Part shown: in pieces, positions 1-64,000 of the stretch | How positions within the stretch are numbered: the first letter of the stretch is position 1 | How the letters are laid out: each line of letters starts with the position of its first letter | Assembly (NCBI RefSeq): GCF_026151205.1 | Contig: NC_087084.1 | Span: 250,001 to 314,000 of the forward strand | Direction: 5' to 3' | Length of the DNA: 64,000 bases | Origin: Bolinopsis microptera | Lineage: Eukaryota > Ctenophora > Tentaculata > Lobata > Bolinopsidae | Made by a program: the position numbers and the translations under genes | The notes under the pieces: model-generated | The model's input: the letters and a program-made list of their open reading frames with translations, nothing else | Told to the model about the DNA's origin: nothing | The model's database searches: none

Positions 1-489
1 CAACTGTAACCTAGCAACTGTAACCTAGCAACTAACTTCCTAATACGCTTTGCCACTTTTTGATCACAGCAGATCATTTTGTCAGCCGAATTTAAACTGT
101 TTCTTTATAACATTCCTTGTGAACTATTACTGTAACACTAAAATATAAGTAACGTCACATATCAGGGCTGCATGCGGAGTAGGAGACTGGTTTGTGTCTG
201 TGACACTGAATGACTATATAATGTACGGGTCACACTAGTTATGTAATGTCTACAACTATTATTTGTACTAGTCTTATTATCAGGTAGACTGGGAGGCAGA
301 CAGTCTTGGTGATGATGCAGGCGGCGAGCTAAACACCAATCAGAGAGCTGCATTATGGTCACGTGACACAAATTCGCCTATCAGAGATCAGTCAGCAGTA
401 CAATGGTATTTCTACCAGTTCTCGTATTTTTTAGAGGCTGAAATAATTGTTGTTTGACAAGTCAGAGTAATTTTTCTTTCTTTGAAGGA

Positions 490-1130
490 GAGGTGTAACC
501 TAGCAACAGTAACCTAGCAACTGTAACCTAGCAACAGTAACCTAGCAACTGTAACCTAGCAACTGTAACCTAGCAACTGTTTCCTAGCAACAGTAACCTA
601 GCAATAGTAGCCTAGCAATAGTAACCTAGCAACTGTAACCTAGCAACAGTAACCTAGCAACAGTAACCTAGCAATAGTAACCAAGCAACTGTAACCTAGC
701 AACTGTAACCTAGCAATAGTAACCTAGCAATAGTAACCTAGCAACAGTAACCTAGCAACAGTAACCTAGCAATAGTAACCTAGCAACTGTAACCTAGCAA
801 CAGTAACCTAGCAACAGTAACCTAGCAACAGTAACCTAGCAATAGTAACCAAGCAACTGTAACCTAGCAATAGTAACCTAGCAATAGTAACCTAGCAACA
901 GTACCTAGCAACAGTAACCTAGCAACAGTAACCTAGCAATAGTAACATAGCAACAGTAACCTAGCAACAGTAACCTAGCAACAGTAACCTAGCAACAGTA
1001 ACCTAGCAACAGTAACCTAGCAACAGTTACCTAGTAACTCTTACCTAGCAACTCTTACCAAGCAACTGTTACATAGCAACTGTAACCTAACAACTTAACC
1101 TAACAACTGTTACCTAGCAATTGTAGCGAG
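490..1130. repeat. 14-bp minisatellite (CTAGCAACAGTAAC type)
   Basis: About 45 copies of a 14-bp unit AACCTAGCAACAGT with A/T/C variants at two positions. It is the reverse complement of the array at 57450-58047. The same unit recurs at 1-41, 54330-55158 and 58508-59125. Confidence 0.95.
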
Positions 1131-1789
1131 ATATTGGTTTTACTCGGTTTCTTCAGAAGTTTGTAAGACTTGTTAACTACTTGATCTGGTTCCAAATTTT
1201 CCAATTTAGTAAATGTAAGGTAGTCTTAGCAATTCAATTATTCCACAGACAATGTTTGACTCTAATTCTGCAATAACTATTTCACTATTTTACTATTTCA
1301 ATATTTCGCTATTTCACTATTTCTCTATTTCGCTATTTCACTATATCATTATTTCACTATTACACTGATAATAGTATTCACTGTCAGACAGTCAGTGGCT
1401 GCACATCTTCCTATCAATTAACACTTAAATGAGCGAACCAGCGTGCTCAACCTTTCCAGCAGATTTTAATTACTAATTAATTACTAATTAGTTACTAATT
1501 ACTGCATATCCTGCTGTCCAGGAATCCCTATTCGACAGTCAGTAACACGTGATCACTATCCGACCTGCACGTGGAGGGAGCAAAAAGTAGAGTTAATGTT
1601 ACCTAGCTACTGTTGCTTAGCAACTTTTTACTTTGCCTGCATTTGCACGTGTTGTAATCCGATTCAATGTCCCTATTTTGCCATTGAGGATTTTGCAGGC
1701 ATTTATCATATATCTCTCTCGTCTTCTTTGGAGAGATTGGAGGCTGAAGAGTTTTAGTATCTCCCAGTAGTACACTACCTCATTTAGTT

Positions 1790-2853
1790 CTTTAGTTAAT
1801 TACACTACCTCATTTAGTTCTTTAGTTGATTACACTACTTTATTTAGTTCTTTAGTTAATTACACTACTTCATTTAGTTCTTTAGTTGATTACACTACTT
1901 TATTTAGTTCTTTAGTTAATTACGCTACTTCATTTAGTTCTTTAGTTAATTACACTACTTCATTTAGTTCTTTAGTTGATTACACTACTTCATTTAGTTC
2001 TTTAGTTAATTACACTACTTCATTTAGTTCTTTAGTTGATTACACTACTTTATTTAGTTCTTTAGTTAATTACACTACTTCATTTAATTCTTTAGTTGAT
2101 TACACTACTTTATTTAGTTCTTTAGTTAATTACACTACTTCATTTAGTTCTTTAGTTGATTACACTACTTTATTTAGTTCTTTAGTTGATTACACTACTT
2201 TATTTAGTTCTTTAGTTAATTACACTACTTCATTTAATTCTTTAGTTGATTACACTACTTCATTTAGTTCTTTAGTTGATTACACTACTTTATTTAGTTC
2301 TTTAGTTAATTACACTACTTCATTTAATTCTTTAGTTGATTACACTACTTTATTTAGTTCTTTAGTTGATTACACTACTTCATTTAGTTCTTTAGTTAAT
2401 TACACTACTTCATTTAGTTCTTTAGTTAATTACACTACTTCATTTAGTTCTTTAGTTGATTACACTACTTTATTTAGTTCTTTAGTTGATTACACTACTT
2501 TATTTAGTTCTTTAGTTGATTACACTACTTTATTTAGTTCTTTAGTTAATTACACTACTTCATTTAATTCTTTAGTTGATTACACTACTTCATTTAGTTC
2601 TTTAGTTAATTACACTACTTTATTTAGTTCTTTAGTTAATTACACTATTTCATTTAATTCTTTAGTTGATTACACTACTTCATTTAATTCTTTAGTTGAT
2701 TACACTACTTTATTTAGTTCTTTAGTTGATTACACTACTTTATTTAGTTCTTTAGTTAATTACACTACTTCATTTAGTTCTTTAGTTGATTACACTACTT
2801 CATTTAGTTCTTTAGTTAATTACACTACTTCATTTAGTTCTTTAGTTGATTAC
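1790..2853. repeat. 30-bp minisatellite, about 35 copies
   Basis: The 30-bp unit has core TACACTACTTCATTTAGTTC followed by TTTAGTTGAT or TTTAGTTAAT. Variants alternate in short blocks, which suggests growth by block duplication. The mirrored array at 56262-56803 has only about 18 copies. Confidence 0.95.
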
Positions 2854-3211
2854 ACATGTAAATGGAAAGAGCATGAGTCCCGCTAGATCATTATACTCTA
2901 ACTACACACTGCTACTAGATCATTAGTGCACATCAGATTACGGTGCAGTATTTCAAAAACTCTTCTATTTAATTAATGTAATTATTTAGAGTTTTAGCAT
3001 TTCAGAAACTGTTTGTAGAATTTCCGTGTCCACTGTCCATTTACTATTGTTTTTAGCCTTTTTTGATTAGCTTAATTGTAGTTAGATAACTAGAATTCTA
3101 GTTAGATTACCTACTATTTATCATATTATTGTTCTAATGTTTTTCTTTTCTGTTAATTTAATTGTAAAATTAACATATCCTGTATTTATAGATTGAATGA
3201 TTGAAGAAACG

Positions 3212-3311
3212 NNNNNNNNNNNNNNNNNNNNNNNNNNNNNNNNNNNNNNNNNNNNNNNNNNNNNNNNNNNNNNNNNNNNNNNNNNNNNNNNNNNNNNNNN
3301 NNNNNNNNNNN
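3212..3311. other. Assembly gap of exactly 100 N
   Basis: One hundred Ns, the conventional size for a scaffold gap of unknown length. The flanks are unrelated: the left flank is the end of an inverted-repeat arm, and the right flank starts TCCAAAACCAAATCC. Confidence 1.
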
Positions 3312-3655
3312 TCCAAAACCAAATCCTAAGGTACACGAGACGTGGTAGCCTGTGAGCGTGTTAAATCCTAGGGTCACACGAAACGTGGTAGCCTGTGAGC
3401 GTGTTAGTTTCCCGTGGAAGGTGTCATTTGCCTGTGGGAAAAGCGGTTATGCTGCGGTTCTTAGGTTAGTAGAGGCTATTAGAGCCTTTCCTTTGTTGTA
3501 GAGATGGCTAGTCCCTTCCTTTGCATAGGTTAGAAACACCCATGCACCTCCCGTTCGAGAATCGAGCCACCCACCCCACACCGCGTGGAGGTTCGGTGAG
3601 GTTTTCTTGGGGCTGTAGAACCAGTTATAGAACGGGACTACTGTAGTACCAGTTA
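3312..3655. other. Unique stretch with a two-copy duplication
   Basis: No gene is visible. A block with ACGTGGTAGCCTGTGAGCG occurs twice, at about 3340 and 3382. The rest is moderately GC-rich for this window and has no convincing frame. Confidence 0.5.
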
Positions 3656-3659
3656 TAGA

Positions 3660-4632
3660 GTGGACTAAATAACCAGGTTACTAGCTTTTTACTAATTTAG
3701 TAACCAGATATTCAGGTTACTAGCTGGTAACTAATTTAGTAACCAGATAACCTGGTTACTATTTGGTAACCAATTTAGTAACCAGATAACCAGGTTACTA
3801 GCTGGTAATTAATTTAGTTACCAGATAACCATGTTACTAGCTGGTAACTAATTTAGTAACCAGATAACCAGGTTACTAGCTGGTAACTAATTTAGTAACC
3901 AGATAACCAGTTTACTAGCTGGTAACTAATTTAGTAACCAGATAACCAGGTTACTAGCTGGTAACTAATTTAGTAACCAGATAACCAGGTTATTAGCTGG
4001 TAACTAATTTAGTAACCAGATAACCAGGTTACTAGCTGGTAACTAATTTAGTAACCAGATAACCAGGTTACTAGCTGGTAACTAATTTAGTAACCAGATA
4101 ACCAAGTTACTAGCTGTTAACTAATTTAGTAACCAGATAACCAGGTTACTAGCTGGTTACTAATTTATTAGCCAGATAACCAGGTTACTAGCTGGTAATT
4201 AATTTAGTTACCAGATAACCAGGTTACTAGCTGGTAACTAATTTAGTAACCAGATATACAGGTTACTAGCTGGTAACTAATTTAATAACCAGATAACCAG
4301 GTTACTAGCTGGTTACTAATTTAGTAACCAGATAACCAGGTTACTAGCTGGTTACTAATTTAGTAACTAGATAACCAGGTTACTAGCTGGTTACTAATTT
4401 AGTAACTAGATAACCAGGTTACTAGCTGGTAATTAATTTAGTTACCAGATAACCAGGTTACTAGCTGGTAACTAATTTAGTAACCAGATATACAGGTTAC
4501 TAGCTGGTAACTAATTTAATAACCAGATAACCAGGTTACTAGCTGGTTACTAATTTAGTAACCAGATAACCAGGTTACTAGCTGGTAACTAATTTAGTAA
4601 CCAGATAACCAGGTTACTAGCTGGTAACTAAT
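3660..4632. repeat. 39-bp minisatellite, about 25 copies
   Basis: The 39-bp unit is built around GATAACCAGGTTACTAGCTG followed by GTAACTAATTTAGTAACCA. The unit contains inverted GGTTAC/GTAACC motifs and could fold. Some variants are grouped into blocks (for example the AGATATACAGG copies near 4254 and 4488), which indicates multi-unit duplication. Confidence 0.95.
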
Positions 4633-4952
4633 TTCATGTATTCTACACGTGCTCTGTCTAACTATGTGATAACAGTGTTGTCACCTAGTTAGGCTCTATC
4701 ACACTTGTGCTCTTTTCATTAGTCGTGCTAATTTCTTATAAATCACGCTATTACCGCCACTGCTAGTCTAGTGAGAGAAGTTAACCAGTAAATTAAGTTA
4801 TAATAAGGTATACCGCCTAATTCACTTGCTGCTTTGCCGGTTATATATAATAGTTCTAGTTTCTTACTTTGACTGTCATGATTGTGAAATGTTGAATACA
4901 ATGTCATCGAACCAATTATGCAAATTATACTGTAGCAGGAATGATATTCAGC

Positions 4953-5508
4953 GAAGTTGAACTGTAGTTGAACTGTAGTTGAACTGTAGTTGAACTGGAG
5001 TTGAACTGTAGTTGAACTTGAGTTGAACTTGAGTTGAACTGGAGTTGAACTGGAGTTGAACTTGAGTTGAACTGGAGTTGAACTGGAGTTGAACTTGAGT
5101 TGAACTGGAGTTGAACTGGAGTTGAACTGGAGTTGAACTTGAGTTGAACTGGAGTTGAACTGGAGTTGAACTTGAGTTGAACTGTAGTTGAACTGGAGTT
5201 GAACTTGAGTTGAACTGGAGTTGAACTGTAGTTGAACTGGAGTTGAACTGTAGTTGAACTTGAGTTGAACTTGAGTTGAACTGGAGTTGAACTGGAGTTG
5301 AACTTGAGTTGAACTGGAGTTGAACTGGAGTTGAACTTGAGTTGAACTGGAGTTGAACTGGAGTTGAACTGGAGTTGAACTTGAGTTGAACTGGAGTTGA
5401 ACTGGAGTTGAACTTGAGTTGAACTGTAGTTGAACTGGAGTTGAACTTGAGTTGAACTGGAGTTGAACTGTAGTTGAACTGAAGTTGAACTGAAGTTGAA
5501 ATGTTATA
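4953..5508. repeat. 11-bp minisatellite, about 50 copies
   Basis: The unit GTTGAACTGGA alternates with GTTGAACTGTA and GTTGAACTTGA. The variants form a higher-order pattern that repeats over roughly 250 bp. The open frame through it (minus strand) is a by-product of a stop-free unit. Confidence 0.95.
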
Positions 5509-6520
5509 ATAATGTAAGACAGTAGTTGACTGCTGGATCAGTCTTCTGAGTAACATCTACTGGGAAACTATGTGTAAACTTTTAGGGGTTCCAGCAGGGT
5601 ATATATATTATATATATAGTAGTATATACAGCAGGGTAGGGAATATTTAGCGTTGATTTTAATTGAATTTGAAACACTAATGATCAGGTGAAATTCCGGT
5701 GAGAGTTCTTGTTTCCGGAAAATAAGTAACAGGATTAGGTACTGTGTCAGGTGATAATACACTAGGTTGAACTAGCTAATATCTTATATAAATAGCCTGG
5801 TATTTGCCTCCCTCAATACTGTTACTCTGTTATGTATCGTTTCTTCTTCGTATTTTGTTCTAATATGTATAGTTGTCAGTGAAGTAGTAACTTTACTGGG
5901 ACCTTGTAACTGTGTACTTTATGTGCTCCTTCATAAAGCAATATAGTTATTGTTAGGAATGACAATCTGACAGAAACACATCTCTCTGGGGCAGAAGGTA
6001 AACAGAAAAAAAAAGGGTTATAAAAAGAATTGTTTCCTGTTAAAAGCAGAAATATTTATATAAATAATCAGTGTATGTATTGTATACAATGTGTATGTAT
6101 ACAGTTTCAGTTAGTGTACGATAGATAGGGAGTATATATTGTTGGAGGTTGTCTTTTCCATCCCTTCTTCATCACTTTTTCTGTTTTCTGTACTTCTGTT
6201 TTTTCATTTTTTCTGCTATTCTCTTGCTTTCCCTTATCAAGTTTTAATTTTCTCTTCAACTCTCAGAAGATTATAAATTGTAAGTATGTTTTGTTACATC
6301 AAAGTTTGTAATATTTGCGTGGATAGGAAAGTAGTCATTTCCAAGATCATTAGTATAATAATATATATTATATATATAAGTACAATGATTTCACCGTTAA
6401 TGAAGCGTTTCTCACTATAAATATTTCTAACTCTGAACGCTAACAGGAATCTATTCTGCATACGTCAAAGCGTTTTCTATAGGATGTTTTAAACCATGTG
6501 TCACGCTTTAAATTAGCAGA
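5509..6520. other. AT-rich sequence, nothing recognised
   Basis: No gene, RNA or transposon is recognised. There are short TATATA tracts near 5600 and 6360 and an A-run near 6007. Confidence 0.4.
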
Positions 6521-6604
6521 GCCCTTATATGGGCATCACGTGTAGTGTACACTCCTTATATGGGCATCACGTGTAGTGTACACTCCTTATATGGGCATCA
6601 CGCG
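6521..6604. repeat. 31-bp repeat, three copies
   Basis: Three near-identical copies of a unit starting CCTTATATGGGCATCACGTG; the first two continue with TAGTGTACACT. Each of those copies carries a CACGTG E-box. Confidence 0.85.
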
Positions 6605-6718
6605 ATCTAAATCTCTAGTAGCACCCTGCTACTCCAGCACTAGTGCGCACTGTCTGTTTCTTAAATCCTGGGACAATTATTTCCGGTCAATCTAAATCAC
6701 ATAGTTTTATATCTATAC

Positions 6719-8690
6719 AGCTATATGTGTTATAGCTACATAGCTATATACTATATGTGTTATAGCTACATAGCTATATACTATATGTGTTATAGCTACA
6801 TAGCTATATACTATATGTGCTATAGCTACATAGCTATATACTATATGTGTTATAGCTACATAGCTATATACTATATGTGTTATAGCTACATAGCTATATA
6901 CTATATGTGTTATAGCTACATAGCTATAAACTATATGTTTTATAGCTACATAGCTATATACTATATGTGTTATAGCTACATAGCTATATACTATATGTTT
7001 TATAGCTACATAGCTATATACTATATGTTTTATAGCTACATAGCTATATACTATATGTGTTATAGCTACATAGCTATATACTATATGTTTTATAGCTACA
7101 TAGCTATATACTATATGTGTTATAGCTACATAGCAATATACTATATGTTTTATAGCTACATAGCTATATACTATATGTTTTATAGCTACATAGCTATATA
7201 CTATATGTTTTATAGCTATATACTATATGTGTTATAGCTACATAGCTATATACTATATGTTTTATAGCTACATAGCTATAAACTATATGTTTTATAGCTA
7301 CATAGCTATATACTATATGTTTTATAGCTACATAGCTATATGGCTATATGTGTTATAGCTACATAGCTATAGCTATATGTTTTATAGCTACATAGCTATA
7401 TGGCTATATGTGTTATAGCTACATAGCTATATACTATATGTTTTATAGCTACATAGCTATATACTATATGTGTTATAGCTACATAGCTATATACTATATG
7501 TGTTATAGCTACATAGCTATATACTATATGTGTTATAGCTACATAGCTATATACTATATGTTTTATAGCTACATAGCTATATACTATATGTGTTATAGCT
7601 ACATAGCTATATACTATATGTTTTATAGCTACATAGCTATATACTATATGTTTTATAGCTACATAGCTATATACTATATGTTTTATAGCTACATAGCTAT
7701 ATACTTTATGTGTTATAGCTACATAGCTATATACTATATGTTTTATAGCTACATAGCTATATACTATATGTGTTATAGCTACATAGCTATATACTATATG
7801 TGTTATAGCTACATAGCTATATACTATATGTTTTATAGCTACATAGCTATATACTATATGTTTTATAGCTATATACTATATGTGTTATAGCTACATAGCT
7901 ATATACTATATGTTTTATAGCTACATAGCTATAAACTATATGTTTTATAGCTACATAGCTATATACTATATGTGTTATAGCTACATAGCTATATGGCTAT
8001 ATGTGTTATAGCTACATAGCTATAGCTATATGTTTTATAGCTACATAGCTATATGGCTATATGTGTTATAGCTACATAGCTATATACTATATGTTTTATA
8101 GCTACATAGCTATATACTATATGTGTTATAGCTACATAGCTATATACTATATGTTTTATAGCTACATAGCTATATACTATATGTGTTATAGCTACATAGC
8201 TACATAGCTATATACTATATATATATACTATATGGCTATATACTATATGTGTTATAGCTACATAGCTATATACTATATATTTTATAGCTACATAGCTATA
8301 TACTATATGTTTTATAGCTACATATCTATACAGCTATATGTTTTATAGCTACATAGCTATATACTATATGTGTTATAGCTACATAGCTATATACTATATG
8401 TGTTATAGCTACATAGCTGTATACTATATGTTTTATAGCTACATAGCTATATACTATATGTTTTATAGCTACATAGCTATATACTATATGTTTTATAGCT
8501 ACATAGCTATATACTATATGTTTTATAGCTACATAGCTATATACTATATGTTTTATAGCTACATAGCTATATACTATATGTTTTATAGCTACATAACTAT
8601 ATACTATATGTTTTATAGCTACATAGCTATATACTATATGTGTTATAGCTACATAGCTATATACTATATAATATATATACTATATAGCTA
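6719..8690. repeat. 30-bp minisatellite, about 65 copies
   Basis: The 30-bp unit contains TGTTATAGCTACATAGCTAT plus ATACTATATG. Because the period is divisible by 3 and one frame has no stop, long artificial open frames arise (Tyr/Ile-rich decapeptides). A block of variant units (GCTATATGGCTATATG) near 7340-7410 recurs near 7990-8065, which shows a duplicated segment of about 650 bp. Confidence 0.97.
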
Positions 8691-8907
8691 ATACGTTTAA
8701 GTAGCATCAGCTGATTGTTTGACTGCGTTCTGTGAGTTTTGTCTGAGTAACCTGTGTTTTAATTTATAGTTAATTAACCCTGTACAGTTTCAACAATCCC
8801 ATTTTTCGTTGAATGATAACTCGTTTTAGACTTAGTTTAGCACTAGTAGCACCCTGCTCTTAGTTTAGTTTTATCAATCTTCCCACGAGATATTAGTCAC
8901 GTGTTTT
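8691..8907. other. Spacer between two arrays
   Basis: Short unique AT-rich spacer with no gene seen. A CACGTG lies near 8899, just before the next array. Confidence 0.4.
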
Positions 8908-10768
8908 GTTGATAACGGTATAATGTCACATGATTTACTACTACGCATAACGGTATAATGTCACATGATTTACTACTACGCATAACGGTATAATGTCACA
9001 TGATTTACTACTACGCATAACGGTATAATGTCACATGATTTACTACTACACATAACGGTATAATGTCACATGATTTACTACTACGCATAACGGTATAATG
9101 TCACATGATTTACTACTACGCATAACGGTATAATGTCACATGATTTACTACTACGCATAACGGTATAATGTCACATGATTTACTACTACACATAACGGTA
9201 TAATGTCACATGATTTACTACTACGCATAACGGTATAATGTCACATGATTTACTACTACGCATAACGGTATAATGTCTCATGATTTACTACTACGCATAA
9301 CGGTATAATGTCACATGATTTACTACTACGTATAACAGTATAATGTCACATGATTTACTACTACGCATAACGGTATAATGTCTCATGATTTACTACTAAG
9401 CATAACGGTATAATGTCACATGATTTACTACTACGCATAACGGTATAATGTCTCATGATTTACTACTACGCATAACGGTATAATGTCACATGATTTACTA
9501 CTACGCATAACGGTATAATGTCACATGATTTACTACTACGCATAACGGTATAATTTCACATGATTTACTACTACGCATAACGGTATAATGTCACATGATA
9601 TTTTACTACTACGCATAACGGTATAATGTCACATGATTTACTACTACGCATAACGGTATAATGTCACATGATTTACTACTACGCATAACGGTATAATGTC
9701 ACATGATTTACTACTACGCATAACGGTATAATGTCTCATGATTTACTACTACGCATAACGGTATAATGTCACATGATTTACTACTACGCATAACGATATA
9801 ATGTCACATGATTTACTACTACGCATAACGGTATAATGTCACATGATTTACTACTACGCATAACGGTATAATGTCACATGATTTACTACTACGCATAACG
9901 GTATAATGTCACATGATTTACTACTACGCATAACGGTATAATGTCACATGATTTACTACTACGCATAACGGTATAATGTCACATGATTTACTACTACGCA
10001 TAACGATATAATGTCACATGATTTACTACTACGCATAACGGTATAATGTCACATGATTTACTACTACGCATAACGGTATAATGTCACATGATTTACTACT
10101 ACGCATAACGGTATAATGTCACATGATTTACTACTACGCATAACGGTATAATGTCTCATGATTTACTACTACGCATAACGGTATAATGTCACATGATTTA
10201 CTACTACGCATAACGGTATAATGTCACATGATTTACTACTACGCATAACGGTATAATGTCACATGATTTACTACTACGCATAACGGTATAATGTCACATG
10301 ATTTATTACTACGCATAACGGTATAATGTCACATGATATTTTACTACTACGCATAACGGTATAATGTCTCATGATTTACTACTACGCATAACGGTATAAT
10401 GTCACATGATTTACTACTACGCATAACGGTATAATGTCACATGATTTACTACTACGCATAACGGTATAATGTCACATAATTTACTACTACGCATAACGGT
10501 ATAATGTCACATGATTTACTACTACGCATAACGGTATAATGTCACATGATTTACTACTACGCATAACGGTCTAATGTCACATGATTTATTACTACGCATA
10601 ACGGTATAATGTCACATGATATTTTACTACTACGCATAACGGTATAATGTCACATGATTTACTACTACGCATAACGGTATAATGTCACATGATATTTTAC
10701 TACTACGCATAACGGTATAATGTCACATGATATTTTACTACTACGCATAACGGTATAATGTCACATGA
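8908..10768. repeat. 35-bp minisatellite, about 53 copies
   Basis: The 35-bp unit contains CGGTATAATGTCACATGATT followed by TACTACTACGCATAA. Copies are almost identical. Rare variants (TCTCATG, and an added ATT before TACTAC) recur at spaced intervals, consistent with block duplication. Confidence 0.97.
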
Positions 10769-11341
10769 TCTCCAACTTTACAGATATCCTTGGAACGTAC
10801 CAATCTTGCAGTACGTTGATTATTATTGAGTTTCAGTTCCAGTTGCCTGTTACCGAATATATATAAACGTATATAACTGTATTATATAGAATACAGTTGT
10901 TCGGTAGATTTAGTGGTACCGAGATATAACCGTATTGTCATATACTTTGTCGAACTTAAGTTTAGAGAAGATAGCGACCCCACCTGTTTTATTAAACTTG
11001 GCTTTTTCATTAAACGTTCGGATTAAGCCCAAGGAACTAAATGAAAATAAAACACCAAATTTAACCATAAAAGTACTTTAGTTTCAATTGTATCTATTTT
11101 GTAATATATAATATACCTCTATTTTCCAATATACGTCTCTTACCTATCCTATCCGCTCCAATTCCATTTTCCTCTTCCAATGTTCCATGCTGAACCCAAA
11201 TAGCGAGAATTGAAAATAGAATTCAAAACGAAATACTTCTAGTAGTATTATATATAATATATATGCTTATATGCGGTAGAAGTTTATAAATATCACACAA
11301 CACATTTCACGCTTAAGATTACATTAAAATACGCACCGCAA

Positions 11342-11420
11342 TTACCTGGGGACCTCAGGCTATTACGTTCATAAACAAATAGAGATTCGGGGGAATGACA
11401 GGCTGAGCGCCGCCCAGTAA
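11342..11420. mobile_element. 79-bp MITE-like element with 9-bp target-site duplication
   Basis: Starts TTACCTGGGGACCTCAGGC and ends AGGCTGAGCGCCGCCCAGTAA-like, so the ends are imperfect inverted repeats (TTACCTGGG versus CCCAGTAA). It is flanked by an exact 9-bp direct repeat GCACCGCAA (11333-11341 and 11421-11429). Other copies lie at 39645-39719 and 40908-40988. A 9-bp duplication is typical of Mutator-like elements, but that assignment is an inference. Confidence 0.8.
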
Positions 11421-11994
11421 GCACCGCAATAGTATAATGTATACTACGCACAACGGGGTTGTTTTCATAGCTTAAAGTTTAGTTGAACGGATATTAAATT
11501 AAATTGGACGCTGGAGGCCCTAGTGTTCGTTTAATGTCCGTTCATCAAATAAAGTTCGTCTGTTTAAGTCATAAATTAGTCTGTTGAAAATTGTTCCCAA
11601 AAGTATTCCACTACAAAATTATATTTATGAATATAATTGTCCAGGATGTGACTAATTTTTAATATCGGCCAATTTCAACATTTAATTTTCATCTGCATCA
11701 TCGGACTAAATTATATCATTCGATCAATTAAGAACAAGTTGCACTTACTGCATTTAAAATCTATCGAACAAATATCTGCTAACATTTTTGAACAAAACGC
11801 TAAAAAAAGAGGACAAAATTTCGGATTTTTAATGGTTTTGAATGTCTGCGAGCGTACGTTTCATTTTAATGTCCGTTCAAAATTGTGCCCGTTAACGCAA
11901 TGTCTGGTCAAATAACTTCCGATAAGGTAAGTTGACATATAATCCCTGAGCTGTGCGTACGGGAGTTGTGTGTGTTAATGTTATACAGTTATAC

Positions 11995-12022
11995 GGGGGG
12001 GGGGGGGGGGGGGGGGGGGGGG
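11995..12022 (+). repeat. Poly-G tract (28 G)
   Basis: Uninterrupted run of 28 G. The assembled length of such runs is unreliable. Confidence 0.95.
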
Positions 12023-12524
12023 TAAATTCTTCTACTGGGTCATCGAATAGTTCACCGTTCTTGCAGCATCGCTGCTGCCCTATTCATACTCCAGCTTAGC
12101 AAAGAATTTCCATTAGGGCAGCTGTAGTCGCTCACAGATTTAAGAATACGTAAGATATATTTATGATTGTGCCCTGCCAATTGCATCACTTGATTTAATT
12201 TATTGTACGACTGGTTTAATTTATTATAGAACTGAAAAAATAATTATTCAGCTTTAGATTCGAAAGAATTAAACTTTAAATCATCCAAGTTGGATATTTG
12301 ATTGGTATTTGAGCGATACAAATTGATTTAGTTGCTAAATACCCACCATTATACACAAATACCTAAATTACCCTTGACGTACTGGAATCTGGAATATTAT
12401 CATTATACTTTATTTGGTAGTATAATTCAACAGCTGTGTCTAGTAAACCTATATGAGATATTATAAGGGTGCATTTAATGGAAAATTTCAGCAATAGTAA
12501 AAAGTGGCTGCTTATATTAAGATT

Positions 12525-13649
12525 AGTTGTGCTTTAAACAAGTTGTGCTGTAGACAAGTTGTGCTGTAAACAAGTTGTGCTGTAGATAAGTTGTGCTGTA
12601 GACAAGTTGTGCTGTAGACAAGTTGTGCTGTAGACAAGTTGTGCTGTAGACAAGTTGTGCTGTAGACAAGTTGTGCTGTAAACAAGTTGTGCTGTAAACA
12701 AGTTGTGCTGTAGACAAGTTGTGCTGTAGACAAGTTGTGCTGTAGACAAGTTGTGCTGTAGACAAGTTGTGCTGTAGACAAGTTGTGCTGTAGACAAGTT
12801 GTGCTGTAGACAAGTTGTGCTGTAGACAAGTTGTGCTGTAGACAAGTTGTGCTGTAGACAAGTTGTGCTGTAGACAAGTTGTGCTGTAGACAAGTTGTGC
12901 TGTAGACAAGTTGTGCTGTAGACAAGTTGTGCTGTAGACAAGTTGTGCTGTAGACAAGTTGTGATGTAGACAAGTTGTGCTGTAGACAAGTTGTGCTGTA
13001 GACAAGTTGTGCTGTAGACAAGTTGTGCTGTAGACAAGTTGTGCTGTAGACAAGTTGTGCTGTAGACAAGTTGTACTGTAGACAAGTTGTGCTGTAGACA
13101 AGTTGTGCTGTAAACAAGTTGTGCTGTAGACAAGTTGTGCTGTAGACAAGTTGTGCTGTAGACAAGTTGTGCTGTAGACAAGTTGTGCTGTAGACAAGTT
13201 GTGCTGTAGACAAGTTGTGCTGTAGACAAGTTGTGCTGTAGACAAGTTGTGCTGTAGACAAGTTGTGCTGTAGACAAGTTGTGCTGTAGACAAGTTGTGC
13301 TGTAGACAAGTTGTGCTGTAGACAAGTTGTGCTGTAGACAAGTTGTGCTGTAGACAAGTTGTGCTGTAGACAAGTTGTGCTGTAGACAAGTTGTGCTGTA
13401 GACAAGTTGTGCTGTAGACAAGTTGTGCTGTAGACAAGTTGTGCTGTAGACAAGTTGTGATGTAGACAAGTTGTGATGTAGACAAGTTGTGCTGTAGACA
13501 AGTTGTGCTGTAGACAAGTTGTGCTGTAGACAAGTTGTGCTGTAAACAAGTTGTGCTGTAGACAAGTTGTGCTGTAGAAAAGTTGTGCTGTAGACAAGTT
13601 GTGCTGTAAACAAGTTGTGCTGTAGACAAGTTGTGCTGTAAACAAGTTG
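12525..13649. repeat. 16-bp minisatellite, about 70 copies
   Basis: The unit CAAGTTGTGCTGTAGA is highly homogeneous, with occasional TAAACA or TGATG variants. All three minus-strand frames are open because the unit has no stop in that direction. None is taken as coding. Confidence 0.97.
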
Positions 13650-15240
13650 TACACGCAGTACAATCCTCATTACGTTTCTGCTTATACTAATCGGACACTC
13701 AGTGTACGTACAAGACACATGTTAAAAGCGTTTTCCCGTCAAATATTTACTGTTAATCCTGTTAAAATTAATTTACATAGTTTCTTTCTGATGCTGTTTA
13801 ATTAGTCACATATATAAAGTGTAGACGAACGTTGTGGTGATTTGATTGGTTTCCAAAGAGCTGCTTAATTAGTATAATTAATGACGTATAACTGTCAGTG
13901 TGACATGCTGTACAAGTTACAGTGCATCTTAATCAGGGTCGCCCCCTTTATATTGACACTTCCTACACTGTAAACTCATAAGTGACTCAGCTTAAGTTGT
14001 TCATCTCTAGTTCATTATCGTAACTTACTGTTATTTATATAATTAGTCAAAGTTTTGTGTTTACTTTATATTACGATACATATTTAAATGGTACGAAATT
14101 CGGTGGATTTTCGAAAAAAACACCATTTTTTCGAAATATTTTCACGTATTTTCCTCAATTATGACTTTATCGATTTACTATCAACTTATCAATATAGTAA
14201 GTTATAAATATGATTCATCAAACAATTAATAAACACTAGTATTCGATCATGAATGGCTTTAAAAATGATTTTGGACACGAAATGTGGCGGTTTTTGGGGA
14301 AAATTCCCATATTTTCGTTCCCATATCATTTAGGTCACCGAAATTATGTCGAATATAAATATGTTTCGTAAGGTATTAAACCTGCCTAGTTTTACTTAAT
14401 TATTAAACATATTTTTACATGTATTGTCGATGTTTCGTTTTATATAGCTGCAACACACAATTGTTAAAATAAATCTGTTGGGATGAAATTTAACTTATCT
14501 ATTATTGAAACAACGTGAAATATTTCCAAATTTTACCAACAAGATATAAAATTTAAATATATCAAACAAACAATATCATGAAATAACAAATATAAATTAT
14601 AAAAGAAATAAAAGTATGGTTAAAATATGGTTAAAAGAATCTACATGATAAAAATGTTTAATGAACCATGAGTAATAGTTGTCAAAGTTATCTCTTCAAT
14701 AATAATGTAATTTCTTGGGACACACAATAAGACAAACACTTCAGGATGAATTAGTGAATTCTTCGTAGACCAATAAAATATCTACATCGTTAGTCGTGCT
14801 TAAATATATATAGGTTAATCTCAAACTGCAAGTAAAGAGTACCTATCTCCATGAAACAAATAAATTCCAGAATACATGGTCAAAATAATGTATACAAGGG
14901 ACAAATAAATTTACAACCCGAAAATGGGTGAAAAATACACCAACAACCAAAATTTAGCCAAAAAATCAGTTTGGCCAAAAATAAGAAAATCATTGATCAT
15001 TATTGAACTACTACTATCCTATTGAGTCCAAAAATGTTAGTACGATATTGATGAATGAAACGTTCTTCCTCCCTATTCAATTCAACAGGTCTTACCTGTT
15101 TAACTATCCCCAGTTTAAACAATTCCATATTAAAATCATTTTTTCAAACCAAAGAAGACTGTCGATTACAAAATGTTCATTTTTGTATTCATAGCTGTAT
15201 TTGTACTGTCATTGTTTGGAACACATCGTGTATTGAGCAA
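13650..15240. other. AT-rich unique sequence, nothing recognised
   Basis: No gene, RNA or tandem array is recognised on either strand. Confidence 0.4.
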
Positions 15241-15645
15241 TTTGACCAAAACCCATAATCATGGGTAGAGTGGACCGCTGCCAGTGTCTCTCTTTCCCAA
15301 ACAAAAGGAAATGATATTAATTTGATTGACCGTCTGCAATGCAAAATGATACCGAGAATGAAATCGGTCGCTCGCTTTCCCCATTCATTCATGGCTTACG
15401 AATTTTAATAAGTTTCGATTAATTACATCAATCACATGCTGTAAAAATCTCTTTGGGTTGCGTTCGGGTCGATACCTAGTATTTCGGGATACGGGTGGTA
15501 GTTAGTGTCCAATTAGCTGATGTTTATTGAATCTTTATTGCCGAGTACAGCTGCCTTCGGGTAGTTCTTCTTAAATCTATTACAATTGTATATGATTCAA
15601 TCAAAGTAATATTATTTCCTTTTGTTTGGGAAAGAGAGACACTTC
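15241..15645. mobile_element. Foldback/MITE-like element, diverged copy
   Basis: The left part (ACCAAAACCCATAATCATGG, then GTGTCTCTCTTTCCCAAACA) matches the left arm of the palindromic element at 59869-60229. About 46 bp of the right arm (minus strand, GTGTCTCTCTTTCCC...) is found near 15598-15645. The rest of the right arm is missing or diverged. No transposase is seen. Confidence 0.7.
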
Positions 15646-15990
15646 GGCTTCGAAGGAGAGGGGTCCAACAGCGTCAGCGATTAGGTGTTTGGTAGGGAGG
15701 TCAGTATCTGAAGCTTGGTCCATAAGAAGGATAGGATGGGATGTGACCTGAACTTGGAAATATGACAGGATCTGGTGTTGCACTACTGTATTAGATAATG
15801 CGACACGATCTCTAGTGCGAAAGAGGGAGGTCTTGTTGAACTTCAGGTTTCGCACTACAGTACGTTTACCACACTTTTGAGTCTTTTGAGTCTTCGCTAT
15901 GCCTATAGAATATAGATGATTTATAACAATGTAATTTATTCAAGTTATCTCTAAGTTTAAGCACGGAAGGAATATTATTTTACGTTATAT
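15646..15990. other. Unassigned stretch beside the foldback element
   Basis: A minus-strand open frame (15601-15855, 84 codons) starts outside and runs into the foldback arm. It resembles nothing I recognise and is not called as a gene. Confidence 0.3.
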
Positions 15991-15994
15991 TTGC

Positions 15995-16346
15995 CACAGA
16001 AAGCATCTGAGGCAAATCATCAGAATGACTTACCCTAATATAATCAAAAACGACACCCTTTACAAGAGATGTGAAGTGGTTCCACTCAGTGAGCGTGTTG
16101 CATGTGCACGATGGAGGATGCTCGGACATGTCCTTCGCAGTGATAACAACTCACCTGCACAGCTTGCATTACACTTTGCAGTAGAGAGTCAGAGTACTAA
16201 AAAGGGTAGAGTAGGTAGACACCAGTCGAACTTGCTTAAGACTATTAAATTTAGGTAGCAGGAACATTCCATTTGTAAATACAGACGATTTGTACAATTT
16301 AAGACTTTTAGCCTCTGATAGAGCGGGATGGAAGAAGTTGTTATAG
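15995..16346 (+). pseudogene. 5'-truncated, frameshifted LINE tail (same family as 44046-47096)
   Basis: The translation matches the extreme C-terminus of the LINE at 44046-47096. Matching blocks are HRKHLRQIIR, LYKRCEVVPLSERVA, RWRMLGHVLR and GR-GRHQSNL. The first frame stops at 16258. A shifted frame then gives DDLYNLRLLASDRAGWKK to a stop at 16346, which corresponds to the NNLCDL...NRVKWRS end of the intact element. No endonuclease or polymerase is left. This is a dead insertion on the strand opposite to the intact copy. Confidence 0.85.
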
Positions 16347-16884
16347 CTTGTGTATCAGTTTTTCTTTTTTTCTGGCTACTTATCAGATCTTTAAGATGTT
16401 CATTTATGTTCTATTTTTGATTTGAATAAAGTTATATAATATATTTCACTGATTCTAAATGAATATTACGCTATATTTTACAGATCTACTATGTGCTCCT
16501 TTATAATTAAACTTGCTGCAGTTTCTAATTTTGAGCGCAATCTCGCTATAAAAGAAAACGATATGATTGCCTCAGACTTGCTCACATAATATGCTAACAT
16601 AAACTGAATAGTGTCATGCCCTCACTGTCCTCACTGTGTTGTCATGGTTACATTACCATATAAGGTAGTATAGAAGGTATGGGAGTATACCAGAATAGTC
16701 TGCTTCTCTCACATTCTCTGTCACTGATACTATGATACCTATATTCTCGTATCCTTAGTGTAATTTCATTAATTTGAAGACTTTGACTGTCCCCTCATTT
16801 CCTAACTTTTCTTCCGCACCTTTTCACTTAAGGTATGTCAAACACGCCTCTTTGATATCGGCGGCTTTCCAATTAAGACACAGT

Positions 16885-16970
16885 ATTCACACCGCGTGAC
16901 ACAAACCAACCAGTCAGAGCACATTATTCAAGTCAGGTGACACAAACCAATCAATGAAAGCCCAGCGCAT
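16885..16970 (+). promoter_or_regulatory. CCAAT plus E-box-like composite, two copies
   Basis: Two copies of GTGACACAAACCAA followed by C(A/C)A(G/A)TCA/CAATCAAT. The same composite is amplified at 35320-35790 with intact CACGTGACACAAACCAACCA and ATCAGAAG, and appears singly in both inverted-repeat arms. ATTGG/CCAAT is the NF-Y site and CACGTG the USF/MYC-type E-box. The position 2 kb upstream of the GPCR gene makes a promoter role possible but unproven. Confidence 0.35.
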
Positions 16971-17328
16971 AAACCCTGATTAATAGCGTTTATTATTGGG
17001 TTTCTGTCACAGTTGATGGGTGAGATGGTGGATTATTATATTGTTAATTTAACTGCGTATAAGTGGAGGTATATTGTTAATCGTTTTATCATTTGTTAAT
17101 TCAGTACGGTATAGCAAACTTCACTCAAGCTCTTAAGCGAGTATATCCTGTCACTGTCGCTTTGCTTTGATTTTTCGCTGCAATTTTCCTACATAGCTAG
17201 CCATGGATTCCTTGATAAATATTATATCTCGTTCATTCTCTGTTATCTTTTTTTTATTTGCAACTTTTTTATTTGAGTTAGAATAGGTTTTTGGCCATCA
17301 GAAATTCGCCAAATTTCCGAACGAACAA

Positions 17329-18450
17329 GGGTCAGGGTCAGGGTCAGGGTCAGGGTCAGGGTCAGGGTCAGGGTCAGGGTCAGGGTCAGGGTCAGGGTCA
17401 GGGTCAGGGTCAGGGTCAGGGTCAGGGTCAGGGTCAGGGTCAGGGTCAGGGTCAGGGTCAGGGTCAGGGTCAGGGTCAGGGTCAGGGTCAGGGTCAGGGT
17501 CAGGGTCAGGGTCAGGGTCAGGGTCAGGGTCAGGGTCAGGGTCAGGGTCAGGGTCAGGGTCAGGGTCAGGGTCAGGGTCAGGGTCAGGGTCAGGGTCAGG
17601 GTCAGGGTCAGGGTCAGGGTCAGGGTCAGGGTCAGGGTCAGGGTCAGGGTCAGGGTCAGGGTCAGGGTCAGGGTCAGGGTCAGGGTCAGGGTCAGGGTCA
17701 GGGTCAGGGTCAGGGTCAGGGTCAGGGTCAGGGTCAGGGTCAGGGTCAGGGTCAGGGTCAGGGTCAGGGTCAGGGTCAGGGTCAGGGTCAGGGTCAGGGT
17801 CAGGGTCAGGGTCAGGGTCAGGGTCAGGGTCAGGGTCAGGGTCAGGGTCAGGGTCAGGGTCAGGGTCAGGGTCAGGGTCAGGGTCAGGGTCAGGGTCAGG
17901 GTCAGGGTCAGGGTCAGGGTCAGGGTCAGGGTCAGGGTCAGGGTCAGGGTCAGGGTCAGGGTCAGGGTCAGGGTCAGGGTCAGGGTCAGGGTCAGGGTCA
18001 GGGTCAGGGTCAGGGTCAGGGTCAGGGTCAGGGTCAGGGTCAGGGTCAGGGTCAGGGTCAGGGTCAGGGTCAGGGTCAGGGTCAGGGTCAGGGTCAGGGT
18101 CAGGGTCAGGGTCAGGGTCAGGGTCAGGGTCAGGGTCAGGGTCAGGGTCAGGGTCAGGGTCAGGGTCAGGGTCAGGGTCAGGGTCAGGGTCAGGGTCAGG
18201 GTCAGGGTCAGGGTCAGGGTCAGGGTCAGGGTCAGGGTCAGGGTCAGGGTCAGGGTCAGGGTCAGGGTCAGGGTCAGGGTCAGGGTCAGGGTCAGGGTCA
18301 GGGTCAGGGTCAGGGTCAGGGTCAGGGTCAGGGTCAGGGTCAGGGTCAGGGTCAGGGTCAGGGTCAGGGTCAGGGTCAGGGTCAGGGTCAGGGTCAGGGT
18401 CAGGGTCAGGGTCAGGGTCAGGGTCAGGGTCAGGGTCAGGGTCAGGGTCA
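17329..18450 (+). repeat. Perfect GGGTCA array, 187 copies, ending in one GGGTTA
   Basis: 1122 bp of GGGTCA without a single substitution, followed directly by GGGTTA (18451-18456), the usual animal telomere hexamer. GGGTCA is a one-base telomere variant. The plus strand has regular G3 runs every 6 nt and could form G-quadruplexes. Gly-Gln and Leu-Thr open frames through the array are artefacts. Such perfect assembly may also hide a misjudged true length. Confidence 0.98.
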
Positions 18451-18552
18451 GGGTTAATTGTATTAAATTATATTGTCGGGGGGTCAATAATTAAAGCTTG
18501 TAATTACAATAACTAATGCTCCTATAAATACTTTAATTAATTGTTTGTTCCG

Positions 18553-18867
18553 TTATTCTTTTTCCTTCCTCTTTTCCTTGTCATCCCCTTTAGTTTTAAG
18601 ATTCTTGCTATAAATGGCTACAGCTAACACTATTAATGCTAAGTACCAAACAACAAGTGGGAGGTGGATCGTTGGTATACCATTAAATCGATTAAACACC
18701 GTAATTCCAGTCGCAAGCCTGGGACCACTACTAGCATAGTCAAAACATCTACAAAGCTGACATATAGCCTGACTGACAATTTTCTCGACTGACTGACAAT
18801 GTTTCTTCTTTTCCCCATTTAGAATACAAAGATTAGTACATTTTAGCTTATGATTAATATTATATTT
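18553..18867 (-). CDS. Possible last exon of a single-pass membrane protein
   Basis: A minus-strand frame is open for 104 codons and ends in TAA at 18553. It has no ATG of its own. Reading order: Cys-containing segment (KCTNLC, then CQLCRC), a hydrophobic segment of about 20 residues (IHLPLVVWYLALIVLAVAIY), and a Lys/Glu-rich tail of about 17 residues ending KRKEKE. This is the layout of a type I membrane protein C-terminus. A possible branch point (TACTAAT) and an acceptor-like AAAAG lie at the 5' side, and an ATTAAA is just downstream of the stop. It lies head-to-head with the GPCR acceptor at 18886, so upstream exons would be antisense to the receptor. It could be a chance frame. Confidence 0.35.
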   Translation of the reverse strand, partial: KYNINHKLKCTNLCILNGEKKKHCQSVEKIVSQAICQLCRCFDYASSGPRLATGITVFNRFNGIPTIHLPLVVWYLALIVLAVAIYSKNLKTKGDDKEKRKEKE

Positions 18868-18886
18868 TTATCTATAGTTTACCTAG

Positions 18887-19949
18887 ATTGTCGCCCACCT
18901 GGCCCAGTTCACTAACTGCACTAACTTTGCAGCAGATATCATGTCTAACATGTCCCAGTTCACTAACTGCACTAACTTTGCAGCAGATAACATGTCTAAC
19001 ATGTCCCAGTTCACTAACTGCACTAACTTTGCAGCAGATAACATGTCTAACATGTCCCAGTTCACTAGCTGCACTAACTTTGCAGCAGATAACATGTCTA
19101 ACATGTCCCAGTTCACTAACTGCACTAACTTTGCAGCAGATAACATGTCTAACATGTCCCAGTTCACTAGCTGCACTAACTTTGCAGCAGATAACATGTC
19201 TAACATGTCCCAGTTCACTAACTGCACTAACTTTGCAGCAGATAACATGTCTAACATGTCCCAGTTCATTAACTGCACTAACTTTGCAGCAGATATCATG
19301 TCTAACATGTCCCAGTTCACTAACTGCACTAACTTTGCAGCAGATAACATGTCTAACATGTCCCAGTTCACTAACTGCACTAACTTTGCAGCAGATAACA
19401 TGTCTAACATGTCCCAGTTCATTAACTGCACTAACTTTGCAGCAGATAACATGTCTAACATGTCCCAGTTCACTAACTGCACTAACTTTGCAGCAGATAA
19501 CATGTCTAACATGTCCCAGTTCATTAACTGCACTAACTTTGCAGCAGATATCATGTCTAACATGTCCCAGTTCACTAACTGCACTAACTTTGCAGCAGAT
19601 AACATGTCTAACATGTCCCAGTTCATTAACTGCACTAACTTTGCAGCAGATATCATGTCTAACATGTCCCAGTTCACTAACTGCACTAACTTTGCAGCAG
19701 ATAACATGTCTAACATGTCCCAGTTCACTAACTGCACTAACTTTGCAGCAGATAACATGTCTAACATGTCCCAGTTCACTAACTGCACTAACTTTGCAGC
19801 AGATATCATGTCTAACATGTCCCAGTTCACTACTTCAGTCTCCCTCCTCTCCTCTGTACCTCATGAAGACCACGCTGATTTCTACACTGGAACTGAAAGA
19901 TATGTCATGATGTCATTCTTAATTCTTTGCATAATATTCACTTTAGCTG
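18887..19949 (+). CDS. GPCR exon 1: repetitive N-terminus and start of TM1
   Basis: Begins after an acceptor-like TTTACCTAG (an in-frame TAG sits at the junction) and ends GCTG|GTGAGT, phase 1. It encodes 18 near-identical 17-residue repeats (MSNMSQFTNCTNFAADN), then VSLLSSVPHEDHADFYTGTE and most of TM1 (YVMMSFLILCIIFTLA). Every unit has NMS and NCT sequons. Every unit also has ATGTCTAACATG and CACTAACTTTGCAG, so each could supply a start codon or a 3' splice site. The true N-terminus may therefore be anywhere from ATG 18941 to ATG 19808. Confidence 0.8.
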
Positions 19950-22900
19950 GTGAGTACACCATCACGTGACTATAAGAAGTGTTGTGACGTCATCACACTG
20001 TTAGTGACGTCATCACACTGTTAGTTTTGAAATTATTTTCAAACTCCAAATAAATATGTAGTTCAAATATCGTTTAATGTTTTCTTTCAAATGATAGCGA
20101 AACAGTAAACAGGATGTAGCCTGTAACCATGGTAACAATCACCAGGTAACAGCGTTATGTTGTGGAGTATCGTGTTTGTGCCGTCCCTTCAGACTGTGAA
20201 CAACGTGTTTCTTGCTTCACTCTGCTGTGCTAATCTTCTCAACGGACTCTTCACAATGCCCTTCATAGGTCAGTGTATAGTGGAGGTAGTGTATAGTGGA
20301 GGTAGTGTATAGTGGAGGTAGTGTATAGTGGAGGTAGTGTATAGTGGAGGTAGTGTATAGTGGAGGTAGTGTATAGTGGAGGTAATGTATAGTGGAGGTA
20401 GTGTATAGTGGAGGTCGTGTATAGTGGAGGTAGTGTATAGTGGAGGTAGTGTATAGTGGAGGTAGTGTATAGTGGAGGGAGTGTATAGTGGAGGTAGTGT
20501 AGTGTATAGTGGAGGTAGTGTATAGTGGAGGTAGTGTATAGTGGAGGTAGTGTATAGTGGAGGTAGTGTATAGTGGAGGTAGTGTATAGTGGAGGTAGTG
20601 TATAGTGGAGGTAGTGTATAGTGGAGGTAGTGTATAGTGGAGGCAGTGTAGTGTATAGTGGAGGTAGTGTATAGTGGAGGTAGTGTATAGTGGAGGTAGT
20701 GTATAGTGGAGGTAGTGTATAGTGGAGGTAGTGTATAGTGGAGGTAGTGTATAGTGGAGGTAGTGTAGTGTATAGTGGAGGTAGTGTATAGTGGAGGTAG
20801 TGTATAGTGGAGGTAGTGTATAGTGGAGGTAGTGTATAGTGGAGGTAGTGTATAGTGGAGGTAGTGTATAGTGGAGGTAGTGTATAGTGGAGGTAGTGTA
20901 TAGTGGAGGTAGTGTATAGTGGAGGTAGTGTATAGTTGAGGTAGTGTAGTGTATAGTGGAGGTAGTGTATAGTGGAGGTAGTGTATAGTGGAGGTAGTGT
21001 ATAGTGGAGGTAGTGTATAGTGGAGGTAGTGTATAGTGGAGGTAGTGTATAGTGGAGGTAGTGTATAGTGGAGGTAGTGTAGTGTATAGTGGAGGTAGTG
21101 TATAGTGGAGGTAGTGTATAGTGGAGGTAGTGTATAGTGGAGGTAGTGTATAGTGGAGGTAGTGTATAGTGGAGGTAGTGTATAGTGGAGGTAGTGTATA
21201 GTGGAGGTAGTGTAGTGTATAGTGGAGGTAGTGTATAGTGGAGGTAGTGTATAGTGGAGGTAGTGTATGGTACTTGTTCTACTTCAGATATATACATTTT
21301 ACATTGTATTAGTAAGTTTCGAATTTAATGAGAAGACGAAATGAAAAATAAATACATATAGCTTTGTAACGTGTATAATAATATTTGTGTAACTACTGTA
21401 CTTTCTCTCAGCTCACTCGCTGACATCAAATCAGTCGGACGTAACTGTCTTACCTCTAAAGAAAGCTTCAATGTGTACTATAAGTGGATTCGTAGATAAC
21501 GGAGCCATGGTGGGATTTATGTGGACCTTAACTCTACTCAGTATCGACAGGTTAGTAATCTACTTTACTCAGTATTGACAGGTTAGTAATCTACTTTACT
21601 CAGTATTGACATGTTAGTAATCTACTTTACTCAGTATTGACATGTTAGTAATCTACTTTACTCAGTATCGACATGTTAGTAATCTACTTTACTCAGTATC
21701 GACATGTTAGTAATCTACTTTACTCAGTATCGACAGGTTAGTAATTTACTTTACTCAGTATCGACATGTTAGTAATCTACTTTACTCAGTATTGACAGGT
21801 TAGTAATCTACTTTACTCATTATTGACAGGTTAGTAATCTACTTTACTCAGTATTGACAGGTTAGTAATCTACTTTACTCAGTATCGACATGTTAGTAAT
21901 CTACTTTACTCATTATTGACATGTTCGTAATCTACTTTACTCATTATTGACATGTTAGTAATCTACTTTACTCATTATTGACATGTTAGTAATCTACTTT
22001 ACTCATTATTGACATGTTAGTAATCTACTTTACTCAGTATCGACATGTTAGTAATCTACTTTACTCAGTATCGACATGTTAGTAATCTACTTTACTCAGT
22101 ATTGGCATGTTAGTAATCTACTTTACTCAGTATTGACAGGTTAGTAATCTACTTTACTCAGTATTGACAGGTTAGTAATCTACTTTACTCAGTATTGACA
22201 GGTTAGTAATCTACTTTACTCAGTATTGACAGGTTAGTAATCTACTTTACTCAGTATTGACAGGTTAGTAATCTACTTTACTCAGTATCGACATGTTAGT
22301 AATCTACTTTACTCATTATTGACATGTTAGTAATCTACTTTACTCATTATTGACATGTTAGTAATCTACTTTACTCATTATTGACATGTTAGTAATCTAC
22401 TTTACTCATTATTGACATGTTAGTAATCTACTTTACTCATTATTGACATGTTAGTAATCTACTTTACTCAGTATTGACAGGTTAGTAATTTACTTTACTA
22501 AGTATCGACATGTTAGTTATCTACTTTACTCAGTATTTTCCACCCAGATTTGTGTTGATCAGATACCCGATATGGTACAAACTGAAACAAAACAAAAACA
22601 GAGCCGCCTTACTTTTACTTCTTACTTGGACATTTTCTTGTGGTCTGGTTACACCTCCTATATTCCACGTTGGTAAATACAGGTCAGAACTTCTACTAGA
22701 GTACTTGTTACTATAGTCACTGTAACTTGTAATATATAAAAGTATGTAAAATAATGTAAAAGTATGTAAAAGTATGTAAAAGTATGTAAAAGTATGTAAA
22801 AGTTCAACTCAGATATTCGAAGTGGACGTTTTCCTGCGGAATAGACCCGATAGACAAAGTTCAGCTCGCTTTAGACAATGTTTACAATCCTACCTTCTGC

Positions 22901-25900
22901 TACTTTCTGGGATTCTGCTGTGTTAACAGTGTCCTGCCAATTCCTATCGTACTCATCAGCAACCTTCACATATTAGGGGTAAGTTTACTGTACTCCTTCA
23001 CATATTAGGGGTAAGTTTACTCATCAGTAACCTTCACATATTAAGGGTAAGTTTACTGTACTCATCAGCAACCTTCACATATTAGGGGTAAGTTTACTGT
23101 ACTCATCAGCAACCTTCACATATTAGGGGTAAGTTTACTGTACTCATCAGCAACCTTCACATATTAGTGGTAAGTTTACTGTACTCATCAGCAACCTTCA
23201 CATATTAGGGGTAAGTTTACTGTACTCATCAGCAACCTTCACATATTAGGGGTAAGTTTACTGTACTCATCAGCAACCTTCACATATTAGGGGTAAGTTT
23301 ACTGTACTCCTTCACATATTATGGGTAAGTTTACTCATCAGCAACCTTCACATATTAAGGGTAAGTTTACTGTACTCATCAGCAACCTTCACATATTAGG
23401 GGTAAGTTTACTGTACTCATCAGCAACCTTCACATATTAGGGGTAAGTTTACTGTACTCATCAGCAACCTTCACATATTAGGGGTAAGTTTACTGTACTC
23501 ATCAGCAACCTTAACATATTAGGGGTAAGTTTACTGTACTCATCAGCAATCTTTACATATTAGGGGTAAGTTTACTCATCAGCAACCTTCACATATTAAG
23601 GGTAAGTTTACTGTACTCATCAGCAACCTTCACATATTAGGGGTAAGTTTACTGTACTCATCAGCAACCTTCACATATTAGGGGTAAGTTTACTGTACTC
23701 ATCAGCAACCTTCACATATTAGGGGTAAGTTTACTGTACTCATCAGCAACCTTAACATATTAGGGGTAAGTTTACTGTACTCATCAGCAACCTTCACATA
23801 TTAGGGGTAAGTTTACTGTACTCATCAGCAACCTTCACATATTAAGGGTAAGTTTACTGTACTCATCAGCAACCTTCACGTATTAGGGGTAAGTTTACTG
23901 TACTCATCAGCAACCTTCACATATTAGTGGTAAGTTTACTGTACTCATCAGCAACCTTCACATATTAGGGGTAAGTTTACTGTACTCATCAGCAACCTTC
24001 ACATATTAGGGGTAAGTTTACTGTACTCCTTCACATATTAGTGGTAAGTTTACTGTACTCATCAGCAACCTTCACATATTAGGGGTAAGTTTACTGTACT
24101 CATCAGGAACCTTCACATATTAGGGGTAAGTTTACTGTACTCATCAGCAACCTTCACATATTAGGGGTAAGTTTACTGTACTCATCAGCAACCTTCACAA
24201 ATTAGGGGTTAGTTTACTGTACTCATCAGCAACCTTCACATATTAGTGGTAAGTTTACTGTACTCATCAGCAACCTTCACATATTAGTGGTAAGTTTACT
24301 GTACTCATCAGCAACCTTCACATATTAGGGGTAAGTTTACTGTACTCATCAGCAACCTTCACATATTAGGGGTAAGTTTACTGTACTCCTTCACATATTA
24401 GGGGTAAGTTTACTGTACTCATCAGCAACCTTCACATATTAGGGGTAAGTTTACTGTACTCATCAGCAACCTTCACATATTAGGGGTAAGTTTACTGTAA
24501 TCATCAGCAACCTTCACATATTAGGGGTAAGTTTACTGTAATCATCAGCAACCTTCACATATTAGGGGTAAGTTTAGTGTACTCATCAGCAACCTTCACA
24601 TATTAGGGGTAAGTTTACTGTAATCATCAGCAACCTTCACATATTAGGGGTAAGTTTACAGTAATCATCAGCAACCTTCACATATTAGGGGTAAGTTTAC
24701 AGTAATCATCAGCAACCTTCACATATTAGGGGTAAGTTTAGTGTACTCATCAGCAACCTTCACATATTAGGGGTAAGTTTACTGTAATCATCAGCAACCT
24801 TAACATATTAGGGGTAAGTTTACTGTACTCATCAGCAACCTTCACATATTAGGGGTAAGTTTACAGTAATCATCAGCAACCTTCACATATTAGGGGTAAG
24901 TTTACTGTACTCATCAGCAACCTTCACATATTAGGGGTAAGTTTACAGTAATCATCAGCAACCTTCACATATTAGGGGTAAGTTTACTGTACTCATCAGC
25001 AACCTTCACATATTAGGGGTAAGTTTACTGTAATCATCAGCAACTTTCACATATTAGGGGTAAGTTTACTGTAATCATCAGCAACCTTCACATATTAGGG
25101 GTAAGTTTACTGTACTCCTTCACATATTAGGGGTAAGTTTACTGTACTCATCAGCAACCTTCACATGTTAGGGGTAAGTTTACTGTACTCATCAGCAACC
25201 TTTACATATTAGGGGTAAGTTTACTGTAATCATCAGCAACCTTCACATATTAGGGGTAAGTTTACTGTACTCATCAGCAACCTTCACATATTAGGGGTAA
25301 GTTTACTGTACTCATCAGCAACCTTTACATATTAGGGGTAAGTTTACTGTACTCATCAGCAACCTTCACATATTAGGGGTAAGTTTACTGTACTCGTCAG
25401 CAACCTTCACATATTAGGGGTAAGTTTACTGTACTCATCAGCAACCTTCACATATTAGGGGTAAGTTTACTGTACTCATCAGCAACCTTCACATATTAGG
25501 GGTAAGTTTACTGTACTCATCAGCAACCTTCACATATTAGGGGTAAGTTTACTGTACTCATCAGCAACCTTCACATATTAGGGGTAAGTTTACTGTACTC
25601 CTTCACATATTAAGGGTAAGTTTACTGTACTCATCAGCAACCTTCACATATTAGGGGTAAGTTTACTGTACTCATCAGCAACCTTCACATATTAGGGGTA
25701 AGTTTACTGTACTCATCAGCAACCTTCACAATTCACATACTAGGGGTAAGTTTACTGTACTCCTTCACATATAAGGGGTAAGTTTACTGTACTCATCAGC
25801 AACCTTCACATATTAGGGGTAAGTTTACTGTACTCATCAGCAGTTTGTTTTTTAAAAAAAAGTTTGAAACCCCACGGTGGAGGGTGGCGTGTGCCGCAAT

Positions 25901-28900
25901 TTATTAATCAATGGTAATTACATGATAAATGAAATTATAGAAGTCACACTAAAATATAATAATGTAAAATAGAATATATTAAAATAAATGCACTACTAAA
26001 AGTACTATATAACTAACGGTCTGCAAAACTGGTTGGAGTCGCAATTTGTAAACATGCTAATTACTATTCAATAATAATAGATAAAAAGTTTTGCGCGGCA
26101 GATGTAAATTCGGCATTGCATCATGGCAGTGAAATTAAAATGCTATGTTGTTGATAAAAGATCATAGTCATTTGTCGCGAGTGATCTTTCTCTACGCGTT
26201 GTCGCTTACTAACTGGGTGCTGTAGTCTATTTGCGAGCGCCCTTCTCTTTGAGACTTTCTTAGCCCAGGTATACTATAAAGTAAGAAATTTGGCCAATTT
26301 TCATCGTCTCCTGAGCTTTGCAGCTTGAGGAGTTCGCGCTTAGCTGAATTTTTAAAGATTTCAATTGAAAAGGTAGAACTTGGAATAGTTATATCCTTAC
26401 TTTGTTTAGTAATAGAGAGCATGGGTCCTTTGAAGAAAAGAGTATTTCTAAATGTTGGGCCGTTGTAAGTTGTGAACCAAGAAAGGTTATGTTCGTATGT
26501 GGAATTAAAGGTGGGAATATCGTGAGGGAAAAGTTCTTTTATGGATTTAGGGAGAAGGCTTGGCATGTTCCTTACTTTGTGTAGTAGAATAAGAGCGTTT
26601 TTTACAATGACGCTATGGACTGTTAGGATATTATGCAATCTAAACGCACTTTTTGTGTGCTCCGGGGGATTGCCGTCTTTATATCTGTAATTTACATATC
26701 CTGACATAACAGCTCTAATTCCCTGCTTTTGCTTGGTGAACAGAGATTCAATGTGACATTTTGAGGCAAATCCCCACACTAAAGAACAGAAATTTAGATG
26801 GGATTGGATAAGGCTTTGGAAAATGTTTAGGCGGGCTTTGATAGGTAGAAGGTGCTTTAGCTTATACATAACTCCGAGGTAGCGACCCATCTTTATTCTA
26901 ACTGCCGTAATGTGTTTTTGCCAAGTCAGATTTTCGTCTAGGATCACTTCTAAAAATCTTGCTTCAGTCTTACGTTCGATTACAGTGTTGTCAATGGACA
27001 AATTAAAGCCGCTGAAGTCGATTCTTTTTCTAGTGAAAATCATGTAACACGTCTAACAGCAACCTTCACATATTAGGGGTAAGTTTACTGTACTCATCAG
27101 CAACCTTCACATATTAGGGGTAAGTTTACTGTACTCATCAGCAACCTTCACATATTAGGGGTAAGTTTACTGTACTCCTTCACATATTAGGGGTAAGTTT
27201 ACTGTACTCATCAGCAACCTTCACATATTAGGGGTAAGTTTACTGTACTCATCAGCAACCTTCACATATTAGGGGTAAGTTTACTGTACTCATCAGCAAC
27301 CTTCACATATTAGGGGTAAGTTTACTGTACTCATCAGCAACCTTCACATATTAGGGGTAAGTTTACTGTACTCATCAGCAACCTTCACATATTAGGGGTA
27401 AGTTTACTGTACTCATCAGCAACCTTCACATATTAGGGGTAAGTTTACTGTACTCATCAGCAACCTTCACATATTAGGGGAAAGTTTACTGTACTCATCA
27501 GCAACCTTCACATATTAGGGGTAAGTTTACTGTACTCATCAGCAACCTTCACATATTAGGGGTAAGTTTACTGTACTCATCAGCAACCTTCACATATTAG
27601 TGGTAAGTTTACTCTACTCATCAGCAACCTTCACATATTAGGGGTAAGTTTACTGTACTCATCAGCAACCTTCACATATTAGGGGAAAGTTTACTGTACT
27701 CATCAGCAACCTTCACATATTAGGGGTAAGTTTACTGTACTCATCAGCAACCTTAACATATTAGGGGTAAGTTTACTGTACTCATCAGCAATCTTTACAT
27801 ATTAGGGGTAAGTTTACTCATCAGCAACCTTCACATATTAAGGGTAAGTTTACTGTACTCATCAGCAACCTTCACATATTAGGGGTAAGTTTACTGTACT
27901 CATCAGCAACCTTCACATATTAGGGGTAAGTTTACTGTACTCATCAGCAACCTTCACATATTAGGGGAAAGTTTACTGTACTCATCAGCAACCTTCACAT
28001 ATTAGGGGTAAGTTTACTGTACTCATCAGCAACCTTCACATATTAGGGGTAAGTTTACTGTACTCATCAGCAACCTTCACATATTAGTGGTAAGTTTACT
28101 CTACTCATCAGCAACCTTCACATATTAGGGGTAAGTTTACTGTACTCATCAGCAACCTTCACATATTAGGGGAAAGTTTACTGTACTCATCAGCAACCTT
28201 CACATATTAGGGGTAAGTTTACTGTACTCATCAGCAACCTTAACATATTAGGGGTAAGTTTACTGTACTCATCAGCAATCTTTACATATTAGGGGTAAGT
28301 TTACTCATCAGCAACCTTCACATATTAAGGGTAAGTTTACTGTACTCATCAGCATTCTTCACATATTAGGGGTAAGTTTACTGTACTCATCAGCAACCTT
28401 CACATATTAGGGGTAATTTTACTGTACTCATCAGCAACCTTCACATATTAGGGGTAAGTTTACTGTACTCATCAGCAATCTTTACATATTAGGGGTAAGT
28501 TTACTGTACTCATCAGCAACCTTCACATATTAGTGGTAAGTTTACTGTACTCATCAGCAACCTTCACATATTAGGGGTAAGTTTACTGTACTCATCAGCA
28601 ACCTTCACATATTAGGGGTAAGTTTACTGTACTCCTTCACATATTAGGGGTAAGTTTACTGTACTCATCAGCAACCTTCACATATTAGGGGTAAGTTTAC
28701 TGTACTCATCAGCAACCTTCACATATTAGGGGTAAGTTTACTGTACTCATCAGCAACCTTCACATATTAGGGGTAAGTTTACTGTACTCATCAGCAACCT
28801 TCACATATTAGGGGTAAGTTTACTGTACTCATCAGCAACCTTCACATATTAGGGGTAAGTTTACTGTACTCATCAGCAATCTTTACATATTAGGGGTAAG

Positions 28901-31900
28901 TTTAATGTACTCATCAGCAACCTTCACATATTAGAGGGTAAGTTTACTGTACTCATCAGCAACCTTCACATATTAGGGGTAAGTTTACTGTAATCATCAG
29001 CAACCTTCACATATTAGGGGTAAGTTTACTGTAATCATCAGCAACCTTCACATATTAGGGGTAAGTTTACTGTACTCATCAGCAACCTTCACATATTAGG
29101 GGTAAGTTTACTGTACTCATCAGCAACCTTCACATATTAGGGGTAAGTTTACTGTACTCCTTCACATATTAGGGGTAAGTTTACTGTAATCATCAGCAAC
29201 CTTCACATATTAGGGGTAAGTTTACAGTAATCATCAGCAACCTTCACATATTAGGGGTAAGTTTACTGTACTCATCAGCAACCTTCACATATTAGGGGTA
29301 AGTTTACTGTACTCATCAGCAACCTTTACATATTAGGGGTAAGTTTACTGTACTCATCAGCATCCTTCACATATTAGGGGTAAGTTTACTGTACTCATCA
29401 GCATTCTTCACATATTAGGGGTAAGTTTACTGTACTCATTAGCAACCTTCACATATTAGGGGTAAGTTTACTGTACTCGTCAGCAACCTTCACATATTAG
29501 GGGTAAGTTTACTGTACTCATCAGCAACCTTCACATATTAGGGGTAAGTTTACTGTACTCATCAGCAACCTTCACATATTAGGGGTAAGTTTACTGTACT
29601 CATCAGCAACCTTCGCATATTAGGGGTAAGTTTACTGTACTCATCAGCAACCTTCACATATTAGGGGTAAGTTTACTGTACTCATCAGCAACCTTCACAT
29701 ATTAGGGGTAAGTTTACTGTACTCATCAGCAACCTTCACATATTAGGGGTAAGTTTACTGTACTCATCAGCAACCTTCGCATATTAGGGGTAAGTTTACT
29801 GTACTCATCAGCAACCTTCACATATTAGGGGTAAGTTTACTGTACTCATCAGCAACCTTCACATATTAGGGGTAAGTTTACTGTACTCATCAGCAACCTT
29901 CGCATATTAGGGGTAAGTTTACTGTACTCATCAGCAACCTTCACATATTAGGGGTAAGTTTACTGTACTCATCAGCAACCTTCACATATTAGGGGTCAGT
30001 TCAGTGTTCACCACTTTAATTTGAAGTGCAATACTAAGTAGTAACATTGTTATTTTAATTAATAACTTATATATTATTATATTATATAATTGTGGGTGGC
30101 GTCGTCTACTGACAGTGCTCAATCGGCAAGCCGAGAGCTAGATACAAATAGGAACGACCGGTTGAGTCAAACAATTGTTTCAATCATGGAAGCATGATAT
30201 CACCAGTGACAATTGAGGTAGGAAATAAAATTATTTTAAGTACAAAGCTAAAAGTTTACATGAATAATCACTCGCGTCGCGAAACATAATATAGCCTCCA
30301 TATTTTTTACTCGCATTCAAATTATTATATTCGATTTATTTGACTCAACTGGTCGTTTCTACTTGTATTATTATATAATATATACTTTAAAAAATCTGAT
30401 CTATTTAATCACGAATGTAATCTAATAATCATAATTGATATAATCTAATAAGTTGCTAACACAATCTAATAAATAATCTAATTACAGGTGTTATTAAAAA
30501 CTCCCAGACGAATAAGGAAGGAACATTTGGCTAGACGATATCGTAAGAGCGCTAAGTTAATGATGGTTCTTACTGCTTATCTAATGTTATCTCTCAGTCC
30601 GGGTGAGCCTAAGATACTGATAGCCATCTCGTTCAATTTTAACAAGAATTGCGCCGGTTAGCGGACGCTAAATTTCCATCAACCGTATAGGTATGAACTT
30701 TTAAAATTTAAAATTACAATTAACGATCGTTTCATGTTGGTCAAATTATCAAATAATGGTTTTTTATTCATCATTCTTGGGGCGCTACGGAGCACAAAAT
30801 GGAGGGGTTGCCATTGTCAATTATTCAAATTTAAAAAGTTAAATGACCGAACAACGTAGCCTGTGTGGTTATATGCAGTTATGCAGCCATGTGAAGGAAT
30901 AGTTTTTTACAATTTACATAAGTTGTTAGATTAAATAAATGGTAGTCGTGAAATCTGTGGTAGGTAATGTAACTCATAATAATGTAACTCATGGACCATT
31001 TATGGTCCAATTCGTATATTAAATCAATCAGTATCACTCGACAATCATGTTCAACATACAACATAACTTCAGCATCATAATTTGTTTAACAATATAAAGG
31101 ATTACTATTACTAATATGTAATATCGGGAGCCAAGTCGGTGGTTGCACCAAGCACTCACAACAAAACGAGAAGTTTGTATGTTGTAGCGCATTAATGATC
31201 ATTGATCAAGTTTAAAAAAAGCTTGAACTACTTTAACTTCAATTACCATAGAATTCAAATTGTATGCTTGGTGCAGTGCATTCGAAAGTGTAATTCAATC
31301 AATCGTCAAATCGTGCAAACGTATGCGGAGGGTAACTATGGCGACAACACTATTACTGCTCTGCGCGCGGAGAAGTTACATTAAAATGGCGTATCTTTGT
31401 CCATATTTATAGGGTGGAAAAATAAAGGAGCACACTTTTTCCATTCACACCCTTTTGTAAAACAGCAATTTTTTTTTTTGTTCAGGGAGCAGGCTTGCCA
31501 CATAGGTCCAGGAGTACCGAACGTTTAGGCAGGGTGCTAGGTTATGGAACACACTCAACTAGTATAGGTAGTCTGAGAGTCCGAAATCTCCAAAAGGAGA
31601 TGTCATCAGAGTGTGATCCACTGCCTGACTAACCTGTGGGTAGAGTTCTTTAGACTCTATTATGATGACAGGTAGTATCTTCTGTATGTTGCTGAGATCC
31701 AGTGTCCATGGTACCTATCACCTATCTAGATAATAATAACGAAATGGGAGGCTCTATTTGTCCAAGTGTGCTTCAAATTAAACTGATAAATAAAATACAA
31801 ATTTGAATTTAAAAATTTTTAAAACCAATAATAAATATAAGGATAAATACCTTGACTGAAATAGTGAATGTCTCTGAAGAAGTAGAGACGTAGAACTTGT

Positions 31901-34900
31901 TACGACACGATATAATGCTGAAAGAAAGCCTGTCTCTGAAGAAGGAGAGACAATAAAACAAGATGCGACACGGTATGTTGAAATAATTTTTTCCATTCAC
32001 ACTCTTTTGTAAAAAGCAATAGTGAAAGGTTACAAATGGTCGTTTTTGCAGAAAAAGAGGGATTTTGGAGAACGAGGTGGGTGGGTTTAAATATGTCGTC
32101 AGTCCTTCCTTGCTAATACTTAATTTACTTCCGTCCGTTGACATGACAACTAGCTGCGCGTATCGTGCGAGGGTTGCTTGCGGATATGTGATGTATAGGC
32201 ATAGCTACCCTGTGGTCAATGAATGCCCGGCGCGAGTGTATTTTATTGTACACTATGTAATGTATAGTATTAGGTAATAAGCCCAATTTGTACGTGGCTC
32301 GCGTAGTGTACTGATGTGTATAAAACATGAGTATTAATGCTTTTCATGCAAACAAGTGAAAACGAATCTTTTATGTCATGTATCCTGGGTTTGGACAGGA
32401 TCATATGCCAAAAATAATTTATTTTTGCTCACAATTTCTTGAATTACAGATACAAGTGAAGTTCTACGGCAATTAAATTGAATTTCAAGTGTTTCCCGTA
32501 TTTAAAGCATAATTTATCAATATTATTATTATGAAGTGAGCTGATTAGCAAGCTTATACTTATAAATTAATTATAGTAAATGGAAATCTAGCGTCCGCCA
32601 AAACGAAACAACGGGCGCAATTCTTGTTTCCTTTGTGACACCACGAAAAATCTATCTACCTACTATTTCCATTTTCAATTCCTACCACTTCTAACCATTG
32701 GTACCATGATCAATGGATACTCAGGATCTCAACACACACAAAAGATACTACCTGCCATAATTATAGATTCTAGCGAACTCTATCCACAAGTTAGTCAGGC
32801 AGTGGCTCACACTCTGAGTCTGATGACATCTCTTTTTGGAGATTTTCGGACTCTCAGACTACCTAATTAACTGTGTACCACAACCTAGCACCCTGCCTAA
32901 ACGTTCGGAACTCCTGGACCTATTTGTCAAGCCTGCTCCCTGAACAAAACAAAAAACTTCTAACCATCTTATGCCTTTATACTTTTTTTAGAAAAAAAAG
33001 TTGATGGAAAAAATATGCAATATCTGGCTTTTTTCGTTTTTATAAACTTAGTAATTTACAATGTAATTTAATCATAATGCTAGTCATAATTGTATCACGT
33101 CGTGACCCCATTGTCGTTTCCCTGTCGTTTTCTATACAGGGGCCGCGCAATCGTGCGTGGCGGGTCATAAAACGTATGACAAATTCATAACTAATTGCAT
33201 CCAAGATATCATTCATAAGATCTGTTTACCATCATGACGTCATAAGTAGTCCGCGGACTAGTCCACAGATTGGGTCGGGCTTCGTGGATACTACCCAAAG
33301 GTTATTGTAACGCGTTACCATAGTTACATACTAGCTTTAATTGTATATCATGAAAATAATAGCAGTTGGGATTACACCTTTGTCACACTAATCTGACATT
33401 GTAACCATTATCCTATAACTTAATATTGTTTCAGTTTTTATCGGATCATACCTTCTGATTGTTAACGTTATCCGTCCCAACACCATTCCAATGGAGAGTT
33501 TTCCATCCATGAGACTTATTCTTACTTCACATATGCTCTTTTTAGGTTAGTTTAAATAAACTAATAGTTCTAATGTACTGACAGTACTAGTGGTTACTAG
33601 TAGTAACTAATAGTAACTAGTGGTGCATCGATTTAGAATTGGCGGTTTATAAATTTTTATTCGATTCTACGGTTTAAAAAATACGTTTAGTAAAGTATTT
33701 TTAAGTTCTTAGCGTTTCGAGTGGACCCTCTATAAATATAATTATTATTATCAGAGATTTCTTCTTCAACCTGGGAATCAATTATACTTATAGCATTACA
33801 ACCCAGGAAATGGCGCAGTGACACCAATATTCTTTGGTTTGTTCAACACTTCTATCCGAAATAAATCCACTGTAGTTATACAACGTCAGGGTACTTCCCT
33901 CATCTCGTCTATCAGCAGAAAGTTACAGAAAAAGGGTGCGTACATTTCAACTATGATAACACACATCATAATTATATGTAGGTTGTGTCATTTGTGTAAC
34001 TGTATACACACAGTTACAACTTACACACATGTGTATATATACACAATAATGTATATTGTATACTGTATATTATATACATTGTATCGGTAATAAATAAGTA
34101 AATAGCCTGCCAAATGCCAATCAAATGGTGTACGAACTGCATTGCTTGTATGATATTAATATGATTTATTGCATGTAATGGAAACCCTGTAATGGATACC
34201 CGGTAATGGAAACCCTGTAATGGATACCCGGTAATGGATACCCTGTAATGGAAACCCTGTAATGGATACCCGGTAATGGATACCCTGTAATGGATACCCG
34301 GTAATGGATACCCTGTAATGGATACCCTGTAATGGATATCCTGTAATGGATACCCTGTAATGGAAACCCTGTAATGGATACTGTAATGGATACCCTGTAA
34401 TGGATACCCTGTAATGGATACCCTGTAACGGATATCCTGTAATGGATACCCTGTAATGGATACCCTGTAATGGATATCCTGTAATGGATACCCTGTAATG
34501 GAAACCCTGTAATGGATACTGTAATGGATACCCTGTAATGGATACCCTGTAATGGATACCCTGTAATGGATACCCTGTTAAAATAGGTTTCTGGACGAAT
34601 GTCTCTCACTCCTCGTTCTCCTCCTCCTTACGGAAAATGTTTCAAGATTCAGCCAGCGCCAAGGTTTCAGTACAGAAAGAGGAGGATCAAACCCGACTTG
34701 TCGGTAAGAAATTCTTTATAACACTTCCTTATGTGGTAATGTATTTAGTGCTTTATAGCACTTCCTTATGTGGTAATGTATTTAGTGCTTGTTTAATTTA
34801 TATTTATTATCAACCGTATCTGAGATTCTGTGATTGAATACAATTTGTTGATGATAATATTATGATTGTTATAATAGATATTTTATATGAACTCTTACAC

Positions 34901-35918
34901 ATTACATTAACTGGGAATACACATGCATTATGGAGTTTAAATTATCACTTTTGTCACCATGCCAGCCGCTTTGGCATAGGCAATTTTGAATTTTTATTTC
35001 CATAATATCGGTTTTTGGTATAAGCAGGATAATGATATAAATGCTTCATTTGATTTCATTTCATAATTTTTTATTTGTTTTAAATTTGATTATTTCAATA
35101 AAACATAATTCATGTCTAATAACCTTAATAATCTTACCATACTTATTTCTCATATATTTATAATACTTAGTGATATAGTTCCTAATATGGTATGTTATCT
35201 TCAGTGCCGAGACAGAGCAGCAACACAACACAAAACGGAACTCAGCAGACTGTAATCACTGACATTGGGTGCTCTCCTTTCGATAGCCCTAATCAGAGGT
35301 AACAACAACCAATCAGGACACACTATTCACACCACGTGACACAAACCAACCAATCAGAAGACAGTATTTACACCACATGACACAAACCAGCCAATGAGAA
35401 GACAGTATACACACCACGTGACACAAACCAACCAATCAGAAGACAGTATTCACACCACGTGACACAAACCAGCCAATGAGAAGACAGTATACACACCACG
35501 TGACACAAACCAGCCAATGAGAAGACAGTATACACACCACGTGACACAAACCAACCAATCAGAAGACAGTATTCACACCACGTGACACAAACCAACCAAT
35601 CAGAAGACAGTACTCACACCAAGTGACACAAACCAACCAATCAGAAGACAGTATTCACACCACGTGACACAAACCAACCAATCAGAAGACAGTATTCACA
35701 CCACGTGACACAAACCAACCAATCAGAAGACAGTATTCACACCACGTGACACAAACCAACCAATCAGAAGACAGTATTTACGTAGTCTCATGCTGACCCC
35801 TAATTTCAGGTTCGTGTTCCCAGCCCCCTCCTCGAGCGAGGGTCTTGAAGGAGAACTGCTCAGAGTCTGGGACGAGGAGTATCTCAAGGTTAGCAACGGG
35901 GTCGAGTCAGAAGTTTGA
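18887..35918 (+). CDS. Class A (rhodopsin-like) GPCR, 11 coding exons, 17 kb
   Basis: Eleven exons join in consistent phase into one frame of 766 codons (459 if translation begins at the last ATG in the N-terminal array, 19808), ending TGA at 35916-35918. Class A landmarks are in order: GN in TM1 (split by intron 1), SLCCANLL in TM2 (Asn where most receptors have Asp2.50), MCTISGF and SIDRF (DRF for DRY) in TM3, a Trp in TM4, an ECL2 Cys (FSCG) pairing with the TM3 Cys, PIPIV in TM5, a basic ICL3 (RRIRK..RRYRK), a Pro in TM6 (SLSP) and TPIFF in place of NPxxY in TM7. The tail of about 130 residues ends SEV, a class I PDZ-ligand pattern. The ligand cannot be told. It is a plasma-membrane receptor by family. 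Introns total about 14.7 kb, mostly tandem repeats. An upstream exon is possible because the first exon starts at an acceptor-like site. Confidence 0.9.
18890..19826 (+). repeat. 51-bp array inside the first GPCR exon, 18 copies
   Basis: Exact 51-bp period (17 codons), with CAGTTCAC anchors 918 bp apart from the first to the last copy. Copies differ only by AAC/ATC, ACT/ATT and AAC/AGC changes. The period keeps the frame, unlike the 16, 31, 41 and 14-bp periods of the intronic arrays of the same gene. Confidence 0.95.
20146..20268 (+). CDS. GPCR exon 2: TM1 end to TM2
   Basis: Acceptor ATCACCAG|GTAAC, donor CATAG|GTCAGT, phase 1 on both sides. It encodes GNSVMLWSIVF (with the conserved TM1 Asn), the short ICL1 and TM2 (NNVFLASLCCANLLNGLFTM). 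Intron 1 is only 196 bp and contains a two-copy 21-bp duplication with TGACGTCA, a CRE-type site. Confidence 0.9.
20272..21268 (+). repeat. Intron 2 array: 16-bp unit, about 62 copies
   Basis: The unit GTGTATAGTGGAGGTA starts 3 nt after the donor of exon 2. Its AGGTAGTGTATAG resembles the donor itself (ATAG|GTCAGTGTATAG), so the array may have grown from the splice site. Six copies carry an extra 5-bp GTGTA, spaced about 115-185 bp apart, which marks a higher-order pattern. Confidence 0.95.
21412..21550 (+). CDS. GPCR exon 3: ECL1 and TM3
   Basis: Acceptor TTTCTCTCAG|CT, donor CGACAG|GTTAGT (phase 1 in, phase 2 out). It encodes HSLTSNQSDVTVLPLKKA (with an NQS sequon) and TM3 starting MCTISGF and ending LLSIDR. 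The TM3 Cys is the usual disulphide partner of ECL2. Confidence 0.93.
21551..22520 (+). repeat. Intron 3 array: 31-bp copies of the exon 3 end plus donor
   Basis: About 31 copies. Each unit has TACTCAGTATTGACAG followed by GTTAGTAATC, nearly the same as the true junction TACTCAGTATCGACAG|GTTAGTAATC. Many copies read GACATGTTAG, so the last exon base of the donor is mutated (G to T) and the site is weakened. Read from exon 3, the array meets a TGA in the first unit. Confidence 0.95.
22548..22682 (+). CDS. GPCR exon 4: ICL2 and TM4
   Basis: Acceptor TTTTCCACCCAG|A, donor TACAG|GTCAGA, phase 2 on both sides. It completes DRF and encodes VLIRYPIWYKLKQNKNR (ICL2) and TM4 with the conserved Trp (LLLLLTWTFSCGLVTPPIF). 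Confidence 0.93.
22738..22800 (+). repeat. 10-bp repeat in intron 4
   Basis: About six copies of AAAAGTATGT in a 130-bp intron. Confidence 0.85.
22813..22978 (+). CDS. GPCR exon 5: ECL2 and TM5
   Basis: Acceptor CAACTCAG|A, donor TTAGGG|GTAAGT, phase 2 in and phase 0 out. It encodes YSKWTFSCGIDPIDKV (the ECL2 Cys), then TM5 with two Pro (NSVLPIPIVLISNLHILG). Confidence 0.93.
22979..25842 (+). repeat. Intron 5 array, part 1: 41-bp copies of the exon 5 end plus donor
   Basis: About 70 copies of a 41-bp unit. It has 30 nt identical to the end of exon 5 (ACTCATCAGCAACCTTCACA, then TATTAGGG) and 11 nt of intron (GTAAGTTTACT). Nearly every copy keeps a strong donor GGGGTAAGT. Shorter units lacking CATCAGCAAC recur throughout. 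Reading on from the true donor meets TAG at the end of the first unit. The array continues at 27056-29996 after a LINE insertion. Confidence 0.97.
25843..27055 (-). mobile_element. 5'-truncated LINE inserted in the intron 5 array
   Basis: An insertion of about 1.2 kb with array on both sides. On the minus strand it carries the C-terminal part of a non-LTR retrotransposon and ends in an A-rich tail (TTTTTTTTAAAAAACAAAC). The possible target duplication CAGCA is too short to be sure. Confidence 0.85.
26192..27043 (-). CDS. LINE reverse transcriptase, C-terminal fragment (Jockey/CR1-like)
   Basis: 283 codons that begin inside the polymerase domain. YMIFTRKR and FLEVILDENLTWQKHI are the block after the catalytic YADD in Jockey/CR1-type elements, followed by the usual thumb-like region (IKARLNIFQSLIQSHLNF, LVWGFASK). 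The endonuclease and catalytic palm are absent because of 5' truncation. The remaining frame is intact, so the insertion is fairly young, but it cannot be active by itself. Confidence 0.85.
   Translation of the reverse strand: MIFTRKRIDFSGFNLSIDNTVIERKTEARFLEVILDENLTWQKHITAVRIKMGRYLGVMYKLKHLLPIKARLNIFQSLIQSHLNFCSLVWGFASKCHIESLFTKQKQGIRAVMSGYVNYRYKDGNPPEHTKSAFRLHNILTVHSVIVKNALILLHKVRNMPSLLPKSIKELFPHDIPTFNSTYEHNLSWFTTYNGPTFRNTLFFKGPMLSITKQSKDITIPSSTFSIEIFKNSAKRELLKLQSSGDDENWPNFLLYSIPGLRKSQREGRSQIDYSTQLVSDNA
27056..29996 (+). repeat. Intron 5 array, part 2
   Basis: About 72 more copies of the same 41-bp exon-donor unit. Runs of variant units near 27580-27850 recur near 28060-28310, which shows a block duplication of about 480 bp. 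The array ends in AGGGGTCAGTTCAGTG. Confidence 0.97.
30488..30602 (+). CDS. GPCR exon 6: ICL3 and TM6
   Basis: Acceptor CTAATTACAG|GTG, donor CCGG|GTGAGC, phase 0 in and phase 1 out. It encodes a strongly basic ICL3 (VLLKTPRRIRKEHLARRYRK) and most of TM6 (LMMVLTAYLMLSLSP). Intron 5, just before it, is 7.5 kb. Confidence 0.93.
30643..32626 (+). mobile_element. TIR-bounded element in GPCR intron 6
   Basis: Ends are inverted: CAAGAATTGCGCCGGTTAGC at the left and, read on the minus strand, CAAGAATTGCGCCCGTTG at the right, each followed by GCGGACGCTA(A/G)ATTTCCAT. The first 750 bp match 38488-41023 in reverse orientation. No transposase is seen. The 31469-31714 retroelement fragment is nested inside. 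Confidence 0.65.
31469..31714 (-). mobile_element. SINE-like A-tailed element, copy 1
   Basis: On the minus strand it runs from GGTACCATGGACACTGG to CCTGAACAAAAAAAAAAA. It matches 32699-32955 over its whole length in opposite orientation. No clear pol III box set is recognised, so it could be a LINE 3' end. Confidence 0.7.
32699..32955 (+). mobile_element. SINE-like A-tailed element, copy 2, with 12-bp TSD
   Basis: Runs from TGGTACCATG to CTGAACAAAACAAAAA and is flanked by the exact direct repeat ACTTCTAACCAT (32687-32698 and 32956-32967). The A-rich tail and 12-bp target duplication fit LINE-type retrotransposition. Together with copy 1 it forms an inverted pair about 1 kb apart. Confidence 0.8.
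33435..33545 (+). CDS. GPCR exon 7: TM6 end, ECL3, TM7 start
   Basis: Acceptor TTGTTTCAG|TT, donor TTTTTAG|GTTAGT, phase 1 on both sides. It encodes FIGSYLLIVNVIRPNTIPME (end of TM6 and ECL3) and SMRLILTSHMLFL (start of TM7). Confidence 0.92.
33807..33935 (+). CDS. GPCR exon 8: TM7 end and helix 8
   Basis: Acceptor ACAACCCAG|GA after a TTCTTCTTC tract, donor AAGG|GTGCGT, phase 1 on both sides. It encodes GNGAVTPIFFGLFNTSIRNK, where TPIFF stands at the NPxxY position, and a basic Ser-rich tail. The acceptor was chosen because it keeps phase; the AG 14 nt upstream does not. Confidence 0.85.
34172..34580. repeat. Intron 8 array: 14-bp unit, about 29 copies
   Basis: The unit TGGATACCCTGTAA has AAACC and ATCC variants and a repeated block of about 130-160 bp. 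It ends 6 nt before the acceptor of exon 9, so here the array touches a 3' splice site. Confidence 0.95.
34587..34703 (+). CDS. GPCR exon 9: cytoplasmic tail
   Basis: Acceptor TTAAAATAG|GT (weak pyrimidine tract), donor GTCG|GTAAGA, phase 1 on both sides. It encodes FWTNVSHSSFSSSLRKMFQD and then SASAKVSVQKEEDQTRLV, rich in Ser/Thr suited to kinase control. Intron 9 begins with a two-copy duplication of about 40 bp. Confidence 0.8.
35205..35298 (+). CDS. GPCR exon 10: cytoplasmic tail
   Basis: Acceptor TTATCTTCAG|TG, donor CAGAG|GTAACA, phase 1 in and phase 2 out. It encodes PRQSSNTTQNGTQQTVITD and then IGCSPFDSPNQR. Confidence 0.85.
35320..35790 (+). repeat. Intron 10 array: 41-bp unit with E-box and CCAAT, about 11 copies
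   Basis: The unit contains CCACGTGACACAAACCAACC and AATCAGAAGACAGTATTCA. Most copies have CACGTG and CCAAT. The CCAATCAGAAGACAGTA part resembles the adjoining exon end and donor (CCTAATCAGAG|GTAACA), so it may be another splice-site-seeded array. Related single copies lie upstream of the gene (16885-16970) and downstream of the stop (35925-35970). Confidence 0.95.
35810..35918 (+). CDS. GPCR exon 11: C-terminus and stop
   Basis: Acceptor CTAATTTCAG|G. It encodes FVFPAPSSSEGLEGELLRVW and then DEEYLKVSNGVESEV, stop TGA. The last residues (S-E-V) fit a class I PDZ ligand. Confidence 0.88.
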
Positions 35919-36065
35919 GTAGCCAATCAGAACACAATATTTACACCACGTGACACAAAGTAACCAATCTGAATCAGAACGCAGAAATAACATTAAGTCT
36001 GATTTTAAACGTCTCTCTAGACTCTAACGTTAGTTGTTGGAAATATGTGTTTATTGTCAGCTAGA

Positions 36066-36071
36066 AATAAA
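36066..36071 (+). terminator. Candidate poly(A) signal of the GPCR gene
   Basis: AATAAA 148 nt after the stop codon, in the right orientation and with no closer match. Confidence 0.5.
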
Positions 36072-36509
36072 GACACAAGACTCCATTTAAGAGATAGACC
36101 AACGAAAATACCTTACTCGCGTGAAAGTGGGCTCATATTAATAACGAAACGGTTTTACATAAACGCTAACTATAATATCAACCCTGAAGCTAACCAAAAC
36201 CCTAAGCACAATTCTAAACCCTAAACTGACATTTTACTATAGCCTGTCACCTGTCACGTGACCAAATCAGTTCTTTGCTCACAATAAAACCTCTACGGGG
36301 TAATTCGGACTCGGTCAATATTTAGAACAAATATTTTAGGAGTATCAGCCGTTATATTATTATTAAAAATAAATGCACTTGCGGCACTAATATTTTAAAA
36401 AAAATCAAGATACTTATTTTACTTCGGTGTATTCCAACAGCCACATTGTTACACAAGTGCAACCAGCCAATTACAGGAAGCCGAAGGATTTGTTTTGGCC
36501 AGTGACGGT

Positions 36510-36765
36510 TAAGGTAGTGTGTACCATACTTTCTTCGCCCGAGACTTTGCTGCAATGTGCAGCTCCTCATTTAACCCTCACACCCGATTTCTCGAGTATT
36601 CGGCTGAGTAGACCGGGGGGCTGCATAGACCACTCAGGATCCTTAGCTGAACGTCAACGACGCTCACCCCACGACCAGGCAGACAGTGGGATTCGAACTC
36701 GCAACCTCACGATTACAAAGCTGGCGTTTTAACCAACTGCGCGTTTTAACCAACAGCGCTACCTA
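36510..36765 (-). mobile_element. tRNA-derived SINE
   Basis: On the minus strand a tRNA-like head (36684-36763) has A-box-like GCGCAGTTGGTTAAAACGC, a Thr(TGT)-like anticodon loop (CTTTGTAATC) and a B-box GAGTTCGAATCC. A 17-nt piece of the D-arm is duplicated, and there is no proper acceptor stem, so this is not a working tRNA gene. An unrelated body follows. Its 3' end is uncertain. Confidence 0.75.
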
Positions 36766-37566
36766 TATAATTATAAATATAAGTACAGTGCGAGGCAAGT
36801 AGTTATATATTAGTGCGTTTTATTTTACGTGATACGGACGGCTCAAAATACATTGCATGGTCATGTTAATATCTTGATAATAATAGATAACATGCGATCA
36901 TCACACTTACATCATGTTGCACTTTGCACTTGGAGGATTAAAGTGAGACATAGGTATGTATTTTGACGTGACATGCTAGTAAAACACAAATCATATTGTT
37001 TAGGGTTACTGTTAGAGTTATGATTGTGTTTAGGTTATTGTTAGGGTCAGGGTTGGGGTTAAGGTTTCGGTGAGACCGTTTCTTTCAGTTACTAAACGGT
37101 AAAAACCCAAGCCACATGACAGTACGCGCTGGCAGTGGCTGGTGAATTTATAGTAAAGTCATTATTGTATTTGTCCTGCTGATTTTAACATTGTAAGCCA
37201 ATCAACATGTTTAGACAACAGTAAAACTGTCAGGGTTATAGGGACTCAAAATCTAAAAAGTTTTTGTCAGTTTGTTAAACTTAAATATTAAAATATTTGT
37301 AATTTAAAATTAAATGCTTCATTTTCTCATTATCGATATTGTGATCATTTGAACGATCATAACTTTTGAGTTGTGTTGAGTTTCCTAATGAATGTATGAT
37401 TCGTCCAGGTTTTGAGTGAGAATATTAGCAATAACAAATAAAATATCCCAGCATTTAATAAATACTATTACTTGAACACTTAATATTAGTGTTACCAATT
37501 ACTTGTGTGTTTTGAAACTATTTATTGAAAATTATATCACGTACTGTAACTCTATTTTATTATTAA

Positions 37567-38154
37567 TAGGCGGTGCACGATAAAAATAAACTTGCTCGGA
37601 TTTTCAAAATTTTTGGACCATCGTTTTCTAGAGACTGTGAGAATTTTCACAGTACCAAATTTATCATACCTTTTTGGAATGATCAGTGAGTTTCGCCTAG
37701 GTGCCATATTTGATGGTGCGCGGCTTTTGGAGCAAAATTAGGTGTAAAAGTAGCGTAATTTGACGAAATTCGTTGATTTTTGTCGTATTATTCTGTCATA
37801 TCTTCAGTTCCTGAACATGAATCATGCTGAAAATTTGTCAGAACCTTCCAATCATACTTAACTACCGAACCTAATTTAGTTGAGAGAGATTGGCCTTGAT
37901 TAAGAGGTCTAAAAATGACAAAATAGGTATAAATTCGTTGATAACTCAAATTCTGAGCATCGAAATTGCTCAAACTAAATTAGGTTCAGTAGAAAATAAG
38001 TGTTTACGTAAGCTGACCAAATTTCAACAAAATTGTTATATGGGAAGTATTATAACTTTTCGATTGTTTCCAAAATAATGTGCTGGCCGAAATAAGAGCT
38101 AAAAAACCATTCAATGGTCAGCGCGCGCGTCTTATTGTCGATGGCGCACTGCCT
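37567..38154. mobile_element. hAT-like non-autonomous element, 588 bp, with 8-bp TSD
   Basis: Ends are inverted (TAGGCGGTGCACGATAA; at the right TTATTGTCGATGGCGCACTG then CCT). Flanked by the exact 8-bp repeat ATTATTAA (37559-37566 and 38155-38162). An 8-bp TSD and short TIRs fit the hAT superfamily. No transposase frame is present. Confidence 0.75.
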
Positions 38155-38171
38155 ATTATTAACTAGAAAGC

Positions 38172-38185
38172 TTACCTGGGGACCT
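38172..38185. mobile_element. 14-bp remnant of the MITE-like family between 9-bp repeats
   Basis: TTACCTGGGGACCT, the left end of the 75-81 bp family, lies between exact copies of CTAGAAAGC (38163-38171 and 38186-38194). This looks like an insertion that lost most of its body while keeping its target duplication. Confidence 0.65.
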
Positions 38186-38699
38186 CTAGAAAGCCAGTAG
38201 TTGCAGGGAAAAGGTTAAATAGTATTTTTTGGTAGTCAGTTTTTATCGCATCAAAAAACATCTTCCACAACCGAAGATAAAGACCAATAAAATGTAAAGT
38301 AAAGTTTCTACGATACAGGGGGAGCCGCGCACTCGCGCGCGGCGGGTCATCAGCGTATGACAAAAAAGTATAAGATGGATCAGGTTATAGAAGTGGTAGA
38401 AATTGAGAATGAGTATAGTATATAGTAGGTAGGTAGGTTTTTTGTATGGTGTCACAAGTAAAACATGCATTACCCTCCGCTTACGTTATTTTAATGCATA
38501 TTCTCCGCGCGCAGAGCAGTTATGGTTTCGTCGCAACCTAGATTGCACATAGTTACCCTCCGCATACGTTTGCACGATTTTACGGTTGATTGAATTACAC
38601 TTTAAAATGCGCGGCGCCAAGGATACAATTTGAATTCTATTACATGGTAATTGATTTGAATAACAAGCGATTTCCCGGATCTTATACATGTACTGTTAA

Positions 38700-39606
38700 G
38701 GGGACATATACAAAAAGCTTTTATGCCGTAGCCCTGTTGTTAACTTCATATTAAGAAAGTATACATAAAAACAATAAGATTTAATATATTAAAAGTTATT
38801 TTTGAGAGCACTCACTTTCGAAAAAATAAATATTTATATTTATATTAATTAAAGACACAAAATTTGTAAAAAATGTGTACAATTTGTACAAAATTTATAC
38901 AAGGGGGGACCCTTCGAGCTAGAAAATTATTTAAGACAATTTGTCTTCTAAAATCACTTATTTGGTACTAAAAGATTCGTCTTATCATAATCGAGTGGAT
39001 TACGATTCTGTAAAAATTATTTTTTTAAAACTGAGGCTTTTTGAGTAATACGCATTTTAAGCCTTTAAATCTGCCATTTTTGGCCCTTTTTTACGATGAA
39101 TTTTACTTAGTCGTTTGAGGCCACATTTCATAGCTTAAAACTCAAATCTGAGAAAAATCCTAACCCAAAAAGTTTGATATGATCATCAGCTACACTCACA
39201 AGAATATTTGAAGCGATATCTGCTGACCCGGGTGAATGGTGAAATGTACAACTTTACTTTTAGAAGTAGGCAAAAATTTCAATTTTTCTTTTTTCGACCT
39301 TGTTTGGTCTTCAACTTCGTCATTTATTGTTTAATTATAAAATCCTATCAAGGGCTTCTTGTACAGATTGTAGGTAATGTTCAGTCAAAAATCAGTAAAA
39401 AAAACGTTTAAATTGACTGAAATGGTATTACAGTGACAGACTTCTCAAAATTTCCAAAACTTTCGAAAAAAAAAAATTTATTTTTTCGAAAGTGAGTGCT
39501 CTCAAAAATAATTTTTAATGTATCAAATCTTATTTTTTTATGTATACTTTCTTAATATGAAGTCAACAACAGGGCCACGGCATAAAAGCTTTTTGTATAT
39601 GTCCCC
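38700..39606. mobile_element. piggyBac-like MITE, 907 bp, at a TTAA site
   Basis: About 130-bp terminal inverted repeats start GGGGACATATACAAAAAGC and end in the mirror GTATATGTCCCC, with few mismatches. TTAA flanks both ends (38696-38699, 39607-39610), and the related locus near 31230 has a single TTAA at the matching place. TTAA targeting is the mark of piggyBac. No transposase is encoded. Confidence 0.82.
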
Positions 39607-39644
39607 TTAAGTAGTTCAAGCTTTTCTTTACTTGATCATTGATC

Positions 39645-39719
39645 TTACCTGGGGACCTCAGGCTATCATGTTCATTAATAGAGATTCGGCGGAATGACAG
39701 GCTGAGCACGGCCCAGTAA
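39645..39719. mobile_element. 75-bp MITE-like element with 9-bp TSD
   Basis: TTACCTGGGG...CCCAGTAA, flanked by exact TCATTGATC (39636-39644 and 39720-39728). The related locus at about 31190-31205 shows the site without the element and with one copy of the target. Confidence 0.85.
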
Positions 39720-39889
39720 TCATTGATCATGATGCGGTACAACATACTAACTTTTCGTTTTGTTGTGAGTGCTAGGTGCAACCACCGACTTGGCTCCCGA
39801 TATAATAATGTCAATGATATCAGATATTATATAGTAATCCGTTATATTGTTGAACAAATCATGATGCTGATATTATGTTGAACATGATT

Positions 39890-40533
39890 GTACCTTAAGG
39901 GGGGTGAACCCCCCCCCTTAAGAACGACAAATTTAGTCTACTAATTAGTCTAATTTCAGTGGAGCAAATATGGCATGAATATTATTAAGCTAACATTGTT
40001 TATAATTAATATATGACATCACCGTTCCTAATCCTACTGCACAAAACCGTACCAAAGTCCTATTGCACTTAAAGGGTTAGAGCTCCTCTTGGACATTACA
40101 TTTTTTATCGATCCATCCCAATGCATGCTCTGTTGAAACGGCTGAAGGATCATATCGACATAAACTACGTCGTTACGACAAAAATGGTAAAGTCGAAAAA
40201 AGGTGAAAAAGAAACTGAACAGTGTACTGAAGAACTTATATTACGTATATTAGAAGAACGTATATTAGTGATACAGAGTCACAAACTCTGGATCTGATGT
40301 TATTGAAATTCCTGAGTAATGCATTGCAGCTTAAAGTTAATCTGTAATGCTCAGACGGGGTAGACTAAATTTGTCATTCTTAAAGTAAATGGAATGGAAA
40401 ATGGTCTCGAAAAGTCGAAAAATGTGACTAAAATTGTTGTAGACTAAAAATTTGCGAAATTTGTGACTAAAATTATGGTAACCAAAATTATGGTAACCAA
40501 ATTTATTGTGAACTAAATTTATTGGCCCTAAGG
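39890..40533. mobile_element. Possible TIR insertion of about 640 bp
   Basis: Interrupts homology to 31010-31040. The ends read TACCTTAAGGGG and GGCCCTAAGGTA, so short inverted ends are likely, perhaps with TA as target. Inside is a 24-bp inverted repeat (39918-39941 and 40360-40383). No transposase is seen. Confidence 0.45.
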
Positions 40534-40907
40534 TATTTGATTTATAACACGAAATGGACCATAAATGTTATTATGAGTTACATTACCTACAACGGATTTC
40601 ACGACTACCATTTTATTTAATCTAACAACTTATGTAAACTTGTAAACAACCATTCCTTAATCACATGGCTTTCTTTCTTCAAACTTTTAACTGCATATCA
40701 CCACACAGGCGCAGGCTACGGTTTCCGGTCATTTAACTTTTTAAATTTGAATAATTAACAATGGCAACCCCTCCATTTTGTGCTCTGTAGCGCCCCAAGA
40801 ATGGTGAATGAAGAAGCATTATTTGATATTTAGACGAAAATAAAACAATCGTTAATTGTAATTTTAAATTTTGAAAGGCATGGCAATCCCTACGGTTGAT
40901 GGAAATC

Positions 40908-40988
40908 TTACTTGGGGACCTCAGGCTATTGTTCATAAACATACGAATAGAGGTTAGGCGGAATGACAGGCTGAGCGCGACCAAGTAA
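40908..40988. mobile_element. 81-bp MITE-like element
   Basis: TTACTTGGGGACCTCAGGC...CCAAGTAA. It is flanked by TGGAAATC and TGGAGATC (8-9 bp, one mismatch). The uninterrupted site occurs at 30668-30680 (reverse) and at 32581. Confidence 0.8.
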
Positions 40989-41089
40989 TGGAGATCTAGC
41001 ATCCGCTAACCGGCGCAATTCTTCATCTTGTTGTGGTTAATGTTATTACGTTATATTGAGGGTGACCCCCATTGTCGTTTCACTATAGA

Positions 41090-41370
41090 CTATTCGAAAC
41101 CCTAACCCTCTAATCTGATTCCAACCCTAAGCCTAACCCAATCTCTAACAAAATCTTATGCTGAAACTCTAACCGTAACGAGAAATTAAACCAACTTTCT
41201 TAAATGGTCATATTACGTGTGACGTGATCGAGACAGTTTTTCGCCAATATTTCGCCAGGGGACCAGGGTGATTCGGAATCCGCGTCCGAAAATACATAGA
41301 TTCAAGTTAGTCTCAATTGTCGGGGGCTCTCTTAGAAAAATATCGAAGATCGACTGTAGAGTGATTTAGC
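41090..41370. repeat. Dispersed repeat shared with 55455-55740
   Basis: Both copies have AACCCTAA-rich starts, a block with GTGATCGAGACAGTTTTTCG, then GATTCGGAATC and a block ending AGAGT(G/A)ATTTAGCA. Same orientation, about 75% alike by eye. The family is unknown. A looser match lies near 36240-36320. Confidence 0.6.
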
Positions 41371-41394
41371 AAGCTCGCCATTTTTGGTTTCAGC

Positions 41395-41480
41395 CCTGTC
41401 TCCATTTTCTATTGGTTTCAGCCCTGTCTCAATTTTTATTGGTTTCAGCCCTGTCTCCATTTTCTATTAGCATTGGTTTT
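41395..41480. repeat. Three-copy repeat of about 35 bp
   Basis: Three copies of GGTTTCAGCCCTGTCTCCAT with a TTTCTATT tail. Confidence 0.8.
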
Positions 41481-41751
41481 AGTCCCTGGCCATACTACCA
41501 CAATAAGCTAATGCTAATAGTTTAGAAATTATAATTATGGCAATGAATCATTGCATTGCTATCAGTATCCATATTCAACCATCAACATATTTTTCAGTAA
41601 TTTTTTGCAACACTGATTTTGTTGATCATTATTGTATTATATTGGGCTTGTTTTGTTAAGATTTTGCAATCTAAACATTGTGATAATTGTTACGCACTGT
41701 GTAATACACAGCCCTGATCAAGTTAGACACCATTCCATCCTCTACAATAAA

Positions 41752-41920
41752 ATGGATTATAAAGAATCTTCAGTTGCTAGGTTACAGCTGCAAGGTTCCA
41801 GCTCAGAATCACCACAAAACTGGAGACCTGATGTTCGTGGAAACATTTTGTTCTTGACAACTCTGAGAGTTAAGGAAAGTGCTGACTGGAAGGTAATTTA
41901 TGAATATGTTTATTTACCAG
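41752..41920 (+). CDS. Small two-exon gene, exon 1
   Basis: ATG at 41752 in the context AAAATGG, donor TTACCAG|GTAGCT, phase 1. It encodes a Ser/Gln-rich start, NWRPDVRGNILFLTTLRV, then ADWKVIYEYVYLPG. The nearer donor (GGAAG|GTAATT) would break the frame of exon 2. The end of this exon (AATATGTTTATTTACCAG) plus its donor is the unit of the following array. Function unknown. The frame also opens upstream, to 41632 or beyond an acceptor near 41710, so the start is provisional. Confidence 0.55.
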
Positions 41921-43959
41921 GTAGCTACTAAATATGTTTATTTGACCAGGTAGCTACTGATAATGTTTATTTGACCAGGTAGCTACTGAATATGTTTATT
42001 TGACCAGGTAGCTACTGAATATGTTTATTTGACCAGGTAGCTACTGAATATGTTTATTTGACCAGGTAGCTACTGAATATGTTTATTTGACCAGGTAGCT
42101 ACTGAATATGTTTATTTGACCAGGTAGCTACTGAATATGTTTATTTGATCAGGTAGCTACTGAATATGTTTATTTGACCAGGTAGCTACTGAATATGTTT
42201 ATTTGACCAGGTAGCTACTGAATATGTTTATTTGACCAGGTAGCTACTGAATATGTTTATTTGACCAGGTAGCTACTGAATATGTTTATTTGACCAGGTA
42301 GCTACTGAATATGTTTATTTGACCAGGTAGCTACTGAATATGTTTATTTGACCAGGTAGCTACTGAATATGTTTATTTGATCAGGTAGCTACTGAATATG
42401 TTTATTTGACCAGGTAGCTACTGAATATGTTTATTTGATCAGGTAGCTACTGAATATGTTTATTTGACCAGGTAGCTACTGAATATGTTTATTTGACCAG
42501 GTAGCTACTGGATATGTTTATTTGACCAGGTAGCTACTGAATATGTTTATTTGACCAGGTAGCTACTGAATATGTCTATTTGATCAGGTAGCTACTGAAT
42601 ATGTTTATTTGACCAGGTAACGACTGAATATGTTTATTTGACCAGGTAGCTACTGAATATGTTTATTTGACCAGGTAGCTACTGAATATGTTTATTTGAC
42701 CAGGTAGCTACTGAATATGTTTATTTGACCAGGTAGCTACTGAATATGTTTATTTGACCAGGTAGCTACTGAATATGTTTATTTGACCAGGTAGCTACTG
42801 AATATGTTTATTTGACCAGGTAACTACTGAATATGTTTATTTGACCAGGTAGCTACTGAATATGTTTATTTGACCAGGTAACTACTGAATATGTTTATTT
42901 GACCAGGTAGCTACTGAATATGTTTATTTGACCAAATAACTACTGAATATGTTTATTTGACCACGTAGCTACTGAATATGTTTATTTGATCAGGTAGCTA
43001 CTGAATATGTTTATTTGACCAGGTAGCTACTGAATATGTTTATTTGACCAGGTAGCTACTGGATATGTTTATTTGACCAGGTAGCTACTGAATATGTTTA
43101 TTTGACCAGGTAACGACTGAATATGTTTATTTGACCAGGTAGCTACTGAATATGTTTATTTGACCAGGTAGCTACTGAATATGTTTATTTGACCAGGTAG
43201 CTACTGAATATGTTTATTTGACCAGGTAGCTACTGAATATGTTTATTTGACCGGGTAGCTACTGAATATGTTTATTTGACCAGGTAGCTACTGAATATGT
43301 TTATTTGACCAGGTAGCTACTGAATATGTTTATTTGATCAGGTAACTACTGAATATGTTCATTTGACCAGGTAGCTACTGAATATGTTTATTTGACCAGG
43401 TAGCTACTGAATATGTTTATTTGACCAGGTAGCTACTGAATATGTTTATTTGACCAGGTAGCTACTGAATATGTTTATTTGACCAGGTAGCTACTGAATA
43501 TGTTTATTAGACCAGGTAGCTACTGGATATGTTTATTTGACCAGGTAGCTACTGAATATGTTTATTTGACCAGGTAGCTACTGAATATGTATATTTGACC
43601 AGGTAGCTACTGAATATGTTTATTTGACCAGGTAGCTACTGAATATGTCTATTTGACCAGGTAGCTACTGAATATGTTTATTTGACCAGGTAGCTACTGA
43701 ATATGTTTATTTGACCAGGTAGCTACTGAATATGTTTATTTGACCAGATAACTACTGAATATGTTTATTAGACCAGGTAGCTACTGAATATGTTTATTTG
43801 ACCAGGTAGCTACTGAATATGTTTATTTGACCAGGTAGCTACTGAATATGTTTATTTGACCAGGTAGCTACTGAATATGTTTATTTGACCAGGTAGCTAC
43901 TGAATATGTTTATTTGATCAGGTAGCTACTGAATATGTTTATTTGACCAGGTAGCTACT
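41921..43959 (+). repeat. 29-bp array of exon end plus donor, part 1
   Basis: About 70 copies of AATATGTTTATTTGACCAG followed by GTAGCTACTG. The unit is the end of the upstream exon with one added G, and its donor. Reading past the first donor gives GGT AGC TAC TAA, a stop. The array resumes at 47159 after a LINE. Confidence 0.97.
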
Positions 43960-46900
43960 ATATAAACATATATAAACAAAAGCTCTAAGAAACAGATAGT
44001 AAACAAAGTAAACATTTCTGTCCCCTAATCTTTCTCAAACAAAAGTCATGCAATTTGCATACTTCTCCATTTAACTCTATTCTGAGCAATTAACGTTAAA
44101 TAGTCCAAATCACATAAATTATTTAACGATAATTTTCGGACACTAAGGTCGTGTAGAATCAGTGAGAAAAGGTTTGACTGCGGTCTTCCACGCCGCCCTT
44201 GAAGCTGTAAGGTGTTGACAGCAAAAACAAGCGACGAATAGGCTGGGCCATCTGTAGGCCCACGCAGTACATGTCCGAGCATCCTCCACCGACTACGAGC
44301 CACTTTAGCTGACAATGGTTCACTATTGCAGCGTTTATACAAGTTCTTGTTGGAGATGATGTGAGGGTATTTGTAATTCAAAATTGATCGCAGATGACGT
44401 CTGTGAGCAATATCTAGTTTTTCCAATACTGATTTAGGGGCAGCCCAGCAAGATGAATTGTACATTAAAACGGATACTACCAGAGCCTCATACAACAGAA
44501 GCCTCTTGCTCAGAGGGATCTTATGGTTCCAAGCTTTCTTGTATTTGTTAAACGCGGCATATCCCAGACATATCCTTCTAGAGATGTCCTCCTTACTACA
44601 AAGCATGGAGCCAAGCGTGATACTCTTTCTCCAGAGCTCGTTCCCTGCAATTGGCTTACCCTGATCGTCTTTAGCTCCCTTTTCAGCTAGGTACACATGA
44701 GTGAAATCAGTTTTGTCTTCGTTAACGAAGAGATTCCAATCTTTAAGGACTTCTGTTGCAATAGGCAACAGCTCCCTCAAATTGTCTTCATCTTCATCAT
44801 TGAAGTCGATATCATCAGCATACTCACTGTCAAGTGGAAGACCAATATCGGTGATAGGTGGGTTAGGCCTATTCGTTGCAGTTTCAAGCCTGTTACGGAG
44901 GTCACGCAAGGCACCCGCTAAGACAAGTGTGAACAAGCATCCAGACAGACAGTCACCTTGGAATGCACCGAGAAAACTCTGGAATTCAGCAGACAGTGTA
45001 CCGTTGATGTTGACTTTGAGCTTGGTGTTGGAAAGCAAAAGTCTTACCAAACGGACTTCGTCATCATCACAGCCACACTCAACAAGAAGATCGAGGATGG
45101 TAGATCGTCGTATAGTGTCAAAGGCACTAGACATGTCGATCCCCATACGATGGTATTCCCACCTCTTCCTCTGGACAACTGATAACATCACACGCTGGCA
45201 CCATACAATGTCAGCACATGATCTACCCTGCTTGTAAGCACATTGCCATGGACCAGTGAAGGCATTGACTTTATTCTCAATTCTCTTCAAGGTTGCCATT
45301 GAAAGAATCTTTCTAACAGCATTTGAGAGAGTGAGGGGTCGTAGATTCTTCACTGGACCAATGGGCTTATTTGGCTTCTGTAAGGGGGTAATGTTTGCCT
45401 GTCCAATGGGGTCAAGGTAGGAATTGGTCTCGAAGCTTCTATTGATAATGTCTGCAAAACGTCTGTGTACTGATCCAGTAGAATACTCGAGAAGCTCATT
45501 AGGAATCCCATCTGGGCCGTTAGCTCGACCATTTTTGAGACTTCTAGCAGCTGATCCGATTTCTTCACTAGTGAATGGCTTAACTAGTGGGCGAGGAGGT
45601 CCTACAAAAGGTTCTAAAGGTGCTTCATCACGAGTAAGTTGTTGCTCAAGGTACTTAGCAACTACGGCAGCTTTACCAGTGTCTGTTGCAATATTGCACC
45701 CTTGCTCATCATGAACACCAATACTAGAAGGGGCTTTACTTTTAGGTAAGTTCAGGGTTCGAACAGCTTCAAACATTTTCTTACTATCTGTTGTTGAACT
45801 GATGGTATTACAGATAGCATCAGCAGCAGCTGATCGTATGTTAGAAAGTCTCTGCTTGATCTGATTGGTGAGGCAGTTAATAGATGATCTAAGTGAGGTT
45901 CTGTCTAAAGACTGGTTATCATTAAGCTGCTGTCTCAACAAGTAACGCTGGCTAGATAAGTTTTTCACCTCATCATCGTCGCTGCGATTACGTTTCCTGT
46001 GTCTGATGACACCAATTGACGATTTTGCAGCATCCTTTATGGACTCAAGTAAGCCATTCAAGTCTGAATTTGGATCCAGAGCAGAAACAGTGTTACTTAA
46101 GTTATCATCTAAGGATTGACGATATTTCACCTGAATGGTGGGGTTCGAGGTGAGTTCAGAGGTGTTGAACTTTAAGGATGACTTGGAGTTGCGTTTATAG
46201 CAAAGACAGATGTCCTTAAAGTCTACTCTAGTGACAACAAATCTGTGATCAGAGTATGTCAAGGTGCCTGCATAAGATCTAGAATCTTGTAGCATTGGCT
46301 TCGACCTACTTCGACACAGGATGAAATCGATCTGAGAATAGACCGGGATCGTCTTTTTACTATTTCGCCCGGCACTCCAGTCCTTCCTCCAGCCAGTGTA
46401 GGTGGTCGTATGTCGAGCAGGATGATAAAAACCAGTGTTGGAGGCAAAGAGGTCAAATTCTGATAACAAGTCTAACAAGTTTTCTCCCATATCGTTGCGC
46501 AAACCCATACCATGTTTACCCATGAAACGACCAAAACCAAAGTCCTTATCTGAAGCAGTCATTTTTCCCAACTTTGAATTAAAATCTCCCAAAACAAATA
46601 TCTCAACATTAGCAGGGACGTTTAGAGCGTCCCTAACTTGGCCGTAAAAATTAATCAACAGTTGTTGATCATTTTCTGCAAGTTTCTTGTGTGGCCCATA
46701 TACATTGACCACCCTACATTTGATAAATTTTCCAGATTTTGTAGGGAGTTCTAGGTCCAAAAAGCTTACTCGATCACTGATACTGTTCCAGCATACCACA
46801 TAGTCAATAAATCGGGGACTGATAACAAAACCGAGTCCATAGTGCCGGCCATTTTTCTGCTCAAACAATAATAGTTTGTATCCGTTGCTAAGACTGCAAG

Positions 46901-47158
46901 AATCCGGTTTTACAACCTTAGTCTCCTGAATAGCGCAGATATCTATGCCGTACCGTAGACAATCGGTACCCAGTTGCTCCCGTTTGCTGTGGATGTCGTC
47001 TGGATCATCACAAGAACCGAGGCCACGTATGTTAAAGGTGGCGAAGCTGATGAGGAGTGTAGCAAACAGGGATCGTCCTGTAGCTGAGGTAAACATTACG
47101 GAGGGCGATGTTGTCGTCTCTCCGCCGCTGGCGTCTCTCCGCCGCTGGCGTTACCCGT
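43960..47158 (-). mobile_element. Full-length LINE (3.2 kb) inserted in the 29-bp array
   Basis: Bounded by AGGTAGCTACT at 43949-43959 and 47159-47169, which can be an 11-bp target duplication (the array itself carries this motif). The element has a 5' leader of about 60 nt with a doubled TCTCCGCCGCTGGCG, one long ORF and a 3' trailer of only about 86 nt without a poly(A) run, ending in an AT-rich TATATG-type tail. The size and short trailer fit RTE-type elements. Confidence 0.88.
44046..47096 (-). CDS. LINE ORF: AP endonuclease plus reverse transcriptase, 1016 aa
   Basis: An intact frame from ATG to TGA. The endonuclease spans residues about 15-300: FATFNIRG, AIQETK (catalytic Glu near 58), VVNVYGP, LGDFNSK (near 169-175) and SDHRF (near 282). 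The reverse transcriptase spans about 500-830: GPDGIPNELL, LRPLTLSN, GIDMSSAFD, FQGDCLSG and YADD (about 759-762) with the catalytic Asp pair. The C-terminus has RWRMLGHVLR, also seen in the broken copy at 15995-16346. It nicks DNA and copies its RNA at the nick (target-primed reverse transcription). All key residues are present, so the copy may be recent or active. RTE-like is my best guess for the clade; the APE-type LINE call itself is firm. Confidence 0.93.
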   Translation of the reverse strand: MFTSATGRSLFATLLISFATFNIRGLGSCDDPDDIHSKREQLGTDCLRYGIDICAIQETKVVKPDSCSLSNGYKLLLFEQKNGRHYGLGFVISPRFIDYVVCWNSISDRVSFLDLELPTKSGKFIKCRVVNVYGPHKKLAENDQQLLINFYGQVRDALNVPANVEIFVLGDFNSKLGKMTASDKDFGFGRFMGKHGMGLRNDMGENLLDLLSEFDLFASNTGFYHPARHTTTYTGWRKDWSAGRNSKKTIPVYSQIDFILCRSRSKPMLQDSRSYAGTLTYSDHRFVVTRVDFKDICLCYKRNSKSSLKFNTSELTSNPTIQVKYRQSLDDNLSNTVSALDPNSDLNGLLESIKDAAKSSIGVIRHRKRNRSDDDEVKNLSSQRYLLRQQLNDNQSLDRTSLRSSINCLTNQIKQRLSNIRSAAADAICNTISSTTDSKKMFEAVRTLNLPKSKAPSSIGVHDEQGCNIATDTGKAAVVAKYLEQQLTRDEAPLEPFVGPPRPLVKPFTSEEIGSAARSLKNGRANGPDGIPNELLEYSTGSVHRRFADIINRSFETNSYLDPIGQANITPLQKPNKPIGPVKNLRPLTLSNAVRKILSMATLKRIENKVNAFTGPWQCAYKQGRSCADIVWCQRVMLSVVQRKRWEYHRMGIDMSSAFDTIRRSTILDLLVECGCDDDEVRLVRLLLSNTKLKVNINGTLSAEFQSFLGAFQGDCLSGCLFTLVLAGALRDLRNRLETATNRPNPPITDIGLPLDSEYADDIDFNDEDEDNLRELLPIATEVLKDWNLFVNEDKTDFTHVYLAEKGAKDDQGKPIAGNELWRKSITLGSMLCSKEDISRRICLGYAAFNKYKKAWNHKIPLSKRLLLYEALVVSVLMYNSSCWAAPKSVLEKLDIAHRRHLRSILNYKYPHIISNKNLYKRCNSEPLSAKVARSRWRMLGHVLRGPTDGPAYSSLVFAVNTLQLQGRRGRPQSNLFSLILHDLSVRKLSLNNLCDLDYLTLIAQNRVKWRSMQIA

Positions 47159-47622
47159 AGGTAGCTACTGAATATGTTTATTTGACCAGGTAGCTACTGA
47201 ATATGTTTATTTGACCAGGTAGCTACTGAATATGTTTATTTGACCAGGTAGCTACTGAATATGTTAATTTGACCAGGTAGCTACTGAATATGTTTATTTG
47301 ACCAGGTAGCTACTGAATATGTTTATTTGATCAGGTAACTACTGAATATGTTTATTTGACCAGGTAGCTACTGAATATGTTTATTTGACCAGGTAGCTAC
47401 TGAATATGTTTATTTGACCAGGTAGCTACTGAATATGTTTATTTGACCAGGTAACTACTGAATATGTTTATTTGACCAGGTAGCTACTGAATATGTTTAT
47501 TTAACCAGGTAGCTACTGAATTGTTTATTTGACCAGGTAGCTACTGAATATGTTTATTTGACCAGGTAGCTACTGAATATGTTTATTTAACCAGGTAGCT
47601 ACTGAATTGTTTATTTGACCAG
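47159..47622 (+). repeat. 29-bp array, part 2
   Basis: About 16 more copies of the unit of 41921-43959. The last copies carry a 1-base deletion (GAATTGTTT) in two places, probably from duplication of a variant unit pair. Confidence 0.95.
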
Positions 47623-47841
47623 GTAGACAACAGAAGCAGGATTACGTACCTCACTACACTAAGGATAAGAGAAAGTAATAACTGTTGGAAACACGATGTC
47701 AGAGGTCTTTCGTTTGATCTTTAAGATTAAATAGACTTTTTCGAAAATTTCACGTATGCTCGAATGCTTCGAAACATTTAATATCTGCTTCAAAATTCCA
47801 TTTAAATGTATAACTTATAGAGAGCAATATTATTCCGACAA

Positions 47842-47912
47842 ATACCCTAACCCTAACCTAGAACCGTAACCCTAACGGCTAACGGCTAACGGCTAACGGC
47901 TAACCCTAACAA
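47842..47912. repeat. Degenerate telomere-like tract
   Basis: CCCTAACCCTAACCTAG, then CGTAACCCTAACGGCTAACG and repeats of GGCTAA, ending CCCTAAC. It mixes TTAGGG-type and variant hexamers over 70 bp. Similar short tracts lie near 36180, 41100 and 55465. Confidence 0.7.
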
Positions 47913-47990
47913 CAGAATTTTCGTGAATTTGAAAATGTATAGTTCTTATAGTGCACATTGCACAATAACTAGCTTACAGTTGATCTTCAG

Positions 47991-48106
47991 GTGGGGTTTC
48001 GTTCATAACCACACTAAAAGTCCCGGAACCTGAACATTGGAATGTAGACAGAAGAGGAAATATTACTACCCTGGGTACTGGCAGACAGCCAAGACAGTAC
48101 AATTGA
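47991..48106 (+). CDS. Small two-exon gene, exon 2
   Basis: Acceptor TTGATCTTCAG|GT in phase 1, matching the donor at 41920. It encodes GVSFITTLKVPEPEHW, NVDRRGNITTL and GTGRQPRQYN, then TGA. The joined product has 94 residues. FLTTLRV and FITTLKV, and W..DVRGNI and W.VDRRGNI, are repeated motifs across both exons, which supports the pairing. I do not recognise the family. A donor-like G|GTACTG after NITTL could mean a further exon. Confidence 0.5.
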
Positions 48107-48154
48107 AGCTGAAAGGTTCTGTAATCTGTACAGACTTACCTTACACATCAACCT

Positions 48155-49975
48155 CTACTAGTTACTAGGCAACCTCTACTAGTTACTAGGCAACCTCTAC
48201 TAGTTACTAGGCAACCTCTACTAGTTACTAGGCAACCTCTACTAGTTACTAGATAACCTCTACTGGTTACTAGATAACCTCTACTGGTTACTAGGCAACC
48301 TCTACTAGTTACTAAGCAACCTCTACTAGTTACTAGGCAACCTCTACTAGTTACTAGGCAACCTCTACTAGTTACTAGGCAACCTCTACTAGTTACTAGG
48401 CAACCTCTACTAGTTACTAGATAACCTCTACTGGTTACTAGATAACCTCTACTGGTTACTAGGCAACCTCTACTAGTTACTAAGCAACCTCTACTAGTTA
48501 CTAGGCAACCTCTATTAGTTACTAGGCAACCTCTACTAGTTACTAGGCAACCTCTACTAGTTACTAGGCAACCTCTACTGGTTACTAGGTAACCTCTACT
48601 AGTTACTAGATAACCTCTACTAGTTACTAGGCAACCTCTACTGGTTACTAGGTAACCTCTACTAGTTACTAGAAAACCTCTACTGGTTACTAGGTAACCT
48701 CTACTGGTTACTAGATAACCTCTACTAGTTACTAGATAACCTCTACTAGTTACTAGATAACCTCTACTAGTTACTAGGCAACCTCTACTGGTTACTAGAT
48801 AACCTCTACTGGTTACTAGGCAACCTCTACTAGTTACTAAGCAACCTCTACTAGTTACTAGGCAACCTCTACTAGTTACTAGGCAACCTCTACTGGTTAC
48901 TAGGTAACCTCTACTAGTTACTAGATAACCTCTACTAGTTACTAGGCAACCTCTACTGGTTACTAGATAACCTCTACTAGTTACTAGGCAACCTCTATTG
49001 GTTACTAGGTAACCTCTACTAGTTACTAGGCAACCTCTACTGGTTACTAGGTAACCTCTACTGGTTACTAGGCAACCTCTACTAGTTACTAAGCAACCTC
49101 TACTAGTTACTAGGCAACCTCTATTAGTTACTAGGCAACCTCTACTAGTTACTAGGCAACCTCTACTAGTTACTAGGCAACCTCTACTGGTTACTAGGTA
49201 ACCTCTACTAGTTACTAGATAACCTCTACTAGTTACTAGGCAACCTCTACTGGTTACTAGGTAACCTCTACTAGTTACTAGGCAACCTCTACTGGTTACT
49301 AGGTAACCTCTACTGGTTACTAGATAACCTCTACTAGTTACTAGATAACCTCTACTAGTTACTAGGCAACCTCTACTGGTTACTAGATAACCTCTACTAG
49401 TTACTAGATAACCTCTACTGGTTACTAGATAACCTCTACTGGTTACTAGATAACCTCTACTGGTTACTAGATAACCTCTACTGGTTACTAGATAACCTCT
49501 ACTGGTTACTAGATAACCTCTACTGGTTACTAGGCAACCTCTACTGGTTACTAGATAACCTCTACTGGTTACTAGGCAACCTCTACTGGTTACTAGATAA
49601 CCTATACTGGTTACTAGGCAACCTCTACTGGTTACTAGATAACCTCTACTGGTTACTAGGCAACCTCTATTGGTTACTAGATAACCTATACTGGTTACTA
49701 GGCAACCTCTACTGGTTACTAGATAACCTCTACTGGTTACTAGATAACCTCTACCGGTTACTAGATAACCTCTACTGGTTACTAGATAACCTCTACTGGT
49801 TACTAGATAACCTCTACTGGTTACTAGATAACCTCTACTGGTTACTAGGCAACCTCTACTGGTTACTAGATAACCTCTACTGGTTACTAGATAACCTTTA
49901 CTGGTTACTAGATAACCTCTACTGGTTACTAGGCAACCTCTACTGGTTACTAGGCAATCTCTACTGGTTACTAGA
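48155..49975. repeat. 21-bp minisatellite, about 86 copies
   Basis: The unit AACCTCTACTAGTTACTAGGC has GGTTAC, AGAT and AGGT variants. Long variant series repeat (for example blocks starting near 48280, 48460 and 48820), so the array grew by duplicating many units at once. The first half is mostly CTAGTTAC and the second half mostly CTGGTTAC. Confidence 0.97.
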
Positions 49976-50984
49976 TATGTGCTACTGTAGAATAATAATT
50001 TGTAATGGCTGGATAGTTTACATATGAGACAAGAGAAACGCTAAAAACTACTAGTACTACTCCGCAAGCAATCTTAGGACGCGAGGAGAGTTGGGACTCA
50101 TATTTTAGACCTACACAAGCTTCTACTAGTTACTAGGCAACTAGTAGAGAAACACAAGCTTCTTCATACATTGCTATCTTGTAGAAATAGCTTTTCTAAA
50201 CTTACTATTTTATGAGAACGATATATTTTTCAGGATATTTTTAATTTAGCAAAGACTGTTATAGTTGACACTTCTTGAAAATGTATAAATTGTGAAATAC
50301 TTACATGAGCACATTACCTTAGCAACAAAATAGCGTATTTATTGTGGAGGGTTATAATATACTTACTATGTAGAATATTGAATATAATATCATTATCATA
50401 ATATTACTAGTATACACTTTGTATAGTAAATATGATATTACAATAATATTAGTACATTCAAACTTATGGTGAGTGAATATAATATTAAAATACTATAGTA
50501 TACTATAGTACTTTAATACTCACTAGCAAATACTAACTAGTATACTTATTACTTATACTACATACTATAGTGAATATCATGCTCAAACACAAATCAAATA
50601 AGAGACTTAAGGGGAGAGGGGGGGGGGCCAGACTTAAATCTGACGAAAATCTCAAATTCTGTAATTTAACAATTATAACATCTTATCTCAGGTTCCAATA
50701 GTTAATAATAACTATTAACTTAATAACGTCCTACATCGTTGAACAAGTTACAAATAAGTGGAGATAAAGTTATACAATTATTAATAAATTATCTGGAACA
50801 AAGTTCTTCTTCTTTATCTTGGCGTTTATCGACATATATACTTAAAATTCTCCAACCAACCAATATTTGGTAGCTAAAGATAACAACCTCATCATAATTT
50901 TGTGCAATAGATTTTCTCATAAATTCATTAAAATCTCATAAAGAATCTCTGTATAGGAATCTTCTAGCAATATCTCACTCGTCA
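49976..50984. other. AT-rich sequence, nothing recognised
   Basis: Rich in ATA/TAT runs near 50350-50580. A G-run at about 50615. No gene recognised. Confidence 0.4.
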
Positions 50985-52944
50985 TGTGATATTATACCGT
51001 TACCATGGTAATATCATAGTATTACCACAGTAACCATACCGTTACCATGGTATTATCATAGTATTACCACAGTAACCATACCGTTACCATGGTATTATCA
51101 TAGTATTACCACAGTAACCATACCGTTACCATGGTATTATCATAGTATTACCACAGTAACCATACCGTTACCATGGTATTATCATAGTATTACCACAGTA
51201 ACCATACTGTTACCATGGTATTAACATAGTATTACCACAGTAACCATAGCGTTACCATGGTATTATCATAGTATTACCACAGTAACCATACCGTTACCAT
51301 GGTATTATCATAGTATTACCACAGTAACCATAGCGTTACCATGGTATTATCATAGTATTACCACAGTAACCATACCGTTACCATGGTATTATCATAGTAT
51401 TACCACAGTAACCATACCGTTACCATGGTATTATCATAGTATTACCACAGTAACCATACTGTTACCATGGTATTAACATAGTATTACCACAGTAACCATC
51501 ACCGTTACCATGGTATTATCATAGTATTACCACAGTAACCATACTGTTACCATGGTATTAACATAGTATTACCACAGTAACCATCACCGTTACCATGGTA
51601 TTATCATAGTATTACCACAGTAACCATACTGTTACCATGGTATTATCATAGTATTACCACAGTAACCATACTGTTACCATGGTATTAACATAGTATTACC
51701 ACAGTAACCATCACCGTTACCATGGTATTATCATAGTATTACCACAGTAACCACACTGTTACCATGGTATTAACATAGTATTACCACAGTAACCATACCG
51801 TTACCATGGTATTATCATAGTATTACCACAGTAACCATACTGTTACCATGGTATTATCATAGTATTACCACAGTAACCATACTGTTACCATGGTATTAAC
51901 ATAGTATTACCACAGTAACCATCACCGTTACCATGGTATTATCATAGTATTACCACAGTAACCATCACCGTTACCATGGTATTATCATAGTATTACCACA
52001 GTAACCATACTGTTACCATGGTATTATCATAGTATTACCACAGTAACCATACTGTTACCATGGTATTAACATAGTATTACCACAGTAACCATCACCGTTA
52101 CCATGGTATTATCATAGTATTACCACAGTAACCACACTGTTACCATGGTATTAACATAGTATTACCACAGTAACCATACCGTTACCATGGTATTATCATA
52201 GTATTACCACAGTAACCATACCGTTACCATGGTATTATCATAGTATTACCACAGTAACCATACTGTTACCATGGTATTATCATAGTATTACCACAGTAAC
52301 CATACTGTTACCATGGTATTAACATAGTATTACCACAGTAACCATAGCGTTACCATGGTATTATCATAGTATTACCACAGTAACCATACCGTTACCATGG
52401 TATTATCATAGTATTACCACAGTAACCATAGCGTTACCATGGTATTATCATAGTATTACCACAGTAACCATACCGTTACCATGGTATTATCATAGTATTA
52501 CCACAGTAACCATACCGTTACCATGGTATTATCATAGTATTACCACAGTAACCATACTGTTACCATGGTATTAACATAGTATTACCACAGTAACCATCAC
52601 CGTTACCATGGTATTATCATAGTATTACCACAGTAACCATACTGTTACCATGGTATTAACATAGTATTACCACAGTAACCATCACCGTTACCATGGTATT
52701 ATCATAGTATTACCACAGTAACCATACTGTTACCATGGTATTATCATAGTATTACCACAGTAACCATACTGTTACCATGGTATTAACATAGTATTACCAC
52801 AGTAACCATCACCGTTACCATGGTATTAACATAGTATTACCACAGTAACCACACTGTTACCATGGTATTAACATAGTATTACCACAGTAACCATACCGTT
52901 ACCATGGTATTATCATAGTATTACCACAGTAACCATCACCGTTT
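50985..52944. repeat. 42-bp minisatellite with a palindromic core, about 46 copies
   Basis: The unit includes CATAGTATTACCACAGTAAC and CGTTACCATGGTATTAT. TACCATGGTA is a perfect 10-bp palindrome in each unit. Units differ at one spot (TACCG, TAGCG, TACTG, TCACCG). The order of these variants near 51214-51700 recurs near 52304-52800, so a block of about 1.1 kb has been duplicated. Confidence 0.97.
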
Positions 52945-53065
52945 CATATTGGTCACTCATTATTTGAATTGAAAACTGGAAAATCTCGTCATCTCACGCG
53001 AATATAAAATTACAGGGTTACCAGGTTACCAGGTTACCAGGCTATCAGGTTACCAGGTTACCATT

Positions 53066-53196
53066 TCATGTAAAGATCGCTTGAAATATAATAAGGAATG
53101 TTAAGGAAGGTAGGTAGGTTTTATTAGACGAGTTGCAAAGATCCTTCAGACAAAACTCTCTCTGACAGTTGGACCACAACATGTTACACTGGTAGT
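53066..53196 (-). CDS. Ly6-like gene, exon 4 and stop
   Basis: Acceptor ATATTATTTCAG|AC in phase 1. It encodes DYQCNMLWSNCQREFCLKDL and then CNSSNKTYLPSL and a hydrophobic end, TGA at 53066-53068. FCLKDLCN is the Ly6 C-terminal signature. Confidence 0.85.
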
Positions 53197-55899
53197 CTGA
53201 AATAATATGATTATTATAACTATTGAAATGATTATGATAATTATAATTATAAATTATGGCATTGCCCATATCTGGTCCAATTTTGGCTAAATTATGGCAA
53301 ATCACTTTGAGTTTGACATGCCCAATACCAAGCTTTGGGTACTTGTAGCTACTAGTCTCCTGAACACGTAATTAAATTTTATCCAACTTAGACAAAAATT
53401 GGCTGAGTTATGTAATAATATGGCCACAAATTTTGAATTTGGCCGCCAAATTAAAAAAAATGTCAAACTAAAAATTCCACTCCAAAACTTAAGGTTAAAA
53501 TTCGATTCTACATTTATTTTGAAAATTCAATAGCAAAAATATCGAAAGCAGATATCAGTTTCACGAATATCGCGAACTGAGATATGGGCGATTTCGTTCA
53601 TTTTTGGCCATTTTTGAGCAAAGAATGCAGAGTTAAATAAATATTGAGCTGTTATTCATAGAGAATGCGTAGTTTAGGCAGAGTTGAGACACAGTTAATA
53701 AACTGCGTCTCAACTGAGTGACTAAAATACTATACAGCAAAAACAGAAGCATCTAACCAAACACTCTAACCCTCCCTCCCTCCCTCCCTCCCTCCCTCCC
53801 TCCCTCCCTCCCTCCCTCCCTCCCTCCCTCCCTCCCTTAAAATATGGGCATGGTTGCCACGCAGGAACCGGTGGGCGCCCGAAATCCGGAACCCCTAAAA
53901 AGTTAGGTAAATGCCTTAGTTTGAAGATCAACTGGAAAAAAATCAGGGTGAACATTAAGCATTTTTTGTATTGAGAGCCCTGGGTCAATTATCAATGACA
54001 ATACGAATGTACATTGAACTGACTAAAAGGGCTAGATCCTGGTGAACCCCCCCCCCCAAGTTGAGGTCCTGGTGAAACCCCCCCCCCCCCTAAACAAACC
54101 TTGGTCTGATTCCATACAGCCTCTTTTCTGATAACTTAATCCGTTGTATTTGTAAGTCATTGCGACACAGTACTTCTGACTTCCACATTTCTTCTTAAGA
54201 TCGCATTCCTGCAGTTGCTAGGTTACAGATACTAAGTAAATATAAGATCGCATTCCTGCATTGTATGTAGTATAATTTAAAATACTTAATCGATGGAATT
54301 TTAATATTGAACGAACTTTATATATTTGCTAGGCAGCAAATGCTAGGTTACAGTTGCTAGGTCACACTTGCTAGGCTACACTTGCTAGGTTACAGTTCTG
54401 GTTGCTAGGTTACAGTTGCTAGGTTACAGTTCTGGTTGCTAGGTTACACTTGCTAGGTTACAGTTCTGGTTGCTAGGTTACAGTTGCTAGGTTACAGTTA
54501 TGGTTGCTAGGTTACAGTTGCTAGGTTACAGTTCTGGTTGCTAGGTTACACTTGCTAGGTTACAGTTCTGGTTGCTAGGTTACACTTAACCTAGTGTAAC
54601 CTAGCAATCAGAACTGTAACCTAGCAAGTGTAACCTAGCAAGGTTACACTTGCTAGGTTACAGTTGCTAGGTTACACTTGCTAGGTTACACTTGCTAGGT
54701 TACACTTGCTAGGTTACACTTGCTAGGTTACAGTTCTGGTTGCTAGGTTACACTTGCTAGGTTACAGTTCTGGTTGCTAGGTTACACTTACTAGGTTACA
54801 GTTCTGGTTGCTAGGTTACACTTGCTAGGTTACAATTCTGGTTGCTAGGTTACAGTTGCTAGGTTACAGTTCTGGTTGCTAGGTTACACTTGCTAGGTTA
54901 CAGTTCTGGTTGCTAGGTTACACTTGCTAGGTTACACTTGCTAGGTTACACTTGCTAGGTTACAGTTCTGGTTGCTAGGTTACACTTGCTAGGTTACAGT
55001 TCTGGTTGCTAGGTTACAGTTGCTAGGTTACAGTTCTGGTTGCTAGGTTACACTTGCTAGGTTACAGTTCTGGTTGCTAGGTTACAGTTGCTAGGTTACA
55101 GTTCTGGTTGCTAGGTTACACTTGCTAGGTTACAGTTCTGGTTGCTAGGTTACAGTTGTTATATTTGTTGCGTAACAGTACCAACCGCTGAGATGAAGCG
55201 TTCTTTCAAGGGATTTTCGTTGGTTTGACATGTGTAGCACTCTAACTCACAACTCACTGAAATAAAAAGAAAAACGTTAATTTATTTTATTCAATCATAC
55301 GTTACCAGTTTACCAGGTTACTAGGTTACCAGGTTACTAGGTTACTAGGTTACCAGGTTACCAGGTTAACAGGTTTATAGGTTGCCAATCATAGTTAAAA
55401 ATCACTCTACACTCGACTATCACGTGACTTTTTTAACACGTTCTTTAGCGGCGCCTCTACACTAACCCCAACCCTAACTAAAGCATATGTTAAAAGCCTA
55501 ACCCTAACGATAAATTAGACCAACTTCCTTATATCTTTATATGGTCATATCACGTGATCGAGACAGTTTTTCGCTGATATCTCGCCAGGGGAGCACTTTA
55601 ACCCTATGTCATGTGGGGTGATTCGGAATCAGCGTTCAAAAATACATCAACTAAAGTTGGTTTCAAAAATCTCAAAGTTCGAGTGTAGAGTAATTTAGCA
55701 CGATCTCACAGTTCGAGTGTAGAGTAATTTAGCACGATCATCATCATTGGTCCAGTAAAAAACAACCACTCACAGTTTTACATGAATCTAATTTATAATA
55801 TGGTGCTATTTATCCATATTATCCACTATATATATATATATATACACACTTACCTAAAGTTACTAATGTTGCTGTCAGAATAAATTTGATGTAATTCAT
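53066..55899 (-). CDS. Ly6/uPAR-like (three-finger) GPI-anchored protein, four exons
   Basis: Four minus-strand exons give about 118-121 residues. Order: signal peptide, LECYTC, ECDLKKKC, YC, RGC, QC, NC, FC and DLCN, then a hydrophobic end. This is the ten-cysteine Ly6/uPAR pattern, with the hallmark LxCxxC start and the final C-N. The last about 16 residues (YLPSLTFLIIFQAIFT) without a basic tail look like a GPI-attachment signal, after a short Ser/Asn linker. The family holds small cell-surface modulators of receptors and adhesion. The partner is unknown. Phases agree at junctions 1 and 3. Junction 2 (exons 2 to 3) works only with weak donors, so this is either an unusual splice or a damaged allele. 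The 5' end coincides with the edge of the inverted repeat. Confidence 0.8.
53340..53770. other. Intron sequence, nothing recognised
   Basis: AT-rich part of Ly6-like intron 3; no feature seen. Confidence 0.4.
53771..53837. repeat. CCCT microsatellite
   Basis: About 16 copies of CCCT inside Ly6-like intron 3. Two C-runs follow at about 54048 and 54078. Confidence 0.95.
54100..54208 (-). CDS. Ly6-like gene, exon 3
   Basis: Acceptor CAACTGCAG|GAATGC, donor CAAG|GTTTGT, phase 0 in and phase 1 out. It encodes ECDLKKKCGSQKYCVAMTYK and YNGLSYQKRGCMESDQ, four cysteines. The acceptor and first 14 exon bases (GCAG|GAATGCGATCTTA) are duplicated 47 nt upstream. The upstream copy leads into an in-frame stop and is a decoy. 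Confidence 0.8.
54330..55158. repeat. Ly6-like intron 2 array: 14/20-bp units with an inverted segment
   Basis: Units TGCTAGGTTACACT and TGCTAGGTTACAGTTCTGGT alternate (about 34 bp per pair). At about 54588-54640 the same units run in the opposite direction (CTAGTGTAACCTAGCAA and onward), then the array returns to its first orientation. Confidence 0.95.
55186..55256 (-). CDS. Ly6-like gene, exon 2
   Basis: Acceptor CTTTTTATTTCAG|TG in phase 1. It encodes SCELECYTCQTNENPLKER and FISA. The 3' limit is uncertain: GCG|GTTGGT (55186) or ACT|GTTACG (55177) keeps phase 0 with exon 3. The stronger GTTG|GTACTG (55182) does not. Confidence 0.7.
55296..55385. repeat. GGTTACCA/GGTTACTA repeat
   Basis: About ten copies of an 8-9 bp unit in Ly6-like intron 1. 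The same motif is at 53016-53063 and 62365-62420. Confidence 0.9.
55455..55740. repeat. Dispersed repeat shared with 41090-41370
   Basis: Second copy, same orientation, with GTGATCGAGACAGTTTTTCG and GATTCGGAATC. The end block GTTCGAGTGTAGAGTAATTT is tandemly doubled here. Confidence 0.6.
55854..55899 (-). CDS. Ly6-like gene, exon 1 (signal peptide)
   Basis: ATG at 55899 in CGAAATGAA. It encodes MNYIKFILTATLVTL, a short signal-peptide core, and ends TTTAG|GTAAGT, phase 1, matching exon 2. The inverted-repeat arm begins 3 nt upstream. Confidence 0.75.
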
Positions 55900-56261
55900 T
55901 TCGTTTCTTCAATCATTCAATCTATAAATACAGGATATGTTAATTTTACAATTAAATTAACAGAAAAGAAAAAAATTAGAACAATAATATGATAAATAGT
56001 AGGTAATCTAACTAGAATTCTAGTTATCTAACTACAATTAAGCTAATCAAAAAAGGCTAAAAACAATAGTAAATGGACAGTGGACACGGAAATTCTACAA
56101 ACAGTTTCTGAAATGCTAAAACTCTAACTAATTACATTAATTAAATAGAAGAGTTTTTGAAATACTGCACCGTAATCTGATGTGCACTAATGATCTAGTA
56201 GCAGTGTGTAGTTAGAGTATAATGATCTAGCAGGACTCATGCTCTTTCCATTTACATGTGT

Positions 56262-56803
56262 AATCAACTAAAGAACTAAATGAAGTAGTGTAATTAACTA
56301 AAGAACTAAATGAAGTAGTGTAATCAACTAAAGAACTAAATGAAGTAGTGTAATTAACTAAAGAACTAAATGAAGTAGTGTAATCAACTAAAGAACTAAA
56401 TGAAGTAGTGTAATTAACTAAAGAACTAAATGAAGTAGTGTAATCAACTAAAGAATTAAATGAAGTAGTGTAATTAACTAAAGAACTAAATGAAGTAGCG
56501 TAATTAACTAAAGAACTAAATAAAGTAGTGTAATCAACTAAAGAACTAAATGAAGTAGTGTAATTAACTAAAGAACTAAATAAAGTAGTGTAATCAACTA
56601 AAGAACTAAATGAAGTAGTGTAATTAACTAAAGAACTAAATGAAGTAGTGTAATCAACTAAAGAACTAAATGAAGTAGTGTAATTAACTAAAGAACTAAA
56701 TGAAGTAGCGTAATTAACTAAAGAACTAAATGAAGTAGTGTAATTAACTAAAGAACTAAATGAGGTAGTGTAATTAACTAAAGAACTAAATGAGGTAGTG
56801 TAC
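56262..56803. repeat. 30-bp minisatellite, about 18 copies
   Basis: Mirror of 1790-2853 with half the copies. Unit AACTAAAGAACTAAATGAAG then TAGTGTAATT. Confidence 0.95.
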
Positions 56804-57449
56804 TACTGGGAGATACTAAAACTCTTCAGCCTCCAATCTCTCCAAAGAAGACGAGAGAGATATATGATAAATGCCTGCAAAATCCTCAATGGCAAAATAG
56901 GGACATTGAATCGGATTACAACACGTGCAAATGCAGGCAAAGTAAAAAGTTGCTAAGCAACAGTAGCTAGGTAACATTAACTCTACTTTTTGCTCCCTCC
57001 ACGTGCAGGTCGGATAGTGATCACGTGTTACTGACTGTCGAATAGAGATTCCTGGACAGCAGGATATGCAGTAATTAGTAATTAATTAGTAATTAATTAG
57101 TAATTAAAATCTGCTGGAAAGGTTGAGCACGCTGGTTCGCTCATTTAAGTGTTAATTGATAGGAAGATGTGCAGCCACTGACTGTCTGACAGTGAATACT
57201 ATTATCAGTGTAATAGTGAAATAAAGATATAGTGAAATAGCGAATAGAGAAATAGTGAAATAGCGAAATATTGAAATAGTAAAATAGTGAAATAGTTATT
57301 GCAGAATTAGAGTCAAACATTGTCTGTGGAATATTTGAATTGCTAAGACTACCTTACATTTACTAAATTGGAAATTTGGAACCAGATCAAGTAGTTAACA
57401 AGTCTTACAAACTTCTGAAGAAACCGAGTAAAACCATATCTCGCTACAA

Positions 57450-58047
57450 TTGCTAGGTAACAGTTGTTAGGTTAAGTTGTTAGGTTACAGTTGCTATGTA
57501 ACAGTTGCTGGTAAGAGTTGCTAGGTAAGAGTTACTAGGTTACTGTTGCTAGGTTACTGTTGCTAGGTTACTGTTGCTAGGTTACCTGTTGCTAGGTTAC
57601 TGTTGCTATGTTACTATTGCTAGGTTACTGTTGCTAGGTTACTGTTGCTAGGTACTGTTGCTAGGTTACTATTGCTAGGTTACTATTGCTAGGTTACAGT
57701 TGCTTGGTTACTATTGCTAGGTTACTGTTGCTAGGTTACTGTTGCTAGGTTACTGTTGCTAGGTTACAGTTGCTAGGTTACTATTGCTAGGTTACTGTTG
57801 CTAGGTTACTGTTGCTAGGTTACTATTGCTAGGTTACTATTGCTAGGTTTACAGTTGCTAGGTTACAGTTGCTTGGTTACTATTGCTAGGTTACTGTTGC
57901 TAGGTTACTGTTGCTAGGTTACAGTTGCTAGGTTACTATTGCTAGGTTACTGTTGCTAGGAAACAGTTGCTAGGTTACAGTTGCTAGGTTACAGTTGCTA
58001 GGTTACTGTTGCTAGGTTACAGTTGCTAGGTTACTGTTGCTAGGTTA
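57450..58047. repeat. 14-bp minisatellite, about 42 copies
   Basis: Mirror of 490-1130. Unit TTGCTAGGTTACTG with variants. Confidence 0.95.
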
Positions 58048-58507
58048 CACCTCTCCTTCAAAGAAAGAAAAATTACTCTGACTTGTCAAACAACAATTAT
58101 TTCAGCCTCTAAAAAATACGAGAACTGGTAGAAATACCATTGTACTGCTGACTGCTCTCTGATAGGCGAATTTGTGTCACGTGACCATAATGCAGCTCTC
58201 TGATTGGTGTTTAGCTCGCCGCCTCCATCATCACCAAGACTGTCTGCCTCCCAGTCTACCTGATTATAAGACTAGTACAAATAATAGTTGTAGACATTAC
58301 ATAACTAGTGTGACCCGTACATTATATAGTCATTCAGTGTCACAGACACAAACTAGTCTCCTACTCCGCATGCAGCCCTGAAATGTGACGTTACTTATAT
58401 TTTAGTGTTACAGTAATAGTTCACAAGGAATGTTATAAAGAAACAGTTTAAATTCGGCTGACAAAATGATCTGCTGTGATCAAAAGTGGCAAAGCGTATT
58501 AGGAAGT

Positions 58508-59125
58508 TAGTTGCTAGGTTACAGTTGCTAGGTTACAGTTGCTAGGTTACAATATTAGGAAGTTAGTTGCTAGGTTACAGTTGCTAGGTTACAATATTAG
58601 GAAGTTAGTTGCTAGGTTACAGTTGCTAGGTTACAATATTAGGAAGTTAGTTGCTAGGTTACAGTTGCTAGGTTACAGTTGCTAGGTTACAATATTAGGA
58701 AGTTAGTTGCTAGGTTACAGTTGCTAGGTTACAATATTAGGAAGTTAGTTGCTAGGTTACAGTTGCTAGGTTACAGTTGCTAGGTTACAATATTAGGAAG
58801 TTAGTTGCTAGGTTACAGTTGCTAGGTTACAGTTGCTAGGTTACAATATTAGGAAGTTAGTTGCTAGGTTACAGTTGCTAGGTTACAATATTAGGAAGTT
58901 AGTTGCTAGGTTACAGTTGCTAGGTTACAGTTGCTAGGTTACAATATTAGGAAGTTAGTTGCTAGGTTACAGTTGCTAGGTTACAGTTGCTAGGTTACAA
59001 TATTAGGAAGTTAGTTGCTAGGTTACAGTTGCTAGGTTACAGTTGCTAGGTTACAATATTAGGAAGTTAGTTGCTAGGTTACAGTTGCTAGGTTACAGTT
59101 GCTAGGTTACAATATTAGGAAGTTA
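58508..59125. repeat. Higher-order array of 14-mers
   Basis: Two or three TTGCTAGGTTACAG units plus a spacer AATATTAGGAAGTTAG form units of about 42 or 56 bp, about 12 in all. The left arm enters the same array at position 1. Confidence 0.95.
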
Positions 59126-59587
59126 GGAGAGTCAGCATATTATTACACTAGTAGTAAACGAACTAAAAGCCTACGTAAAATTTAAATAACAAGTAAAATT
59201 TCTCAGCTTAGTCAAGGATTTAACACGATGTAAAGATTGACGTCGAGGGAATTAAAGTTCAGGGGTGCATGCTTAAGGAATTGAAGTTCTCATTTCAACA
59301 AGCACAACATGTGAAATACTTCATCGCAATTATACTAACTCGTAGTAAAAGTAGTGTACCATGGTTGTGATGAGCAGTCGTAAAACATGATGTAAAGAGT
59401 GCATAGTATCGAACTTAATAAACCCCTCCGGATTAGAATAAATAAGATTCTGATAATCCCGGCTCCCGCAGTTAGTTTTTTCCCGCTGAATAAATAACCC
59501 CGGCACAGCTTCTATAATCCCGCCCCGCTAATTTGGCTCAACAAGATTTGTTTTGTTTTGATATTCCATGAGAATTTCAACCGCGCA
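59126..59587. other. Unique sequence, nothing recognised
   Basis: No gene seen. A GC-richer patch with CCCGGC/CCCGC motifs lies at 59455-59520. Confidence 0.35.
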
Positions 59588-59662
59588 CTGTCACGTGTTT
59601 TGATGACGTGTATCACGTGACTAACTAATACGACGCGCATTGGTAAAAAATGTCACGTGACC
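59588..59662. promoter_or_regulatory. Cluster of E-boxes and a CRE-half site
   Basis: Three CACGTG sites (TGTCACGTG, TATCACGTGAC, TGTCACGTGACC), a GATGACGTG and an ATTGG within 75 bp. CACGTG binds USF/MYC-type bHLH proteins. No start site or gene is seen beside it. Confidence 0.4.
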
Positions 59663-59868
59663 TATGGCTTAACGTAAGAACTATAGATACACTTGATCTA
59701 CGTATCGGTCTAACTGCAGGCGCTGGCAAAACTCCAGCACACTGCTTACATTCTTACAGTTACATTACTTAAACTCTTACATTACTTGGACCAGTTCCAG
59801 AACTTGTCTCGACGGTTACATTTGTCCGGTTAATTTTGTCGTAGCGATTGCACCGTTTGATATAAGCA

Positions 59869-60229
59869 ATTTTACCAAAACCCATAATCATGGGTAGAGT
59901 GGAGCGCTGCCAGTGTCTCTCTTTCCCAAACAAAAGGCAATGATATCAATTTGAATGACCGTTATCAGATGCAAAATGATACCGAGAATGAAATCGGTCG
60001 CTTCGCTTTTCCCACTCATTCATGGCTTACGAATTGTAATAAGTTTCGATTTATAACATGTAATCTATTTCAATTGTAAATGAATGGGAAAAGCGAGCGA
60101 CCGATTTCATTCTCGGTATCATTTTGCATCTGATAACGGTCATTCAAATTGATATCATTGCCTTTTGTTTGGGAAAGAGAGACACTGGCAGCGCTCCACT
60201 CTACCCATGATTATGGGTTTTGGTAAAAT
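59869..60229. mobile_element. Foldback element, two 150-bp arms around a 57-bp loop
   Basis: The left arm (59869-60022) is almost perfectly repeated inverted at 60080-60229. The tips read ATTTTACCAAAACCC. No coding frame. A diverged copy is at 15241-15645, so it is a mobile family and not a local palindrome. Confidence 0.88.
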
Positions 60230-61600
60230 ATCATCTCTTTTTTTATTATAATGTCAGGGTACTTTACAAAGCCGAAATGTAAACTCATAACTTCATTAAT
60301 ATTAATAAGGAGGTTATTTCAACGATTTCGAAATTTTTCCTTTGAAAACATTTCCTTGTGTTTAGGTAAGCATATCGGTCGATCACTGACTGAATTTGCC
60401 ACTTTATACTCATTGAAGTTGGCATTAAATTCATATATAATGACATTGAACTGTCGTGGCAAAGCAGAATTTGTTCAAAATCACGAATGAGCACAATTTT
60501 AACCTTTCGCACGTGCAAACCTTGAGCGGAAGTTGCGTGCGCATCCAATATTGAATCACCGTAAATTTTTGCATGATGGTGTTTTATATATAGTTTGATA
60601 AGCATGCAAAGTTTCAAAGTATTTTTAAGAAGAACTGTAATCACAACGGCACTCCAAAGTTGACGGAAATTGGTGAAAACAGCAATTTTCAGTGATTTTA
60701 GCAATTTTCTATCAATTTGGGCGTGTCCCCACGTGTGCAACTTTCGATTTTCAACTTTAAAACAAGCCTATGACACAATTTAGAGCTTTAGGAAGCAAAT
60801 TGAGCTCCACAACCCAAGGGATGGTGCAACACCAGAGAATACTAGAACGTAAAATTAGCGTTTTTATAAAATTATTCTTTAAAAAGCACTAACTTCAATA
60901 GCGAATATCTTTATGAAGGAGCAAGCTAGAAAAACTTTCGGTAGATTTTCAGAATGCTTAAACAATTATCTAACTTCAATACGCCCTCAAATTTTGAATA
61001 AAATTACTCCTTAATGGCGTAAAATCGATTTGAAAAATTATTACTTTGTGAAAAATCAAGTTTTAAAAATGGTTAACTTGATGACGTCATCAAGTGGTGA
61101 TGATGACATTGAATTACTTTTTAACATAATGTAAACTAAAGTCCTAAACAATTATCTTCAAGACCTGTGGTCCGAAATGGCTGTATCTTTTATACTTTAG
61201 AATCTACGGACACTTAAATACAGGCTATAATTCACTGGCAAAGCGTCTATCCCTGAATATATATATGTATGTATATATCACGACAATCTGTCGTAATACA
61301 GGGGTTCTAGAAAACCAATTTCCCGATGCTCCTGAAACTTGAAACTTTTTTTACAGTCGATTAGGTCAACGTCTAGACGCCCTGCAAAGTTTCAGATCTC
61401 TAACTCAATTTTAACATGGTTTTTAAGGCACCTGAATATGGCGATTTCGGGTTTTTTACCGAATTTCGTATAACAGTGCTGGCGAGTATTTTATGCAAAT
61501 TTTTTAAAAATCTCAACATAACTATTTCTTATTTCTGACATCTTTGACATCAAATTAGAATATTTTGAACTAAAAATAAATCTGCTGAACGACTTCCGAT
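60230..61600. other. Unique sequence, nothing recognised
   Basis: AT-rich with small open frames that look random. No repeat or RNA seen. Confidence 0.4.
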
Positions 61601-61620
61601 GAGTCTTAATGCCTGAAAAA

Positions 61621-61682
61621 CTCCTGCCGGAGGCGTCGGCCTTCGGCCGCCGCCTCCGGCCGGAGTGCACGCTTCGCGTGCA
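61621..61682. repeat. Two GC-rich hairpins with TTCG-type loops
   Basis: CGGCCTTCGGCCG, framed by GGAGGCG/CGCCTCC, and GTGCACGCTTCGCGTGCAC. In RNA both would be stable UUCG-type hairpins. They stand out in an AT-rich setting. Confidence 0.6.
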
Positions 61683-61699
61683 CGAAAGAGGCTTCCGAC

Positions 61700-61780
61700 G
61701 TGTACCAAAGGGGGTGTAAAGGGGGTATAATAGTAAAGGGGATAGAATAGTAAAGGGGGTACATAGTATACCCCCAATAA
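61700..61780. repeat. Short repeats around AAAGGGGGT
   Basis: Four copies of TAAAGGGG(G/A)T(A) with a TAGTATACCCCC mirror at the end. Confidence 0.6.
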
Positions 61781-62134
61781 AGACACCGCTCGTGCTTGCC
61801 AGCACTGTGATGTATTATAGTCGTCTACTTTGATGAACATTATTAGCTCCACCTTTTATTGCTTGCCAGGCTTAATTCGACGCCCCTTATCGATATTCAT
61901 TCAACGTTTTGACTGAGGAATAATGTTTAGATATAACGCAAATTTCAAATGCCATAGTACCTTAGTTGTATTTATTTGGTAGTATAATATAGTCCCCAAT
62001 TCCATTTCATATTTTCCATAGTCCATACTGATCTCATATAGCTAGAATTAAGAGTAAAATGTCAAATTTGTTGGTCCTAGCACTAACCCGGAAGGGTTTA
62101 TAACACATAACACCGGCACGCTTAAGTTATATTA

Positions 62135-62235
62135 AAATAACCCCTCGTGCTAAAGCACGTCGGGGTTATTTTCATAATAATCCCTCGTGCTTCGCACTCG
62201 AAATTATTATAAATGTTTCCCGCGCGTCGCGGGAG
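62135..62235. repeat. Three successive hairpins
   Basis: AATAACCCC-CGTGC-TAAA-GCACG-GGGGTTATT, then CGTGCTTCGCAC within AATAAT/ATTATT, then CCCGCGCGTCGCGGG. Arms and loops resemble those at 61621-61682. Confidence 0.6.
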
Positions 62236-62364
62236 AAATTGAAATATAATCCCTGCGCATGCCGGAGTTATGTGTGTTATAAAAGCATGAAAACAAATAT
62301 AGAAGAGGAGAACATCACGTGTTGTTGTCACGTGGAAGAGATATTACTAAATATACCATGTTTC

Positions 62365-62470
62365 CAGGTTACCAGGTTACCAGGTTACCATGTTTCCATG
62401 TTACCAGGTTACCAGGTTACCATGTAACTAGTGTTACCATGTAACTAGTGTTACCATGTAACTAGTGTGT
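62365..62470. repeat. CCAGGTTACCAGGTTA and CATGTAACTAGTGTTAC repeats
   Basis: Several 8-9 bp GGTTACCA units followed by three copies of a 17-bp unit CATGTAACTAGTGTTAC. Confidence 0.85.
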
Positions 62471-62910
62471 ACTAAAATGAACTAATACTAAGTCACTAGT
62501 ATAAACTATACAGAAACTTTACAGAAACTTTTACAAACAGCTATTTTAGAACTGTCGACAGTAAACGTAAACAGCTTGCTCCTTCATAAAATAAACAGTT
62601 AATCGAATCACTGCTCGGACGAGTAAATTGAATTTTGGTAGAGCTGAAGGAAACTACCAGAACGAAACTGTTAGGCATACGCCACTATATACCGTATAAG
62701 TGTAAACTACTACTACTACTACTATATAAGCCACTATATACCGCACTTTTAGTGTAAAAGTGTAAAATTAATAACAACACTGCCAAACCAGATTAAGTTT
62801 TACCCATGGCTTTATTCTAGCAAATGATGCCTTTTTATAAGTTTATATAGTTGTAAAATAGATCTCAGATTTGATTACAAAACATCAAGATAATAATAAA
62901 TGAAACAAAA

Positions 62911-63130
62911 ATGAATGCACGCAGCACATGTCTGAACGCTGAATGCACGCAGCACATGTCTGAACGCTGAATGCACGCAGCACATGTCTGAACACTGAAT
63001 GCACGCAGCACATGTCTGAACACTGAATGCACGCAGCACATGTCTGAACACTGAATGCACGCAGCACATGTCTGAACACTGAATGCACGCAGCACATGTC
63101 TGAACGCTGAATGCACGCAGCACATGTCTG
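62911..63130. repeat. 28-bp minisatellite, 8 copies
   Basis: ATGCACGCAGCACATGTCTG plus AACGCTGA/AACACTGA. Cys-rich minus-strand frames arise from the repeat and are not called as genes. Confidence 0.95.
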
Positions 63131-63382
63131 TATGCTGAGTAGACTCTCCAGTCTGCACTATAAAAGGTACTATACAGGAAGAGGTATACTACTTTAATAC
63201 AGGGAGTTCTCATTCTGACAACCCAACAAACTTACAACATTAATCTTCTATTCTTAACAGGGTTACTGGATTAATTTATATGTTCGTGAACAATTACCTA
63301 ACAATTACTCTGGACACAAGGAACATTAACTAGAACATTAACTAGACCATTACTATATACTATATACCATTACCTCCTTACT

Positions 63383-64000
63383 GAGGGGGGGGGGGGGGGG
63401 GGGGGGGGTGCAGCCTCTTAAATTCATAGGAAAATAAATACAGCAATTGACGAGGACAAGGGGGGGGGGGGGGGGGGGGGTTGGCAGCCTCTTAAATTCA
63501 TAGGAAATAAATACAGCAAATGACGAGGACAAGGGGGGGGGGGGGGGGGGATGGGGGGGGTACAGCCTCTAAAATTCATAGGAAAATAAATACAGCAAAT
63601 GACGAGGACAAGGGGGGGGGGGGGAGGGGGGGGGGTGCTGCCTCTAAAATTCATAGGAAAATAAATACAGCAAATGACGAGGACAAGGGGGGGGGGGGGG
63701 GGATGGGGGGGGGGTACAGCCTCTAAAATTCATAGGAAAATAAATACAGCAAATGACGAGGACAAGGGGGGGGGGGGGATGGGGGGGGTGCTGCCTCTAA
63801 AATACATAGGAAAATAAATACAGCAAATGACGAGGACAAGGGGGGGGGGGGAATGGGGGGGTGCAGCCTCTAAAATACATAGGAAGATAAATACAGCAAT
63901 TGACGAGGACAAGGGGGGGGGGGTGCAGCCTCTTAAATACATAGGAAAATAAATACAGCAAATGACGAGGACAAGGGGGGGGGGGGGGAATGGGGGGGTG
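63383..64000. repeat. Poly-G-containing array of about 55-80 bp, runs off the window
   Basis: About eight copies of TCATAGGAAAATAAATACAG, AAATGACGAGGACAA and a G-run of 10-26, often with GATGGGG and GCAGCCTCTAAAA. G-run lengths vary from copy to copy. Pro-rich or Gly-rich frames are artefacts. Confidence 0.95.

Follow-up and report, generated by a model that had tools for sequence, protein, structure and literature searches.

Tandem arrays spanning exon-intron junctions in genes of the ctenophore Bolinopsis microptera

Results

A GPCR gene with donor-spanning arrays

The window, the whole 64,000-nt stretch of Bolinopsis microptera DNA analysed here, carries a rhodopsin-like GPCR gene at 18887..35918 on the plus strand, as are all window features below unless stated otherwise. 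We model it with 11 exons (18887-19949, 20146-20268, 21412-21550, 22548-22682, 22813-22978, 30488-30602, 33435-33545, 33807-33935, 34587-34703, 35205-35298 and 35810-35918) separated by GT-AG introns, the start of exon 1 being uncertain. The model comprises 767 aa up to the stop, its open frame crossing the exon-proximal splice sites, and an earlier partial model matched the Pfam family 7tm_1 (253 aa, E 4.1e-25). Exon 1 contains an in-frame coding minisatellite (18903..19832; 18 copies of a 51-bp unit, corresponding to 17 aa). An Rfam scan of the window returned no matches.

The initial annotation had proposed that arrays span the donors of introns 3 and 5, and both cases held up. In intron 3, a phase 2 intron at the DRY motif, the TRF-delimited array (21531..22537, about 33 copies of a 31-bp unit) starts 20 nt inside exon 3; its unit consists of 20 nt of exon and 11 nt of intron, and the array fills the intron to within 10 nt of the acceptor. 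The intron 5 array (22950..30001, with the start placed by eye; TRF gives 22995-30001) starts 29 nt inside exon 5 and has a 41-bp unit of 29 nt exon and 12 nt intron. With some shorter variants included, it holds about 140 copies (142 by length, 138 junctions, 131 full-length units); the TRF figure of 172.6 includes an inserted 1.2-kb stretch. This non-array insertion (25843..27057, ends approximate, minus strand) is flanked by array units on both sides and looks LINE-like by eye; its minus-strand ORF (26192-27052) matched no family in a Pfam search. The sequence GGGGTAAGT occurs 121 times in the intron 5 array and nowhere else in the window, and only the first of these copies escapes a stop within 9 codons. 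The 20-nt donor windows of introns 3 and 5 recur downstream at 19/20 and 20/20, respectively; the same test at 10 other boundaries in the window gave 10-14/20. Across the ten introns of the gene, two donors and no acceptors pass this recurrence test. Junction duplication in introns 3 and 5 exceeds chance. Unit and spacing variants are present, as represented in one assembly.

Other introns of the gene also contain arrays. Those of introns 2 (20267..21268, 16 bp x 61), 9 (34714..34790, 37 bp x 2, starting 10 nt past the donor) and 10 (35306..35778, 41 bp x 12, starting 7 nt past the donor) do no more than adjoin their donors. Intron 2 had been described as a looser case of the same design; its array starts at -2/+4 relative to the donor at 20268, and beyond the AG its unit has no clear exon sequence; the description is not borne out as given. 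At the other intron end, arrays stop 9 nt 5' of the acceptor in intron 4 (22733..22803, 10 bp x 7) and 8 nt 5' of it in intron 8 (34174..34578, 14 bp x 29). The intron 10 unit (CCAATCAG/CACGTG) is similar to sequence elsewhere in the window.

A 29-bp array further downstream (41901..43959, 71 copies; continued at 47159..47626, 16 copies) is interrupted by a minus-strand LINE (44046..47150), whose single open frame of 1,034 aa encodes an endonuclease and a reverse transcriptase (Exo_endo_phos, E 9.1e-8; RVT_1, E 2.3e-20). The 29-bp unit had also been said to span a donor, a claim that we do not uphold: the array starts about 8 nt inside the putative intron, past a sequence that could serve as donor (GGAAG|GTAATT, 41892/41893) in an unproven gene. 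The junction window, placed one base off, is not repeated (best 10/20), and the preceding putative exon gave no accepted Pfam match, the best (E 0.085) lying under its cut-off.

Junction-spanning arrays in other genes

Junction-spanning arrays were found in three gene families of this genome. At donors, they occur in iGluR genes on C4 (54 bp x 28) and C8 (L077, 25 bp x 2), in a GPCR gene on C11 (40 bp x 17) and probably in a myosin gene on C13 (L023, 31 bp x 4), where the exon was identified by eye and is also placed there by a low-penalty alignment, but a PDB search with its 29 aa gave no match. At acceptors, they occur in iGluR genes on C8 (L075, 52 bp x 115) and C4 (44 bp x 16, plus a 144-bp pair) and in a myosin gene on C11 (72 bp x 3.1). 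On C4, a donor array and an acceptor array together make up almost all of a 2,242-nt intron. A donor-like 46-bp array on C4 (5.8 copies) lies at an alignment end, and L066 (30 bp x 1.9) is a candidate.

The units (25, 31, 31, 40, 41, 44, 52, 54 and 72 bp) are each copied from the exon edge at which they lie. As they are unrelated to one another, these arrays appear to have arisen independently, in agreement with the earlier view that no single repeat is spreading. Introners, or the spread of one repeat family, were rejected on reading the units, which showed no related sequence across introns. Decoy splice sites in the largest arrays are as intact as other unit columns: GT is intact in 96% of the 131 intron 5 units and AG is present in all 113 units of the C8 acceptor array. 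In two donor arrays GT lies below expectation (C11, 80% vs 93%; C4, 85% vs 90%).

One intron with and without arrays

The phase 1 intron at iGluR position 258 could be compared across paralogues. In six of them (L063, L065, L067, L068, L069 and L072) it measures 113-186 nt and contains no TRF array; in L077 the donor is duplicated (two copies) and the intron is 332 nt long, and in the L075 gene on C8 the acceptor is duplicated and the length reaches 6,286 nt. Because this intron is common to paralogues with and without arrays, growth is favoured over gain: it was not absent before the duplication. The initial idea that tandem arrays drive intron growth is thus supported for this one iGluR intron, and sequence comparison suggests that introns may have grown by copying their own splice junctions. 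Since one and the same intron is comparable in array-free, two-copy and expanded form, growth by junction copying becomes directly testable.

Two other comparisons carried no such information. For introns 3 and 5 of the window GPCR gene, a paralogue search gave 14 matches, six of them the gene's own exons, and no usable comparison; the next best match was an intronless 351-aa frame with 30% identity. For the C11 acceptor array, homology between the pair L013/L014 stops inside the intron and gives no polarity.

Placement of arrays relative to splice sites

The sample covers four gene groups of one genome. For myosin, merging 27 of 30 loci with L083 gave 17 stretches, and the remaining three loci lie within L083; for iGluR, 22 of 30 loci were aligned, leaving out eight long open frames (L053-L058, L062, L070), five of which served as queries. 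From the GPCR search L045 alone was taken further, chosen for having an array. Before counting, L082 was removed for overlapping L076 and L074 for being weak, and 20 of 158 introns were excluded on account of their length or site score.

Arrays span 6 of 137 donors and 5 of 138 acceptors (Fisher P=0.77), a count in which three of the 11 junctions lie on doubtful, very short predicted exons (donor C3_9156251:1045; acceptors C9_11986443:4520 and C11_L045+:3780), in which C4 and C11 are raised because their stretches were extended when an array was seen there, and outside which stand the C8 acceptor (L075 was dropped and later extended), the 46-bp C4 array and the C13 myosin donor. The initial annotation had assigned the arrays to a process at 5' splice sites and suggested a comparison with 3' splice sites; on the reachable sample this comparison yields parity, with acceptors carrying like arrays, which argues against a donor-specific process.

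Outside the window, arrays are carried by 9 of 255 junctions, compared to 7 of 968 exon positions (P=0.002) and 117 of 973 intron positions, against which junctions are lower (P=2e-5). For the 44 array-bearing introns among 139, a placement null that permits arrays to overhang into exons by up to 30 nt (the analyst's choice) predicts 5.0 spanned donors and 4.9 spanned acceptors, where 5 and 4 are observed. Array starts, which had been expected to lie nearer to donors than chance, fall within 50 nt of a donor in 19 of these introns vs 14.8 expected (P=0.08), and within 10 nt in 13 vs 8.2 (P=0.035 without correction, among 18 tests). The window GPCR gene stands out, with 8 of 9 array-bearing introns vs 4.4 expected at 50 nt (P=0.003, among six tests run on it). 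It is not established that array starts favour donors, and, given donor/acceptor parity and array placement that fits chance, a process specific to 5' splice sites is unsupported.

Within the units, donor-like sites of at least 8 bits occur in 9 of 87, compared to 1 of 87 reversed units; at 6 bits the numbers are 20 and 17, and acceptor-like sites at 8 bits occur in three units and no reversed ones. A GGTTAC core, present in 9 of 95 thinned arrays vs none with the reversed motif, is not limited to splice sites.

Discussion

We consider it probable that these arrays are what has been termed mirages in amphioxus, and that blind tandem duplication followed by a selective filter mimics seeding at splice sites. 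The founding unit would be a short tandem duplication that crossed an exon-intron boundary by chance and later expanded, in the largest arrays to more than 100 copies. Such duplications would arise at many places regardless of splice sites, as the placement test suggests, and arrays inside coding exons would mostly be purged by selection, consistent with their low frequency there; the 51-bp array of exon 1 is an exception. Arrays across a donor or acceptor would be tolerated because, assuming correct splicing, the copy beside the intact exon still yields a normal mRNA, all other copies becoming intron. Repeated expansion would then lengthen the intron from its array-bearing end, as the paralogues show for one iGluR intron.

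How far do other explanations account for these arrays? A process directed at 5' splice sites, acting for instance through breaks linked to transcription or a recombination motif resembling a donor, would fit the array starts in the window GPCR gene, the enrichment of donor-like sites in the units and the slight surplus of starts no more than 10 nt from a donor, but acceptors are struck equally often and by arrays of comparable size (52 bp x 115), and spanned donors equal the random expectation. We regard such a process as improbable, and reject its donor-only form on the donor-acceptor parity of the sample. Nor do we give much weight to intron gain, in which exon sequence containing AG/GT would have been tandemly duplicated to make new introns, and which seems slightly more improbable still: GPCR intron 3 does collapse to about 35 nt including a copy of the exon end, and it sits at the DRY codon, where repeated insertion of introns has been debated (PMC3151243), but the iGluR intron exists array-free in six paralogues. 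That arrays merely overlap junctions in a repeat-rich region, over-expanded or misjoined in the assembly, is very improbable. Arrays do make up 49% of the window vs 6.9% of the other stretches retrieved, which are centred on genes; however, array copies differ among themselves, two window arrays are interrupted by other sequence, and the two-copy form is present elsewhere in the genome (L077). Chance overlap is ruled out because the units hold exact exon copies.

Beyond the origin of the arrays as mirages, it is possible, if rather doubtful, that ctenophore introns lengthen inward at both ends through repeated copying of their own junctions, and that the spliceosome dependably selects the site next to the exon from more than 100 nearly identical donors or acceptors, to each of which up to about 46 nt of genuine exon sequence is attached. 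If true, such growth could explain part of the spread in ctenophore genome size, and the choice of the exon-adjacent site would reveal a splice-site rule beyond local sequence. Intron 5 with its 121 donor copies and the C8 intron with its 113 intact acceptor copies offer natural tests of splice-site choice.

Several known systems resemble the arrays described here. Internal tandem repeats located at exon-intron boundaries of human genes are likewise variable and change gene structure; among recent paralogues they are reported to create new introns as well as alternative transcripts (PMC2812944). Intron gain by tandem genomic duplication, as described in PMC4974935 and PMC3443670, also involves a duplication that includes a splice signal, whereas here the sole intron that can be judged pre-exists and is enlarged by it. 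The closest match are the amphioxus mirages reported in Adh3, the globins BflGb6 and BflGb9, PGBD5 and troponin C (PMC3087553, PMC3902484), minisatellite-like tandem copies across an exon-intron boundary, many of them with AG/GT signals. As in these, the unit holds exon and intron sequence of one boundary (GPCR introns 3 and 5 and the C4, C8 and C11 genes), unit sizes are similar (10-72 bp in amphioxus Adh3, as cited in PMC3087553), and both 5' and 3' boundaries are affected, here 6/137 donors and 5/138 acceptors plus the C8 acceptor. Amphioxus mirages reportedly leave mRNA splicing undisturbed and vary in length between haplotypes or somatically; the Bolinopsis arrays are known from the sequence of a single assembly. 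In the searchable literature, junction-spanning minisatellites named mirages are described from amphioxus only. The present arrays differ in belonging to a ctenophore, in reaching 115 and about 140 copies compared to the 3-6 reported for amphioxus BflGb6, and in affecting three gene families, with one intron bearing an array at each end. Here such junction-spanning arrays turn up in an animal only very distantly related to amphioxus, where they affect three gene families and either end of the intron.

Results

Arrays across donors in the window GPCR gene

The rhodopsin-like GPCR gene (18887..35918, + strand) reads, when spliced, as 767 aa up to the stop, encoded by 11 exons separated by 10 GT-AG introns, with an uncertain start of exon 1; an earlier, partial model of 253 aa matched 7tm_1 with E 4.1e-25. 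At the settings used, TRF placed a tandem array in nine of the ten introns. As the initial annotation had claimed, the repeat units of introns 3 and 5 contain the tail of the exon together with the head of the intron: the 31-bp unit of intron 3 comprises the last 20 nt of exon 3 plus the first 11 nt of the intron, and the 41-bp unit of intron 5 comprises the last 29 nt of exon 5 plus the first 12 nt of the intron. Within 400 nt, the 20-nt window across the donor recurs at 19/20 and 20/20, respectively, compared to a best recurrence of 10-14/20 for the junction windows of the remaining 10 boundaries tested in the window. Intron 5 holds about 140 copies once a 1.2-kb insertion is removed, which the TRF figure of 172.6 counts. 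Intron 2, described as a looser case, indeed has an array adjoining its donor (start at -2), but this only abuts the junction without spanning it, as do the arrays of introns 9 (+10) and 10 (+7). Read-through beyond the first donor leads to a stop after 9 codons, in introns 3 and 5 alike.

A 51-bp array lies in frame within the coding sequence of exon 1 (18903-19832). Its 18 copies encode a 17-aa unit that contains the sequons NCT and NMS, so that the receptor N-terminus is a repeat domain. Directly upstream of the gene lie 188 perfect copies of AGGGTC (17328-18454).

The 29-bp array at 41901-43959, which continues at 47159-47626, had been proposed as a further donor-spanning case. It starts about 8 nt past a candidate donor, inside the putative intron, with no repetition of the junction, and the preceding exon had no accepted Pfam match, leaving this array unproven as a junction-spanning case of a real gene. 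Inserted inside the array is a LINE (44046-47150, - strand) whose endonuclease-reverse transcriptase frame is open throughout its 1,034 aa; the array thus predates this insertion.

About 49% of the window consists of tandem arrays, compared to 6.9% of the other, gene-centred stretches. The window sits on contig C13 (16.35 Mb), with one contig end 250 kb away. Many units in the window share a GGTTAC / GGTAACC-like core (495-1120, 3669-4634, 48149-49974, 50994-52943, 53016-53063, 54341-55158, 57450-58048, 58497-59126 and 62354-62459), and some resemble X-box (RFX) half sites; of 95 thinned arrays from the window and other loci, 9 contain GGTTAC and none the reversed motif. One succession of arrays, with units of 14, 8, 11 and 30 bp, is found near both window ends, at 495-2855 and 56258-58048, in opposite order and orientation, which suggests a large inverted duplication.

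Arrays at both intron ends in other genes

Outside the window, proteins were aligned to genomic loci returned by searches for myosin heads (73 matches, 30 loci) and iGluRs (32 matches, 30 loci, 22 of these aligned). Junction-spanning arrays extend to these genes. Donors are clearly spanned in an iGluR gene on contig C4 (54 bp x 28, ~46 nt of exon), the C8 iGluR gene L077 (25 bp x 2) and a GPCR gene on C11 (L045; 40 bp x 17, 12 nt of exon), and probably in a myosin gene on C13 (L023; 31 bp x 4), where the exon was assigned by eye and its 29-aa peptide had no match in PDB. Acceptors are clearly spanned in a C11 myosin gene (L014; 72 bp x 3, 33 nt of exon), in the C8 iGluR gene L075 (52 bp x 115, extending across 6 kb and including 34 nt of exon) and twice in the C4 iGluR gene, by a 44 bp x 16 array at the opposite end of the donor-array intron and by a 144-bp pair at the next-but-one acceptor after it. 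The protein-preserving site is the first copy in donor arrays and the last copy in acceptor arrays. In another iGluR locus, L071, two fragments of a ligand-binding region share 80% and 77% identity with the receptor ML032222a of Mnemiopsis leidyi.

Donors are not special

The initial annotation had ascribed the birth of arrays to a process at 5' splice sites and had proposed 3' splice sites for comparison. Among 138 of 158 modelled introns left after filters, junctions were duplicated at 6/137 donors and 5/138 acceptors (Fisher P=0.77), with the C4 and C11 rows biased upward because these stretches had been lengthened on account of their arrays; in the myosin rows on their own, one donor out of 74, itself doubtful, and two acceptors out of 74, one of them doubtful, were hit. 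With the window gene left out, duplicated positions were more frequent at junctions (9/255) than in exons (7/968; P=0.002), but less frequent than in intron interiors (117/973; P=2e-5). When arrays were placed at random in 139 introns, 44 of them array-bearing, with an overhang of up to 30 nt allowed, 5.0 donors and 4.9 acceptors were predicted to be spanned, compared to 5 and 4 seen. In this sample donors are not special as sites of junction-spanning arrays, and the proposed 5' process is not supported. Some results do run counter to this: 13 array starts lie within 10 nt of donors versus 8.2 expected (P=0.035, uncorrected), 8 versus 4.4 within 50 nt in the window gene alone (P=0.003), and sites scoring 8 bits or more as donors are present in 9/87 units versus 1/87 reversed units. 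At 6 bits the donor-like figures are 20 units versus 17 reversed units; acceptor-like sites at 8 bits number 3 versus 0.

Evidence for intron growth

The iGluR intron at position 258 (phase 1), a position defined by alignment to one and the same query, is common to at least eight paralogues. In six of them it measures 113-186 nt and is free of TRF arrays. Its length is 332 nt in L077, where the donor is doubled, and 6,286 nt in L075, which has the acceptor array of 115 copies, in line with the annotated role of arrays in intron growth. In the C4 gene, two arrays, one from either end, make up nearly all of a 2,242-nt intron. Wherever it can be judged, the sequences indicate growth of an existing intron rather than gain. 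GPCR intron 3, located at the DRY codon (phase 2), reduces to about 35 nt on collapsing its repeats and may reflect either growth or gain; the antiquity of introns at this site versus repeated insertion is described as debated (PMC3151243).

Discussion

The arrays are most likely accounted for by random duplication combined with tolerance at splice junctions. Short tandem duplications would arise at random and part of them would expand; those within coding sequence would mostly be lost, and those over a splice junction could persist, because the exon-proximal copy keeps the message intact. We infer that the first copy (donor arrays) or last copy (acceptor arrays) is the site used in vivo. The largest arrays show no visible purging of splice sites: of 131 units of GPCR intron 5, 96% retain an intact GT, and AG is intact in 113/113 units of the C8 acceptor array. 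In two other donor arrays, however, GT is intact in 80% of 15 units on C11 (93% expected) and in 85% of 27 units on C4 (90% expected).

Among the listings examined, we found no report of junction-spanning arrays in ctenophores in the open-licence literature, and the term intron is absent from the main texts of two ctenophore genome papers. In amphioxus, minisatellites called mirages span 5' and 3' boundaries and are described as unstable in length and as leaving splicing undisturbed (PMC3087553, PMC3902484). Like these, the ctenophore arrays consist of tandem copies across exon-intron boundaries at both 5' and 3' ends; the Bolinopsis arrays are of the same kind as amphioxus mirages and constitute an additional case.
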